From Patiria pectinifera (Eukaryota > Echinodermata > Asteroidea > Valvatida > Asterinidae), in assembly GCA_029964075.1 (NCBI GenBank), contig CM057145.1, positions 2,790,001-2,854,000 of the forward strand: a stretch of DNA of 64,000 nt. The letters run 5' to 3'. A model generated the notes under the pieces. The model ran no database searches. It saw only the letters and a list, made by a program, of their open reading frames with translations, and had not been told where the DNA came from. The stretch's first letter is position 1; each line of letters starts with the position of its first letter. Position numbers and translations under genes: made by a program. This document shows, one piece after another, positions 1 to 64,000 of this stretch.

Positions 1-3000
1 ATCGCCGATTATAATCTGACGTGCGATTATATTTCGCATACCAGTATTAATACCGCAGCTAATCTAAATAAAATTGTATCCATATTAGTAGTACAGAACG
101 GAGCAAATATTGTATCTTATGGTAGACAGTAGTATAATGCATACAAAAAAAATCCGCAGTTTCTCTTAGAAATTAAAAATGAAATATTATGCTGTGGAAT
201 GCTATATTTTAGGTGTTTAGATATCCTTCTACAAGGATTTCACAAAATATGGATGCATAAATATTTGTGTTACGTGGTTCAGCAGTATTTCAGCGCCGAA
301 CTGTTTTAATAAAAGCGTAGAATTCTGATGATGAGGTGAATACATATTAAGGATAACAGTAATTAACAATATTAATTAACAGTTGATGATAAACAATCTG
401 CTTATATTTACAACTGTTGTAATATTCTACATGGCAGCTATAGCCTTCAGGGAATTCTCTGCATAAATGCGGGTATTAATATACGCATACTGCATGCCGC
501 TGCTACCAAATTAATCTCATATCGTCCTCAATCAAGGGCCGCATTACCGCCTGGTGCGCGGGCAATGGCTGTATCTCCATAATAGCTCTCGGGCGGCGTC
601 CTTTCAAATGCAGATGATAATAGTAGATTTCGCCTGCAGGGAAACATGGCTATAACCAGATAGAATATGACCCTGGCGCTGATACAAATGTACCTGTAGT
701 CTGGTACCAGGGTTTGAACAAGGTCCATACCGGGTCTTATACCGAATAAGGAAACATGACTGTTTTACATGCTGTGTTTTTATTGTACTGATAATTATTT
801 TCTCTTCTGAGAAAATGAACACTTAAATATAATCGGATATTATAACGCGGGGTGAAAATAATGTAAACAAATATAAAATGATTAATTACTTAGAAGACAA
901 AATAAATTGAATCATGTTCAGCTTTGAATGGTATAATTAAATATTTTTGTCATGACGATCTGCTGTTCTTGGGGATTTTAAATGCATTTTAGTACACCAA
1001 AGAAAAAAAAACACTCTTTTGAGCAAAAAAAAAAATACAAAAATGTCAACTTGGGAAAAATTGCCGATAAACACTACGGGCTTTATACTCAACTAAAATT
1101 ATATTTATTTCACCAATCCGATCTGAACGCCAATTTGATTTTGAGGGTGTGACCATGGATTCCTTTATTAAAAGAAAATAACTGTGATTCGTTGAAATGT
1201 GTGTCGAGGTTTTCCGTACAATTTTAGGAGCAAGCTTTTGCAGAGTGTATCGTTTACATTCCTTTTTAAATGTCATCGGCTTTAAAGAACTGCATTACTA
1301 ATTTGCATTATGTAGATTTTATGAGAATATATTCACGATACAGCTAGTTCTGCATAAATGTAATTGTTCATGTATGTGTGTGCAACATTCAGCGCCCGAT
1401 TGTGACCAATTGCAAATTGCGGCATGCGGCGTTACCTTACATACCGCGGTTCCGCCGCAGCAGTTAAGTTGACTGTGGAATTATCAAGGGCCCTCGAGAC
1501 AACACGGCCCATGTACATGGCGGCCCGTACCTATACCATGCACTTAGCTTTACATGTACAGCCGGCGAACTACTACACAAAAAGCCCGACCGCTAATGAC
1601 ATTTTGCATCAAATACTTCAGACAAACATATGTTCCGAAAAGGGCAACATATGTACACTCAGTGACTTTCAGCTTATCGCGGCAGAACGTCGGTTTTTAA
1701 CGAAATTACCTCGGAAGGCATACGGCATGCCCTTCCTTTGTAAAAAAAATCGATTGGATGGACGTGGTGTGTGTGTACAACCTTGATATAGGTCAACTTA
1801 GAAATTGTATAATTGATTGTTAGATGTAAGTGTTCCTATGCATGTGACTGCCTTATAAAAATTTCCTTATGCGAATTTAATATGGTACCCTTTTAATTCA
1901 TGAAATGAAATATTCAAGAAAATCAGCAGGGCAATTTGTTTAAATATCGATTTGTGTTTTTTTGCTATCGCCAAGCGGTTTAAAATAAAAAAAGATGCGT
2001 TGCTTGCTTGACACTTCCTAAAATACATGTAAAGATAATGGTTTCGAGAACACCGAATGAAACCGAATGAAACCGAACGCAGCCGACTCGAAACGAAAGA
2101 AGACAAGTACTAGATCACTACAGCCAGAATTTCACGCATTATTATATATTGAGCTTATATTTATAAACAGAAAGTAAATGAAATCAGTTTGCAACAGATT
2201 GAACAAACAATGTAGCTCTTCAATAATAAAATGACTACATTTCTAACATGTTTCTGTAAGCGAGTAACATAAACCCTCGGGCCCTATACACTTATTACAT
2301 TTACGTAATATCTAGGCACCAATAATAAATTTGCTTTCGAAGACATTCATGTTCAGTTCTTTCAAACATAGATTCATTTTCAATGCTTCATTCGTAAAAG
2401 TCCATTTTAAAACCAATTCCGAACAGAACCAATATGTAGCTCTATGACAGACGTGGAAGTTCAGAGTTGTCATAAATAAAGCGATTTATAAATTCTACAT
2501 GTATGTATCACTTTGCATGCATTCAATACGAGTTTTGCATAAGCCCAGCGATCGTGAGACACGCACACGCTGCACTCTTATCCATACGTGGGCGTTTGAT
2601 GCACAGAAAAGCAAGTTTGACATAATAAAATCGCGGCGTGCGAAAGGCCAATATTTGGTATTTGCGGTATTCACTATAGTGACATACATAGCAGTGATAT
2701 GATATTTCTGTATCGTACACAGTTTATATTCCCTGAATGCTGTGACGACACGTGCCACTAATTCTGCAGTCACGAGCGTATACATGTTGAACTGTACATG
2801 GTAATGCTTCGTCGTACCTAAATAATTGCTGCGACATGTTGTAATCTTCGCCGTTATTTCCATTTTTAAAATATCATTACACTAATAAGACTTACTTTGA
2901 TTGAAGCTCGCGATACATTACTAAATTTGAATCACCGCTGAAACATTTCCTCGAAGTTGATAAAATGGGGATTCGGATATTTTTGATTTTTTTTCCTCGT
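1..3000. other. No recognised gene
   Basis: AT-rich sequence with short random ORFs. A patch at 1395-1790 is more GC-rich and carries a 120-codon ORF on the plus strand (1424-1786) without any motif I recognise. No splice-supported exon was seen. Confidence 0.5.
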
Positions 3001-3004
3001 TCTT

Positions 3005-3365
3005 CAAATTCAGCTTCATAGTGGGGCAGATAGGGAACAATTTGGGGGGAATTGTGCCTTTGATGATACAAGCATGGCATTTGGCACTCAGTCAGAGTAT
3101 GTCTTAAGAAAGATATTTGGCTATAGGGCTTTCGCTGATTTGCCATTTGAAAAAGATGTAGGTAGAATAACAAGCAATTTTCACAATTCTCAAAATGGCT
3201 GCCATTGCGTGTTGTTCTACCTATATTTTTTCAAAGGACAAATCTGCGATGGCCCTATAGCCAAATATCTTTCTTAAGACATACTCTGACTATGTGCCAA
3301 ATTCCATGCTTGTATCGTCAAAGGAACAATCCGTGCACCTACCTGCCGTACTATGTAGAAGAAGT
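3005..3365. repeat. Foldback element with about 150-bp inverted arms
   Basis: The left arm (about 3010-3170) reads in reverse complement at about 3215-3365. Both arms contain AAGAAAGATATTTGGCTATA or its complement, and GATACAAGCATGG. The arms differ by scattered changes, so the insertion is not recent. No coding capacity. Confidence 0.8.
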
Positions 3366-4789
3366 TATATTTAACCTGTTAATTGAAAGACATCTTTTTA
3401 CCGAAAGGCTAAATTTCGTATGACCCTGCTTCGCTAAAACAATTGTTATTTCGCTTTCTAAAAAGTGTTTGTATTCTAGAATACAACATTCCCAAATCAA
3501 TAATGAACCTGTTTTATGCGTTCTCAAAATGGGTCTTTGTTTGGTCAGTAAAGTTATCGTACCTCATCTGTATTAGGCAAGCATTTCAGGTTTTTGTAAG
3601 TTAATTTTTCATGAAGCCAAATCTGGAAAGCCCATCGCAAATGTAGAGAATCAATATATTCCAGTACGTGAATTAAATTCAGGGGTCATTACCCTGTACT
3701 TTTTTTTAAATATATATAAAAAGAGTTTTGAACATGACAATATTTTTCATGCTTTTGTGATTCACCATAAAAGGGTATCGCTGGGGGTTAAGATTTGGTT
3801 ATATGGGGACAAAGGCTCTACAAATTAATATCTTTATCTAGGCATACCAAGTCATAGAAAACTTTAACCTCAACCACTTTTCAATATTTTTTTTTAAATT
3901 GTAGCTGTTTAGACTTTACAACCTATATTACTTTAGGTCGTTTATGATTATAAAATGGTGCTAAGGCTGCACACATAACTGTGACATCCTTTATGAGTTA
4001 TCGAGCTATATTTAATATAGTTCTAAATGATTACATAATTTGTCACAATTCCAGCATAGTTTTGCCTGCTTTCTTTCAGCTTAACGTATTCAAAGAAATT
4101 GTCATCTTGCTTATTAATTGGGAGTGAAATGTATAATCGCCGAACCAACACTACATTTGGTCATTCACACACAAAACCTTGGAGTTATGCTTCGTGAGAC
4201 CAAATCTGAAGCGAATAACTACCAAAACAGGCTCAAAAAAGCAATTCATTTTGATGGTGCAAGCATTTCCCAATATTTCATCCAAGCGTATGTTATGTCC
4301 CACATTTTGCCCTTTGAACACAGCTATGTTGCACATAATCCATCCATATTTCTTTTTTGTTTCCGTATAGAAACTGAGTTAATTGTGTAAAGGGCAGTGG
4401 GCGATATCGCCCTCGAAGCGTTTCATATAAAAAATTCCCGAAGCGTTAGAACGGAATTACCATCTGCGGTTTCTAATCGCCCGACGACTGTTTGGTCATT
4501 TTACGAAACAGTTGAAAGTTAAAACATTTCTGATACAGCGATGTCTTAAAGACCATTTCGTTAAAAAATAAAAATTGACTGGAAAGTACACTGATATCGC
4601 GACATGGTATTTGTAAAACTTATTCGTAATATCCAAATATTTTTGTGCAGTTCAACATATTTCAAGTATATCATGAATTTGAAACAGTCTTTAGTGTTGT
4701 GTTTAAAGGAAATATATGCCTACAATATTTGAAACATCAAAAAACTAAACTACCAAATAATTATGAAATACTTTACTTGACTGTTATTG
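3366..4789. other. No recognised feature
   Basis: AT-rich sequence with homopolymer T/A runs. Nothing with coding, RNA or repeat structure was recognised. Confidence 0.5.
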
Positions 4790-4960
4790 AATAAGCATCC
4801 TGTGAAATCATGGTACCTGGCGTGCGGTCATTTTCAAGAAAAGTGGAAATTTTTGTATCAATTTCCAACGATGTTCGGCCGACCATCGTTTTTGGAAAAC
4901 ATTGACTTTTTTTTCAAATAATGCCCCAAGTTTAGTTAGCCCATATTTTGTTTTCAATCG
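4790..4960. repeat. Dispersed repeat, copy 1
   Basis: Contains TTTTCAAGAAAAGTGG, TTTTTGTATCAATTTC and TCGGCCGACCA. It matches, in the opposite orientation, about 44700-44945 in intron 12 of the channel gene, including the flank TAAGCATCCTGT. No ORF. Probably a non-autonomous transposon. Confidence 0.7.
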
Positions 4961-5089
4961 TGCAAGCCAGTCTGGTACCCAGACCTGAAAAGTCCCCGAC
5001 GTCTGTGAATTGCTCCATTTCGTCTGAAATAGAGTCAGGGAACAGGACTTCAAGAACGTCATTGTTTTTTTCTTTTTTTCCCCCAGCAT

Positions 5090-6060
5090 CTATGAACACA
5101 AAAGTTTAAATAGATCAGTGTAACAATATTTGCTGTAAAACACTAACCCCAAATCCAGCGATTTCTGAAAATCACAACAAAAGCAAATGTTGCATAAAGG
5201 CTGAAGTTTTGACACTGGCGGGATCTTTCTCATGGCAAAATAAGAAAGATCGACCTGTCCTCTCACTTTTTGAAATGCTGAGATTTTTTTACTTCTCATC
5301 TGCTGTGAAAACACAATTTCTGTCGTGTTTTTTTTCTATCCTGACTCAAACTTCGTGAAGCTTGTAGAGATATTAAACTATCTTATTTGTTTAGTTCATG
5401 TTAATTCACTCAGTAAGCAGTTTGGAGCAGTTTTATTCGTTTTTCAGTTTATCTCTCCAATAAATGTATTTGTCCCAGATACATATCTTATGACGCTCAA
5501 TCTCCTACGATCTTGAAGTGACCGGTATTTTTTTTACCGTACGTCAAACATCCGTTACCCTAGTAGTCCCATTTTAGCAACCAGTTCTCCTCGGGCTGAG
5601 TTTGCCAGATGGAATAGGAACAAAGACACCGCTAGTCTTATCTTGTCTGCTTGCTAGATGCTCCGACCGGCCAATCGATATGCAAAAACCCGTGTTTTAT
5701 TCGAAGATGAGGAAAGCCAACGAAGCGTGAATGAGTGATAAAGACGGGTAACCGAAGACTTGGCATAATGTCTTCGAAACTAAACAAAAAACCCAACCAA
5801 TCCTTAAAAAAAAAAGTCACAACGGTATTTTGAAAAGCGAGAGTTGTGTGCAATCATTTTATCAACCCGATAAAGAGAATTTATGCCGGTCGTAGAGGGC
5901 TATTGTCATGTTGCGGCCATCTTAATGTTTTCCCATTCAAATCGAGGTAACCAAAGCGAGGCTGGAAGGAAAATAGTCTGGTTCCTTTTTGCACGAAAAC
6001 ATAATTCAGTGTTGTTATTGGATAAGTGAACCGGACTGAAATGATGCAGTATGATAAAAG
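5090..6060. repeat. Mostly unassigned; contains a dispersed repeat at about 5881-6003
   Basis: About 120 bp with ATAGTCTGGTTCCTTTTTGCA recurs inverted at about 19950-20070. The rest shows nothing I recognise. Confidence 0.55.
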
Positions 6061-6089
6061 TCTTATACTCTTTTGTCCTCGTTGTTCCT

Positions 6090-6315
6090 ATCTCACTGAC
6101 TGACTTACTGACTGATTCACTGTAACTTATGACTTAGTCGGCTTGTTGGCTGGCATGGTGAAGATAGCCGGGCAGTGCAATTATGTAGGATTACCCCACA
6201 ATGGGGCGAAATCCGGTGTAGGTGTAGACCTGCTGATACATGAAAATATTCCAGTGAACTGCCATTCCGAATCAATTTAACAGAATTTAGTGCACTCTGG
6301 GACCAGCTTTACTAG
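6090..6315 (+). repeat. Dispersed repeat, also at about 42045-42300
   Basis: Starts in an ACTGACTG-rich stretch, continues with GGGCAGTGC and ends CACTCTGGGACCAGCT. A diverged copy in the same orientation lies in intron 9 of the channel gene. No coding capacity. From 6316 to 7080 nothing is recognised. Confidence 0.7.
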
Positions 6316-7084
6316 GCTTGTCTCGTCTCATTTATTGACTTCATATTCATTGACTGTACGTGCATATACTTCACAGTGCAATATATTTGAAGGAACTGCA
6401 CATGGACCAAATGTTTCATACGTAATAAGCTTTCACCAGTGTCACATCTAAGATCGCTATGAACTTATTTGTACTAATTACCAGTTAACATTTTAATGTT
6501 ACATGTCCATGCTTTTTATGTTATGGCGCCCAGGGGAAAAGATTCAATTTGGATCGTAGTTTTATTAATGAAGTGATCATAAATTAATTCATCAGCTTTC
6601 CAATTAGATATATTACACAATGAAACTAGATTTTTCTGGTCAAATTATCTGTCCAGTGAATTTGTAGCTGTTCGTTTCTTCCCACTGGGAAATTGAGCTA
6701 TCAACAGCGCTACAGAGGAATAAATTGACTCAGAAACCATTTGCAAATCTTCTATACACGACAATTATCTCGGGCAGTGGCGTATGGCCGACCTTCCAGC
6801 CAGCTCATCCCCATTATGATTTCTGTTGAAGAGTTTCATCTTTGGAAATCGCTGGTAATTTCGTGCAGGTGTGACACGTGACACAGGCTTCTGCGCATGA
6901 CTGTATGGCGTTCCGAGATAGTAAATACAATGAGTTGGTTTGAATGGAATAAACAAGATTATGCAAGTCTCAAAGCACACAAACTTCTGTTCAATTGATC
7001 AAGAATGGCTACAATGTTTGTAGAATAAACTGTCGTGGTAGCGTAATGGAAATATGTAACCATTGTAAAATGAGTGAAAGTCAT

Positions 7085-7225
7085 TCAGTGAGATAGGCAA
7101 TGATAATCAGTCTGATTCACAGGTAAAGTCAGTGAGATAGGTAGGCTAACTTTCTAATTCGCAAGTGCAGTGAGTCAGCGCGATAGGTAACCAGTCTAAC
7201 TCGCAAGTACAGTCAGTCAGTTTCG
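7085..7225. repeat. CAGTCAGT/GAGATAGG-type satellite, left part
   Basis: Irregular repeats of CAGTCAGTGAGATAGGTAAC and AGTCTAATTCGCAAGT. The same array resumes at 7763-7825, after the TIR element. Confidence 0.7.
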
Positions 7226-7762
7226 CTCGTACCCCCCGCCCTGCAAACAGGACGCTGGGATACTCTGATGAATTCATGATCTGATTGGTTGGATTTTGCG
7301 TGACCAGTGACCTGCGCGTCATCAAGGTGACTCTGCAAGGTTTGAAACGGCCGTTATAAGACTGATTCATGACTCTTTTATTCCAGTTTAGAGATGGGTT
7401 TTTTTTCGTTGAAAAGCGTAATAATGTAGGAAATCCTGTAAAACTTATCTGTGTTGTAAATTTACAATTCCCGTCACTTGCTCAGGCTCCATTTCGAATC
7501 ACGAACGGTCGGATTGGATTATGCGACGTTCAAAATTGTGTCAACATGGTCCGCAATGAAACAGAAATCACATCCAGTATGGAATGTGCGCATTTCTATA
7601 GGAAGTTTTCGGATAGCATTTGCGCACATTGTCTAACTGCGGTCTTGAACAGCTGCAGCCAGATGCTTTATACATGGGTCATAGGCCACTTCCTTCACAA
7701 GACTCTGTAAAGCTCATCAGGGTATCCCAGCGCCCTGTTTGCAGGGCAGGGGTACGAGCGAA
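7226..7762. mobile_element. TIR element inserted in a satellite
   Basis: Inverted ends of about 45 bp begin CGCTCGTACCCC and end GGGGTACGAGCG, with GCCCTGCAAACAG and its complement inside. Length 537 bp. A 113-codon ORF (7369-7710) lies inside but resembles no transposase I know, so the element is probably non-autonomous. Confidence 0.75.
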
Positions 7763-7824
7763 TCAGTCAGTGAGATAACTAACCAGTCTAATTCGCAAGT
7801 GCAGTCAGTCAGTAATGAGATAGG

Positions 7825-8232
7825 TATCATATACATGACAAATATCATGTATATAATCCAGTCTAATTCACAAAGTCTAATTCAAAAGGGTAACCAGTTT
7901 TATTCACAAGTTTAACAAAAAATATAACAAACTGGTAGCTCTACAAACTAATACAATATAATTTTTCTGGTTTTTTTTTAAATATAGCTGAAGAAATTGT
8001 ATTTTCCTGAATAAATATGTATCGAAGAGCATTGTGCCTAATGAACCGATGTCAAGCTTTGAAAAAAAAAAATGCAATTATATAATACTATTTCTGTTAA
8101 ACCTTAAAAACAAAATTTCGATGACATGGATCAAAATGGATTATGTTGGGCTATAAATATTAAAAATTCTATACCAGATTGGTTCCACTTAGGCGGGTAA
8201 GGCAGATATTTGTCATGTATATGATACCTTAA
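7825..8232. mobile_element. MITE with 22-bp TIRs
   Basis: Begins GGTATCATATACATGACAAA and ends with the complement, TTTGTCATGTATATGATACC. About 400 bp, AT-rich, no ORF. Confidence 0.8.
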
Positions 8233-11200
8233 TGAAACCAGGAGGAAATTTATGGATGCCCTTGTGTCGCGTGATGAATGCCCACTGTGCACTGCGTGTG
8301 ACCGGGGGTGTTGTATTAGTGGAGAACACTCGTGTCAAGAGGGTGGTTAATACAAGGGTATGGCTTACATGATTTACCGAGTAGTCGGCACACTGTGTGG
8401 GAATCTCTGACGTACATGTAGGTCTGGTGGTCCATGGCTAGGATAGTATTTAATTGTGGTGCAATATACCTTTTTTTAATAATATTCGCATTGCATTCTG
8501 GGTACTGGTATCCAACACTAGTAGGCAAGTTGTGTATAGACGTAGGGCAGTAAACCAATCAAAATGTGTGGCGTTTGTTTCTTGTATTTTAAAAATGTTC
8601 TCATAGAAGTGATGATTTGAAACATAACTAGTTATGTTTTATAAGCTTATGATCTGTTTTTTGGGGGTTTTTTGGGTTTTTTTGGTGTAGGGGTAGCCTA
8701 CTTTTTGAATTTCGGTCACAGGTCGAGGTATCTTCCAAAAAATTGTAAAGGAGAGTCTGTTATTTATGTTAGCCAATCAGAATTAGGCAAGTGTTCTCAT
8801 AACCAATCATATTCATTCTTTGTGCCTATACTCTTCCTTAAACTAAATTCCAGATGATTCCTTTTATTGGTAAGCGATTAAAAAAAAAAATACCACAGAA
8901 AATAATACCACAAATTATCCTTGTAAAAAAAACACCAATAAATTATTCTCCTATATTACAGCATAATGATTTAACAATTGAATTGCTTCAACACGAAGTA
9001 AAACCAAGCACACAATTGTGAGATATTTGTCAGTTGCTAAATATATTCGTTATTTGTCGTTGGATTTATACACATTTCTTTCAGTGCTTTATGAAGACCA
9101 CAATTTGCAAGTGCCACGACCCAAAGTGCTTCTAAATACGGTAACGTGCAGCATATCTGCACAATCAGTATGCCGAAATTGTCTGGCGTATTGCTTACTA
9201 TATGAGCTTGTAGACATGCAGAGTGCATGCAGTGTACATGTATGCCCTCTCCACAGCACTCATTTTCTACGAGGGGACTTTGATTGACACACCACGTGGT
9301 ACGCATTTTAGGAAGCTGTATGCAGTAATAACATAAATAATACCCAAGCGTTATGCACTTGAAATACGAGTACGATATCAGCCCGTCCAGTTGATAGCCT
9401 ACATCACCCATTCCGTCTGATGTTGTTTCCCGACGGCTATTTGGTATACCATCTTCAGAATAGTTTAGTAATTTTAGACGTGCATGGCATGTACTTACTT
9501 TTTATCCCCTTTTTACACTTGTATTAAATTTATTTTCATTCTTGCTATTGTAATGTTAATTTCTATGGTATATCGTGTAATGTGCGCTTGATTATTCTTA
9601 CGAAGACCGCGCAATTCAAATTTAAATTTATTATTATTATAATTTATGAACTAATCGAGAACAAAAACAAGTTCACAATAGTCATATATTCAATGTGTCT
9701 TGTTCTACTTCAAATTGAGGCTTAAAATGTACACGTCTGGCACACTAAAAGCCATGGATAACATTCTAGATTTTAACTACAAAAACGCGAAAACATTTAC
9801 AAGAAAAGAGTAAAAATTTCGGCATATTTATAAAATGTTCGAACCTGGAAAAAAAATCAAAACTCTACTTTTGACCTTTTATAGTTGATAAAATAAGCTA
9901 GTTCACCAAATATTGGCAAAATGTTTATAATTCGAAGAGATTTTTCACTTAAATTTCCACAAACTCAATGAAATTCTACCATGGAGTTCCGACCGAAAAC
10001 AAAATTAGTCACAATATTGGGTCGATATATTTTCAAACCACTGCAAAAATATACTTGCGCTGCACGAGAGCTTTGTATGTATAGAGTTGCAGCTTAATAG
10101 ATATAGACTACAGCATATCAGTAAGGAAGCGCCATGTTTGCAGTATTGTGCACTTTTCAGTCAATCCAAAGATAGACTTTGACCTGTACATCACATTCTG
10201 AGCAATTTCCCTGAAAAAGGGCAAAGCAGTGTGGATTTTAAGCCACGTACTAACAAGCATTCTGCTTCCCTTCCAGTTGTGACGAGGGTAATCTATCCAT
10301 TTAATACCACATTCTGTCAGAAATACCATTTCCCCCTTAATTTTGTTTTTAAATTCTAATCCTTGTTTCGAACATGAAAACCTTTTTAACATGACTCATG
10401 AAAATTCAGTTCATCGAACAGCCGTCAGAACGCATGGCAAAACCTAATCTGATGTGGTCCCAGTGAGCCCACGTATGAAATGAAATTCTGCTTTTATTTG
10501 ATATGAAAAGGAAATTTGAAACCAGGCAAAACAATACGATATTGCGATGTTTTTAAAGCTTATCGAATAAGTTAAGTATTTTGATTTCTGTAGATGTAAA
10601 TGTCTTATCTTTTAGGATATCGTTACTCTATATTTAACGTTAGATTGACGTTGTTTTGGAGATTTTCATCAAAATGAATTGTATCGTTACATTTTAAAAA
10701 CATATAATTTAAGTTACCAATTTTAAAAGAAGACACTGACAATTTATATCTAACTAGGTTTGTATTTCTTTACGATTTATTTCAAAGATGAAAATATATT
10801 TTCAAGAAAAAAACGGTTCGATTTTAGCCGCATGATGGGAAGACTTTTGTCTAGAAAGTGACACGTAACAATTTTTCATGAAAATTCTACCACAAGTAAT
10901 CTTGCTAATAATTCTTACTGTAGCTGAAATAAGAGTCACGGTTTCTGGGTCACAAATAAACAGATTTTGAAGACATATAGTCCTGTCAAAGCATTATTAA
11001 GGCGCTCCAATTGATGCCGTGAGTTCTTAGTGTGTTTATTTTTCGCGAGATGTGATTGACCGCTGTAGCACATTTGTTATGGTTGTATATGCTGGCGGAA
11101 TTGGGTTACGCATAAAAGAAATAATCAGATAATTTGGTGCATTCTCTTCAACATCTGTGGTATTTTTTAAAACTCCGACACCAACTCACTTTCATCTTTA

Positions 11201-11969
11201 TACTAATTTTTATTTTTATTTTAACCATTACATGCTATAGCTTGTTAGTTTGAACCATCAGGGGTTACCGTTTGAAAATTCGTAAGGACAATAATTTACC
11301 TCATGAAAAAAAAAAATAGATCAAGGTTTTATGAATTGTTTAGTTTCAATCTGAAAATTTACGAAGGCACGTTTATGTACTCTTTGCATAGGACAGGTTT
11401 TTATTCATCTGTGATACGCATGCGTAGACACTTTTGACCTTTCATCGTCAATGGATTTAAATAAGACCTGACCTCGTTGAGGGCGCTTTCTGCTCCGTGT
11501 GCTCGGTGAGGGCGCTCTAAAGGTCATTTGATGTAAACGGAAGTCCTATTTCAGCTACCGATGGTCAGCACGAAGTGAATTTGATACCCTTGTGGAGAGA
11601 CGAAAGTCCGGGTCTTTCTCAGTAGCAGGTGGCTTCGACACCTGCATCCTACCCCTGAATGAGGCGCCGACCCCGCTTCGCCATCTCAATAATTCACAGC
11701 CAGAAATTCACGGGTTTTGAACACCCCAGATACTTGCAACTGACAACAGCTAATCCATAAATGTTCCAGCGTTGAACTCAGAAGACATAACCCTGAAATG
11801 CCGGGTTTGCCAAATGCTGGAATAAATTAGTTATGCATAGATCATGAAAGATTGCACTTGTTTTACTTGAATTAAAACGTCACAAGTTTGATTATAATGG
11901 CAGTTCTGTAGGAAAGATGTTGTTTTGCAGGCTAGATGTAGGTTTTGTCGCTTGGTTGGTTGACCATGC
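8233..11969. other. No recognised gene
   Basis: AT-rich. ORFs of 89-124 codons near 9018-9411 and 10108-10392 show no motif and no splice support. At about 11,520-11,720 a 62-codon open frame without ATG is GC-rich but unrecognised. Confidence 0.45.
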
Positions 11970-11993
11970 TTTATTACGCTGAGCGTTTGTGCG

Positions 11994-12197
11994 TTAACAG
12001 TGTGGAGCGTTGGTCATAACGTGTTTATCATCACAGACATTCGCGCAGCCTTGCAAATTACTGTGACACTGTTGTGGCGCATTCACGGCTCCAGGAATAA
12101 CAACGCTTCGTTGGACACCGTTACCTGCAGCTCTTGTTGTTTTAAGAACATTGACAATTAAAGCTGAGAAAACTTTAAATGTCAGTAGTAGAATCAT
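11994..12197 (-). CDS. Candidate small secreted Cys-rich peptide, 67 aa (weak)
   Basis: The ORF starts with a hydrophobic leader (MILLLTFKVFSALIVNVL) that could be a signal peptide, followed by a polar part with four Cys (QQCHSNLQGCANVC and a terminal Cys before the stop). AATAAA on the same strand lies 19 bases after the stop (11975-11970). I recognise no family. A GCAG|GTAACG inside could also be a donor, making this a signal-peptide first exon. A chance ORF is quite possible. Confidence 0.2.
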   Translation of the reverse strand: MILLLTFKVFSALIVNVLKTTRAAGNGVQRSVVIPGAVNAPQQCHSNLQGCANVCDDKHVMTNAPHC

Positions 12198-13290
12198 TTT
12201 ATCAATGCAGAGAATTTAATTTCCTTTTGTTTAAAGAAGTGGCACGTTTGAATGATCAGCATATGCTTAAAACAAAAATCTTTTTAAAAGATAAAAAAAG
12301 AGTTTTGTAGGGAATTGTGTTTGTCAATGCATATTTTAGCCTTTTCAGCTAATAAGCTATTATCGCATAGAGATTAGCATGCTAACAATTTTGTTTTTCA
12401 TAACATGTCGGAAAATAATCTGGGTTTGCCTACAAAGAATTTTATAACAATTTATAAAAGCAACATATTCATCAATCCCTAATTAACAAAATGCATACAT
12501 TCAATTTGAGAAATATTGTTTTCTTTCTAATGCATTACACATGTCATATTTGGGCCTCCATGTGACCCGAAAGGACATTGCAGTTTAAAATTAATGCCAT
12601 TTACTTTGAATGCACGGCATTGAGCATTTCCCCACCTCCATGCGAGTTGTCAGAATCGAAACAGACTTTATAATGCGTAGGTCGAGCTCCTAAATGAGGG
12701 AGGATAAATTCACAGTCACGTAGCATTAACACGCTCGGCTAGGCCCCAAAGGAGATGCGAAGTAAAAAAACGTGTGATGGCGACAACCGACAAATACCAC
12801 GGAGGTCAGGCTGATCTGTATTGAGAATATTGAAAGCTCTCCTCCAGCAGATTAACACAAGGCATGCTGGCTGATACGTGCAGCCGGATACACGCAGAGC
12901 TGCACGCTCTGCGTCTCTGACTGGTGTGCTGAATTTTTGATGTTCATTGTGAAATACCATTAGGATTTATAAACACTGCCATTCAGTGCATGCAAAATTA
13001 CAGTCATGATATTTGGTGCAATTTCACTATAGTTGTTACAGTGATACTGGTTTATTCTAATGAAGGCATTTTCCCTGACGGAGACATCACTCAGTGGCTT
13101 CCTTTAAGTAGGTCTGCTTAACCGGTATCAACTCATCCACTTGTCTAGAAACCGAAGCCAAGCGGTCCTGTTGCTTTGTTCTTCAAGTTACATCTTAACA
13201 GCGCGCTGATGAGCAAGCACGTACAACGACTCACGGTTTCGGCTAAGCCCATCATCGCTGCATGCTGCGCAGAGGCGACATTATGAATAC
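12198..13290. other. No recognised feature
   Basis: No coding or repeat structure identified. A 73-codon minus ORF at 12739-12960 has no motif. Confidence 0.45.
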
Positions 13291-13294
13291 CAAG

Positions 13295-13385
13295 GCTAGT
13301 GACGTCACGGTTGGTTGCTAGGGACGAGTCTCGCGGCGCAGCTAGCTAAGTCGACGCCATCTTGTAGCGCGGCGTGCCCTATGAT
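13295..13385 (+). promoter_or_regulatory. GC-rich promoter-like patch: CRE, X-box-like and YY1-like sites
   Basis: Within 70 bp lie TGACGTCA (13300-13307), GGTTGCTAGGGAC (13313-13325, close to the RFX X-box), several CpGs, and GCCATCTTG (13356-13364, the complement of a YY1 core). No TATA box. An ATG at 13419 opens 38 codons to a TGA at about 13533. Whether it serves the channel gene 15 kb downstream is not shown. Confidence 0.3.
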
Positions 13386-13802
13386 AACTGCGGTAATTAT
13401 TTGCTTATTGATCGCTAAATGGTTCGACTGAGGTCGATCGGTTTTTCTGTCCTGGTGTTCAAGGATATGGGAGTCAGATTTTGTACATCAAGAAGTGGAA
13501 GTGATAGCTGGCTGCCTCAGGCGGTGTTAGCGTGAGGAACTTTGATAAATATCAGATATGGGTGGAAAAACACTTCAAGCGAACTGCACCTCGGAGAGAT
13601 AACTTGGCGCTGCGAGTGCGTTAAGTCATTAATAATTAATCAGTGATGCGAGACGTGTTGATTCCAACGATTGAAACCAATCGCACCTGTTAAACAAAAC
13701 TTCATAATTCCGATGAGGGTAAGATGGAAATAAAATGCTAACGACAAATAAAACGAACACTAGTCATATCCCTCCCGCCAAAAATACGAAACAAATAACA
13801 CA

Positions 13803-13872
13803 GCAACAACAACAACAACAACAACTAAAACAACAACTACAACAAAACTACTACTACAACAACAACAATTTG
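13803..13872 (+). repeat. CAA/CTA trinucleotide microsatellite
   Basis: Imperfect (CAA)n with ACTACTACAACAAC parts, about 70 bp. Confidence 0.95.
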
Positions 13873-14319
13873 GGGGAATGGTAAAAACGAGACCTAAAAC
13901 AGTGAGTTTTAAAGATCTATTCTCAAGTGTTAAAAAAAGCCTATGGAAATTCTACCGGAAAATTCTTTATTCAAAAATTCTTCAAGTTAACCAAATCGAG
14001 AGAAACGACAAACGCTTGCTAAAAAAACCGGTCCCATCCATCACTGCGTTATATCAGTTCTGCGAAAGGTATTTTAGGAAACAGACTTGAAAAAAACATT
14101 CACACACAAAGATTACACATCGCTTTTGCATTTGAAATTCGGTATTCTGCGAAATCTTCATATCTTTGTATGAAAAATAGCTTTTAGGATAAAACTAGAG
14201 GTCTGTGTCTGTTTGATGAACAGAACTAAGACTTTTCCGCATTCTGATTATTTGTGGGTTCATGTTTTTTGTGGGAGTATGGGCATGTAATATCAGTTAA
14301 AATATGTTTTTAATTAAGT

Positions 14320-14600
14320 AATGACGTCACGATAGTGATGACGTCATCGTGACGTCATTTACATTTGTGCATACTCATAACATTATTTATCTACCCAGCA
14401 AGTTTCATTATGATCGGACCTACCCTTATATGTGTTTTTGAAAACAAAATTAACTTTGTAATTTTTTTTTTTTGCAAATCGGTATGACCTACAAATTTGT
14501 TTCGAATTTAGCATGTTGTGAAATACGGCGATAATCTTCAAAATCTACACAACAAAATCTATATAACATCACATGATGATTTCATCATGACGTCATTTAG
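14320..14600. repeat. Cluster of four TGACGTCA palindromes in a probable repeat
   Basis: TGACGTCA occurs at 14322, 14339, 14350 and 14588. The first three are 17 and 11 bases apart. Surrounding text looks like a dispersed element, so these may be part of a transposon and not a regulator. Confidence 0.6.
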
Positions 14601-15429
14601 TGTAGAACAAAAAGAAGAGGGAGAAGAAAGAAAAAATGGGAACAAAACAAAGGCTTTACCAGCAACTTTGCGGAAAAGCTTTTGACTACACTAGTTCGAT
14701 CCTAAAGTCAGTTTACTAAAGCATTTCACTTCTGATTAAGCTATGAGGTTTCTTATTTCTCAAATTTGAACAGATGAAGATTGAAAAAAATACATGCAGA
14801 AGAATGCAGGTACAAACTTTCACTGTAGGAAGGACATTCAGAGAATCTTAAGCAAAAAAATACAAACATGGAACGTTCGTCGTCTCCCTCGCATTGTACA
14901 AACACTGGCCCCAAACCGATCGGAGTAAACAGTAATTGCAATTTGGATCGGGCTACTCCTCGCAATTAGTAACTAATCCAAGCGGATTGTGATTTCTGGC
15001 TTTGCTGTCATCTGTAGATCACGATTTCATGTCGGGCCTAGACCCTATACTATCTTTAGTCGGTTCTGTATCGGCGTCACTTGTCAGGCGTGCACGGTGA
15101 ATCCAGAGAAACTACATTGTTTTCGTCTTCAGTGTTTGATGACAAGAAGCTATAAGCAGCGACTATAATTGAACGAATAGCTGTTTACAAGATGTACACA
15201 CTGTGAGGAATTGTTTATATAAAAGGCTAAAAAGGTGAACAGGTTTTTTTTCTATGACGTTAACAAAAGTGTGATTGGCCTTGAATTAGTTGAACTGTAA
15301 ACCGTTTTGACTTAAAAGAAGGCCGGAATGTAAAAAATATAAATGACAAACTTTATTATTATTTCAGTATTTTGTCAGAGTATTTAACTGGCAATATTTT
15401 TATGTCGAATTTGGACCGTCACACGACGG

Positions 15430-15600
15430 TGTACTGACCAATCAGATGATGAGGATTTAATCAGGTGTTGCATAAAACAAATAATAAATGTTTCACATTC
15501 GTGCAATGGAAAGAATAATTTCATTCGGTGACACATGGAATGTTCCTTTCCATGTGTCACCTCATAAAATTATTCTTACCATTGCACTCATAAACATTAA
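15430..15600. mobile_element. Foldback MITE family M1, copy 1
   Basis: GTGCAATGGAAAGAATAAT is followed by the inverted partner ending ACCATTGCACTCATAA. Related copies lie at about 44590-44690 (half) and 49437-49556. No ORF. A 124-codon ORF directly after it (15605-15979, minus) is unrecognised. Confidence 0.8.
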
Positions 15601-16450
15601 TTATCTATTTATTATTTAAGTAAGCATGAATTAATCGAATGCATATTCTACTCTTTACAATTAACATGCCCAAGGAACGCTTCGTATTTGACATCGACAT
15701 CAATTCATACTCATATGTACGACGCACCAAAATACTTGATCCTATTTTTTGAATGCCGTCGAATCTTTTAATTATGTTCCCCCCTCGACTGTGTTTTAAT
15801 ACCATCACATATAATGCAATATGATTATTGAATCGGTTCTTCACAGTATTTGTATCAGTGATTGCCCCTTTCATAAAAGTCAACCACCTATGGCTGAAAA
15901 AAAAAATCTTATTAAAATCGCACACGTTCTCCAGAGATAGCCATGTCGTCACAAAATACACCCGTTGCCAGGGCAACACGAGATTATTTAAATCCTGTTG
16001 AGGATATCTTGCATCTATTTTCTCTGTCGGATTAAATTTCTAGCCTTAAGGATCGAAAAGAAAGCAGCCAAAATAGCGAATGGGTAATCTCTTTAGAGGG
16101 CCTTCTGGAATTCACTAAAGCCTTCTTATGGCCCTGTCGCCAGAATACTTTACCAGCTTGTAGGTATACCGATATTAAACCTTAATACCTGTAAGGCCTA
16201 TCTGGGGGAATTTCTCGCGGCTAGTTTTGTTCTCTCTCCGTACAGAACAAATAAAATGTCTTCTTTAAATAAGTGGAGAATTAAAATCATGAAGTCACAT
16301 CAAATGTGCAATCACGTATCGCATTAATTATACCAATCAACATAATGTACTTGATTGTTTTACATCGTCTGTCGAGTGATATAGTAATGACTTGTTTCAT
16401 GTGCAGTTTTATTCAGCTAGCAATTTCTGTGCGTTTTTTTTAGATTAGGA

Positions 16451-16492
16451 TATGGTTGGGTTTAGGGTTAGGGTCAGGGTTTAGGGTAAGAG
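16451..16492 (+). repeat. Interstitial TTAGGG-like tract
   Basis: Degenerate GGGTTTAGGGTTAGGGTC units. Too short and impure for a chromosome end. Confidence 0.8.
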
Positions 16493-16694
16493 TTACGTTT
16501 TACATTCATATGATTATTTCAACGAATTTTAGTTGATTAAGGGGATAAGGCTAGGCTGATATGTACTGTTCCCAATTATTAACGAAGTTGTTGCCTATAA
16601 ATACTCATATTGAAGTAATGTATGTGTGATCTCCGTTTAAATTCGTTCTATGATGAGTTGTACCTTATTGGTATAGTCCATCATTTGTAATTAG

Positions 16695-16870
16695 TGCATT
16701 TTGTTCGTTTGAAGCAAGAAACGTGCTCAAAATCTAAAGAAGGGTGCTGAACAACTAACCTTTCAGCTCAGCTTCAGCTGTATATTTCAAGAAAAACAAC
16801 ATTCTAGGATCTCGATTTCAAATCAAAAGTTGCTGAATCATGTTTTGAATTGGGCCTGAATTCAGCGTTT
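16695..16870 (+). repeat. Dispersed repeat R1, copy 1
   Basis: Shares TCGTTTGAAGCAA, GGGTGCT.AACAACTAA and CTAGGATCTCGATTTCA with copies at about 29530-29600, 51245-52045 and 62900-63575. No coding capacity. Confidence 0.75.
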
Positions 16871-18359
16871 GAAAATGAAATATTCATTCTTGTATGACTT
16901 GTAAAAGATGAAACAGGTAAACGATATTTGTCGGTTGATTGCTACACGACTTCAATTCAGCAGACACCGAACGGTGACAAAACGTCGCTGAGGACGATTT
17001 TCAATGTTAAACTGCAGGTCTTAAAATAGTTTGGCCAAGTCATCTCGTGTTATTGGTCAGTGTTGAAGTCCTTATGGGACAGTTGCTTGGCGCAGCAACC
17101 CACGGGAACCCTCCTGCGTTAATTCAGTATAGCCGGTCGAGGGTTCTTCACATCTTGAAATATTCAGCGATTTGTCTTCGGGCTGTGACTACTCGGCCCA
17201 CATCCGAGCGACACGGCTTGTCTTCATTGCGAAGCTTATAAGTGCTACAAAATGTCGCGGCTCTTCGTATGAGCACACAGCTCTAGGGAGCAATGAATGA
17301 CCGCCGTTTAATTGTTTAAATAACGATGGCTTGATTGGAATACAAAACATCGTACACTCTCACTTGCTATGTGTATCGTAAACTGTTAATCATTTAGGGC
17401 CATATTTTTATTTGTAGCGAGTTAACACATTTCAACACATTTTTATATACTTCGTAGAGATCGCGTTCCCTTAGAAGAGAATATTTTCTTGTCATCTTAG
17501 TTGTATTGAAAAAAGCAGTAGAATTTATACGAATAAAGTGTGTGATTATTTATTTTTTTTAAAGGGGGGTCTCTTAGCTGGGATAAATGTACATATGTCA
17601 GCTCAATGGTATATACTTTATTGAGATGGCTTTCACTTGGGAGACAACAATTTTCGTGTCATCTTAGTTTGAATAAAACAAAAAATAGCAGGACAATTAA
17701 TACGAATACAGTGTTCGATTTTGAAAAAAAAAGTTCAATTATTTTGCTGGGATCATGTTAATTTATAATATAGCTCATATCTGTATATGGGTAACACCTT
17801 GTGATTGCTTGACTGTTTTGTCACACTACACCATTGATAATTGATTGGTCAACACCCTCTGTTTTGACTTTACCTGTACCCCTATATAAACCTTGTATGG
17901 TGCCCCTCTTCATCGGGGGTCTACGATGTTCCCCAATACCTATGTTCCCCAAAAGGGTTAGGATTAGGGTTGGGGAACATAGGTATACACCCCTTCATTG
18001 CATCTGATGAAGTAGGTGTTGCTAGGAAAGCTTCTTCAAACTTTCATTCTAGTTCGTCTTTTAAAGTGCTGCCTTACTTTTCCATGTCATTTTGGCTGTA
18101 ATGGCACATGTATTTGATTTTCGTCTGCATATCGTCGACAGATTCCCAGAAAATAAAGAATATAAGTGAATTCTTTCTGATACATCAGGCAACATCTCAA
18201 AATCCATGGTTCTTAAAAGCATATATGACACAACCAGCAGAACGGACACTCGCTAGGCGCAAAATCCTTCCCAATATTATAAATTCCATTTCCGTATTTT
18301 TAAGGAAATGTGCGAGGCAACAACACACTGCAAAACTATTCCATGGAGTGAGTATGTAA
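16871..18359. other. No recognised gene; a hairpin with telomere-like loop at 17936-17986
   Basis: Apart from the 15-bp-arm hairpin described in the findings, only short unsupported ORFs are present. Confidence 0.5.
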
Positions 18360-18565
18360 CTCGCCTACTCGGGCGGCCTCTCTCAAGGAGAGCCCCGGGG
18401 CCCGCGGCCATGCTTCTTAAAGAGAGGAACTTTTAAGAAGATCGCAAGCGCGTCTCTGGCTGTAGGGAGTTGAAATTAATAGCCGGGCCGACTGAAGGTG
18501 GAAAAGCTGTGTTTTAGCGTCGGTCCCGGACCGAATCGTGATGCTATCTGTCGGGCCTCAGGTAT
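18360..18565. other. GC-rich island of unknown role
   Basis: CpG-rich, with the inverted pair CTTCTTAAA / TTTTAAGAAG at about 18412-18440 and GCCTCTCTCAAGGAGAGCC. Might be a promoter or RNA-coding piece; I recognise neither. From 18566 to 19700 only short unsupported ORFs are present. Confidence 0.35.
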
Positions 18566-19708
18566 ACCATCACTTTCTGAACGGAAATCAAAAGAAGAAA
18601 TCATAAATCGGTATACTACAACCGGCAAGTCGAGGAAAATGGTGGGAAAATCTAAGCATACTGACCCTAGATTTCACACAATATATTTTGAAACAGAATT
18701 TATGAACTGTGCTTTTATTTTGTACTAACTGTACAGATTTACTTCTTATTCTAATCATGAATACAGTTGGCGGATGAATCTACAATGCGTGATAATGATG
18801 ATGATGATTGTAATAAAGAATCTAATGATAAGCAATCTTTCAACATTTTATTCAACCGTGCATGGTTGCCATTATTTTGCGGATAATATTAATATTTTGT
18901 GGAAGAAGACCGTTTCATCTAAGAAATAAAAACAAAGTTTATCATTTTGGGAATTATATTTAATAGAACAACAACGTGTGCTGAATCGGTCAATTTGTGG
19001 ACGATTTTTCACAAACTGAATTTGTTTAATACGATTTCTACGCTACAATTAGTATTCGTGGATAACGCAGATGCGATAATACAACTTATGAAAAGCCACG
19101 GCGAAGAAAAACAACGCTGAGGGCTTTTTCCAAATTGCAGCTAAATCCATACTGTGCCTGTCAGTCGGACGGGCGAAGCCGTTTGTGAAAACAGCGCCGT
19201 GTTTTCATTAACAGCATAATTCTCCAAAGCGGCTTGACACCTAAATGCAATGACAATGTCAGAATGACGTCAGTGACCACGCAGCCGGCCAGCAGGTATT
19301 TTCTTTGGACACTCAGTGTTAGCGGCTAGCTGTCCTTTTCAAAGGATACGCGGCAGTGCTCCCCTGAAATATGATTTTCTCTTCACTGTTGAAATTAAAA
19401 CGTAGCGAATGCCCAAGAGCAACACAACGTACAAAAGGGCCGAGCGAGGCGTCGTCGTTCACGGATGCGTATTGAATTTTAACAGCCGAGTTCTTATTAT
19501 GTGCATGATATCCTGCGTGCATGGCGAACCTCCATTAATATCATGTCCCGACGCCCATTGAAGTTGCTAAATCAACCACAAAGTCAATTAAAAGGTAGCA
19601 ATAACAGTATTCCTAATAATTAAATTGACCACAGGGGTGATTTCTAAATGGCGTGAATTCTATTTATACTTCTTGCTAAAAATCAACATTATAATTTATC
19701 AATAACCA

Positions 19709-19782
19709 GGGCTAGATAGCTCAGTCGGTAGAGCACCGGAACGGCAATCCGGAGGTCGTGGGTTCAAACCCAGCTCCAGTAA
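19709..19782 (+). repeat. tRNA-like SINE head, copy T1
   Basis: Box A (TAGCTCAGTCGGTAGAGC) and box B (GGGTTCAAACCC) are present, with a 5-bp anticodon stem around loop ACGGCAA (GGC at the anticodon place). The universal T33 is C, and the T and acceptor stems are imperfect, so I read it as a tRNA-derived repeat and not an active tRNA-Ala gene. A second copy lies at 44100-44170. Confidence 0.65.
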
Positions 19783-19949
19783 ATGTCTTTGCTTAATAAA
19801 GAATTGAAATTCATTATAAGATTTGTGACGCATCACTTGCACTGGAAAGAAAACTAATATAAACTGGCCTGTAACAACACGTTTAAGTAGTCAAGCAGGC
19901 TAAATATAGGTCGTCATATAATAAACCCGTATAGACCTTTAGCATGCTG

Positions 19950-20290
19950 CCCATTTCAGTCAAGTTCCCTGTATCCAGTCTGAATATATGTTTTGTGCAA
20001 AAAGGAACCAGACTAATTTTCCTTCCAGCTTCGCTTAGGTTACGTTGATTCAAATGCGAAAAAATCAAGATGGCCGCAATATGATAATGGTCTATTCATG
20101 AGGGAGCCATTTTTGATCATGTTCCCTGAATGCATTTTATAAATTGTAAATTGTTGAATGGGATGGTGCCAGACTAGTTATGAGTGCCATGCTCCACTTT
20201 CAAATTGTATACAAATGTGGCTTCAAGCATTAGGGTATGTTTAATCACAAATTATAAATTATTCATCAGAGCAGTCTGGTATTTATTTCT
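19950..20290. repeat. Dispersed repeats shared with 5.9 kb and 30.2 kb
   Basis: 19950-20070 is the inverted partner of 5881-6003. 20100-20290 (TTTTTGATCATGTTCCCTGA, GGGATGGTGCCAGACTA) is the inverted partner of about 30200-30380 in intron 1 of the channel gene. Confidence 0.7.
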
Positions 20291-20299
20291 ACTTAACTT

Positions 20300-21310
20300 T
20301 ATGTCCTTGCTTTTATTTGTATTCGGGAGTTCTAAGAAAAGAAGATTTTACCTCACTTTCAATTTAATATGGCCGACCGGTGAATAATGGCCATAGTCGA
20401 TTAAGCTACTCCAACCAATGCTGACTAGTGTGCGTTCGATCAACATTTAGTCAAACTATGGCGAACCGTGGTTCCCGGTCGAAATTCCTCCTTAATGTTT
20501 AACTTGGCCTTTAATATCAACACAAGCGAACGAGTAAACGACAGAGGCGGAAAATATCACAGTGATGTATGGAGTCCTGTGGAGGATCCATGGAGGTGTT
20601 ATTTTGTTAGTTCAGATGTTCATTGATTTCTTGCGGGTAGAATACATGCAGTATATGACTGTTTGCACTTTGGATCTAACCGCAAGATTTTCATACACTG
20701 ACACTGTGCTGAAATTTTTAATGAATTTCTATTGTGCAACGAGTATTTTCCCGATACCATGATCATAGCAGAGAGAGATGTAAATGTTTCTCATAGATAC
20801 CATATCCACCTGCCGAAAATGAATGACTGGGTTGTATTTAAGCATTATCGGTCGGTCTAACCTTTGGTCTGGGTGTATTACTCATCGCCTTAAGCATCCC
20901 AATCCATCTTCTGGGACGTCTTGATCAGAGGAATTAACTGGTCAGGGGGAAAAAGGACCCATGACGTGGGGAAATATCAGAAGATCTCAAGACCGAAGCT
21001 GATATATCATGGCTGGATGAAATGATGAGAAAGTGCGAAAGACCGGTCAGTGAAAGATACACCAATCTTGCTTGAAGTTCGACGTGAAACAGAAAATCGA
21101 GAGTATTCTTGCGAGATAATATATTCCCTCAATACTTTGTAATTTGCTATTCAAGTATCGTTGAGAATGATTTATATATTTGTTGGGTAGGTAGTTTTCT
21201 ATTTGTAATCACTCTTGGAGGACGGCTGCATTAAGACGTATGTGAACATTAGAAAATCATAAAAATGTTAGATGTAGGCTCACAGGAACAGAAAAAAGTG
21301 GATCCAAAAT
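20300..21310. other. No recognised feature
   Basis: A 66-codon ORF at 20562-20762 is hydrophobic, but shows no channel motif and no convincing splice sites. Confidence 0.45.
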
Positions 21311-21312
21311 CA

Positions 21313-21436
21313 AGCATATAATATATGGCCTGCTTGTTTGGAATATATGGCTAGCTTACATGTAATATATGACCAGCATGTATGGAACTGTGGCCAGCTT
21401 ATACGGAATTAATGGCCAGCTGATATGGGATATATC
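21313..21436 (+). repeat. 22-bp minisatellite, about five units
   Basis: Units of the type ATATATGGCCAGCTTATATGGA, each slightly changed. Confidence 0.85.
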
Positions 21437-24265
21437 TTCATACTACTTATTTATTCTATATCACAATACCAGTGAAGTACCAGCAGAAATATTATATGTT
21501 TTAAAATATTGATTGAAAATATTGATTGACCTCGGAGTTTACGAGTACTACTATACACTACGGATATGACTTTTTAGGAACTTGTGTTTACATTTTCAGT
21601 AAAATTCTTTTAAGAACCAATTTCACTAATATCGGAGACGTTTTACTCAGATAAAATAATAGCATCATAAAAAATAACGGTTTTTCCTATACGGGTTTAC
21701 CACGCTTAATATCAACACACTTTAGGCAAAATGCCAAATTTTAATGTAGCCTTTAACGTCATAGAACCGCCATTTTATTTCATTTTAAGTCAAGATGTTT
21801 AAAGACTGCGCGATGGGTTAAACATTCATTCTGATACGACACAAGATAAACACAATCACATTTGGGTGTTAATACGTTTGGTTATAAATAATCACCGTGT
21901 GGTTGAATAAAATTAGCATCAGTTTGCATATTCGCATTAAATTAATGTTAATTTGCATATTTTATCTGGCTTGTGAGTCAAATGAACTCACTGGAATAAG
22001 AGATGATTTGAAATGTCACGGTAGATTCATATTTCAATTGTAAGTATAGCTGACGAACAAGTACATATAATTATAGTAGGGAAATAATATCTCTGTCATG
22101 AAATCGCACCGTTTTGTAATTATTTACAAGGCAATAACAGCTGGTTTGATATTAAAATAATTCAATGACAATCTGGATGCATCTTTGGCGAAACCTTGAG
22201 TGCTCAGTACACAGTTTGCTTATGGCGGCGAGCTGTGCATTGCTCAGTACGCTAGGTAATCTCATTGCTAAGTCAATAGATGGCGATTGCTCAGTACGTT
22301 TGCGCAGTGTCGTCTTACGTCGTAAGCGCTCGTTTGCCTTGCAGTCTGCTCCACGATACATTGTAGCTGTGGTATAACGCACTTCATGTGTAAAACACAC
22401 GAACGAGATTTTCTAAGAAATATCACAATTGTTCCACGTTAACTTAAATTCTGTTTATATAACAGAATTTGTGGCATACTGAAAATTACGACTTCAATCT
22501 GGTATGATGAACGGGCGATATTTTTCAGAGCAGACTTTTTCAAAGCAGACTGCAAGACTTACTGATTTTTATGGATATTTTTGATAAAATAATCCATACC
22601 ACCCTCATTTCTTGAGGAGTAGTGATATTACGTTTGACATGTAAGCCCGAACTTTGAGTAACTTAGCACGTGTTTAACCGTTTTGCCTTTTTTGTTTTTG
22701 AGGGAAAACAGTGCAGTTAGTTATAATCCTTTACTTTTGCTTGAATAATTTCCATGTAGTGTGCCATTCAGTATGTAAGTTTTCATGTGTGTAATAAGGG
22801 AATGTCTCATACTCCGTATGTGTGCATAGGCTTATTCAAATTCCTCTTTAATTTCGTTTAAATATGAGTCATTTTCATGTTTCTTGGACCAAACTTGAAA
22901 GGTGAATGTCATATTTCTTTTTGCAGAGTTAATTGAAACTAATTTAAGTAAAAGTGAATTCGCATGGTTGTCAAATCCGTCCTGCCCTATTTTATCTTTA
23001 ACTATACTACATGTCGTGTCTCCCATTCCATGTCGTGTCTCCCATTCCATGCATTAATGCCTAAATGTAAAACATGGTTCCTTCTTTAACCAACCTTCCC
23101 CCCCCCCCTGAAAGGTATAGGCCTAGTGATCCTCGATATATTACATTTATCGCGAGATCTTCATACGCCCACTCGAAAGCCGTAAGTTGCATGCTAATGC
23201 CTCGTCCTATCTTGTGTGCGATCTTAAGGTGTGTGCGCGTGACTGAAATTCCCGATCCAAGAGAAAAAATTAACAGTCAAAATAATCTGCGTTGACATCA
23301 AGATCTGTACGAAACCTTTGTAACTCAATATATTTTTGTTAATTATCAATTTTGACAAAGAGAAACTAAATACAAATTACTTTTAGTTACATTAATGTTG
23401 AAAGAAAACTGATATTTTGTTTGTGTATAGTCCACGTTTGACTTTCGGTATTTTTTTAGATTATTACCATAAAATATTGATTTTAACTCATACTTCGTGC
23501 ATTAAAAAACAGCTGCTTTGTTTGCCAAAGCTATGCTCAAACGCTAAAGAATTGGGTGGTTCCCCATTAACATTACTTTACTTGACTTAATCTGCAGTTC
23601 TATTTATATTTCGTGTGAGGTCTTATAAAAAATGTGTCGACTATAAAATAGAAAATTGAAACAATGTCGTTACCGTAATACTGAAAAAAAGGACGGTATA
23701 CATTACTTAAATCGCATACACTCTAAAACAGATTGGTTAATCCGATCGGCTGGATTATTAACCAATATGTGGTCAACCAATGATTGGTTATGTTAGCCAA
23801 TCTGTGTACGTAAACGTTACGCGCACATACAATGTTTTGTTCTTTTCAACATATAGTTTGCATTTTTTTAAAGAAGGAATTAAGGCTCTTAGAATAAATC
23901 ATCTAATGGATGTCATTTTCTTGCATGATTCGTGAAAAAATACTAGACTTCCTGTTCAGCCAAATCACAAGTCGATCGTATCGAGTCAAATCACAATGCA
24001 GGTCGACGTCAGAAGTAACAGAAGACGAATAATGAAAATGTCAAAGTGTACTTGGTATAGCGTTTCATGAAGTCTTGACAGACTGTATTAGGCCTACTCG
24101 AAATTGACTTCTGATAGGAAGATTGTGACATCGTGTGGTAACTTTGCAAGGCAATGCAACAAAGCTTTTACTAATCGCTTTTTGGTGTTTTATATAATCT
24201 TTGCGCTTGGAATTGTTATGCGAAGCTAAAACATGGGCCATATGAATATTTTTGTAGTGTTGCAA
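21437..24265. other. No recognised gene
   Basis: AT-rich. Contains a small foldback at 23727-23812 (CAGATTGGTTAA ... GTTAGCCAATCTGT) and a 22-bp duplication at about 22997-23050. Short unsupported ORFs at 22152-22400. Confidence 0.5.
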
Positions 24266-24269
24266 TCAG

Positions 24270-24960
24270 ACTTGTGTTACTCGACCTGTATGACTCAGGA
24301 CGGACTCGACCTGTATGACTCGAGACTCGGACTCGGACTCGACCTGTATGACTCGGACTCAGACTCGACCTGTATGACTCTGGACTCAGACTCGACCTGT
24401 ATGACTCAGGACGGACTCGACCTGTATGTCTCGGGACTCGGACTCGGACTCGACCTGTATGACTCGGGACTCGGATTCAAACTTGACCAGTATGACTCGG
24501 ACTCGGACTTGAACTGTATGACTCGGACTCGGACTCGACCTGTATGACTCGGACTCGGACTTGACCTGTATGACTCAGGACTCGGACTTGGACTCGACCT
24601 GTATGACTCGGCACTCGGACTCAGACTCGGGAGCGGTGACTCGGACTCGGACTCGAACTATATGACTCGGGACTCGGACTTGGACTCGACCTGTATGATT
24701 CGGGACTGGGACTCTACCTGTATGACCCGGACTTAAGTGGACTCGACCTGTATGACTCAGACTCGACCTGTATGACTCAGGACGGACTCGACCTGTGTGT
24801 CACGGGACGCAGACTCGGACTCGACCTTTATGACTCGGGACTCGGACTCTACCTGTTCATGTATGACTCATGACTCAGATTTGACCTGAGCTCGGGCTCG
24901 GGAAAGGGGACTCGGACTCGACTCGAACTCCACTCGAACTTGGTGTTTGGTGACTCAAAT
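24270..24960 (+). repeat. Irregular minisatellite (GACTCGACCTGTATGACTCG type)
   Basis: About 690 bp built from GACTCGACCTGTATGACTCG with variable numbers of GGACTC hexamers between. It gives a spurious Asp/Ser-rich 104-codon ORF. Confidence 0.92.
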
Positions 24961-27260
24961 AAGTCTAGTTGCGATTACGAGCTTCACATGCTCTCAGGCC
25001 GTAGGCCTATAGGCGAATTCTTTTTAAACATTGAAATTCCATTGTAATCAGGGTCGGCCTAATGCAATTAAACTTTAAGTAGCCCACATAATGCTTATCA
25101 TCAGTGCTACTGAAGATCTGCGCTGACGAGAAAAACTCTATCGAAAGCTTAAACGATCATGCATGTCAGTCATCGACTTCTAACTATAGGAATAAATCTG
25201 TATTATTAAGAGTATGTGGCAGTCTATGGAACATGCTTCATGTCGATAGGAAACTGCTCCAAGGCATGTCCAAGTAACTTGGCCTTATCTTATTTCGTCA
25301 GAGGTCGTACGAGGGAAAAGCAGGAGTGCCCCTGTTATGTATATCGGTTTGAACTAAGCCGTGTCAGTTTCTTGTGCTTTTTCTAGTGAAGTTCAGCGGG
25401 TAACTCTATACCGTGCATTGATCCCTACACGGAGACACTAACGGCTGTTCCTTTTAACTTTGCATAGTTCAATCACCGTGTACTAACAACTGCACAAGTC
25501 AATCATTGGCCATACAAATATAAAACAAACTGTTTAACTGTAGTATCCATACATTAACTGTGTAAAACCATAGCCACGAATACTTAAATTTATTTGTATT
25601 TTTAACCAACAATTTGGGTAGACTCCGCATCACATTTTAAGAAGAGCGATTTTGTCTGATATAATTTCAAAGTTTCCGTAAGCCTTATTTTTAATTATTG
25701 ATGACTACCTTAAAGTGTGAATTATTTATAACTTTATTGTATATTAGTCATCAAAATATAATTTGTCAAGGCTACGAAAAGATGTATAGAATATTGCTGA
25801 CGTCTTCTCATCCTAAGTCGAAGGGTGCTTAGCAAAATGAAAGGAGACATCAAAGTATATGAATCATTATGTTCATAGCCTTTTCAATATTGCAGGTTTA
25901 GAGGATCAATCATTCGTATGACGAGAGTCATAATGTGTATGACTCCCCACTATGACTAATATTTTTTTAAATATTAATATACGGCCGTTGAACAACTAGC
26001 AGTTCGTACTGCTTCCTGTCCATGCATACAAATACTCCCGTTCCATAAAAATAAATTTTTAACTATCAGTTATTGTGGTTATACATTTCAGTAATATGTA
26101 AACATCACGGTGTGAATAATTGTATATAAGAATGATTGTTTTTTTGTAAAAATTTACTGAAAAAAATAAATATCAGTACAAGTTGATAATAATACCATTA
26201 TTATTCCGATGATGTCTTTCACAAATTAAAAATATAAACATTTAAGCTAATTACAATTAACATTCCAAAGATATCTTGCACAAAGATACTTCATGTTTGC
26301 GCTTTTAGGCCCAGTAGTCAGAAAAATGTACATAACATCATTTAACAATAGAAGGGAAAAAAACAATTCAAAAAATGTTAACACTGATATTTCGGAAGAA
26401 CGACCTTCAAGCGAGTCTAGCATATTAATATGCGTACCCTGTTTAAGCGATGTTTTTACTTTTTAGTGAACTATTATTATTTACGGTTGACATGGACCTT
26501 GCCATCACTGTTTCGAAATTGGTCTTTCCACGCGTTGTTTCAAAATCGTGATTGTGAAGTATTCGTACATAGAACAGTCGTTGAGGAGGCGTAGGTTGGC
26601 CATTGATTTGCCTCCCGAGCGACGAGGAGAAGGCGATATCACTGGGATTCAATGCCGTCATATTGACTTTTGTCTCACGATTTGAAGCAAAAGGATAGCT
26701 TGTTCCCTCCTCAATGATCACACTAAGGATATACGGCCACACAGGGCAGATTACCTACACACAACAGTCGCATCAGCCGCAGAAGTTGACATTAAACGCA
26801 GAATTTGGCAGGAATCTCCCGCCAGATTTGGTAAACATGACTATGCTTACTGCCAGCGTTCGTGTATAAACAAAATCTACTGGGCATGGTCGGGTTAGTT
26901 GCAGAATAATTTGTTTCTGTGAAAAAAAGGATATTGCGTAGCAAATGGCATAACGATGTTTCGTAATATAGACTATCTCAATCTTCTATAGGAAAATTGC
27001 AGGCATTATTTTCAGCCCTGTTCAGCACAGACAGCGCTGCAAGGGCTATGTGCATTTTGGAATGAATTTGGAGTAGTCAATCGATAGCTTTGCAGAGAAG
27101 CTTATACATGCACCATGATGGCATTCTGTAAATCATTTTATGCACAAACAAATCAAGTATCTTGGGACATGAATAAAATACGACTCGCATATTGACCGTG
27201 TATTACATGCATTTTAATGAATGCAACTACTGATAGTTTGGATTGAAATTTTTTTTTTTA
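24961..27260. other. No recognised gene
   Basis: A 99-codon minus ORF at 26443-26742 in a GC-richer patch shows no motif. I searched here for the missing S1-S4 exons of repeat A and saw none. Confidence 0.45.
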
Positions 27261-28130
27261 ATTCATGTTCAGGGGCCAATCCCATGGCGCAGCAAAACAT
27301 AGAAATGAGCCTCGATCGACAAATATGATTTTAGCGAAAACATATTAGCAGTTTTTTCGTCTTTATTTCTATGTCTGAAAAAAGAGAGCACCTTTTACGA
27401 CCAGATTTTTTATATATATACCCTTGCATTTCAATGTCCTTCAATCGTCTGATGGAATTTAGTTGTTACTGTAAATATTAAGAAAGATTACTGAATCGGA
27501 AGAGTGTTTGGTAAGACATCCCTAAGAAATTGTTGTAGCGAATTGTTCGGATAGCTTTGAGTGTGGATTAATTTAAATATGCTTTGTTTTCGGCAGGCAT
27601 ATCTGAGGGTTTTTTTGTTGTTTTACTGAAGTAACAATGAATGCACAAGAGGCCTAACCATGAGTATCCCTGCTGAACGAAAACACACATACCTCAACAA
27701 TTAACTGTGATGTTAACAATTCAAAGGTACTACTTTAGTACCAAAGGTACGACTTTAGTGCCTAGATACTACTTTAGTACCTGTGTTGTACTTTGGTACC
27801 TTGGTAAAGTTTAAGTACCTAGGCAATACTTTGGTACCTAGGTATTGCTTTAGTACCAAGGTACTACTTAAGTACCGGGGTAAAAAAAAACAGCTCTGTC
27901 AAAAATGTTTGTTTCGTCGTAGAAATTCCTTTAAAATAATCCGAACCCCTGGTGCTGCGTATAATGATGCGTGGTTTGTATTCAAGTTTGTTTTAAATTC
28001 ATGTTCAGGGGCTATTCATGTTCAGGGGCCATCCTTTGGCGCAGCAAAGCATACCAAGGAGCCTCGAGCAACAAATATGATTTTAACAAAAACAGATCAG
28101 CAGTTTTCTTGTCTTTATTTCTATTACACA
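27261..28130 (+). repeat. Duplicated about 112-bp segment flanking a palindromic 19/20-bp repeat
   Basis: 27261-27372 and about 28014-28127 share ATTCATGTTCAGGGGCCA, CAACAAATATGATTTTA and GTCTTTATTTCTAT. Between them, 27725-27882 holds about eight units of the palindromic type GGTACTACTTTAGTACC. The second copy ends about 50 bp before exon 1. Confidence 0.85.
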
Positions 28131-28176
28131 GTATGTAAAATTATTCACATTTGTTGTTTTCTTTTTCTCTTCACAG

Positions 28177-28359
28177 AGGCCCGAGAGTCTAAACTAGGCT
28201 CCAACACCTCGCTATTACGAACCTTTAAGTACACCACCGTTGCCGGCCTCGTCATCCATATCTCAGCGTGTGGCTGGTATGCCTTAGCCTGCGATGGCTG
28301 GCATGATTCTCTACCTAATACATGCCACAACGATAGCTGGGCCCTGCGCTTTGACCTTG
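28177..28359 (+). CDS. tetraKCNG: Exon 1 seen: repeat A S5 and turret
   Basis: The translation contains a hydrophobic S5 with ISACGWYALACDG, followed by a Cys-containing turret ending DSWALRFDLG. The acceptor is TTCACAG (an alternative AG two bases on, at 28179, would give phase 0 as in the matching exon 14). The donor is G|GTAAGC and the exit phase is 1. A diverged duplicate of an intronic repeat lies about 50 bp upstream. Confidence 0.9.
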
Positions 28360-31300
28360 GTAAGCCTAAACAGTCTTTATCTTAGTTTCAAAATATTTGG
28401 CATTTTGTAATATTGAAGTACTAGTTGTAAACCAAACAATGTAAGCCCACTACATGTTCAACTCACATGATTCCGAGTGGTTTTTCACTGGAAGTTATTT
28501 GTTGTATATGTACACAATTTCCAGTGTCACATGACATTTTGACTCCTGTGAAATTCGGTACCAGCACCGTTTTATTGGTTGAACGTTCACAATCCTCACG
28601 TAGGCATTCGCAATACTACCAGTGAGTCAGTATTTCATAGTCCTAAATTCACTCTACACTGCTACATGTGCGTTGTGCGCGACATCACGCAGTACGCGCG
28701 ACGCGCGCGTCAATCTCCAAATAAGGAATTGTCAGAGGGCCTTAACATTGTATAGCTAGAGGGGTGTTTTGTTGATCGAAACCTTGAAAATTTGAAAATT
28801 GTGACTTGTTTTGACGTTTGGACCGAAAGGTTTTTGATTTTTTTTGCCTACGGCTCGGGTAATTATCAGCATCCCGACTCCAACCGGTCTTTAAAAAGCA
28901 GAGTGTTTAAAACCTCCCAATTCCACGTATATTCCCTTAATCAATTACAGCAATATTTTGAAAATCGACACCGATTATTGCAAATTTGTACCGAAGTTGG
29001 TTGCTCTGTTGCGAAAACAAGTAACTAGTGTGCACAACTTTACTTGAAATCCCTATTGTTAATTTCATTTATTCGTAAGCTAGAAAAACAAGTTGGAGTA
29101 CAGTAGAAATATATTGACAGCGTGCACCATTCAGACATACAGTCTACCTAGCCCCACGTATACTACTGCAATTACACTGAAAGAATGAAATTACGGCCAA
29201 ATTACCAGCAACCTAACAGGTCCAATTTCCAGGCAGCACTCTCTTCCAGTAGCTAGGGGCGATATCTTGGCTCTCCTTCGGTACAGCTAGGCCGGACATT
29301 TTGTTTTTGAGCGTTCGACGCTGCAGGCGTTTTGAACCAATGGTTGAAACGCGATACGAAAATTGAAAGTGGCGAGCGGGAAAATAAAAGTTGGAGACGT
29401 TGAGCGATATCGGTTGGCGTAATAATTCGAAGAGGTATAGTTCCGCTATAGTAGACTCAATTTCAGCGCGCATGTGTCCTAGTATTTCTCACGGTGTTAC
29501 AAGTGGAGTACATCATTTGTCACTTGTACGGTTTTTTTTCGTTTGAAGCAACGAAAGTGTACAGAATCTTGAGAAGGGTGCTTAACAACTAACCTGATGA
29601 AGTTTTATCTCGTATCAGTGAATGCTGTACAGGGTGACCCCAAAAAATGCAACCAACCCTTAAAAAAATGGCTTTAAATAAAAAAGGGATCGGTGGATTT
29701 TTATGTCTTAGATATCTTAGGTGTTTTAGGTATTCTTTGAAATACTGAAAAAAAATCATGAAAATAGCACTTCGGGTTAAAATGCCAATTATACAAAAGT
29801 AGTCGTTTTTCATCCTATACACAAGTACTTCAAACAGTGAAACGTTTTACTGTAAGCCTACTGTGCAATTATCCTTCATTTATGCAATTTCTTTAAATAT
29901 TTTGACATATTTATGAAGCTGAAAAAAGTTTAAAATAGGACTAAAAAGTATAAGATACCTGTTCAGGTGGAAAATAGAAGGTATTTCCATCAAATTCATC
30001 TGTAAGGATGTTGTTTGTAAGGATTAGGACATGCACAAAAAGATACAGTTAAAATCCCTTACAGTGGTAATTTTTTTGTGTACAAGAATTTGTTGTGTAC
30101 TTTTACATAATTGGCATATTTTCTCGGCATTACGAGATTTTTGGAACTAGCGAATATAAATGAAAGCAATGACATAAAGGTAATTACAAATTAATACAGT
30201 TTGCTCTGATGAATGATTTTAAAATGTGTGATTAAACGTACCCTAGTGTTTTAAGCCACATTTAAAAGAACAATTGAAAGTGAGGCTTTGAACGCATAAA
30301 TAGTCTGGCACCATCCCAGTTAGCAGCTTACAATTTACAAAATACATTCAGGGAACACGATCAAAAATGGCTTCTTCGGGTACGCAGTCTGCCGACATTA
30401 AACGAACAGGCGTCAGCCTTGGTGAAATAGCTAAACGTTTAAACGTTTAAAAGATTCTACAATATTTGCTCAACGCTTGCAAAATTAACCGCAAAGTCAC
30501 ATCCTTAACAAAAAGGCTGTAAAACTCAACATAATGTATGCACATCGATATGCTGGTTTATTGCGTTTTAATTAAAGCACGAAAACCACTGCGTGCTCCC
30601 ACCGTCCGATTCGATCATTAGAGCACCATTCACGGTCACATGGGTTGCGGAATAGTAGTGTGCCATTACCGTGCCATTATAATTTCACACCAATTGCTGT
30701 CTTAAATGACGCCATATTCCTTCTAGGATTGACAGGATACGGCACGCGCTGCATGCAGTTCCTTATATGGGTTTTTGTGTTGGAGGAACTGAACTGGGAA
30801 CGCCGCCCCATTTTCACGTAGCTCCTAAAAAAAAAAGAATAGTGTACATGTATAAAGCACATGATTAATATGCTTAGAAAAAAAAAACAGGTTTGGGTCA
30901 TTCCATAAATTCAGTTGTAAATATTTCACTGTTGGTAATACTAGGGCAACAAATATCACATTGTAAAGAGGGACATCAAAACTTACAGGTGTAAAACCGG
31001 TGAAATTTCTGATTTACGGAATGAGCCTTACATGAGTACAGGAACCTAAGCTTTTCAGGTTAAAATTGATAATGATTAATTTGATACTTAGATGATAATT
31101 CAGACGATGTTTTACAATAATGGGATAGCCTCTAAATCGAATTGGGTCAAATCCGGTTGAAGTCCGGATCCACCAACTGCGGAATAAAAAGGTCTCATCA
31201 ACCTTAGCCCATGAAAGATTATATCTCTGCATGTAGCGTGCGTTGGGACTATATAAAGAATAGACTGTCGCTGATAATAATCAATATGAGATATCTTCTT

Positions 31301-34300
31301 TCTTATAGGTGCCGATATCAGAAATATCAGTGCTGGAGAGTCCTACGTTATCGCATTATATTGGTCCGTGGCTACTGCAACATCAACAGGGTAAAATAAA
31401 GAAACAATTTCAGTCTTTTTTGTCAATTCCTAAGTTAGTATAAAGCATGTATTCTACAATATTTCTTATAACGTTATTCATTTAACATGCCATGCAATGT
31501 ATTTTTTTAATTCAATCCTTGCAAATGCACCCTTGTGTCCAATTTGACTTTATTGCACTTTCCGTTTTACCATTTTTCAGGGGATTTTGGTGCCTTTTTG
31601 GTTTTTATGCTAAAGCAATTTCTATATTCATGAGCAAAAGTGTGATGCCATTTCAGGCAGACACCTCAATATGTTACAGTATTTTAGCACCTAAAATTGC
31701 CCGAATTTTTGAAATTTTGCTATTATAATTTTCATTTCTTTGGTGATTCGTTGTTGTGCCAGGAAGCCAATGATCCAAATGTATCACAAATGTTTTCAAT
31801 GAACAAAATTTGGATAACCCCTAAACTGAACGGTGTCTTCCTGAAATGACGTCACAGCAACAGCGCCCTCAGTTGTAAGGAAAAGCATGACGTTTTAAAA
31901 AAAATTTAAAGAAGTGCACTTAATAAAATTAACCAAAAAGGGACGTCATATAGTTTTCATACATTTAAGAGGAGTAGAAAGTTGTACAAAATGTGCTCCT
32001 ATGAAAAATGCATGTCTAATGGCGTGCATAATGTGTTGTTATTTTTCCTATTAAAAGGAATATTTGTTGACTCGTAATGCCTTGTATATCTTTGGTGATT
32101 GAATATAGAACATTTATTTTAATGCTGCCCTTCTTTATAATGTGTACATTGTGATCAGAAAAGTACATTATACACAGACTCATAAGTACAAAAGCGACCG
32201 ATTTAACAATGTAGTTTAAGGTTAGGGTGAAGCCTATCAATTTAACTATAATTTCTTCCTGTGCTGAATAAAATGTACTGCAAAAATGGCATTTTGAATT
32301 AACTACATGTATTGAGACTCAACTGTGGCTATATTAATCTTTCATGTTCGGCTAGGTATGGAGATATTAGCGCAGTGAACGCCAGGGAGAAATGGTTCTC
32401 CATTTTCGCCATGCTGTTCGGTGAGGGCGTCTTCTTTGGCATGATCCTGGGTGGGATGGCCTCCATGCTGACCAACTTCGATGCACAGAGGGCGCGCTAT
32501 ACCCATCGCTTCAACGTCATCAAGCAAAGTTTGGTAAGCTCCCGAAAGCAGACCATTTTTTTTTTAAAGGTAACATTGAAGTGGTGATTTTTTTTTATAG
32601 ATTTTTTTATTCAAGCATGGAAAATACCCCATTGGAAAATTGACAAGTCTTGCATGAATGTTTTAGATGACGTCCATCAAGTGATTCCTGTCAGAGCTTA
32701 AAAATACGACGCCGATGGCACATACGAAACACCATACATTTGGTCACTTTTCGGGACAGACAGACTGACCACCAAGTGGCATGTAAAAGCTCCTGCCAGA
32801 GCTTAAAAAAATATGGTGCTAAACTTCTTTTAAAATAACTCTTTAGCACATTTTTTTATCCAACGAAGTTTAATTTGATTGCAGGAAACACCTTTCCTAT
32901 ATTTTAGGGTTCCTTTTGCGCCTCTGCAGCACAAATATCATCCGCCAAAACTGTTTTAGGACCGCGAATAATAAAACACATCTTCAAGAAAATCACTGCA
33001 TTGTTACTATAATACGCCTCATTGCATGGACGTTCGCCTAGTGTAGTTGTCAGTAAAGACGTATGTAAACAAGACCGATACATAAGGCCCCGCCAATGAC
33101 ACACTGCGTGCTTCAGACGCGCGCGTGCACGCGCGTCTGTCATTAATTACGGCTATGATTGGTCAAAACCTCCCACTGGGGCGGGATCTATCCGGTTCGT
33201 TAGTGTGACGTCACCTCCAGCACTTTCTGCACGATTGGAACCGGAAGTTAACGCAGCTCGAGCGTTTGCAGCCAATGGGCGCTAGTAATCAGTGGTGCGT
33301 GCGCGTGTATGACGTTTTTACTAACGAGCCGGATAGCTTTGTCCACAGTGAGCAGTATAAATGAGTTTGTTCTGGCTAGTCGTAAGATATTTTCTGACCA
33401 TTTCAGAGGGATGAAATAGTGACAGAAGATCTGCAGAAGCAAGTGGTGGGCTACTACGAGTACCTGTGGTTTCGCAAGAAGGGCGTCACAGACGATAGTC
33501 TCATCAATGCCATGCCTCTAACCTTTCACGCAGAAGTATCACTGAGTGGCAATAAGTACATCTTGGATAAGGTAAAGTTGGAGTATGCTGTTCAAACCAA
33601 TTGTCTGAATTTGCTTTATTCATCAATGACACATACCCGCAAAGTACCTATCGACTAAATGAAAAACCTTGTTCATCCGTCAGTGAAGATATGGCTGGTT
33701 CCTAATATCCTGTGAAATTATGCCACCAGATTTTTTTTTTATTGAATTCAAACAATCATTGAAGGTGATTTTAAAAAGTGTGCCAGCGAGTGGAACAATA
33801 CAGGGAATCGTTCAAATCACTCGAGTAGTTTTAAAGTAACGAAATTTTGAACACAAACGCCGATTTAAAGTTCTGTCCACGGATCACACAAAAAATAGGT
33901 GTTCTCTCAGCAAAACGAAAACAATTCTCATAGGGATGCGTGTGAATTGTTTTCGTTTTGTTGTCACTTGCCTTTTTTGTGATCCGTGGACAGAACTTTA
34001 AAAGCAATGTTTGTGTTCCAAATCCCGTAATTTGCAAAGTACATGAGTGATTTGAATGATTCTAGCTTGTACTAAAAGAAAGCTCATTGATTGGGCTTTC
34101 ATATCCTACATTTTGAAAGTGCTAATTTACCCTAACCCTAACCCTAACAGGCAAAACGTCCTTCAAAAATCGGTCCTGCTATTTGGGTTTCGTGGTTTTT
34201 GTTTTTTTAGTCACTTTTGTTTTGATAAGATTTGACTGTTTTGATTATTCATCTTTCCAGGCACCGATGTTCAAGGGAATGAGCGAAGGGTTTATGCGCA

Positions 34301-37300
34301 TGCTCTCTCTGGAGATCAAACCGTCCCTGTATCTACCAGGCCAAATTATCGCCATCCGGAACGAGATCTGCCACAACATGTACTTCATCCAGAGGGGGGA
34401 AGTAGAGGTGAGTCAATGGCATGAATACATTATTCTACTCCTTGGTATAACCTCCGTATTAACATATTATAACAATTATTGAAGAATTTAGGGTGTTGAG
34501 TTAGCCTCTGTTGTTTATAACTAATTGTGTGCATGTTATTTTGTAGTTATCCTTGCTTCCGAGCTTTTGACACGTAAATGCACTTTATAATGTTGCAGAA
34601 ATATATCCATAGGTTGCTACTGTTATTGTACTCACACTTTTGAGTTGCGTTTAAGGCCCGTATGGTTACGTTGTCAAACGAAAAAAAAAGAACGTTATTT
34701 GAAAGCAACCATTGACTGCAAACGTTTCCCGCTTTAATTTTTTTCATCCGCGTCCACAACTGCTTATTTACAACGTTCCGACCAAAACGTTTATGGTAAC
34801 GTTGGCATAACGTTGATTTTCTGTGTTCGAGTCATACTGTGGCGTACTTGCGAAATCGAACGCGTATAGTGTTGGTTTGACGTAACAACAAATCATAATA
34901 GGAACACATTGCAACTCTTTTCCCGCGAAATTTTGTTTATGACTTCAAACCAAACTTTCCCTTATAAATTGTGAACAGACCATTATCGTTGTTTATCGTC
35001 AAAAGTATGCGGTGCTTATAGTCACGGATATTTTGATAGTCATTTGGTTTAAAATTTCGATCCTCAAAACAAATTGAGTTCTTCTTTTGTCGAATTTTCA
35101 ATTTGGATATTTTTTTTAGCGAAAACAAATAATTCTCCGAATTGGGTCGTCTGCATAATTATAAGCGTTGGGGCTTATATTACGATGTCTCATTCAAAAG
35201 TGATTTTTTTTTAATAGGTAGGGCAAGAAAATTAACCCAACAAATTATTTAACTCTGTTATTGAACATATTCTATCTTTTGATTTAATTATTAGACCGAG
35301 CTTTCGTTCGGCCATTGAAAAAATTGTTATAGACTCATCAAATTGCCCATTTACACGGAAATCTTTAGTAAAAGGCGAAAGATTTGTACGTAATGCAAAT
35401 GAGCTTGAGTTGCTGATAAAATTGATAATCGGATGGCGGAGTATATGATTTGGAGATGCGACATAACATTCACAGTGTGCTTCAGTCGACTCCAAGCTGG
35501 GGGTTTGTCACGTCATTTGCGCATGAGCAAAGGAATTCACGCGTCACTGATTTCGCTGATTGCTAATAATGGGCGTGGCCTGACAGGGTGTGGCGTACGT
35601 GTGCCTTGGGTGGGGTTTGGAAGATAATTTACTGATATGCTGATATGTTTGATGGAGGATATCCAAGTTTTGTGCAACATTATCTGCAATATTCTTATCG
35701 AATTTTTGTTAAACTGTACTGCTCCTTGTTTGTTAATTATTATCTTAATGAAAACTATATTTAATTTGGCCTAGAACGGAACGCGTTCCATCCAGGTCAG
35801 GGTGGCAGGGGAAGGTTCTTCAGTTTAAATGATGACCAAGCTAAAACGGTCGTGGAAAAAAATGTTTCAGGAGTCTTGCTTGAATGCTACGATGAAGTAC
35901 CATTTTTCATTTTTGTTCGGCATCCCGTCCCCGATGCAAGGGTGCAAACCTGTAAATATAGGCCCCATCCGCCGAGCTCACTGACAAAAGTTATATTAAA
36001 CCCTAAAAAAATCTATATTAGAGAGTTCTGAGAGCCATAAAATTTGGAAATTGAAGAGATATGGCAATGAACCTCTGGCCCGGACTTGGGACTTCCAATT
36101 CTGAGCATTTTGGATGCAATTGGGCTTAAAAGTGGCGCTATTTTGCAAAGTTGTGGAGGGATCGTTTTTCAAGATGGCTTACTTTTCCGCTTTGGGAAAA
36201 ATAGGGGTCATCTGCTTTGGGTGAGAATTTCTCGAACAGTCAGGGGTCATCCCACCACAAATTGAAAAGAAAATGAAGGATGACATGTTGATCATCATTT
36301 TTTTGTTCAGCTTAAATACCTGTGAGAGTTCTGGGTATTTTAAAAAGAATATTATGGGCATTTAGTACTGCACTGTACTGGTGTCTATGGGAATTTTAAT
36401 ACGGGGTGCCGCATCCATCCGTACGTGTCGTTAATATAGCGCCCTCTATAGGGGTGTGCTCATAGGGGAACAACATTTCCGGCCGGCTTGAATAAAGACT
36501 AAATCCTTGCGGCAAATTTGTAAATTTGCAGGTAAATTCGTCGCATGTTCGTGGCAAGTAAGTTCGTATTTTGTCGGCTTTCAGTTTCTCGCTGCTTTCA
36601 CTAGTTCCTCCATGGCCTAATCAAAGTGCTGTCATCTTTACGAATAACGGTCTTTTATTTTAAATTTTAGGCCCTTTTTACCAAGTGCTGTTTACTTCGA
36701 TGGCGCGTAGCTGGAGTTACCCAGCCCTGAGTTTTATCATTGGGTTGTCATCTGTGACAACCCAATGATAAAACTCAGGGCTGGGTAACTCCAGCGAGAT
36801 GGCACGTAGCTAGGCTGAATATTCTTGATATGGTGATCGTGTATCTACGACCATGACGACTGTCCGAGTACGAGCCCGGTTGCTATAAAGGGAACAAAAT
36901 CCACTTGACCTACCAAACTAGGGGCGGCCTAGGGCCGCCCTAATTGGCGACATTAAGAATATATACTTACAGGTAGGCCTATACCGGTAGATAAAGGGCA
37001 GGGTTTTGAATTTTTAAGGGAAATTTGGGGGTAAAATGACGATGACATTGACAAAGTCCAAACCGCAACACGAAAATAAAGATCATAATTTAATATGGCG
37101 ATCACCGCGCGATGTACCATCAACGCGCAAGGTGCGCTGAATCGCACGGCACCAACCGTGCACCGCGTAGGAAAATCGTAATTTCTACCCCAGGAAACTG
37201 TTCAAAACTTGCAAAAAAGTGCCATTATAAAAATTGAGAGAAGTCAGGTTTATGTTGAAAAGGTCATTTTTTGAGTACACCCTTGTACTCTATTTGATGG

Positions 37301-40300
37301 AAATGAAACAGGGGCCCTACACTACGTGATCCCCCTTGATATTGGATTTCCAATAAATATCAATGATTGAAAATTCTGATATTGACAGTGCTTACACTTG
37401 CATCAGCATTTCGGGCGTCAAATTTTTGTGATGCGCAATGCATGGCCATATGTCGAAAAAATGTTTCGAGCAACATGCACACATGTGTTTCTAGAAGATT
37501 TTGCACACTGCCCACACACACCAAGGCGATAAATGCGCAGTTGTAATTGTCCTACGAAGACAGCGGTCTACTCTATGAGAGGGGGCTGAATTTAGAAGTT
37601 CGTTTGTCACACCACAAAGTGACGTATTGTGTGCACAAAGTCCATAGACGATATGTCACTTCGTAGTGCATCCGAGTTTTACTTAAAAAGGGGTCCTGAA
37701 GTACACTTTTAGCCTGTTATTTTGAAGAGTGTTTCCAATGTTTGCCATTTCAGGTCCTATCGGCAGAAGATGACGATACGCCCATAATTTCTCTCAGACA
37801 TGGCAAGCTCTTCGGAGAGGTATGCATTTAGCCCCATTTTGTGGCCGCTTTACTTGACTCCCATCGTAAAGAAGGCCACAGCATTCTCTCACAAAACTTT
37901 GCAAAGTAGGGATTTTTTTCTTCGGCCACCAGAATGGAGCTAATTCGGATCAGGAAATCTTTAGGCCAAAAAAATAATGTAAAATGTGTGTTAACGCTAA
38001 AATTGACTGACTGTGCCAGGATATATTTTTTCAGCCTACTTGCTTTATACCTCAAACATTATAGTGCCGTATTTCGCCAAAAATTAAAAATGAAGTAAAG
38101 TTTGAAAATTCCTAATTACGCATGTCTCGTTATTTATTGAAATAATGTAAGTGACTAATTTTCAACATTTGTGCAGGTCAGTCTTGTATTCAGCATGCCC
38201 AGGACTAACAGCATCCGGGCAGCAGCTCACTGTGACCTCATGGTCTTGGACAAAGCGGACTTGCAGAACGTCCTGCACCACTACCCGGAAGGTTAGTCCA
38301 TGTCTTGCAATATTTCCCAAAGTTCACAGAACTTCAAAATTTATCCTTGTTAAAGACAAACCCATTTTGGACCAGCTTTCCAAACTTAACGATGTCTGAC
38401 TCTGTGAGGTTATACCTCAGGTCGGACCTTGACTGGGAGCATAGTGCTAGTGTTCTTTGGCAAGACACTTTACTTCAATTGCCTATCTCCACCCAGGAGT
38501 ATAAATGGGTATCTGTGAGGAGCTAGATCAGATTGCACTGATCTCGAGCTGCTGCAGAAAACTGGTTTCATGGTCTGAAGTGCAATGGTACATGGGTTTG
38601 GAACATGGTGTATGCTCTTGGGCAAGACACTTTACTACAATTGCCTCTCTCCACCCAGGAGTATTTTTAAATGAGTATCTGTGAGGGTAAAGACCAGATT
38701 TCACAGATCTTGTTGAAGTGCTGCAGAAAATTGGTCTCCTGGCATAAAGTGCAATGGGGCGTAGGTTTGAAACTTGTCAGGGAACATGGTGTTATGTTCT
38801 TGGGCAAGACACTTTACTACAATTGAACTTTCATCCAGGAGTATAAATAGGGACCTGCGTGGACAGATACCAGATTGTGATGATCTTGAGCCGTTGCAGA
38901 AAACTGGTCTCATGGCTTGATAATAATTGTGGAGCGCTCTGAGACCTTGGTATCAATGGCTATATAATTATTATTGATAATCTAGTTGCCAGGAAGTTGC
39001 AACGCATCGCAGAGGAGCGGTGCGATGCCGCGGGACGATTGGAAGAGAGAGTTCGTGCAGGTGAGGGGATCATTCCTGCCTCCAAGAGCCTACGACGATT
39101 ATCTCACGTCAGCACCCACTCACCAAGTAAGTATTGACCTAGATGTGTGTGCAGACCAAACAAGCTTGTCCATATAGAATAAATTATTTAACCACCAGAA
39201 CCTAAAAAATACCTTGGAAATACTTTTTTTTGGGATTCAATTATCTGTTATCTTTAAAACTGTGCAGTATCTAGGGGTGATGCTTTATAAAACAAATATT
39301 GACTGTTTAATTTGTGGTATGATAAAATATGCCTGCCTCAGTTAGCCATTAATAGAGCATAGGCTTTGCACAGCTTCGCCTTTTGAACATATAATGCGCA
39401 ATGGATCTTCTTGAGCGCTTACTCTACTATGGCATTGTAAAGCAGTCAATATTCTCATAAGCCACTCAAGACAGGCAATACTTTTACTTTACCACTCAAA
39501 GCAGACAATAGTTTTTTACTATACCACTAACTGTAGTCAATTTTTTTTACTTCTCTGCTCAAAGCAGGCGATATTTGTACTATGTATGCAACTCAAAGCA
39601 GTCAATATTTTTACGATACCACTTGGTGCAGTAAATATTTTCTACTGTACCACTCAAAGCAGGCAATAGTTTTACTATACAACTCAAAGCAGGCAATATT
39701 TGTACTATACCACTCAAAGCAGTCAATTTATTTTACTATAGCACTCAAAGCAGTCAGTTTTTAACTTTACCTATCAAAGCAGTCAATATTTGTACTATAC
39801 CACTCAAAGCAGTTATTTTTCTTTTTACTGTAGCACTCAAATCAGTCAGTATTGTTACTTTACATATCCCTCTCAAAATAGTCACTATTTTACTTTTACT
39901 GTACAACAATATTTTTACTATACAACTCAAAGCAGGCAATATTTGTACTATACCGGTATCTCTGAAAGCAGTCAATATTTTTACTATACAACTCAAAGCA
40001 GGCAATATTTGTACCATACCGGTACCTCTGAAAGCAGTCAATATTTTTTACTTTACCACTCAAAACAGGCAATATTTGTGCTATATCACTCAAGCGTTTG
40101 CTTTACCTCTAAAATAGTCAATATGTTTACTATTCCTATCAGGCCATTCAATATTTTTAATATTGCATCTTAATTTTCAGGGCATTCAGTTACACAAGCC
40201 AACATGAGACATGACCAGTTTGGCAAGAAATCCATGGAAGCGTTTGATATTGAGGAACTAGTCAGTGTACACCACGGCTCTTGTGCAGCAGTAGGTTTTT

Positions 40301-43300
40301 TTAAATTTCTAGCAGTCAATACTTTCCAAGTAGTCAATACTTTCCAATCCCACTTATTTTGATATTTTTTAACTGACATGGGTTGACTAATATAATAGGC
40401 CTCTCTCAAATGACATCATTTGCTACAGATCAGCCACGTACCAAGCCTGTTCGGTATGGCGATATTTCACGATATTTCGATTATATTTTCATATCGGAAA
40501 TCGTATCGATCTCATAAAAAAAAATCGGCACATCGCAAAGTCAATCCCTTACAGTTTCAAACCATGCTAAAGCGCCCATGAAAAAAAACAGAAAACAAAT
40601 TCATTCACATTGTTTTTACCGCGATAGGTCTTACCTATTCATTTCCAGTTTTGAAGCGAGCAATGTGACAGCTCATTCGATAATTCATTGTGTTTTATAC
40701 CGCGTGATTGCGGGTTCGAATCACGGTGTTGCACATGTTTTTTTTATTAATATTATTATTTTCTAACCTGAGGCTTGGGAGGATTTTATTAAAAAGGGAA
40801 ATAAAGCTCGAATTTCATATATTTATATTTTTGATTTTCTGTCCATGTTTTTAGAAAAGTATAAAGTCCAAAACGTCATAGCGTATTGCGGATGTCGCAC
40901 GCGCGTTTGGGAGCGGGAGAAAAAATGAATCAAATTTTCCTGCACGTATTTTTCCTGACTCGAAGCGAGCTTCTCTTCCGTGGTTGTGCCTGGGCACTTA
41001 CACTTGCTTAGTGCCAAAGCTGTCCCAAACTTATGAAATCTGTTCATATTTTCAGCAACAAAAAACGCGAAAACCAACTGTTCAGTACAGAACAAAAATG
41101 CGTCACAAGACATTGGACTGATCCATTCATTTTTTTAAAGGGTGTTTCACCTCATTTTTTGAGTTAACATCGTCTTCGAACAAAATCTTTAGAAAAAAAA
41201 ATATTTTGTTAGTTTGTAACGATGAAGAACTTTTTCTGAACCAGGAAATATTTCGGACTCCATTAAAAAAAATATTATTTGTAATTCTGAAAAGATGGAA
41301 ATACTGGTAAATTGTTTTCAGTGAAGCACACCCTTGCCGCAATGGTGTGGGCTGTACTATGCGTGCGCGCACGTGTAGATCATGTCAATGCGGCGTGCAA
41401 TTGCGTGCTTGTGCTTCGTTCTTTCCTCGATATGGATTTCTAATAAATTGCACATTTTTATCCAACATTTCAAGGTAATTTTGTTTTCGATGTTTGAATG
41501 TGGAATTTGTTTTCTACCTAAATTGGCAAAGAAAATGAGACTCTAGTCAAATAAACTTGACGATTTTGTTCAGGACATATTGGGTCTTTTTCGCGGCAGT
41601 GGACATGGTGGATCGTGACTTCGGTCGTGTTTTTGTTTTTTGTTTTTTGTTTTTTTATTCCATTGTTCCATGAATGGAAAAATGACGTCATCACGATAAT
41701 ATCGCGATATCCGATATTTTTTTCACGATATGCCGATTTAATAATAAATGGATATCGAACAGGCTTACCACGTACTTCGGCGTTTTGAGCGTCAACTTGC
41801 ATAACGCGCATTGGCTGCGTCGTATTTCCAACACATTTCGAGCAACAAGCATTTTTTTGTTTAGATCATGTTCAACACTGATTGTGTAAAATACGCAGTT
41901 GCAGTTCTCCTACAGAGATGGCCGTCATTGAGAAAGACCTATATGAACTAACATAACTGAATAACCCGTTGCACTGTGAAAAGTGAATACTCTTATTAGC
42001 TGTCATATGTGCTGGTCCCAGAGGGCCAGCCTATTTTCGGCTTCGTACCTATCTGACTAACTGACTGACTGACGGTCTCCCCGACTGACTGACTCCCCCA
42101 CTGACTCCCCTACGAATGACTCGCTGACAGCCACTTGCTACCTGGGCAGTGCTGTTGTATAGGATACACCCTGGGCGTAATTCCAATGAAGGGGCTTCAT
42201 CCCACCCATTGTGTAGACCAGATGTATGAACAGACTTCCATTGAATAGCCATTCCAAATCGAGTAGAATCTTGTGGACTCTGGGACCAGCTCTGCTAGTC
42301 ATCCATTGTCTGAATTTCTAATACCAAATGCTTGCGTTTTAAATACTGACGTACTAACATTTGCTTGTATATCATGTTCAATAGCAAAGCCCGATAAGGA
42401 TAGGGCAACCGGTAAGATTCCAATATCATTACTTTCATTTTCATGCTGTTTAGAAAATGTTCATCTTGTGATAAAGTCTGTTCTTGTAAACTGTGTTGTA
42501 GTGTCATATGTAGTCTTGGTGTGCAGTGTACAATTTGCTTGCTAGCAGTAAATGTAGTCATAAAAAATAAGTTGTCAATTTGTTTAATGTTGAATCTGTG
42601 TTTAGTCTTGCTTGATTTTAAATGTAGCTGCGTTCAGATTTGACTGTCTTAGAACTCTCAAATGTTTCGTTGGTGGATTCTGTTGTTTTGGTTTTTGTAT
42701 GGTTCATGGTTTGTATGTGTGAAGGGATTGTTCATAAATTCTGTAAGAACAGTTATGAATTGGCATATTGTCATAAAAGTGGTTTGATCTGAAATTGTGT
42801 TCATAATTATTCAATAATATATTCATAATTATGCATACATTCATGATTATGCATACATTCATGATTATGCTTGTGATTACTGTTACTTGGTTTTGGAAGG
42901 TCGATTGTAAGTTGTTCATTGATTAAATGTGTATGATTATTGCTGGGTATGCATATATTCGTGATCATGCATATTCATGATGATCGTACTGTAGAGGGTC
43001 CATCCTCAGCTTGGGCAGTAGTGGGAGGATTTTTGGGCGTTGATTATGGATGCATATTCATGATCATGCATATTCATGATGATTATTATTCATACTGGAG
43101 AGGGTCCATCGTCAGCTTGGTCAGTGGTGGGAGGATTTATGGGAGTTGATCATGGATGCATATTCATGATCATGCATATTCATGAACATGCATATTCATG
43201 ATGACTGTTTTATGATTTGTACTGTAGAGGGTCCATCGTCAGCTTGGTCAGTGGTGGGAGGATTTCTGGGAGTTGATTACTGAGACCGTGGTCATGCCAG

Positions 43301-46300
43301 GCTCACGCTTTGCTAAGTTGTGGGAACGAGGCGTGTTGGCCATCACATTGCTGATATCCGTGCTGTATCCCTACTGCGCTAGCTTCATCGGTGAGTAGAC
43401 CAACACTTGTCGCTTCAAGACATAAGATTATTTACTTTACGTTCAGTTTGTTCGTTTCCAATAATAACACCACTTAAAATCCAAAGAAGAACGTTCAAAA
43501 CTTAAGCTGTTGAAGTTTGAGCTCAGTTGATATTGCAGTTTACGAGAAAACAGTGAGAACCCTGCACAATCTTTTGATCACGAAAACACAATTCCGTCAA
43601 AAGCAGTCTTTGTTTTCAATAATCAGTCAATTGACTGATTGCTGGAAATCACCTACATTTCTTGATTTCTTCTAAATGACAGCAAGCCAGACGGATAATG
43701 TCATAGGATGTTTAGTACTAGTACAATCTTTAACGCAAGCAAGCTTTTGATGAAAAATTAATTTGGTAGGTTACTTTTAGGATAAATGCAAACGATCCTA
43801 TACGCCTTAACATATACCTCAATACCACAATGGCATAGAAGAGAGAATGCTAAATCTGTTCTTGAATCAAAACAAGAGGAAATTAATTTCTTATTGTTCG
43901 TTTACTTTTTCTCATTCCAGCAAACAGTGGGGCCAGGCAAGCACCAAATGTGGACATAAACGGTAGGATTACAAAAAAAAAGGCAGTATAAAGTAACGTT
44001 CATTTTGCAGTTAAAATGCATTTGATATTAATTATTATAAATTTATTTTTAGCTTAGTGTCATTTCTATTTGATACTTATAAAGTTGAACAAAGAAATTG
44101 ACTGGAGCGGGGTTTGAACCTGTGACCTCCGGATTGCCGTTCCGGTGCTCTACCAACTGAGCTGTCCAGCCCTATGTTGGCAGTCCCCATTTTGTCAATG
44201 TCTTTGTTTAAGAGGCGCTAGTCAGAAGCCATAAAGCCGTATATGCCATGTAGCCAGGGATCACGCCCAAAGTCACGATACTAGCAACATTACCAAATGT
44301 TATCTTGAAGTACTGCTTGAATATGCTTGTCCGTTTCATCGATAGATTATGCCGATGACGGCTATTCTGGTAATCTCGTGCTGATGACACTCATGTACAT
44401 CATGGACTTCGTGCTGCTCTTTGACATCATCGTCAGACTCAGGACGGCCGTGTCAACTCCAAACGGTAATTAATGAATTTTATGCAATGCCTGAATAAGT
44501 CCCTGTCAGCTGATTGGTCAGTCGTTGATCACATGTCACTGTATTATTCGTCCCAACCCACAGCCCGGCCGCACCGCCAAAATAAAAGTTCTATTCTAAT
44601 CAGATGATGAGGATTTATTCAAGCGTTGTGTAAAACAAACAATGAATTCTTCACATTCGTGCAATGGAAAGAATAATTTCATTCGGTGACGGATGTCTAG
44701 ATGGCTTGTACCCTTTCAAAGTGTATAATCGATTGCCAACAAAGTGCAAACAAACTACATATGGTAAATTTGGGCCAGTTTTTTTTAGAAAAAGCCAGTT
44801 TTTTTTTATGCTGGTCCGCCGACCAGCGTTTGAAATTGATACAAAAATACCACTTTTCTTGAAAATGTCAGCACACTAGGTGCTATGATTTTACAGGATG
44901 CTTAAGACTGTCATTCACTAACAGTCCAGCAAGGTATTTCATGATAATTTTGAAGTTTTGTTTTTTTGATGTTTGCAAATGTTGTGTAATTCCCTTTAAT
45001 TGGCTGGTCTATGAATAGACCTGAAACGTAATGACGTCACGCGTTGTTTACATGCGCCTTCTAGCAGGTGGCTTTCTTGCCCACCTGGCTCCCATTAGCA
45101 AGCGCACATGTAAACTAAGCGTCACGTCATATCGAGAGCTATTCCGTACTAAAACTGTTTAGTAAAATTTGGTGGTTTTTTTTTACAGGCACATACAAAG
45201 ACTTCAAGAGTATCCGCGACCACTACGTCAGAAGTTTGGGCTTTGTTCTGGACGTCGTTGCCATACTGCCGTTAGATTTCTTCTCACTCCTTGTACCTCA
45301 AGGCGGGGCACGAGACAACGCCTTGTACTTCCTATCCCTGAATAGACTAGTCAAGGCTTGGAGGGTCAGTAGTAAAATCAAGTCCATCACAAGTCCATCA
45401 CAAGTCAATCACAAGTCCATCACTAGTCCATCACAAGTCCATCACTAGTCCATCACAAGTCCGTCACAAGTCCATCACAAGTCCATCACAAGTCCATCAC
45501 AAGTCCATCACAAGTCCATCACAAGTCCATCACAAGTCCATCACAAGTCCATCACAAGTCCATCACAAGTCAATCACAAGTCCATCACAAGTCCATCACA
45601 AGCCAACCACAAGTCAATCACTAGTCTTATGTTTCTATTAGGCATGTGCGGTATTAGATTTTTAGAGTTCACGGTATACCGCCACAGATATATTACAAAA
45701 ATAAAATTGCATACCGAGGTTTTCGGTATTTTGTATATCGGTATTATTGAGTATCAAACAAATATTGTCACTATACGGTAATTAAATATAGTCCAAGCCT
45801 AATTTCTGTCTTCTTAAAGGTTCTACTGTACATGTTTTGCTTTAGATGCCCAACTATTTCAAGAATTTGGAGAAAGACTTGGACGTCAACATCGCCACCA
45901 TCCGATTCTTCAAGTTCTTCATCTACATCGCTTTGCTGTCGCATTGGAGCTCTTGTCTTTGGTATCTAGTAACTTGTGACACAGGAGCGTAAGTTCATCT
46001 TGTTCCCCAAAAAAACTTCTTAAAGTCTTGGGTACTGCTTTATTTGTTCTAGCCTTGGTTCAAGACGTTAGTGATTAATAATGGACTTACGCAGCGCAGC
46101 CAGTTTTGATGGCATGTGCACTAGTGTAAGTAACGTCTTGAACTAAGACTACATTTTTACTTTTCTGGTTTGTTGATATTGTGTGATTTTACACGCAATT
46201 ATTGAAGTGAAGTTTGAATCCCACCTCTGTTCCAGTCGAGGGAAGTTCTAAGTTTCAAACCGGTTATTTTTGAACCACCAAAGATGTTAGGTACCGAACT

Positions 46301-49300
46301 GCTACAAAACTTTTATAAAAGTGTACTTCGTTTGGTTTGTACGAGGGGTGATTGACAATAAGTCTGTGGCCTGAGGTAGAAGCAGATGAGCTATACAGTT
46401 TTGACTGATATTGTGTGCAGTTCAACTTGTTGAATGATTACACAGAAAGTTTGAAGTTATTATCTTTTCTTGTTTTTCTGTTACAGATAATTAAACCTTG
46501 ACAGTTATCGGTTCCTAAGAATTAAACCTTGAAAATGGACAAAATTGAAACATTTGATTGAACAAAAAAATCGAAGAAACGAACTCACAAAAGGCCGGAT
46601 TGTCCCTTGAAAGGTTGTGCCAAGTCCATTTTTGATCAGGTCTAAGGAGCTTCAGGACCCAGCAAGCTCACACCTTGGACATGATGGCCGATATTTTTCT
46701 CCATTTTTTCCATGTTCAAGGTTTAATTCACACACAATAGGTCTCTTCCAAATGACGTCATTTCCAACAGACCATTCACGTGCATCGGCAATTTGAGCGT
46801 CAACTTGCACAACATTTCGTACGTATTTCGGGCAACAAGCGCGCATATTTGGTACATTTTCAACACTGCGCAATACGTGCTTGATTGCGTAAAATACGCA
46901 GTTAAGTTCTCCTACAGAGATGGCCGTCTTTGAGTGAGACTATATCAGTCAAAACTGTACCTCATCTCCAACCTTATGCCAGGAAATCATCACTCACCCC
47001 TCGCACCAAAGATTTTTCAACGAGACCTGGTTGAATTGGACTCGTCATGTCATCAACTTCCCAATGAAGCCCGTTTCCTAACCTATCTTTTGATAATGTC
47101 ATGATGAACACAAGTAGACGTTCAACGTGTACCCTTGTTGATTCTTTTTTAAATGTTACCGATCGCCGTTTGTTATTTGGCGACCCCACGTTGACATCAT
47201 GCTTTGTTTTTAACACATTTATTTTTATCCCTATCATTTCTTATTTCTCCCCCCCCCCCCTCCCCCCTATCTAACCCATATCATGTCCCCCACCCCCGTG
47301 ATATTTCCAAGCAGCTGTCAGTTGGATATGAAGACAACGGACGCAGATTTTGTGTTTAACGTTAAGGGCGCCAGGTCAGATACTGAGTCTCTATCATTGT
47401 ACGATTGTCCATTGTGTGAACAGTTTGGTGTCATACGAAAAGCACATCTTTACATTTGTGAATTTGCACCTCTAAACATGTGTCCATAACTTGCAACAGA
47501 GCACTTGCTTTTTTTTAATGTACTTTTCGCATTTTTATCTTCAAACAAACTTGATTCCTGAACCATGATTGGCCAATCCAATCACAACAGTGATGTGCAT
47601 GAACTTTTCAGCAGTTATCCCACTACATGTACACGCAGCAGGAACGGCGCGCACATCTTTAAATTACGCGATACGCAGATTGCGGTATGGACCGTGCTAA
47701 AGTTAGTGCTCTGCTCTGTATAAACCATCACCTGCACTGCTTCTATGGAAATCCATGGTGGTCAACTACTGTGTACGCTCCCTTCAATAACATTGTGCTA
47801 ATACAACTTCAAATTAATGTGTCGTGAAGAAAATTTGTCAAAGTAAAATTAGCAAACTTAGGCAAATAATAATATAATATTAATTTGGTGCTTATATAGC
47901 GCTTTATACCAAAGGTTTCAAAGCGCTTCACAATTATTACCCCTGTTCATCAGGCCAAGAGACCATTTTTCTACAGCAGCACAAGATCAGCGCATTCTGA
48001 TCTCTACCTTCACAGGTACCCATTTATACTCCTGGGTGGAGAGAGGCAACTGTAGTAAAGTGTCTTGCTCAAGAACACAAGCACCGTGTTCCCCGTCAGG
48101 GTTCGAACCCTTGTACCATGCATGGCACATGAGTATACCACATGACCGCAGTTAACATGTACTGACTGTACGTTAATCATTATGGCTGGGCTTGGGCGAC
48201 TTCAATATCTATCTCCAAAATGTTGCAATTTTCACTGTCAAAACAGCTCACTTCGTTCAGTGATGTGCACTCAGTGATGTGCTAGATACTGTTGGAAAGC
48301 TCCAAAGAATCTGCCGCCAGTGACGTAACTCCACTTGCGCCACAATTTACTGCGTAAGTTGCGCAACATTTCACGCTGCGCAGCATTTCACTTATGACAC
48401 ATTTTCACAAACGTTTTATAGTGCGTAAGCCCGCAACTTGCGCAACAAAGTACGGCTTAACTTGTGCAATAATTGTAGTTTGCATAAGTTGTGGAGTAGC
48501 GACTGAAAAGGTCCTTTTTCTAGCCAATCGTGATCGTCTTGAATCCCAGCATTGCGCAACTTATTGAGGTCGACACATGAATCGAAGAGCTCCCAGCCTA
48601 CATAAAGCAGGATTGACTGGCTGTGACTGTTAATGTAACTTATTTCAGCTGTGCTTTGATTGTAGGTGATTGATTAGACAGCTGTGCCTCCAGTTTCCTG
48701 CTTTTGTCTGTTGACTGAATTTGACTAGTCACAGTGCTTGTTTGAAATATGATCTGACTGTTTGTGACTAGCCTGTGTAAAAGGCATGGCAGGGAAGTGG
48801 GTGGAACTTTCGACTGTCTGTGACTGTTTAAACAGTAGGAGGATTAAGCTATGTGCTTGAACCAGAATATGCAGCCCACTTTGGTACCCTACAGTATCGA
48901 AATTTTGAGAATTATTTTAGGTGTATAAAAAAAAGAGACAAAAATGTTGGGTAGAAAGCTCTCAAATACATTGTGCAATGGTTTTTAGATAAACACATTG
49001 TTAAATTTTGTTTTGATTGGATATTATTGTGCTTTGAATTGGTTTTTAATCCTTAAGATTTTTAAACAGGTATAATAACCAAACATCAGTGCTTAAATTA
49101 TCATGATCACAAAGTTTTTTTCAATTTCTTGGCCATTTTGTCATTAAATCTGTCATTGCCATGTGTATGCATGCATACCATTCCCACCTATTTGCACCAA
49201 TCATTCAACCATGCACCACTTTAACGGCATAAATATTTCGCACCAGCACTTTCCAACATTTTCATCCCGATTTACCCTTTTTCCCCCAGAAGTAGAGCTT

Positions 49301-52300
49301 TTGTGGCATATTTTCACGTTTAATTAAAAATGTGAGTAGATAATAATTTGCATGAATAACAGAAGGCACCCATTAACATAATGTTTGAGCTTGGATTTTT
49401 GTGACTCTTTTTATTTATACAAATGAGGTATGTTCATGAATGCAATGGTAAGAATAATTTTGTGAGGCGACAGATGAAATGTTTGCCTCGTGGAATTGAA
49501 CATTCCATCCGTCTCCAAATGAAATTATTCTTTCCATTGCACTCATAACATTCATTATTTTGTTTTGTAAAAGAATGAACAACTTGTACGAAATGTCAAA
49601 TTAAATTCAACTGAAAAGGTTTCCTGTAAATCTTACAGCAAATATAAATCAGTTTTAATTTTGTAGCAAACTCTTTCCACCTGTAAAACACAGTATTTAA
49701 AAGTTACTTAATAAGCTACTCATATTGGGAGACACTAAAAAAACAAACGTCTTTTCAATTTTCTTATTTCTGTAATTAAAGTTTCCCTTGTGTTTTTGAT
49801 TTTTCGCTGGTTTTGTAAGAATCTAATTTTGATTTTTGTTCAATTTTGGTTTATATTTAAACAGTCCTAAGCAAGCTCAGAGTCCTAAGGTCCCGACTAC
49901 AGATGTCCCCATGTCCGGCACGACTCCCTCACCGTTTGACGAGTACATCACTGCGCTGTACTGGGCCGCGGCTACCATGACGAGTACCGGCTACGGCGAC
50001 ATCAGTGCGCATACAACCATCGGCCGCGCTATCGCGCTGGGCGCCATGTTGATTGGACTGCTTCTGTATGGTTACTGCCTGTCCTCAATTGCTGCTACGC
50101 TAGCCAACGCTGATGCGCCAAGGTTTGAAGTCCACTAACTTTGCTTTTGTCACGTTCACATTCGTCATTTTACATTGCTTAATGTGACATTTCATGCATG
50201 CATTAGGGAATGTAGATATTATGATTTGACTTTAATACTAAAATTGGACTTTAATACCCATGGGGAATGTGGCCTAGTGGTTAGGGTTCGTGACTCATGA
50301 TCAGAGGGTCAGGGTTCGAATCCAGCTGCTGGCCATATGTTGTGTCCTTGGGCAAGCCACTTCACCCCACTTGCCTCTCTCCACCCAGGAGTATAAATGG
50401 GTACCGGCATTAGCTGGGAGCAACTTGCTATGGGCTGGCATCCCATCCAGGGGGAATAGAAATATTCTCAGTCATTTCATGCTTCTGAAACTGGAGATAA
50501 ACGCTGGCCTGATGGGCCACATTGGCTCGTGACAGACATTACTATACCTAATACCCACACCAATGTAAAACTACAATCGTTTATTTATACATTTATTTAC
50601 TGTAGGGTATGCCCAAACAGTTTAAAACTGGTTTTCATTGGGGCCGTGCGTACATTTAATAATTGTTGACTGCTTTGATGTGGGATATGACATTTTTAAC
50701 GACCAATGAAATGACAGTATCCAAGCACACGATATTCAGGCGTGCAACTTTTCCTCGGATCCGCCGATTTCCTCGTTTTTTTACTTCTCATGAATGCCAT
50801 TACAAATTAAAAAACATTGTACAAAGTCTTGTGTGGTTTGGAATTTCCTCATTTTTTTCTAAATTCCCAGTTGCATGCCTCTGGAATCGCAGATCTAGAA
50901 TTGCCAAAAATGGTTGATTGTTTGAGTATTTTGTCATTTTGTTTGTTTTGTATTTCTTGCTCATCTAGAGTGAACTTCCAGGAGAAACTGTTTGCCGTTC
51001 AAGAGTTCATGAAAGATCACAACTTGAAGTTGAATCTCCAGCATCGAGTGGTCAAGTATCTCGGCCTGGTGTTCAGAAGACACAGGTAGGTCATCATATA
51101 CACGGATATAATCACAGTCTTTAGAATTGTTCATTTGGGATAAATTTTAGCCACTGACCATTAATGAATTTCGTCAGTTTTCATCACGGATGTGTGCTTG
51201 CATTACTAGTGTTAGAAATTCTTGTTTGAAGTAGGGTAGATCAGTTGTCTTTTGTGCATTTTTGTTTGTTTGAAGTAGCAAAAGTGCTGAAAACTTAAGA
51301 CGGGTGCTTAACAACTATTACCTGATGAAGTTTTAGCTCTTTGAATGCTGTAATTCCGGGAAAAACAATATTCTAGGATCTCGATTTTAATTTAAAAGTT
51401 CCCAAGTCTTCTTTTCGGTTTGCGGTAACACCATGTGGTAATAACTACTGCTTAGGAGATATTAGTTCTGAAAAGAACTTGTCCTGCTTATTATCAACTT
51501 TGCTAAGAAGTTTTTGTTCTGATAAGAACAGTCCTGCTGTAAGTTCTAAACGAACTTGTCTTTGGTCTCAACGTTTCGACTAGCCTCTGCTAGTCTCATC
51601 GTCAGAGTTACCCACACATGGTGTACCACCAAAAAAACGATACGATACCCCACCCCACACCCAAAAGCCCTATTCCCAAGTCTTGTTTTGAATTGCGCCT
51701 GAAATCGGCGTCTGGGACACGTTCTCATTCAGCCGATTGCAGCTACGTGATGTCACGCACTGAACTGATGAATATTAATGGGCGCCCGTGCGTGTTCGAT
51801 GTGTCGACGCTTGCGCGCACCCATTCACGGATTCACCCAATTACAAACCAACTATTGATGGAAATTTCCAAGAATGCTTCACTTGATGCATCTTTGGAAA
51901 TGGCCTTTTATTGTTTTCTTCAAAATGACAGCATGCCAGAAGGAATAATTTCACAGGGAGTTTAGTGCCATTGTTATCTTCAAACCAAGTAAGCTTTTTA
52001 ACAATAATTTTGTCAGTTACTTTTTGGACAGCTGCAAATGATGGACTTTACCTTTAAAGATCGGCTCATATTTTATGTGAATTTGAAGGATATTTCACGT
52101 CATGAAAAATTCATTGTGATGTTTAACAAAGTCAAAATATGTTTAACATTTTTTTTAATTTGCTGCGCGAAAACTTGCAATCTTTTTCATGCTGAATATG
52201 CAATCATGTATTTTGTTTGGATATATTTGATGGCTATTCTTTGGTTTGAATTGATAGGGGTGAGGTCATGCCGGGAGGGATGCGTCTCATGCATGATATG

Positions 52301-55300
52301 CCCATACAGCTACAGCAGGAGATTGCGTATGAAGACGCCCAAGAGACACTAGGCCAGGTACGAGTAACAAACTGTGCAGCGCACACTGGGGTTAACATGC
52401 AAATCTACATTCCCACAAACTTGAACACTCGACCTGATTGGTTAATCCATGGCAACAACAGTTATTGCATGGTTATATTGCATTGTGCGTATTACGTTAA
52501 TCTTAAGATGTAACATTTTCCAGCTGCACGCACATGCAGTGGAAAAGCTGTTAAAGCGTTACCACAGCGCACGCGTTGAAGATGAATTTGTAATATTCCA
52601 TTTGTGCTCCGGAACATGAAAATGCAGTGACCATATCTTTGGACACAGACACACTACATTATTCCGTGTTCCACTCGCGCTTTGGTCGACCCATGTCAAG
52701 GTGTTACCCGTCATTGCACATACATGTACCATATTTGTCGGCCGCATATGCATTTTTGTTGTGCACACGTGTGTAATGGGATAACTGCTAAAAATATCCC
52801 ACAGCATTGGTATTGCATCTTTGTTACAACTGATTGGGACATGCTTTTGCATGGAGTATGTCTTGAATACGAGTGGTTTAAAAAAGAGTTTAAACCTTTT
52901 CAGAGGCAGATTTCTCAAGATTTCAGAGACATGTTGAAATTGTTTTGAGACATTCCTTAACTTCAAGATCTTGGTGGTATATTGTGAAAACGGCGTTCAA
53001 AATAAAGCTCAAGTTTAGAAATAGCGGCCGTTTACAGAAGAATGGTCAAAAACTAGTTTGTCAGCGTCTATGGCAGTCATGTAGACATAATTACAATTAT
53101 TGCATTTCTTTGTACGTGCAGTGCTATTGTGTTGACCATATGTCTTAGACTTTCATGTGGACAAACTGGTTTTTGACCATATTTCGCCGTTTTCACTGTA
53201 AACCACGAAGATGCTGTGGTTTAGGAATATCTTGAAACAATTTTAACATGTCTGCCCAATTCCAAGAAATCTGCGTCTGGAAATGTAAACTGTGTTCAAA
53301 TATTTCAAGCGATGTTCTTTTTCCTAAGTCAGCATCACTAGGTAAACTTTCACAAAGATGAATTATTCAATGGGTTTGTCTTAAATTTCAGGTACCCCTG
53401 TTCAAGGATTGCGACGCTGCGTTCCTGCGCATGCTGGCTTTGAAGACTCACGCGTATCTCTTCACGCCCGGAGACATGATCGTATACGAAGGCGACATGG
53501 GTCGAGAGATGTACTTCATTCGCAGGGGAACTTGTGAGGTATGCTACTTTGAGTTTTATTAAAAGCATTTGAAATTTTTTTTCACGAAATTTCTTTGGGC
53601 AGTTTCACACTAATTGGCCAATTAGATAAGTTTATGGATGTTGCATATAAAGGGTAAAACATGAGCTAGTGTTTTCTGATTTTTTTCCCTATACCTTGCT
53701 AAGTTGAAGTGACTAGGACAAGAAAATACAAGAGATGATATCTTTTTTTTGTGGAGAAAATTACTGGTCATTTTCTGTGTTCGTACGTAACATGGACAGA
53801 CACACTGCAAGGAAAAGGGTGCTTAGGACAAATTTAGTTTCTAATAGGCACTTTCATTTGACATTATTAACCCATTAAAAATTGCTATCAGGTGAAAATA
53901 TAACAGTTTTTGCACTGGCTTCAAAGATATGATGTGATTAGGGTTACGTATGAACAGGGACAGACATTTTGTGACAAATGTCAAGTCAATTCGTACGTGT
54001 AAATCCTGATTATAAAATATCAAATAATTCTTCACATTGACTCTACGTTTTCTAGGTTTTGACTGATTGCATTCCTCCAGGGTACATCTTAAATCAGATA
54101 TCACTAAATGTTCTTACTTTGTGACTTTATCTAAAATGTCTGTCCTTCGTTACATACATAACAATTTTTAAAACAATACATCCACCGTATTTCTAAAATA
54201 CAAAACCAGTCAGTTATAAACTTTGCAGGTGAGGATATTTGTTCAATGCTTGAAATGTTTACAGCAAAAATTGAGAGACCAAGATCCTAGTTTTATTATC
54301 AAAACTCAAAAGGTCTTCTTAAATGTCACATTTTTGGGCCCTTAAGTGTGGAATTGCCCGTTTATAAAAAAAAGGGTGAAATAAGTGACATTTTTTTCCC
54401 TGCAGTTAAGAGCTCCCAGCCTCCATAATGTAAAGCAGGATTGACTGACTGTGACTGTTTACGTTACTTGATACAGCTGTGCTTTGACTGTAGGTGATTG
54501 ATAAGCCAGCTGTGCCACCAGTTTCCTGCTTTTTGTCTGTTGACTGAATTTGACTAGTCACGGTGCTTGTTTGAAATATGATCTGACTGTTGGGGATCAG
54601 CCTGTGTAAAAGGCATGGCAGGGGAAGTGGATGGAGTTTTTGACTGTCTGTGACTGTTTAAACAGTTGAAGGGTTAACGATACTTGAATGGAAAATTACA
54701 AAGTACGAAGGTAACAAGGACCGGAAAAATGTCACACTTTGGACCCCAAATTTATAGTCTGTCCCATTTATAAGTTCACATCTCATTTGTAGACCTGTTT
54801 AACTACTACCATGACTTTATTTATTTGAAAACTTGTATTTCTGCGTCTTTTTTTTTTGGACCAAGATTCTTTCCAAAGACTTGACAAGAGTGACAAGCAC
54901 CATAGGACCTGGTCAGTATTTTGGCGAAGTCGGTCTGATCTTTGGTGATTACCGTACAGCTACGGTACGGGCCGCGTCGTACTGCGAACTGCTCATGCTC
55001 AAACGATCGGATCTGGACGAAGTCCTGCAACATTTTCCTCTCATTGCAAAGTAAGTATCGCGGGGAAAAAAAATAATCATGGTGTCATTTTAAGCCTGAT
55101 AGGTTTATCTACCCATATGTATGCAGCGATATTCCACAAAATATTTAAATTTTCATTTTTGGGAAATTTTTCTGAATGTCTACTTCTTTTTGACACATCC
55201 TGTAGAGATTTGTAGAAAGCTGTGCAAAATGTTGACTAAAAAGCATCAATTTATAGACATTGGTATTTTTCATGTACATATATGTTGATAGGTAAATTTT

Positions 55301-58300
55301 CAATAGTAAGGACAAAAAAAATATTCGGTCTCTCGTCAGACCAAAGTTCCAGAATTGACGCGGCCACGCAGTTTTTTTTTTTTTTTTTTTTGCTTTTTGT
55401 TTTTTCTTCAAGCTTGGATTGTACAGACAAGGTGGGGTACATTTTTTGCTTTTTTGGTGTCCTCATGTACATTGGTGTCCTCCATAATTTGCCTTGGTGC
55501 TTTCGATCATTTGCCTTGGTGCAATTTCCCATTCCTTGGTGCTCTTTGGTAAAAAAAATTAAGGAGGTGCAGAAATAGAGGGCGCTGTTGGAGCTACCGC
55601 GGAACATTTTGGGAAAAAAAAAGATCGACGCGCATGATTAAAATCGACGCGTGCGCTGACCAGAGACCGACTTATTTTTTTTTTGGCCTAAGCGTGCTTT
55701 GATTATCATGCATTTTTCATTCCTTTTGTGTTTTTTCCTACAAATTATATCTGCTTCTTTGCTCTTCTCATCAGCAGTTTGGATGTGGGATATTAATGTA
55801 CATTTCAAAGAAATTTCACTTCGAACAGCTTTCAGCAACCGCTTGACATAGAAAGGCATCTTTAGTGTAGTTCAGACTTGTTGCATTTATATTGCTGGGG
55901 CCGATTTCACGAAACTCGTCTCATCTTGCGACTCATCTTAGACCTTAAGACGGGTCCCCGCTCTAAGATCGATCTTAGCTAAGACGCATCCTAAGACTGA
56001 TTTCACTAAACCCATCTTAAGCAAGATGCATCAAAACTACCAATTTGATGGCTGTTTCATGTTTGTTTTTACCACTTGACGAAACAGTCGTTGAAAAGAA
56101 TGCGCAAAACCAACTTCCCGCAGATCCGTGCATAGAACACAAACTTTCGCCAGAAAAAATACTCAACTCAATAAACTTCACACGCAGGGTAGAGTCATTC
56201 TTTCACCCCGTTTCATCACTCTATTTAAAAAAAAAAAGTGTTGGCATAGGCTATAATTAAATTTGGTTGATAAGCTTTTTTTATTAAAACTACCCACGTA
56301 TCTGAAATCTTTTTAAATCTGTTACTCCAAGCCAACACTCGTCTTTAACGGCAATGATTTCCAGACGACATACAAATTAACGCACGCATTAATGAGATAA
56401 GACAACCATCAGACCGATCTTACATGTAAGTTAAGACAAGTTCAGCTACGTTGCTGAGGAAGTTAGGATGTGTTGAACGCGTCTTAAATTTGCTGAAATT
56501 GATCCTAGGACGAGTCGCAAGTTAAGGAGAGTTACCCTTCCTAAGATGTGTCTTTAGTGTTTCGTGAAATCGGCCCCAGCACTTTTAATGCACTGTTGGT
56601 CCGTGTGTCAATATTTTGTGAGATGTTAACTTGTCGTTCCTGCCGTTTGTAGTGGGTTGGAGGCAACCGTCGCCCATCGGGAGAAGGACCGTAAGGAGAA
56701 ACAGGAACGCAACGAACGGTCTGAAAATCTGTTTTTGTTGACTTGTGCAACGTGAATCCCAATCACACACCCTATTAATTTGCTGCTAAAATGTACCCTT
56801 GCACTTCAGCTCCGTGGCATCATCCCTGGAAACATTCGTAACATTAGTTAACAGATTCTGTGGATTGTATTGCAAAAATATAAGCACACCCTTCCAAGAA
56901 TTATCCCATGAATGCAATTGGAGCATTTGAGTAATGTTGTGCGTTCATGTTCCATTTGCCACATGGACGCGGACTCACAACATTTTTCGGAGTTCCACGC
57001 GCACGAGTGGGCTAATGAATTTATCTTCAAGCAAACTTGACGCACAATAAAAATGGAACATGCTGCTGTACACGAACTTTTTAAAAATTATCCTATTACT
57101 AGTGCAGGGCCCGTTGAAAATTTGCCTGTTCGGAAGGGGCATGAGGACTGCTCATACAAACAATGTATGACTCATTGGTGTTGAGTCCTCCACAAGTTGA
57201 ACGCACACTCACAGGTTAAACGCACACTTTGTACACGTCGTCATCCCCTGACACTAATATTCACCCATACTGGAAAATGGTATCGCCCTAAAATGCGTGT
57301 ACTCGTCCTTTTTCCATTGTTGCGTCATATTGAGCACGCGCGCTTAAGCTCAAACATGACGTAAACAATTGAAAAGGACGACAGTGGGTGGTGGTCTGGG
57401 CTTTAATACTGCCGTGTTTTCCTCAGAAAATGCTGGTTTCTTGCAGCTTTTTCAAGAACCGCTCGTCCAAACCACTTCAAACTTGGCACTGCACATTCTG
57501 TTGTCCCGAGCAATACACCCGCCGATTTTCAACTTCATATGGTGCCCGGTTCTGGAGATAATCGAAATACAGACAGACAGACAGACAGAGATTTCTGGAA
57601 TTATAGTTAGATACGTGCGTGCAGGGGGAACAGCGCATGCATCTTAGAATAGCGCGATACACGGATTGCGATATGGACTGTGGTTTACATGATATTGTTA
57701 TATTGTGCGCTTGGATACTGTAATTTTATTGGTCTAGAATGGCCAAGTGTCTGGTCTATAAAAATGCATGTCACACACGTGTCCCTTTTTACGTGACAAT
57801 CAGTGATATTGGACTGTGTTTATTGCGCGCATTGGGTGTGCGTATGGAAACTGCCGCCGCGCGTGTTCAAAATGTTATATTCCACATCACAGCAGTCAAC
57901 AATTGGTAGATATCACACTCTTGTTGCCATGGTACAACCAATCAGGAACGAGGATTCAAGTTTGCTTGAAGATTACCACGTATGTAGCTAATTAGTGCAG
58001 TACTGTGGTCAGTGCTTTAACATGCGTTTATTTGCAGTGTCATATTCATAATCAAACAAAAATTCCATTGCACTGCCTGTTTTACTCCAATATGTAACTG
58101 TGCCATTTGTTTAATGAAAAGTGACATAATGTAATTTTTTTCAAAGATGGTAGACGATTTACTTTGTATAATTTGCATGTATTTTATTATAAGAAGTTGG
58201 GCAATAAACGTTTTAGCCATTGATTAAAATGTTGAAAATACAACTACCGCAATAGATCACTTAATCATAGCAATGTAATTGTTTAACGAGCAAACCATTT

Positions 58301-61300
58301 CATTTACAGCTTACCTTAAAACTATTGCAGTTATTTCTAGTTTACCCATCCTAGCCTACTAGTAATACCCTTTGCCTGCAGCCATACCCTACAGTCGTTG
58401 TACCCCTACATAATCCAAGTCCGTACAAGTCATGACAAGCTTGTTGATCACAAGTTATGATTGACGTGTGATGGACTTGTGTTTGACTTGTGTTTGACTT
58501 GTGATGGACTTGTGATGGACTTGTGATGGACTTGTGATGGACTTGTGTTTGACTTGTGATGGACTTGTGACTAACTTGTGATGGACTTGTGTTTGATTTG
58601 TGACTGACTTGTGATGGACTTGTGACTGACTTGTGATGGACTTGTGATGGACTTGTGATTGACTTGTGATAGACTTGTGATGGACTTGTGTTTGACTTGT
58701 GTTTGACTTGTGATTGACTTGTGATGGACTTGTGATGGACTTGTGATGGACTTGTGACTGACTTGTGATGGACTTGTGATGGACTTGTGACTGACTTGTG
58801 ATGGACTTGTGACTAACTTGTGACTAACTTGTGATGGACTTGTGTTTGATTTGTGATGGACTTGTGATGGACTTGTGATGGACTTGTGTTTGACTTGTGA
58901 TTGACTTGTGATGGACTTGTGATGGACTTGTGATGGACTTGTGATTGTCTTGAGATGGACTTGTGATCAACTTGTGGTTGACTTGTGATAGACTTGTGAT
59001 GGACTTGTGTTTGACTTGTGTTTGACTTGTATTTGACTTGTGATTGACTTGTGATGGACTTGTGATTGACTTGTGATGGACTTGTGATTGACTTGTGATG
59101 GACTGGTGATGGACTTGAGATGGACTTGTGATCAACTTGTGATTGACTTGTGATGGACTTGTGATTGTCTTGAGATGGACTTGTGATCAACTTGTGGTTG
59201 ACTTGTGATAGACTTGTGATGGACTTGTGTTTGACTTGTGTTTGACTTGTATTTGACTTGTGATTGACTTGTGATGGACTTGTGATTGACTTGTGATGGA
59301 CTTGTGATTGACTTGTGATGGACTGGTGATGGACTTGAGATGGACTTGTGATCAACTTGTGATTGACCTGTGATGGACTTGTGATTGTCTTGAGGTGGAC
59401 TTTTGTTTGACTTGTAATTGATGATTGACTTGTGATTGAGTTGTGATGGACTTGTGTTTAACTTATAAATTGTCTTGTGATTGTCTTGTGATTGTCTTGT
59501 GATTGTCTTGTGATGGACTTGTGATTGTCTTGTGATGGACTTACAAATTTGGATTGCATAATAATTCTTCCCAGTTACACGAATCACAGAGTGAATATGC
59601 AATGCCTCTTAAAAAAAACTGTGGTATGTGCATGTACCATCAACAAAATGCTAAAATATCGAAATAGTTCTTTCAAATTTATAATTGTTATTATACAATC
59701 TTCAAACTGACAAAATAACAACACACAGATGACTAAATTTATATTCTGAAGTAATGCTCTGTGTTAATTTTGCAACTTATTCGAATTTGATTGGATATTA
59801 AAATCTTTTATCTCTTTAAATTTATTATTTTTTTTATTTGTGAATAGGCAATTCAAAGAAGCAGCCGAAGATGAGGAACATTTGAAGGAATTACGCAACG
59901 CCTCGCGACGCCAGCATGAATTGGATGTCATTAGAGGTAAAGTCATCACATGATCAATTTGAGGTATAGTCACATGATCAATGCGAGGTAAAGTCACATG
60001 ATCAATTGACTCCGTTCAACAACAACAACGGAGGGCGTTTTTTGAAACTCTTGGTTTCTTGACAGTTTGAGTCAAATTTGTAAATTCTTAAATTTGATTT
60101 TTGTTTTTTAAATAGACACTGATGATCTTCAGACTGATAACTCAGTGGAGGCAACATCCCACCAACCAACGGACGCTTCTGTCAAAGTCTTTGATAAGTG
60201 AGTGACAATTATGGCTGACTTAGTTCAACCATTAACTTGTAATCTATTGGAAATTGATTTGACGGTTGGAAGAATTGTGCTTGTGTTCTTGGGCAAGATG
60301 TTTTATCACAATTGCCCCTCTTTACCCATGGCACATGGGTTCAAACCCTGACAGGGGAACATGGTGCTTGTGGTCTTGGGCAAGACACTTTACCCATGGC
60401 ACATAGGTTCAAACCCAGACAGGGGAACATGTTGCTTGTGTTCTTGGGCAAGACACTTTACCCATGGCACATAAGTTCAAACCTAGACAGGGGAACATGG
60501 TGCTTGTGTTCTTGGGCAAGACACTTTACCCATGGCACATGGGTTCAAACCCTGACAGGGAACATTTTGCTTGTGTTCTTGGGCAAGACACTTTACCCAC
60601 GGCACATGGGTTCAAACCCAGACAGGGGACATGGTGCTTGTGTTCTTGGGCAAGACACTTTACCCACGGCACATGGGTTCAAACCCCGACAGGGGAACAT
60701 GCATGCATGGTGCTTGTGTTCTTGGGCAAGACACTTTACCCGTGGCACATGGGTTCTTAACCCGGACAGGGAACATTGTGCTTGTATTCTTGGGCAAGAC
60801 ACTTTACCCACGGCACATGGGTTCAAACCTAGACAGGGGACATGGTGCTTGTGTTCTTGGGCAAGACACTTTACCCACGGCACATGGGTTCAAACCTAGA
60901 CAGGGGACATGGTGCTTGTGTTCTTGGGCAAGACACTTTACCCACGGCACATGGGTTCAAACCTAGACAGGGGACATGGTGCTTGTGTTCTTGGGCAAGA
61001 CACTTTACCCGTGGCACATGGGTTCTTAACCCGGACAGGGAACATTGTGCTTGTGTTCTTGGGCAAGACACTTTACCCATGGCACATGGGTTCAAACCCT
61101 GACAGGGAACATGGTGCTTGTGTTCTTGGGCAAGACACTTTACCCATGGCACATGGGTTCAAACCCCGACAGGGGAACATGGTGCTTGTGTTCTTGGGCA
61201 AGACACTTTACCCACGGCACATAGGTTCAAACCCAAACAGGGGCCGGAACATGGTGCTTGTGGTCTTGGGCAAGACACTTTACTACAATCACCTCTGTCC

Positions 61301-64000
61301 AACCAGGAGTATAGATGGGTACCTCTTGGGCTAGAGGTTTCCAGTAATCTCGATCTGCTGCAGAAATCTGGTCTTACGGCCTGATGAACATGACTAATAA
61401 TTATGAAGTGCAACACATTTTTATATTTTCTGGACATTTTTTTGACAGGAGTTCTGAAGATTACACTGAGCCTCTCAGTCAGCTAAGTCTTGTAGGCAGA
61501 CTGTTCTCCAAGCTGCTTATGAGGTACGTAGAATCCCAGTATGAAAGATTCAGTCTTAAACTCAAATATAATTTACAGTCGATTTTTAATTTGATAGACT
61601 TGCGCTTGGACAGTAGAGGGCGCCCTGCGACCACTTTGGAGAGTTCTTGTGTGAGGAACAGACTGCATGCACGTATTGAGTCATGTATCGTCAGTCCACC
61701 TAAAACGACGAGGATATGTTTTGACGCACTCGCAGTCAATTTGCGTTGGACAACACGTGCGCGTTGCAAGCGTTATCTGCGTCAATTATGGTGACTCGAG
61801 GATATGCATATGGCGCAAAGTATGTTTGACTAATTTTTTCTGATATGGGGTGATTCTGTAGCATCAACGCAAAGAGACATTGAGGTTCAGGGTTTGACCT
61901 TATCGGTAGCACACTAGCCAAATGCGCGTTAAAACAGCGGCGGGCTAGTCAAAATCGTTCTCTAAGTATTCGGCCTGGCGAGTCAAAATCATCGAAAAAG
62001 GCATGCAAGTTTTTTGGCGTATCTGCGGATTTCTGCATTTTTGAAAAAGCCGGTCTTAGAAAAAAGAAAAATCTGATACTGATGCGCATTCAGCTTGTTT
62101 CATGCTATTCATAAGATGGAATTTGCGTCGGGGTGATGTAAATCACTATTAGGTTTTGCCCTTCAGTGACATATAAACGCTCAGTGTGTTACCTCCCGAG
62201 TGAAAGTTGGAAATAATCACTCGGGTGGGACTCGAACCCATGACCTCCTGCTTTCTAGTGCAGATGTCTTACCACTCGACCAACGAGCTTGCGGGATCGA
62301 TCTGCTGGTTTGAATCTGTTTCATGCCGTTGCGCTGCCAAATCTTGTGCTGAAATCGCTAGGGTAAAAATGAAAGGAAGAACATGGCCTGGCACTGTGTT
62401 TTGTACAGGTCTAGGTACGTAAAAACAACGCTATAGAATACAAAGGCAGATATGCAAATAGCCGTACAAAAGCCGTACTAAATTTCGAGTTTTCCATAGG
62501 TTTGTGCACAAACATGGATGCGTCGAGCAGGGTTCATTTGTACATTGAGTCGGCGCTCTAGTAATATAATATAGCTCTGTGCGCACTGTTTGATTGACAT
62601 GTAAGAAAGGTTGCTCCATATTTTAAACAATTTCCATTTTTCAATTTTTTGATTATGCAGCCGTGCGTTGCTACCAAGTGGCACGTGGTTCAAGCGCTGG
62701 GAAGCAGTCCGTGTTGCCGTGGCGATCATCATGGCGTTCACCGTCACGCTACAAGCGTCCTTCTCCCACATGGATGTTGCATTATGGGTCATCAATTATT
62801 CGCTGGATCTGATCTGCTACGTTGACATGTGAGTGAAAATAAACAAAAGAAGAAAATGACTCGTAATTTTAAGGTAGAATGGACCATTTGTCATTTTGTG
62901 TGTTTTTTTTTCGTTTGAAGCAACAGAAGTGCTCAAAATTTAGAAACGGGTGCTTAACAACTAATCCGGTGAAGTTTTAGCTCAGTGAATGATGAATATT
63001 CTAAGAAAACAATATTCCAGGATCTCGATTTCAGTGCGAGAATTACCGAGTCAATTTTTTGAATTGCGCTCACTCGCGACACGATCCTGAAATCAGCATT
63101 ATTCTCATTCAGCTGATTGTAGCTACGTGATGTCACACACGGAACCGACAATTCCCGCTAATAATAGCAACCGCGCATGTGCGTGTGCGTCTTGTCACGT
63201 GCATGTGCGTCGTGTCAATGCTTGCATGCACCCGTTCATGGATTCGTCCAATTGACCTATCGCGGTTTGCGAGTTACCCTAAGGAATTTTTGTACGTTAA
63301 ATTTTGTTTGTCTCAGATTTTGCGAGATTCGCACCCATTTGTAAGTGGACAATATTCCACAAGTTGCATTGAAAATTTCCAAAAATGTGTCACTTGACAC
63401 ATCTTTGGATATTAGCTTTTTTTATTACCTTTATTGATTTTCCAAAATAACAGCACGCCAGAAGGAATCATTTAATGGGGAGTTTAGTGTCATTACTATC
63501 TTTAAACCAGGTAAACGTTTTAGCTATAATTTCATCGTTTTTTGGGTTTTTTTAAGGATAGTCTGTGAATGGTCCACACGACCTTTAATTGTGGATGAAA
63601 AACTAACTTGTTTTGCTTTGCTTGTTTCAGGTATTTGAAATTCCACACAGCGTTTTACAACGAGAACAACGTCCTAGTAACGCATCCACTCTCCACAGCC
63701 AAACATTACTTCAAGTAAGAAAACCTCTTAATTTGTTTAAGTACTCGTCATACATATTCATGACAAAAGGAACCACTTTTATTGGCTGATTCCCACAAGT
63801 GCAATGTGGCTTATCTAGTTCCTAGACTCTCAACAGTGCAGCAGTAGTGAGGTTGCTTGTGGTACCACACTAAATTCACTACATTGTTTACAACCTAGCA
63901 AGTACACTTCTACATAATTTTCAAATTCTTGGAAGAGTGAAATTAATATTTTTATTGATTTAATTTTCGACTGTACAGGACCAACTTTCTGATTGACTTA
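28177..64000 (+). CDS. tetraKCNG: Multi-repeat K+-selective cyclic-nucleotide-gated channel gene (CNGK / tetraKCNG-like), 26 exons, partial at both ends
   Basis: The exons join into 1074 codons without a stop, and every donor phase fits the next acceptor. Residues are counted from the GCC codon at 28179. Repeat A: S5 (about 13-36), pore with TSTGYGD (88-91 = GYGD), S6, C-linker (to 202), CNBD (203-311, Glu273 and Arg282 in the phosphate cassette), linker 312-395. Repeat B: S1 (about 425-449), S2 (about 470-495), S3/S4 (to 562), S5, pore GYGD 652-655, S6, C-linker, CNBD (769-878, Glu838/Arg847), acidic/basic helical linker 879-982. Repeat C: S1, S2 and the start of S3 (983-1074). In the known family four such repeats in one chain form a whole plasma-membrane K+ channel opened by cGMP; in sea urchin sperm it hyperpolarises the flagellum during chemotaxis. 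GYGD separates it from Ca2+-passing CNG channels (GET-type filter). Distinct tandem genes are less likely, because the frame stays open through both linkers. The 5' end and 3' end lie outside what I can identify. Confidence 0.9.
28360..31308. other. Intron 1
   Basis: Holds a short R1 copy at about 29530-29600, the dispersed repeat at about 30200-30380, and CpG-rich alternating GCGCG sequence near 28675-28715. No exon recognised. Confidence 0.6.
31309..31390 (+). CDS. tetraKCNG: Exon 2: repeat A pore helix
   Basis: Encodes GADIRNISAGES followed by YVIALYWSVATATSTG, the pore helix and the start of the selectivity filter. The intron splits the first Gly codon of GYGD (GG|G). The acceptor is TTATAG and the donor GG|GTAAAA. 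Intron 1 before it is 2.9 kb and holds dispersed repeats only. Confidence 0.93.
32356..32533 (+). CDS. tetraKCNG: Exon 3: repeat A filter, S6 and start of C-linker
   Basis: Opens with the rest of the filter (YGDISAVN) and continues through a hydrophobic S6 (FGEGVFFGMILGGMASMLTN) into FDAQRARYTHRFNVIKQSL, the start of the C-linker. The donor is TTG|GTAAGC and the exit phase is 0. Intron 2 (about 1 kb) shows no feature I recognise. Confidence 0.93.
33188..33336. mobile_element. 149-bp MITE in intron 3
   Basis: Begins CTATCCGGTTCGTTAGTGTG and ends ACTAACGAGCCGGATAG. CpG-rich, with TGACGTCA near the left end. No ORF. Confidence 0.85.
33407..33571 (+). CDS. tetraKCNG: Exon 4: repeat A C-linker
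   Basis: 55 whole codons, phase 0 at both ends. Contains LQKQVVGYYEYLWFRKKG, which matches in length and pattern the C-linker signature of CNG/HCN/EAG channels (LQ.RV..YY.YLW...KG). Ends EVSLSGNKYILDK. A 149-bp MITE ends about 70 bp upstream of the acceptor. Confidence 0.95.
33808..34060. mobile_element. Foldback element in intron 4
   Basis: Arms contain TTTAAAGTTCTGTCCACGGA and its complement, plus an inner pair GCAAAACGAAAACAATTC / GAATTGTTTTCGTTTTGT. About 250 bp, without coding capacity. A CCCTAA tract follows at 34129-34148. Confidence 0.85.
34129..34148 (-). repeat. Interstitial CCCTAA tract
   Basis: Three perfect CCCTAA units in intron 4. Confidence 0.9.
34261..34407 (+). CDS. tetraKCNG: Exon 5: repeat A CNBD, first half
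   Basis: 49 codons, phase 0/0. Begins APMFKGMSEGFMRMLSLEIK and ends NMYFIQRGEVE, the first beta-roll strands of a cNMP-binding fold. It has exactly the length and phase of exon 18 in repeat B (147 bp). The family motif YEG...GxEMYFI is partly replaced here (AIRNEICHNMYFI). Confidence 0.95.
34408..37753. other. Intron 5
   Basis: Holds a perfect 40-bp palindrome (36711-36794) and a family-B MITE copy at about 37395-37590 (GTCAAATTTTTG, TTTCGAGCAACA, CGCAGTTG.AATTGTCCTACG). The rest is unassigned. Confidence 0.6.
36711..36794. repeat. Perfect 40-bp palindrome with 4-bp loop
   Basis: Arm 36711-36750 starts CTGGAGTTACCCAGCCCTGA; arm 36755-36794 is its exact reverse complement. The loop is TCTG. 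Confidence 0.98.
37754..37819 (+). CDS. tetraKCNG: Exon 6: repeat A CNBD beta-roll, ends in FGE
   Basis: 22 codons, phase 0/0, acceptor ATTTCAG and donor GAG|GTATGC. Encodes VLSAEDDDTP and ISLRHGKLFGE. The intron falls directly after the Glu of the phosphate-binding cassette; repeat B has no intron at this place. Intron 5 before it is 3.3 kb and contains a perfect 40-bp palindrome. Confidence 0.9.
38177..38291 (+). CDS. tetraKCNG: Exon 7: repeat A CNBD phosphate cassette and C-helix start
   Basis: Encodes VSLVFSMPRTNSIRA then AAHCDLMVLDKADLQNVLHH. The Arg-Thr pair of the cassette is kept (Arg282), nine residues after Glu273, the same spacing as in repeat B, so cNMP binding looks possible. 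The donor is GAAG|GTTAGT, phase 1. Confidence 0.93.
38430..38980 (+). mobile_element. SINE family S1, three tandem partial copies filling intron 7
   Basis: Three units of about 160 bp carry CTTGGGCAAGACACTTTACT, CAGGAGTATAAATGGGT and CTGCAGAAAACTGGT. The last ends in the SINE tail (GAGCGCTCTGAGACCTTGG, CTATATAATTATTATTG). The centre resembles the CORE/MIR SINE consensus. Confidence 0.9.
38986..39126 (+). CDS. tetraKCNG: Exon 8: C-helix and linker between repeats A and B
   Basis: Begins VARKLQRIAEERCDAAGRLE, a charged helix typical of the region after a CNBD, then a basic linker (SKSLRRLS). The acceptor TCTAG follows directly on a SINE tail. The end at CCA A|GTAAGT keeps phase with exon 9. 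An internal GCAG|GTGAGG could act as an earlier donor, but its phase would still have to fit. Confidence 0.8.
39410..40170 (+). repeat. Intron 8 minisatellite, about 30-36-bp units
   Basis: Units of the type ACTATACCACTCAAAGCAGG plus CAATATTTGT, about 20 copies, diverged. Ends about 10 bp before the acceptor of exon 9. Confidence 0.93.
40181..40290 (+). CDS. tetraKCNG: Exon 9: linker between repeats A and B
   Basis: Encodes RHSVTQANMRHDQFGKKSME then AFDIEELVSVHHGSCAA, polar and without known motif. The acceptor is TTTTCAG and the donor GCA|GTAGGT. The assignment rests on phase (2 in, 0 out), an open frame and good splice sites. A minisatellite runs almost up to its acceptor. Confidence 0.75.
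40396..41950. mobile_element. Family-B MITE split by a hAT-like insertion
   Basis: Outer parts 40396-40436 and 41769-41950 together match the family-B copies at 37395-37590 and 46736-46940. The insertion (about 40437-41768, 1.33 kb) has ends CAAGCCTGTTCGGTAT and ATATCGAACAGGCTTA and a repeated flank CCACGTAC (8 bp), as expected for hAT elements. No transposase recognised. Confidence 0.75.
42045..42300 (+). repeat. Dispersed repeat, second copy of 6090-6315
   Basis: ACTGACTGAC stretch, GGGCAGTGCTG and GACTCTGGGACCAGCTCTGC match the left copy. Confidence 0.7.
42800..43227 (+). repeat. ATGCATATTCATGATC satellite with two truncated copies of the exon 10 start
   Basis: The exon 10 acceptor and about 50 bp of exon recur at 42995 and 43101, each followed by ATGCATATTCATGATCATGC units. 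Copy 1 has an in-frame TAG after eight codons; copy 2 runs into TGA in the satellite. Confidence 0.92.
43228..43390 (+). CDS. tetraKCNG: Exon 10: repeat B pre-S1 and S1
   Basis: Encodes RVHRQLGQWWEDFWELITET, VVMPGSRFAKLWERG and the hydrophobic S1 (VLAITLLISVLYPYCASFI). MPGSRF.K.WE is the usual start of S1 in CNG-type channels. Acceptor CTGTAG, donor TCG|GTGAGT. Two broken copies of the acceptor plus exon start lie upstream at 42995 and 43101. Confidence 0.93.
43921..43962 (+). CDS. tetraKCNG: Exon 11: repeat B S1-S2 loop micro-exon
   Basis: 42 bp, encoding ANSGARQAPNVDIN in the short extracellular S1-S2 loop. Acceptor CATTCCAG with a good pyrimidine tract; donor AACG|GTAGGA. Phases 1/1 fit exons 10 and 12, so skipping it would keep the frame. 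Confidence 0.82.
44100..44170 (-). repeat. tRNA-like SINE head, copy T2
   Basis: Same type as 19709-19782. On the minus strand the acceptor stem GGCTGGA/TCCAGTC pairs with one wobble, and box A and box B are kept, but the T stem is broken and the loop is again ACGGCAA with C33. Confidence 0.65.
44346..44465 (+). CDS. tetraKCNG: Exon 12: repeat B S2
   Basis: Encodes DYADDGYSGNLVLMTLMYIM then DFVLLFDIIVRLRTAVSTPN. The S2 pattern (YIMDFVLLFDIIVRLRT) matches CNG-family S2 helices. Acceptor GATAG, donor AACG|GTAATT. A tRNA-like SINE head on the minus strand lies in the intron just before. Confidence 0.93.
44590..44945. repeat. Half foldback MITE M1 joined to dispersed repeat, intron 12
   Basis: 44598-44690 matches the left half of M1 (AATCAGATGATGAGGATTTA, GTGCAATGGAAAGAATAAT). 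44700-44945 is the inverted partner of 4790-4960. Confidence 0.7.
45028..45135. mobile_element. Foldback element before exon 13
   Basis: GTAATGACGTCACGCGTTGT TTACATGCGC is mirrored by GCGCACATGTAAACTAAGCG TCACGTCAT, with an inner CAGGTGG / CCACCTG pair. It ends about 54 bp before exon 13. Confidence 0.85.
45189..45364 (+). CDS. tetraKCNG: Exon 13: repeat B S3 and S4 start
   Basis: Encodes GTYKDFKSIRDHYVRSLGFV then LDVVAILPLDFFSLLVPQGG and NALYFLSLNRLVKAWR. DVVAILPLD is the S3 signature, and LNRLVKAWR is the start of S4 with few charges. The donor AGG|GTCAGT is weak and sits 13 bp before a long 11-bp satellite. Acceptor TTTACAG. Confidence 0.92.
45378..45625 (+). repeat. 11-bp satellite (TCCATCACAAG), about 22 units, intron 13
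   Basis: Nearly perfect head-to-tail units with a few variants (CACTAG, CAATCAC). It starts 13 bp after the donor of exon 13. The reverse-complement satellite fills part of intron 20. Confidence 0.97.
45846..45988 (+). CDS. tetraKCNG: Exon 14: repeat B S4 end and S5
   Basis: Encodes MPNYFKNLEKDLDVNIATIR then FFKFFIYIALLSHWSSCLWY and LVTCDTGA. SHW.SCLWY is the S5 end typical of CNG channels (HW.AC.W). Acceptor TTTAG, donor GC|GTAAGT, phase 2. Intron 14 after it is 3.9 kb, the longest in repeat B. Confidence 0.94.
46049..46152. repeat. Short foldback element, intron 14
   Basis: CTTGGTTCAAGACGTTA is mirrored by TAACGTCTTGAACTAAG, about 100 bp in all. Confidence 0.8.
46340..47005. mobile_element. 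Mariner-like TIR element with a nested family-B MITE
   Basis: Ends ACGAGGGGTGATTGA and the diverged complement TCAC.CACCCCTCGC, typical of mariner elements; the inverted ends continue for about 65 bp (CAGTTTTGACTGATAT). 46736-46940 is a family-B MITE. No intact transposase. Confidence 0.7.
47865..48175 (-). mobile_element. SINE family S1, near full-length
   Basis: On the minus strand: tRNA-like head with box B (GGGTTCGAACCC), CORE-like centre (CTTGAGCAAGACACTTTACT, AGGAGTATAAATGGGTACC) and tail (AAGCGCTTTGAAACCTTTGG, TATAAAGCGCTATATAAGC). It shows the family's full layout. Confidence 0.9.
48590..48852 (+). repeat. About 265-bp dispersed repeat, copy 1 (second at 54410-54677)
   Basis: Both copies start GAGCTCCCAGCCT and end GACTGTTTAAACAGT, with AGTTTCCTGCTTTT and TGAAATATGATCTGACTGTT between. 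Most bases agree. Copies lie in introns 14 and 18 in the same orientation. Confidence 0.9.
49437..49556. mobile_element. Foldback MITE family M1, copy 3
   Basis: TGCAATGGTAAGAATAATTT is mirrored by AAATTATTCTTTCCATTGCA. The same family as at 15.4 kb. Confidence 0.85.
49865..50122 (+). CDS. tetraKCNG: Exon 15: repeat B turret, pore and S6
   Basis: Encodes a Pro/Thr-rich turret (PKVPTTDVPMSGTTPSP), the pore helix and filter (YITALYWAAATMTSTGYGD) and S6 (GAMLIGLLLYGYCLSSIAATLAN). The filter is that of a K+ channel. In repeat A the same part is split over two exons (82 + 178 bp, against 258 bp here). Donor AG|GTTTGA is weak. Confidence 0.95.
50263..50540 (+). mobile_element. SINE family S1, copy in intron 15
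   Basis: tRNA-like head (GTGGCCTAGTGGTTAGGG, box B GGTTCGAATCC), centre (CTTGGGCAAGCCACTTCACC, CACCCAGGAGTATAAATGGG) and diverged 3' part. Confidence 0.88.
50969..51085 (+). CDS. tetraKCNG: Exon 16: repeat B C-linker, first part
   Basis: Encodes RVNFQEKLFAVQEFMKDHNL then KLNLQHRVVKYLGLVFRRH. LQHRVVKYL corresponds to the C-linker LQ.RV..YY of repeat A. Acceptor ATCTAG, donor CACAG|GTAGGT, phase 2. Confidence 0.93.
51245..52045 (+). repeat. Dispersed repeat R1 with a 274-bp insertion, intron 16
   Basis: R1 parts at 51245-51400 and 51675-52045 match 62900-63575. The insertion is flanked by a 12-bp duplication TTCCCAAGTCTT, and on its minus strand carries a hammerhead-like core (see findings). 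Confidence 0.8.
52258..52357 (+). CDS. tetraKCNG: Exon 17: repeat B C-linker, second part
   Basis: Encodes GEVMPGGMRLMHDMPIQLQQ then EIAYEDAQETLGQ, the MP..LQ.EI part of a C-linker just before the CNBD. Acceptor TGATAG, donor CAG|GTACGA, phase 1 in and 0 out. Repeat A encodes the whole C-linker in one exon (exon 4). Confidence 0.9.
52983..53200. mobile_element. Foldback element, intron 17
   Basis: GTGAAAACGGCG and ATGGTCAAAAACTAGTTTGTC-type sequence are mirrored by GACAAACTGGTTTTTGACCA and CGCCGTTTTCAC. Confidence 0.85.
53392..53538 (+). CDS. tetraKCNG: Exon 18: repeat B CNBD, first half
   Basis: 49 codons, phase 0/0, the same size as exon 5. Encodes VPLFKDCDAAFLRMLALKTH then AYLFTPGDMIVYEGDMGREM and YFIRRGTCE, a textbook CNBD start (PLF..., PGD.I...GD.G.EMYFI..G). 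Acceptor TTTCAG, donor GAG|GTATGC. Confidence 0.96.
54410..54677 (+). repeat. About 265-bp dispersed repeat, copy 2
   Basis: Partner of 48590-48852; see there. Confidence 0.9.
54866..55050 (+). CDS. tetraKCNG: Exon 19: repeat B CNBD phosphate cassette
   Basis: Encodes ILSKDLTRVTSTIGPGQY then FGEVGLIFGDYRTATVRA and SYCELLMLKRSDLDEVLQHF. FGE..L.....RTA is the cNMP phosphate-binding cassette (Glu838, Arg847), so binding looks intact. Acceptor GGACCAAG after a T tract, donor AA|GTAAGT. Its counterpart in repeat A is divided into exons 6 and 7. Confidence 0.95.
55892..56580. mobile_element. TIR element of about 690 bp, intron 19
   Basis: Begins GGGGCCGATTTCACGAAAC and ends TTTCGTGAAATCGGCCCC, with CTTGCGACTC-type subterminal repeats (CATCTTAG, CCTAAGATG). 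A 71-codon ORF inside is not a transposase I know. No clear target duplication. Confidence 0.8.
56653..56718 (+). CDS. tetraKCNG: Exon 20: charged helix after repeat B CNBD
   Basis: Encodes NGLEATVAHREKDRKEKQER then NE, strongly charged and probably helical. Acceptor TTTGTAG. The donor CG|GTCTGA is poor, but the phase (2 out) fits exon 21 and without splicing the frame stops 14 codons later. A TIR element ends about 70 bp upstream. Confidence 0.75.
56860..57640. repeat. Dispersed repeat fragments and (ACAG)n, intron 20
   Basis: 56900-57060 and 57600-57720 share pieces with 47540-47700 and 52540-52680 (for example CGATAC.C.GATTGCG.TATGGAC). A short (CAGA)n lies at about 57572-57590. No exon. 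Confidence 0.55.
58436..59545 (-). repeat. 11-bp satellite (CTTGTGATGGA), about 100 units, intron 20
   Basis: Head-to-tail CTTGTGATGGA with variants CTTGTGTTTGA, CTTGTGATTGA and CTTGTGACTGA. A longer block of about 200 bp is itself repeated (58940-59130 and 59160-59370). It is the reverse complement of the satellite in intron 13. ORFs of 100-180 codons here are spurious. Confidence 0.97.
59848..59936 (+). CDS. tetraKCNG: Exon 21: charged helix in the B-C linker
   Basis: Encodes QFKEAAEDEEHLKELRNASR then RQHELDVIR, which continues the charged helix of exon 20. Acceptor GAATAG after a long T tract, donor AGAG|GTAAAG. The donor and about 24 bp after it are repeated twice more in the intron. Confidence 0.88.
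60116..60197 (+). CDS. tetraKCNG: Exon 22: acidic B-C linker
   Basis: Encodes DTDDLQTDNSVEATSHQPTD then ASVKVFD, acidic and probably disordered. Acceptor AAATAG, donor GATAA|GTGAGT. Phase 2 in, 2 out. Intron 21 before it is only 179 bp. Confidence 0.85.
60271..61395 (+). repeat. SINE S1 with its 68-bp box-B/CORE piece expanded to about 14 units
   Basis: Units contain GGTTCAAACCC (Pol III box B), GACAGGGGAACATGGTGCTT and CTTGGGCAAGACACTTTACC. Twelve of 14 units keep GTTCAAACC; units at about 60750 and 61021 carry GTTCTTAACCC. The array ends in the normal SINE 3' part (CAGGAGTATAGATGGGTACC). Confidence 0.95.
61449..61523 (+). CDS. tetraKCNG: Exon 23: B-C linker
   Basis: Encodes KSSEDYTEPLSQLSLVGRLF then SKLLM. 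Acceptor TTTGACAG, donor GAG|GTACGT. A 68-bp SINE-derived array and its SINE 3' part end about 65 bp upstream. Confidence 0.85.
61524..62660. other. Intron 23 with a tRNA-like SINE head
   Basis: On the minus strand, 62219-62294 has box A (TGGTCGAGTGGTAAGA) and box B (GGTTCGAGTCC) with loop CTAGAAA (AGA at the anticodon place), but no pairing acceptor stem and no long variable arm as in tRNA-Ser. I read it as a SINE head. Confidence 0.55.
62661..62828 (+). CDS. tetraKCNG: Exon 24: repeat C S1 and S2 start
   Basis: Encodes SRALLPSGTWFKRWEAVRVA then VAIIMAFTVTLQASFSHMDV and ALWVINYSLDLICYVD. LLPSGTWFKRWE is the standard lead into S1 of a CNG channel, which shows that a third repeat begins here. 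Acceptor TATGCAG, donor AT|GTGAGT. Confidence 0.94.
62900..63575 (+). repeat. Dispersed repeat R1, most complete copy, intron 24
   Basis: Runs from TCGTTTGAAGCAACAG through GGATCTCGATTTCA, CAGCTGATTGTAGCTACGTG and CCAGAAGGAATCAT to the pre-exon region. It aligns with 51245-52045 without the insertion, which shows that the insertion there came later. Confidence 0.8.
63631..63714 (+). CDS. tetraKCNG: Exon 25: repeat C S2-S3 loop
   Basis: Encodes MYLKFHTAFYNENNVLVTHP then LSTAKHYFK. The loop pattern (FHT.FYNENN.LVT....A..YFK) fits the cytoplasmic S2-S3 loop of the family. Acceptor TTTCAG, donor CAA|GTAAGA. Confidence 0.93.
63979..64000 (+). CDS. tetraKCNG: Exon 26: repeat C S3 start, cut by the window edge
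   Basis: The last 21 bases encode TNFLIDL after a shared Lys codon, the start of S3. Acceptor TGTACAG. The exon and the rest of repeat C continue beyond the window. Confidence 0.85.

Follow-up and report, generated by a model that had tools for sequence, protein, structure and literature searches.

A CNGK (tetraKCNG) gene model with four channel repeats in the starfish Patiria pectinifera

We analyzed a window of 64,000 nucleotides from the starfish Patiria pectinifera (C17:2790001-2854000). All positions are given in window coordinates, and those that are negative or above 64000 lie outside of it. Since the gene found there runs past both ends of the window, 50 kb of upstream and 40 kb of downstream sequence were added. 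The resulting model has 43 exons on the + strand, from -3147 to 83570 (C17:2786853-2873570, Table 1). Its coding part amounts to 6,366 bases including the stop, i.e., 2,121 codons with no internal in-frame stop, and all 42 junctions are GT-AG. The coding span is 86,718 bp (~87 kb), so the window sits within one gene. The protein has four complete 6TM-pore-CNBD repeats in one reading frame. The part of the model inside the window accounts for 2,858 coding bases and includes repeat 1 minus S1-S4, the entire repeat 2, and the beginning of repeat 3.

A previous reading of this window, made from the sequence only, had placed a single gene with several complete channel repeats between 28177 and the end of the window at 64000. 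Position 28177 is indeed the start of an exon, but the gene starts upstream and ends downstream of this interval, and only repeat 2 is complete within the window, those on either side of it being partial. The three repeats that had been described do follow one another on the + strand; the whole gene has four. The 26 exons counted at the time become 22 exons touching the window, the last of which is cut. The view that the gene is the main content of the window was right: it is the main coding content that we found there, as 1-28176 corresponds to intron 1 and a Pfam scan of nine of the 21 long ORFs of the window matched the pore exon alone.

Table 1. Features of the locus, in window coordinates.
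Feature	Start	End	Strand	Remarks
Exon 1: ATG + S1-S4 of repeat 1	-3147	-2637	+	C17:2786853-2787363; outside window
Intron 1, 3' part	1	28176	+	whole intron -2636..28176
Exon 2: S4-S5 linker (KLGSNTS), S5, turret of repeat 1	28177	28359	+	
Exon 3: pore helix of repeat 1, ending ...ATSTG	31309	31390	+	
Exon 4: YGD of repeat-1 filter + S6	32356	32533	+	
Exon 5: C-linker, repeat 1	33407	33571	+	
Exon 6: CNBD first part, repeat 1	34261	34407	+	Pfam match
Exon 7: CNBD middle, repeat 1, ending FGE	37754	37819	+	
Exon 8: CNBD second part, repeat 1 (VSLVFSMPRT...)	38177	38291	+	
Exon 9: CNBD helix end + linker repeat 1 to 2	38986	39126	+	3' partner uncertain
Exon 10: S1 of repeat 2	43301	43390	+	acceptor uncertain
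Exon 11: S2 of repeat 2	44346	44465	+	
Exon 12: S3-S4 of repeat 2	45189	45364	+	
Exon 13: S4-S5 linker + S5, repeat 2	45846	45988	+	
Exon 14: pore (MTSTGYGD) + S6, repeat 2	49865	50122	+	
Exon 15: C-linker A, repeat 2	50969	51085	+	
Exon 16: C-linker B, repeat 2	52258	52357	+	
Exon 17: CNBD first part, repeat 2	53392	53538	+	Pfam match
Exon 18: CNBD second part, repeat 2 (FGEVGLIFGDYRTATVRA)	54866	55050	+	
Exon 19: CNBD helix end, repeat 2	59848	59936	+	
Exon 20: linker repeat 2 to 3	60116	60197	+	
Exon 21: S1-S2 of repeat 3	62661	62828	+	
Exon 22: S2-S3 linker, repeat 3	63631	63714	+	
Exon 23: S3 of repeat 3	63979	64055	+	window end cuts at 64000
Exons 24-43: remainder of repeat 3 + entire repeat 4		83570	+	outside window; end is the stop
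tRNA match	19710	19782	+	in intron; ARAGORN: tRNA-Ala (GGC)
GACTCG-rich tandem array	24279	24940		within intron 1
U5 snRNA match, full length	35293	35412	-	antisense in intron 6; 88 bits
tRNA match	44099	44171	-	in intron; absent from ARAGORN
11-base unit array	45379	45626		CAAGTCNATCA or complement
11-base unit array	58458	59542		CAAGTCNATCA or complement
14 copies of 67-bp unit	60320	61283		unit contains GGGTTCAAACCC
tRNA match	62217	62289	-	in intron; ARAGORN: tRNA of no determined type

The exons were found by an all-against-all comparison of the open stretches of the + strand, from 20 kb on. Among the matches listed from 28 kb to 83.5 kb, S5 and pore pieces recur four times, and pieces of the C-linker and CNBD are recurrent too. 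Targeted searches located S1-S4 of repeat 1 at -3231..-2620 and added the linker exons, the repeat-1 exon ending in FGE, and a short exon for S4-S5 of repeat 3. Splice sites were picked by score, subject to a phase condition, and the chain of exons is open and in phase throughout the model, as the previous reading had claimed for its exons. When the top-scoring donor and acceptor around each junction were chosen blindly with respect to phase, the phases were compatible at 38 of the 42 junctions (one third expected) and both splice sites were the same as in the model at 37 junctions, with misses at junctions 8, 9, 14, and 28; the search ranges were anchored on the phase-conditioned model, so this test is not independent of it and its P value is not to be taken literally.

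The weakest point of the model is the junction between exons 9 and 10, in the linker between repeats 1 and 2. A 106-bp tandem repeat is found at 42955-43199, and a decayed copy of it reaches the acceptor of exon 10. Other weak points are the low-scoring sites around exons 13, 14, 28, and 31. A search for an additional turret exon for repeat 2 revealed none that was convincing. The joins between repeats are predicted ones, and one may ask if the locus is instead made of four K+ channel genes in tandem, each having a single repeat and being transcribed separately. Every repeat alone is plausible as a channel, and it is in the linker exons, which were chosen to fit phase, that the model is least certain. 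Yet, no in-frame stop is found in the model from exon 1 to 83570, all three linkers read through in phase, and the short stretches that match the four-repeat CNGK of the sea urchin Arbacia fall in repeats 1, 2, and 4 as well as at the extreme C-terminus (see below). This makes a tandem cluster extremely improbable relative to a single gene with four repeats.

The first exon of this gene raises a similar question. It is 31 kb upstream of exon 2 and ends 2.6 kb before the window, followed by an intron of 30,813 bp (30.8 kb) that far exceeds the other 41, the second longest having 4.8 kb. Hence, exon 1 could belong to another gene, in which case repeat 1 would have a different voltage sensor or none. 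However, exon 1 has a good donor after S4, in the phase that exon 2 needs, and repeat 1 including this exon passes Pfam with a match across residues 48-300. Crude motif searches for S3/S4 over 10000-28400 gave nothing convincing, no S1-S4 match better than exon 1 was found in -9999..28200, and there was no channel match between C17:2787266 and 2822345, i.e., no other one between exons 1 and 2, among the best candidates scored. A foreign origin of exon 1 therefore seems very improbable, and we kept it as the start of the CNGK model.

The repeats correspond to residues 36-507, 531-1004, 1033-1510, and 1636-2121. The comparison of the translated exons with channel and cyclic nucleotide-binding profiles, which had been proposed as a check, was positive in every repeat: all four are above the Pfam cut-offs for Ion_trans (PF00520, E-values from 1.7e-17 to 3.4e-25), Ion_trans_2 (PF07885), and cNMP_binding (PF00027, E-values from 1.7e-14 to 6.6e-19). 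Each S4 has about three regularly spaced Arg/Lys, as judged by eye. The four pores carry GYGD, at residues 259, 748, 1266, and 1866, within the filters ATSTGYGD, MTSTGYGD, GASVGYGD, and LTSTGYGD (repeats 1 to 4), and the preceding residues are Thr258, Thr747, Val1265, and Thr1865. The two GYGD pores previously recognized in the window are those of repeats 1 and 2, the first being interrupted by an intron (...TSTG to 31390, YGD from 32356). The phosphate-binding cassette with Gly-Glu...Arg is kept in repeats 1-3 (FGEVSLVFSMPRT, FGEVGLIFGDYRT, and FGEISLVFSCSRT), the first two of which have the complete CNBDs of the window, where the Glu/Arg cassette had been correctly identified. The cassette of repeat 4, GEFIDDINLLYDVPRRT (aligned letters IDDINLLYDVPRRT), is non-canonical, with Asp-Asp opposite Gly-Glu; since a Gly-Glu precedes it by four residues (GEFIDD), the cassette could also be aligned differently, with an insertion. 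In the alignment, the C-linker of the third repeat is free of long inserts. The linker of repeats 3 and 4 is rich in Asn and Asp. The protein ends in QTVV (residues 2118-2121, in exon 43, outside the window), a tail that fits a class I PDZ-binding motif.

The identity between repeats ranges from 31.0 to 35.0% and is highest between repeats 1 and 3 (35.0%). Repeat 1 was reported to be closest to repeat 3, and repeat 2 to repeat 4, in a previous study (PMC7576140). Here, repeats 2 and 4 share 31.6% identity, which is lower than the 33.5% between repeats 2 and 3. All four repeats have an intron in phase 0 where the CNBD begins. The C-linker intron at alignment column 344 (phase 2) is found only in repeats 2 and 4, and the intron at column 320 in repeats 1 and 3, while repeat 4 has one close to it at column 317. 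Other introns are shared differently: the one at column 427 occurs in repeats 1 and 2 and the one at column 154 in repeats 2 and 3. Hence, the intron pattern agrees only partly with the published kinship. In a tree of eight rows, the branch holding the four repeats is weak (74/82) and the order of the repeats is without resolution.

Four-domain Nav/Cav channels also have four 6TM domains but possess neither CNBDs nor GYG filters, and the CNBDs and GYGD filters found here rule out a channel of this type. The single-repeat CNG (CNGA/CNGB) and HCN channels share with the repeats described here the succession of 6TM, C-linker, and CNBD, but have one repeat per protein instead of four. When solved structures were searched with repeats 1 and 3, the top matches included CNGA3, SthK, CNGA1, and 5v4s. 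The 60 best PDB matches of each search (out of 207 and 221, respectively) were all CNG, HCN, KCNH, plant, and bacterial channels, and the CNGK name was absent from them. The filters of metazoan CNG channels were described as TIGE and that of HCN as CIGYG (PMC7576140), and the filter of the CNG channel of this genome is TIGET. A single-repeat CNG channel is ruled out by the four repeats in one frame and by filters that are GYGD and not of the TIGE type. We also searched the genome (613.5 Mb in 1,020 contigs) with repeat 3. Among the best 50 candidates scored there were 26 matches, of which 20 are on C17, all in the CNGK gene, and the remaining 6 correspond to distant channels located on different contigs; none of these candidates was a second CNGK copy.

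Sea urchin CNGK (ApCNGK of Arbacia punctulata; Sp-tetraKCNG) has four repeats in one protein and G(Y/F)GD filters (PMC4749565), and the starfish gene has the same organization. We compared ApCNGK by means of its published primers (PMC4749565), which we translated with the exception of primer #4436. The primer upstream of pore 1 encodes KLGSNTA in the frame that we chose as the fitting one, versus KLGSNTS at the start of exon 2. The mutagenic primers encode ATSVGYGD, MTSVGYGD, and LTSVGYGDI, versus ATSTGYGD, MTSTGYGD, and LTSTGYGDF here, and their Val is a designed change at positions of native Thr (PMC4749565). The tagging primer encodes ...LRQTVV before the tag, versus ...PKQTVV here, both ending in QTVV. 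Among three further primers, two are at most weakly similar and one has no resemblance. The matches follow the order of the protein: linker, filters of repeats 1, 2, and 4, and C-terminus.

The filter Thr that were mutated in ApCNGK are T252, T801, and T1986, and three of the four Arbacia filters carry Thr, a residue present in seawater CNGKs, except that of the sponge, and absent in freshwater ones (PMC4749565). The starfish gene has this seawater pattern, with Thr/Thr/Val/Thr and repeat 3 as the exception. Its filter Thr are at positions 258, 747, and 1865, versus 252, 801, and 1986 in ApCNGK. Those of repeats 1 and 2 are thus 489 residues apart, versus 549 in ApCNGK (60 closer), and those of repeats 2 and 4 are 1,118 residues apart, versus 1,185. 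As these spacings are below those of ApCNGK, either the linkers are shorter in the starfish or an exon is missing from the model, possibly in the linker that joins repeats 1 and 2. The CNGK/tetraKCNG design put forward in the sequence-only reading holds, since the parts outside the window complete the four repeats and the ApCNGK primer stretches match in order. Hence, the gene is almost certainly a CNGK (tetraKCNG) gene, encoding a single protein of ~2,121 residues, in which the four 6TM-CNBD repeats would be arranged as a pseudo-tetramer with one K+ pore at its center. It is a clear member of this known family and not a new kind of gene. We found no description of a cloned starfish CNGK gene in the open-licence literature, including the accessible parts of PMC10394420 and PMC10120453.

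By analogy with the sea urchin channel, we infer that the starfish CNGK would be K+ selective, gated by cGMP, expressed in sperm, and produced from a single transcript. The GYG motif alone is no proof of K+ selectivity (PMC7576140) and is also found in HCN filters, so this selectivity is deduced from GYGD together with orthology. The CNBDs could also have lost their response to cyclic nucleotides. Zebrafish CNGK (DrCNGK), which is likewise a four-repeat K+ channel with four CNBDs, is insensitive to cyclic nucleotides and gated by intracellular pH even though its CNBDs were called canonical (PMC4749565), and the cassette of repeat 4 is altered in the starfish. However, DrCNGK lacks, like the other freshwater CNGKs, the pore Thr residues that the starfish gene has in repeats 1, 2, and 4; the C-linker of its third repeat carries an insert of 42 residues, where none is seen in the aligned starfish repeat; and it has Ala for the conserved Arg in the CNBD of repeat 2, where the starfish keeps Arg (PMC4749565). 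Considering that the cassette is kept in repeats 1-3, an unresponsive channel gated by pH is unlikely and we favor a CNGK gated by cGMP.

In Arbacia CNGK, cGMP acts through the third CNBD only (PMC4749565). Because the cassettes of repeats 1-3 are intact and repeat 4 has Asp-Asp, ligand control might differ in the starfish: more than one cGMP site would contribute, and repeat 4 would be ligand-free or differently liganded, unlike in the single-site sea urchin channel. We regard this as doubtful. The Thr residues found in three of the filters (repeats 1, 2, and 4) predict a block of the outward current by intracellular Na+, as was measured in Arbacia CNGK (PMC4749565).

The introns of the gene contain a number of other elements (Table 1). 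The U5 snRNA match in intron 6 is one of 10 in the genome. Arrays of the same 11-base unit as in the window are found outside of it at about 64 kb, 93-98 kb, -43 kb, and -17 kb, and some arrays are near exons, e.g., 15 bp past exon 12. The GGGTTCAAACCC sequence of the 67-bp unit resembles a tRNA-type B box, and stretches related to this unit are present at 38.4-38.9 kb and 50.3 kb; the unit and these stretches are perhaps derived from SINEs. A kinesin-like gene is apparently located upstream of the CNGK gene, on the same strand (by eye).

Elsewhere in the genome, there are 4 matches to CatSper-beta exons and an exon that best matches the sperm Na+/H+ exchanger (61 of 86 aligned residues identical). 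An HCN exon is identical at 59 of 73 residues to the Ih channel 2ptm, the S. purpuratus channel, and at 48 of 72 residues to the HCN4 chain 2mng. The exchanger and HCN exons both point to an echinoderm as the likely source of the DNA. Taken with the CatSper-beta exons, they show that the genome codes for partner proteins of the sea urchin pathway. By analogy with Arbacia, cGMP would bind a CNBD and open the pore, the resulting K+ efflux would hyperpolarize the sperm membrane, and the sperm Na+/H+ exchanger and CatSper would next raise pH and Ca2+ and thereby steer the flagellum (PMC4749565).

With this analysis, an entire CNGK gene is modeled exon by exon, and the same genome has exons of CatSper-beta, a sperm-type Na+/H+ exchanger, and HCN. 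In sea urchin sperm, CNGK is the step that converts cGMP into hyperpolarization, and the starfish gene offers testable points: the Thr/Thr/Val/Thr pattern of the filters, the altered cassette of repeat 4, and the QTVV tail.
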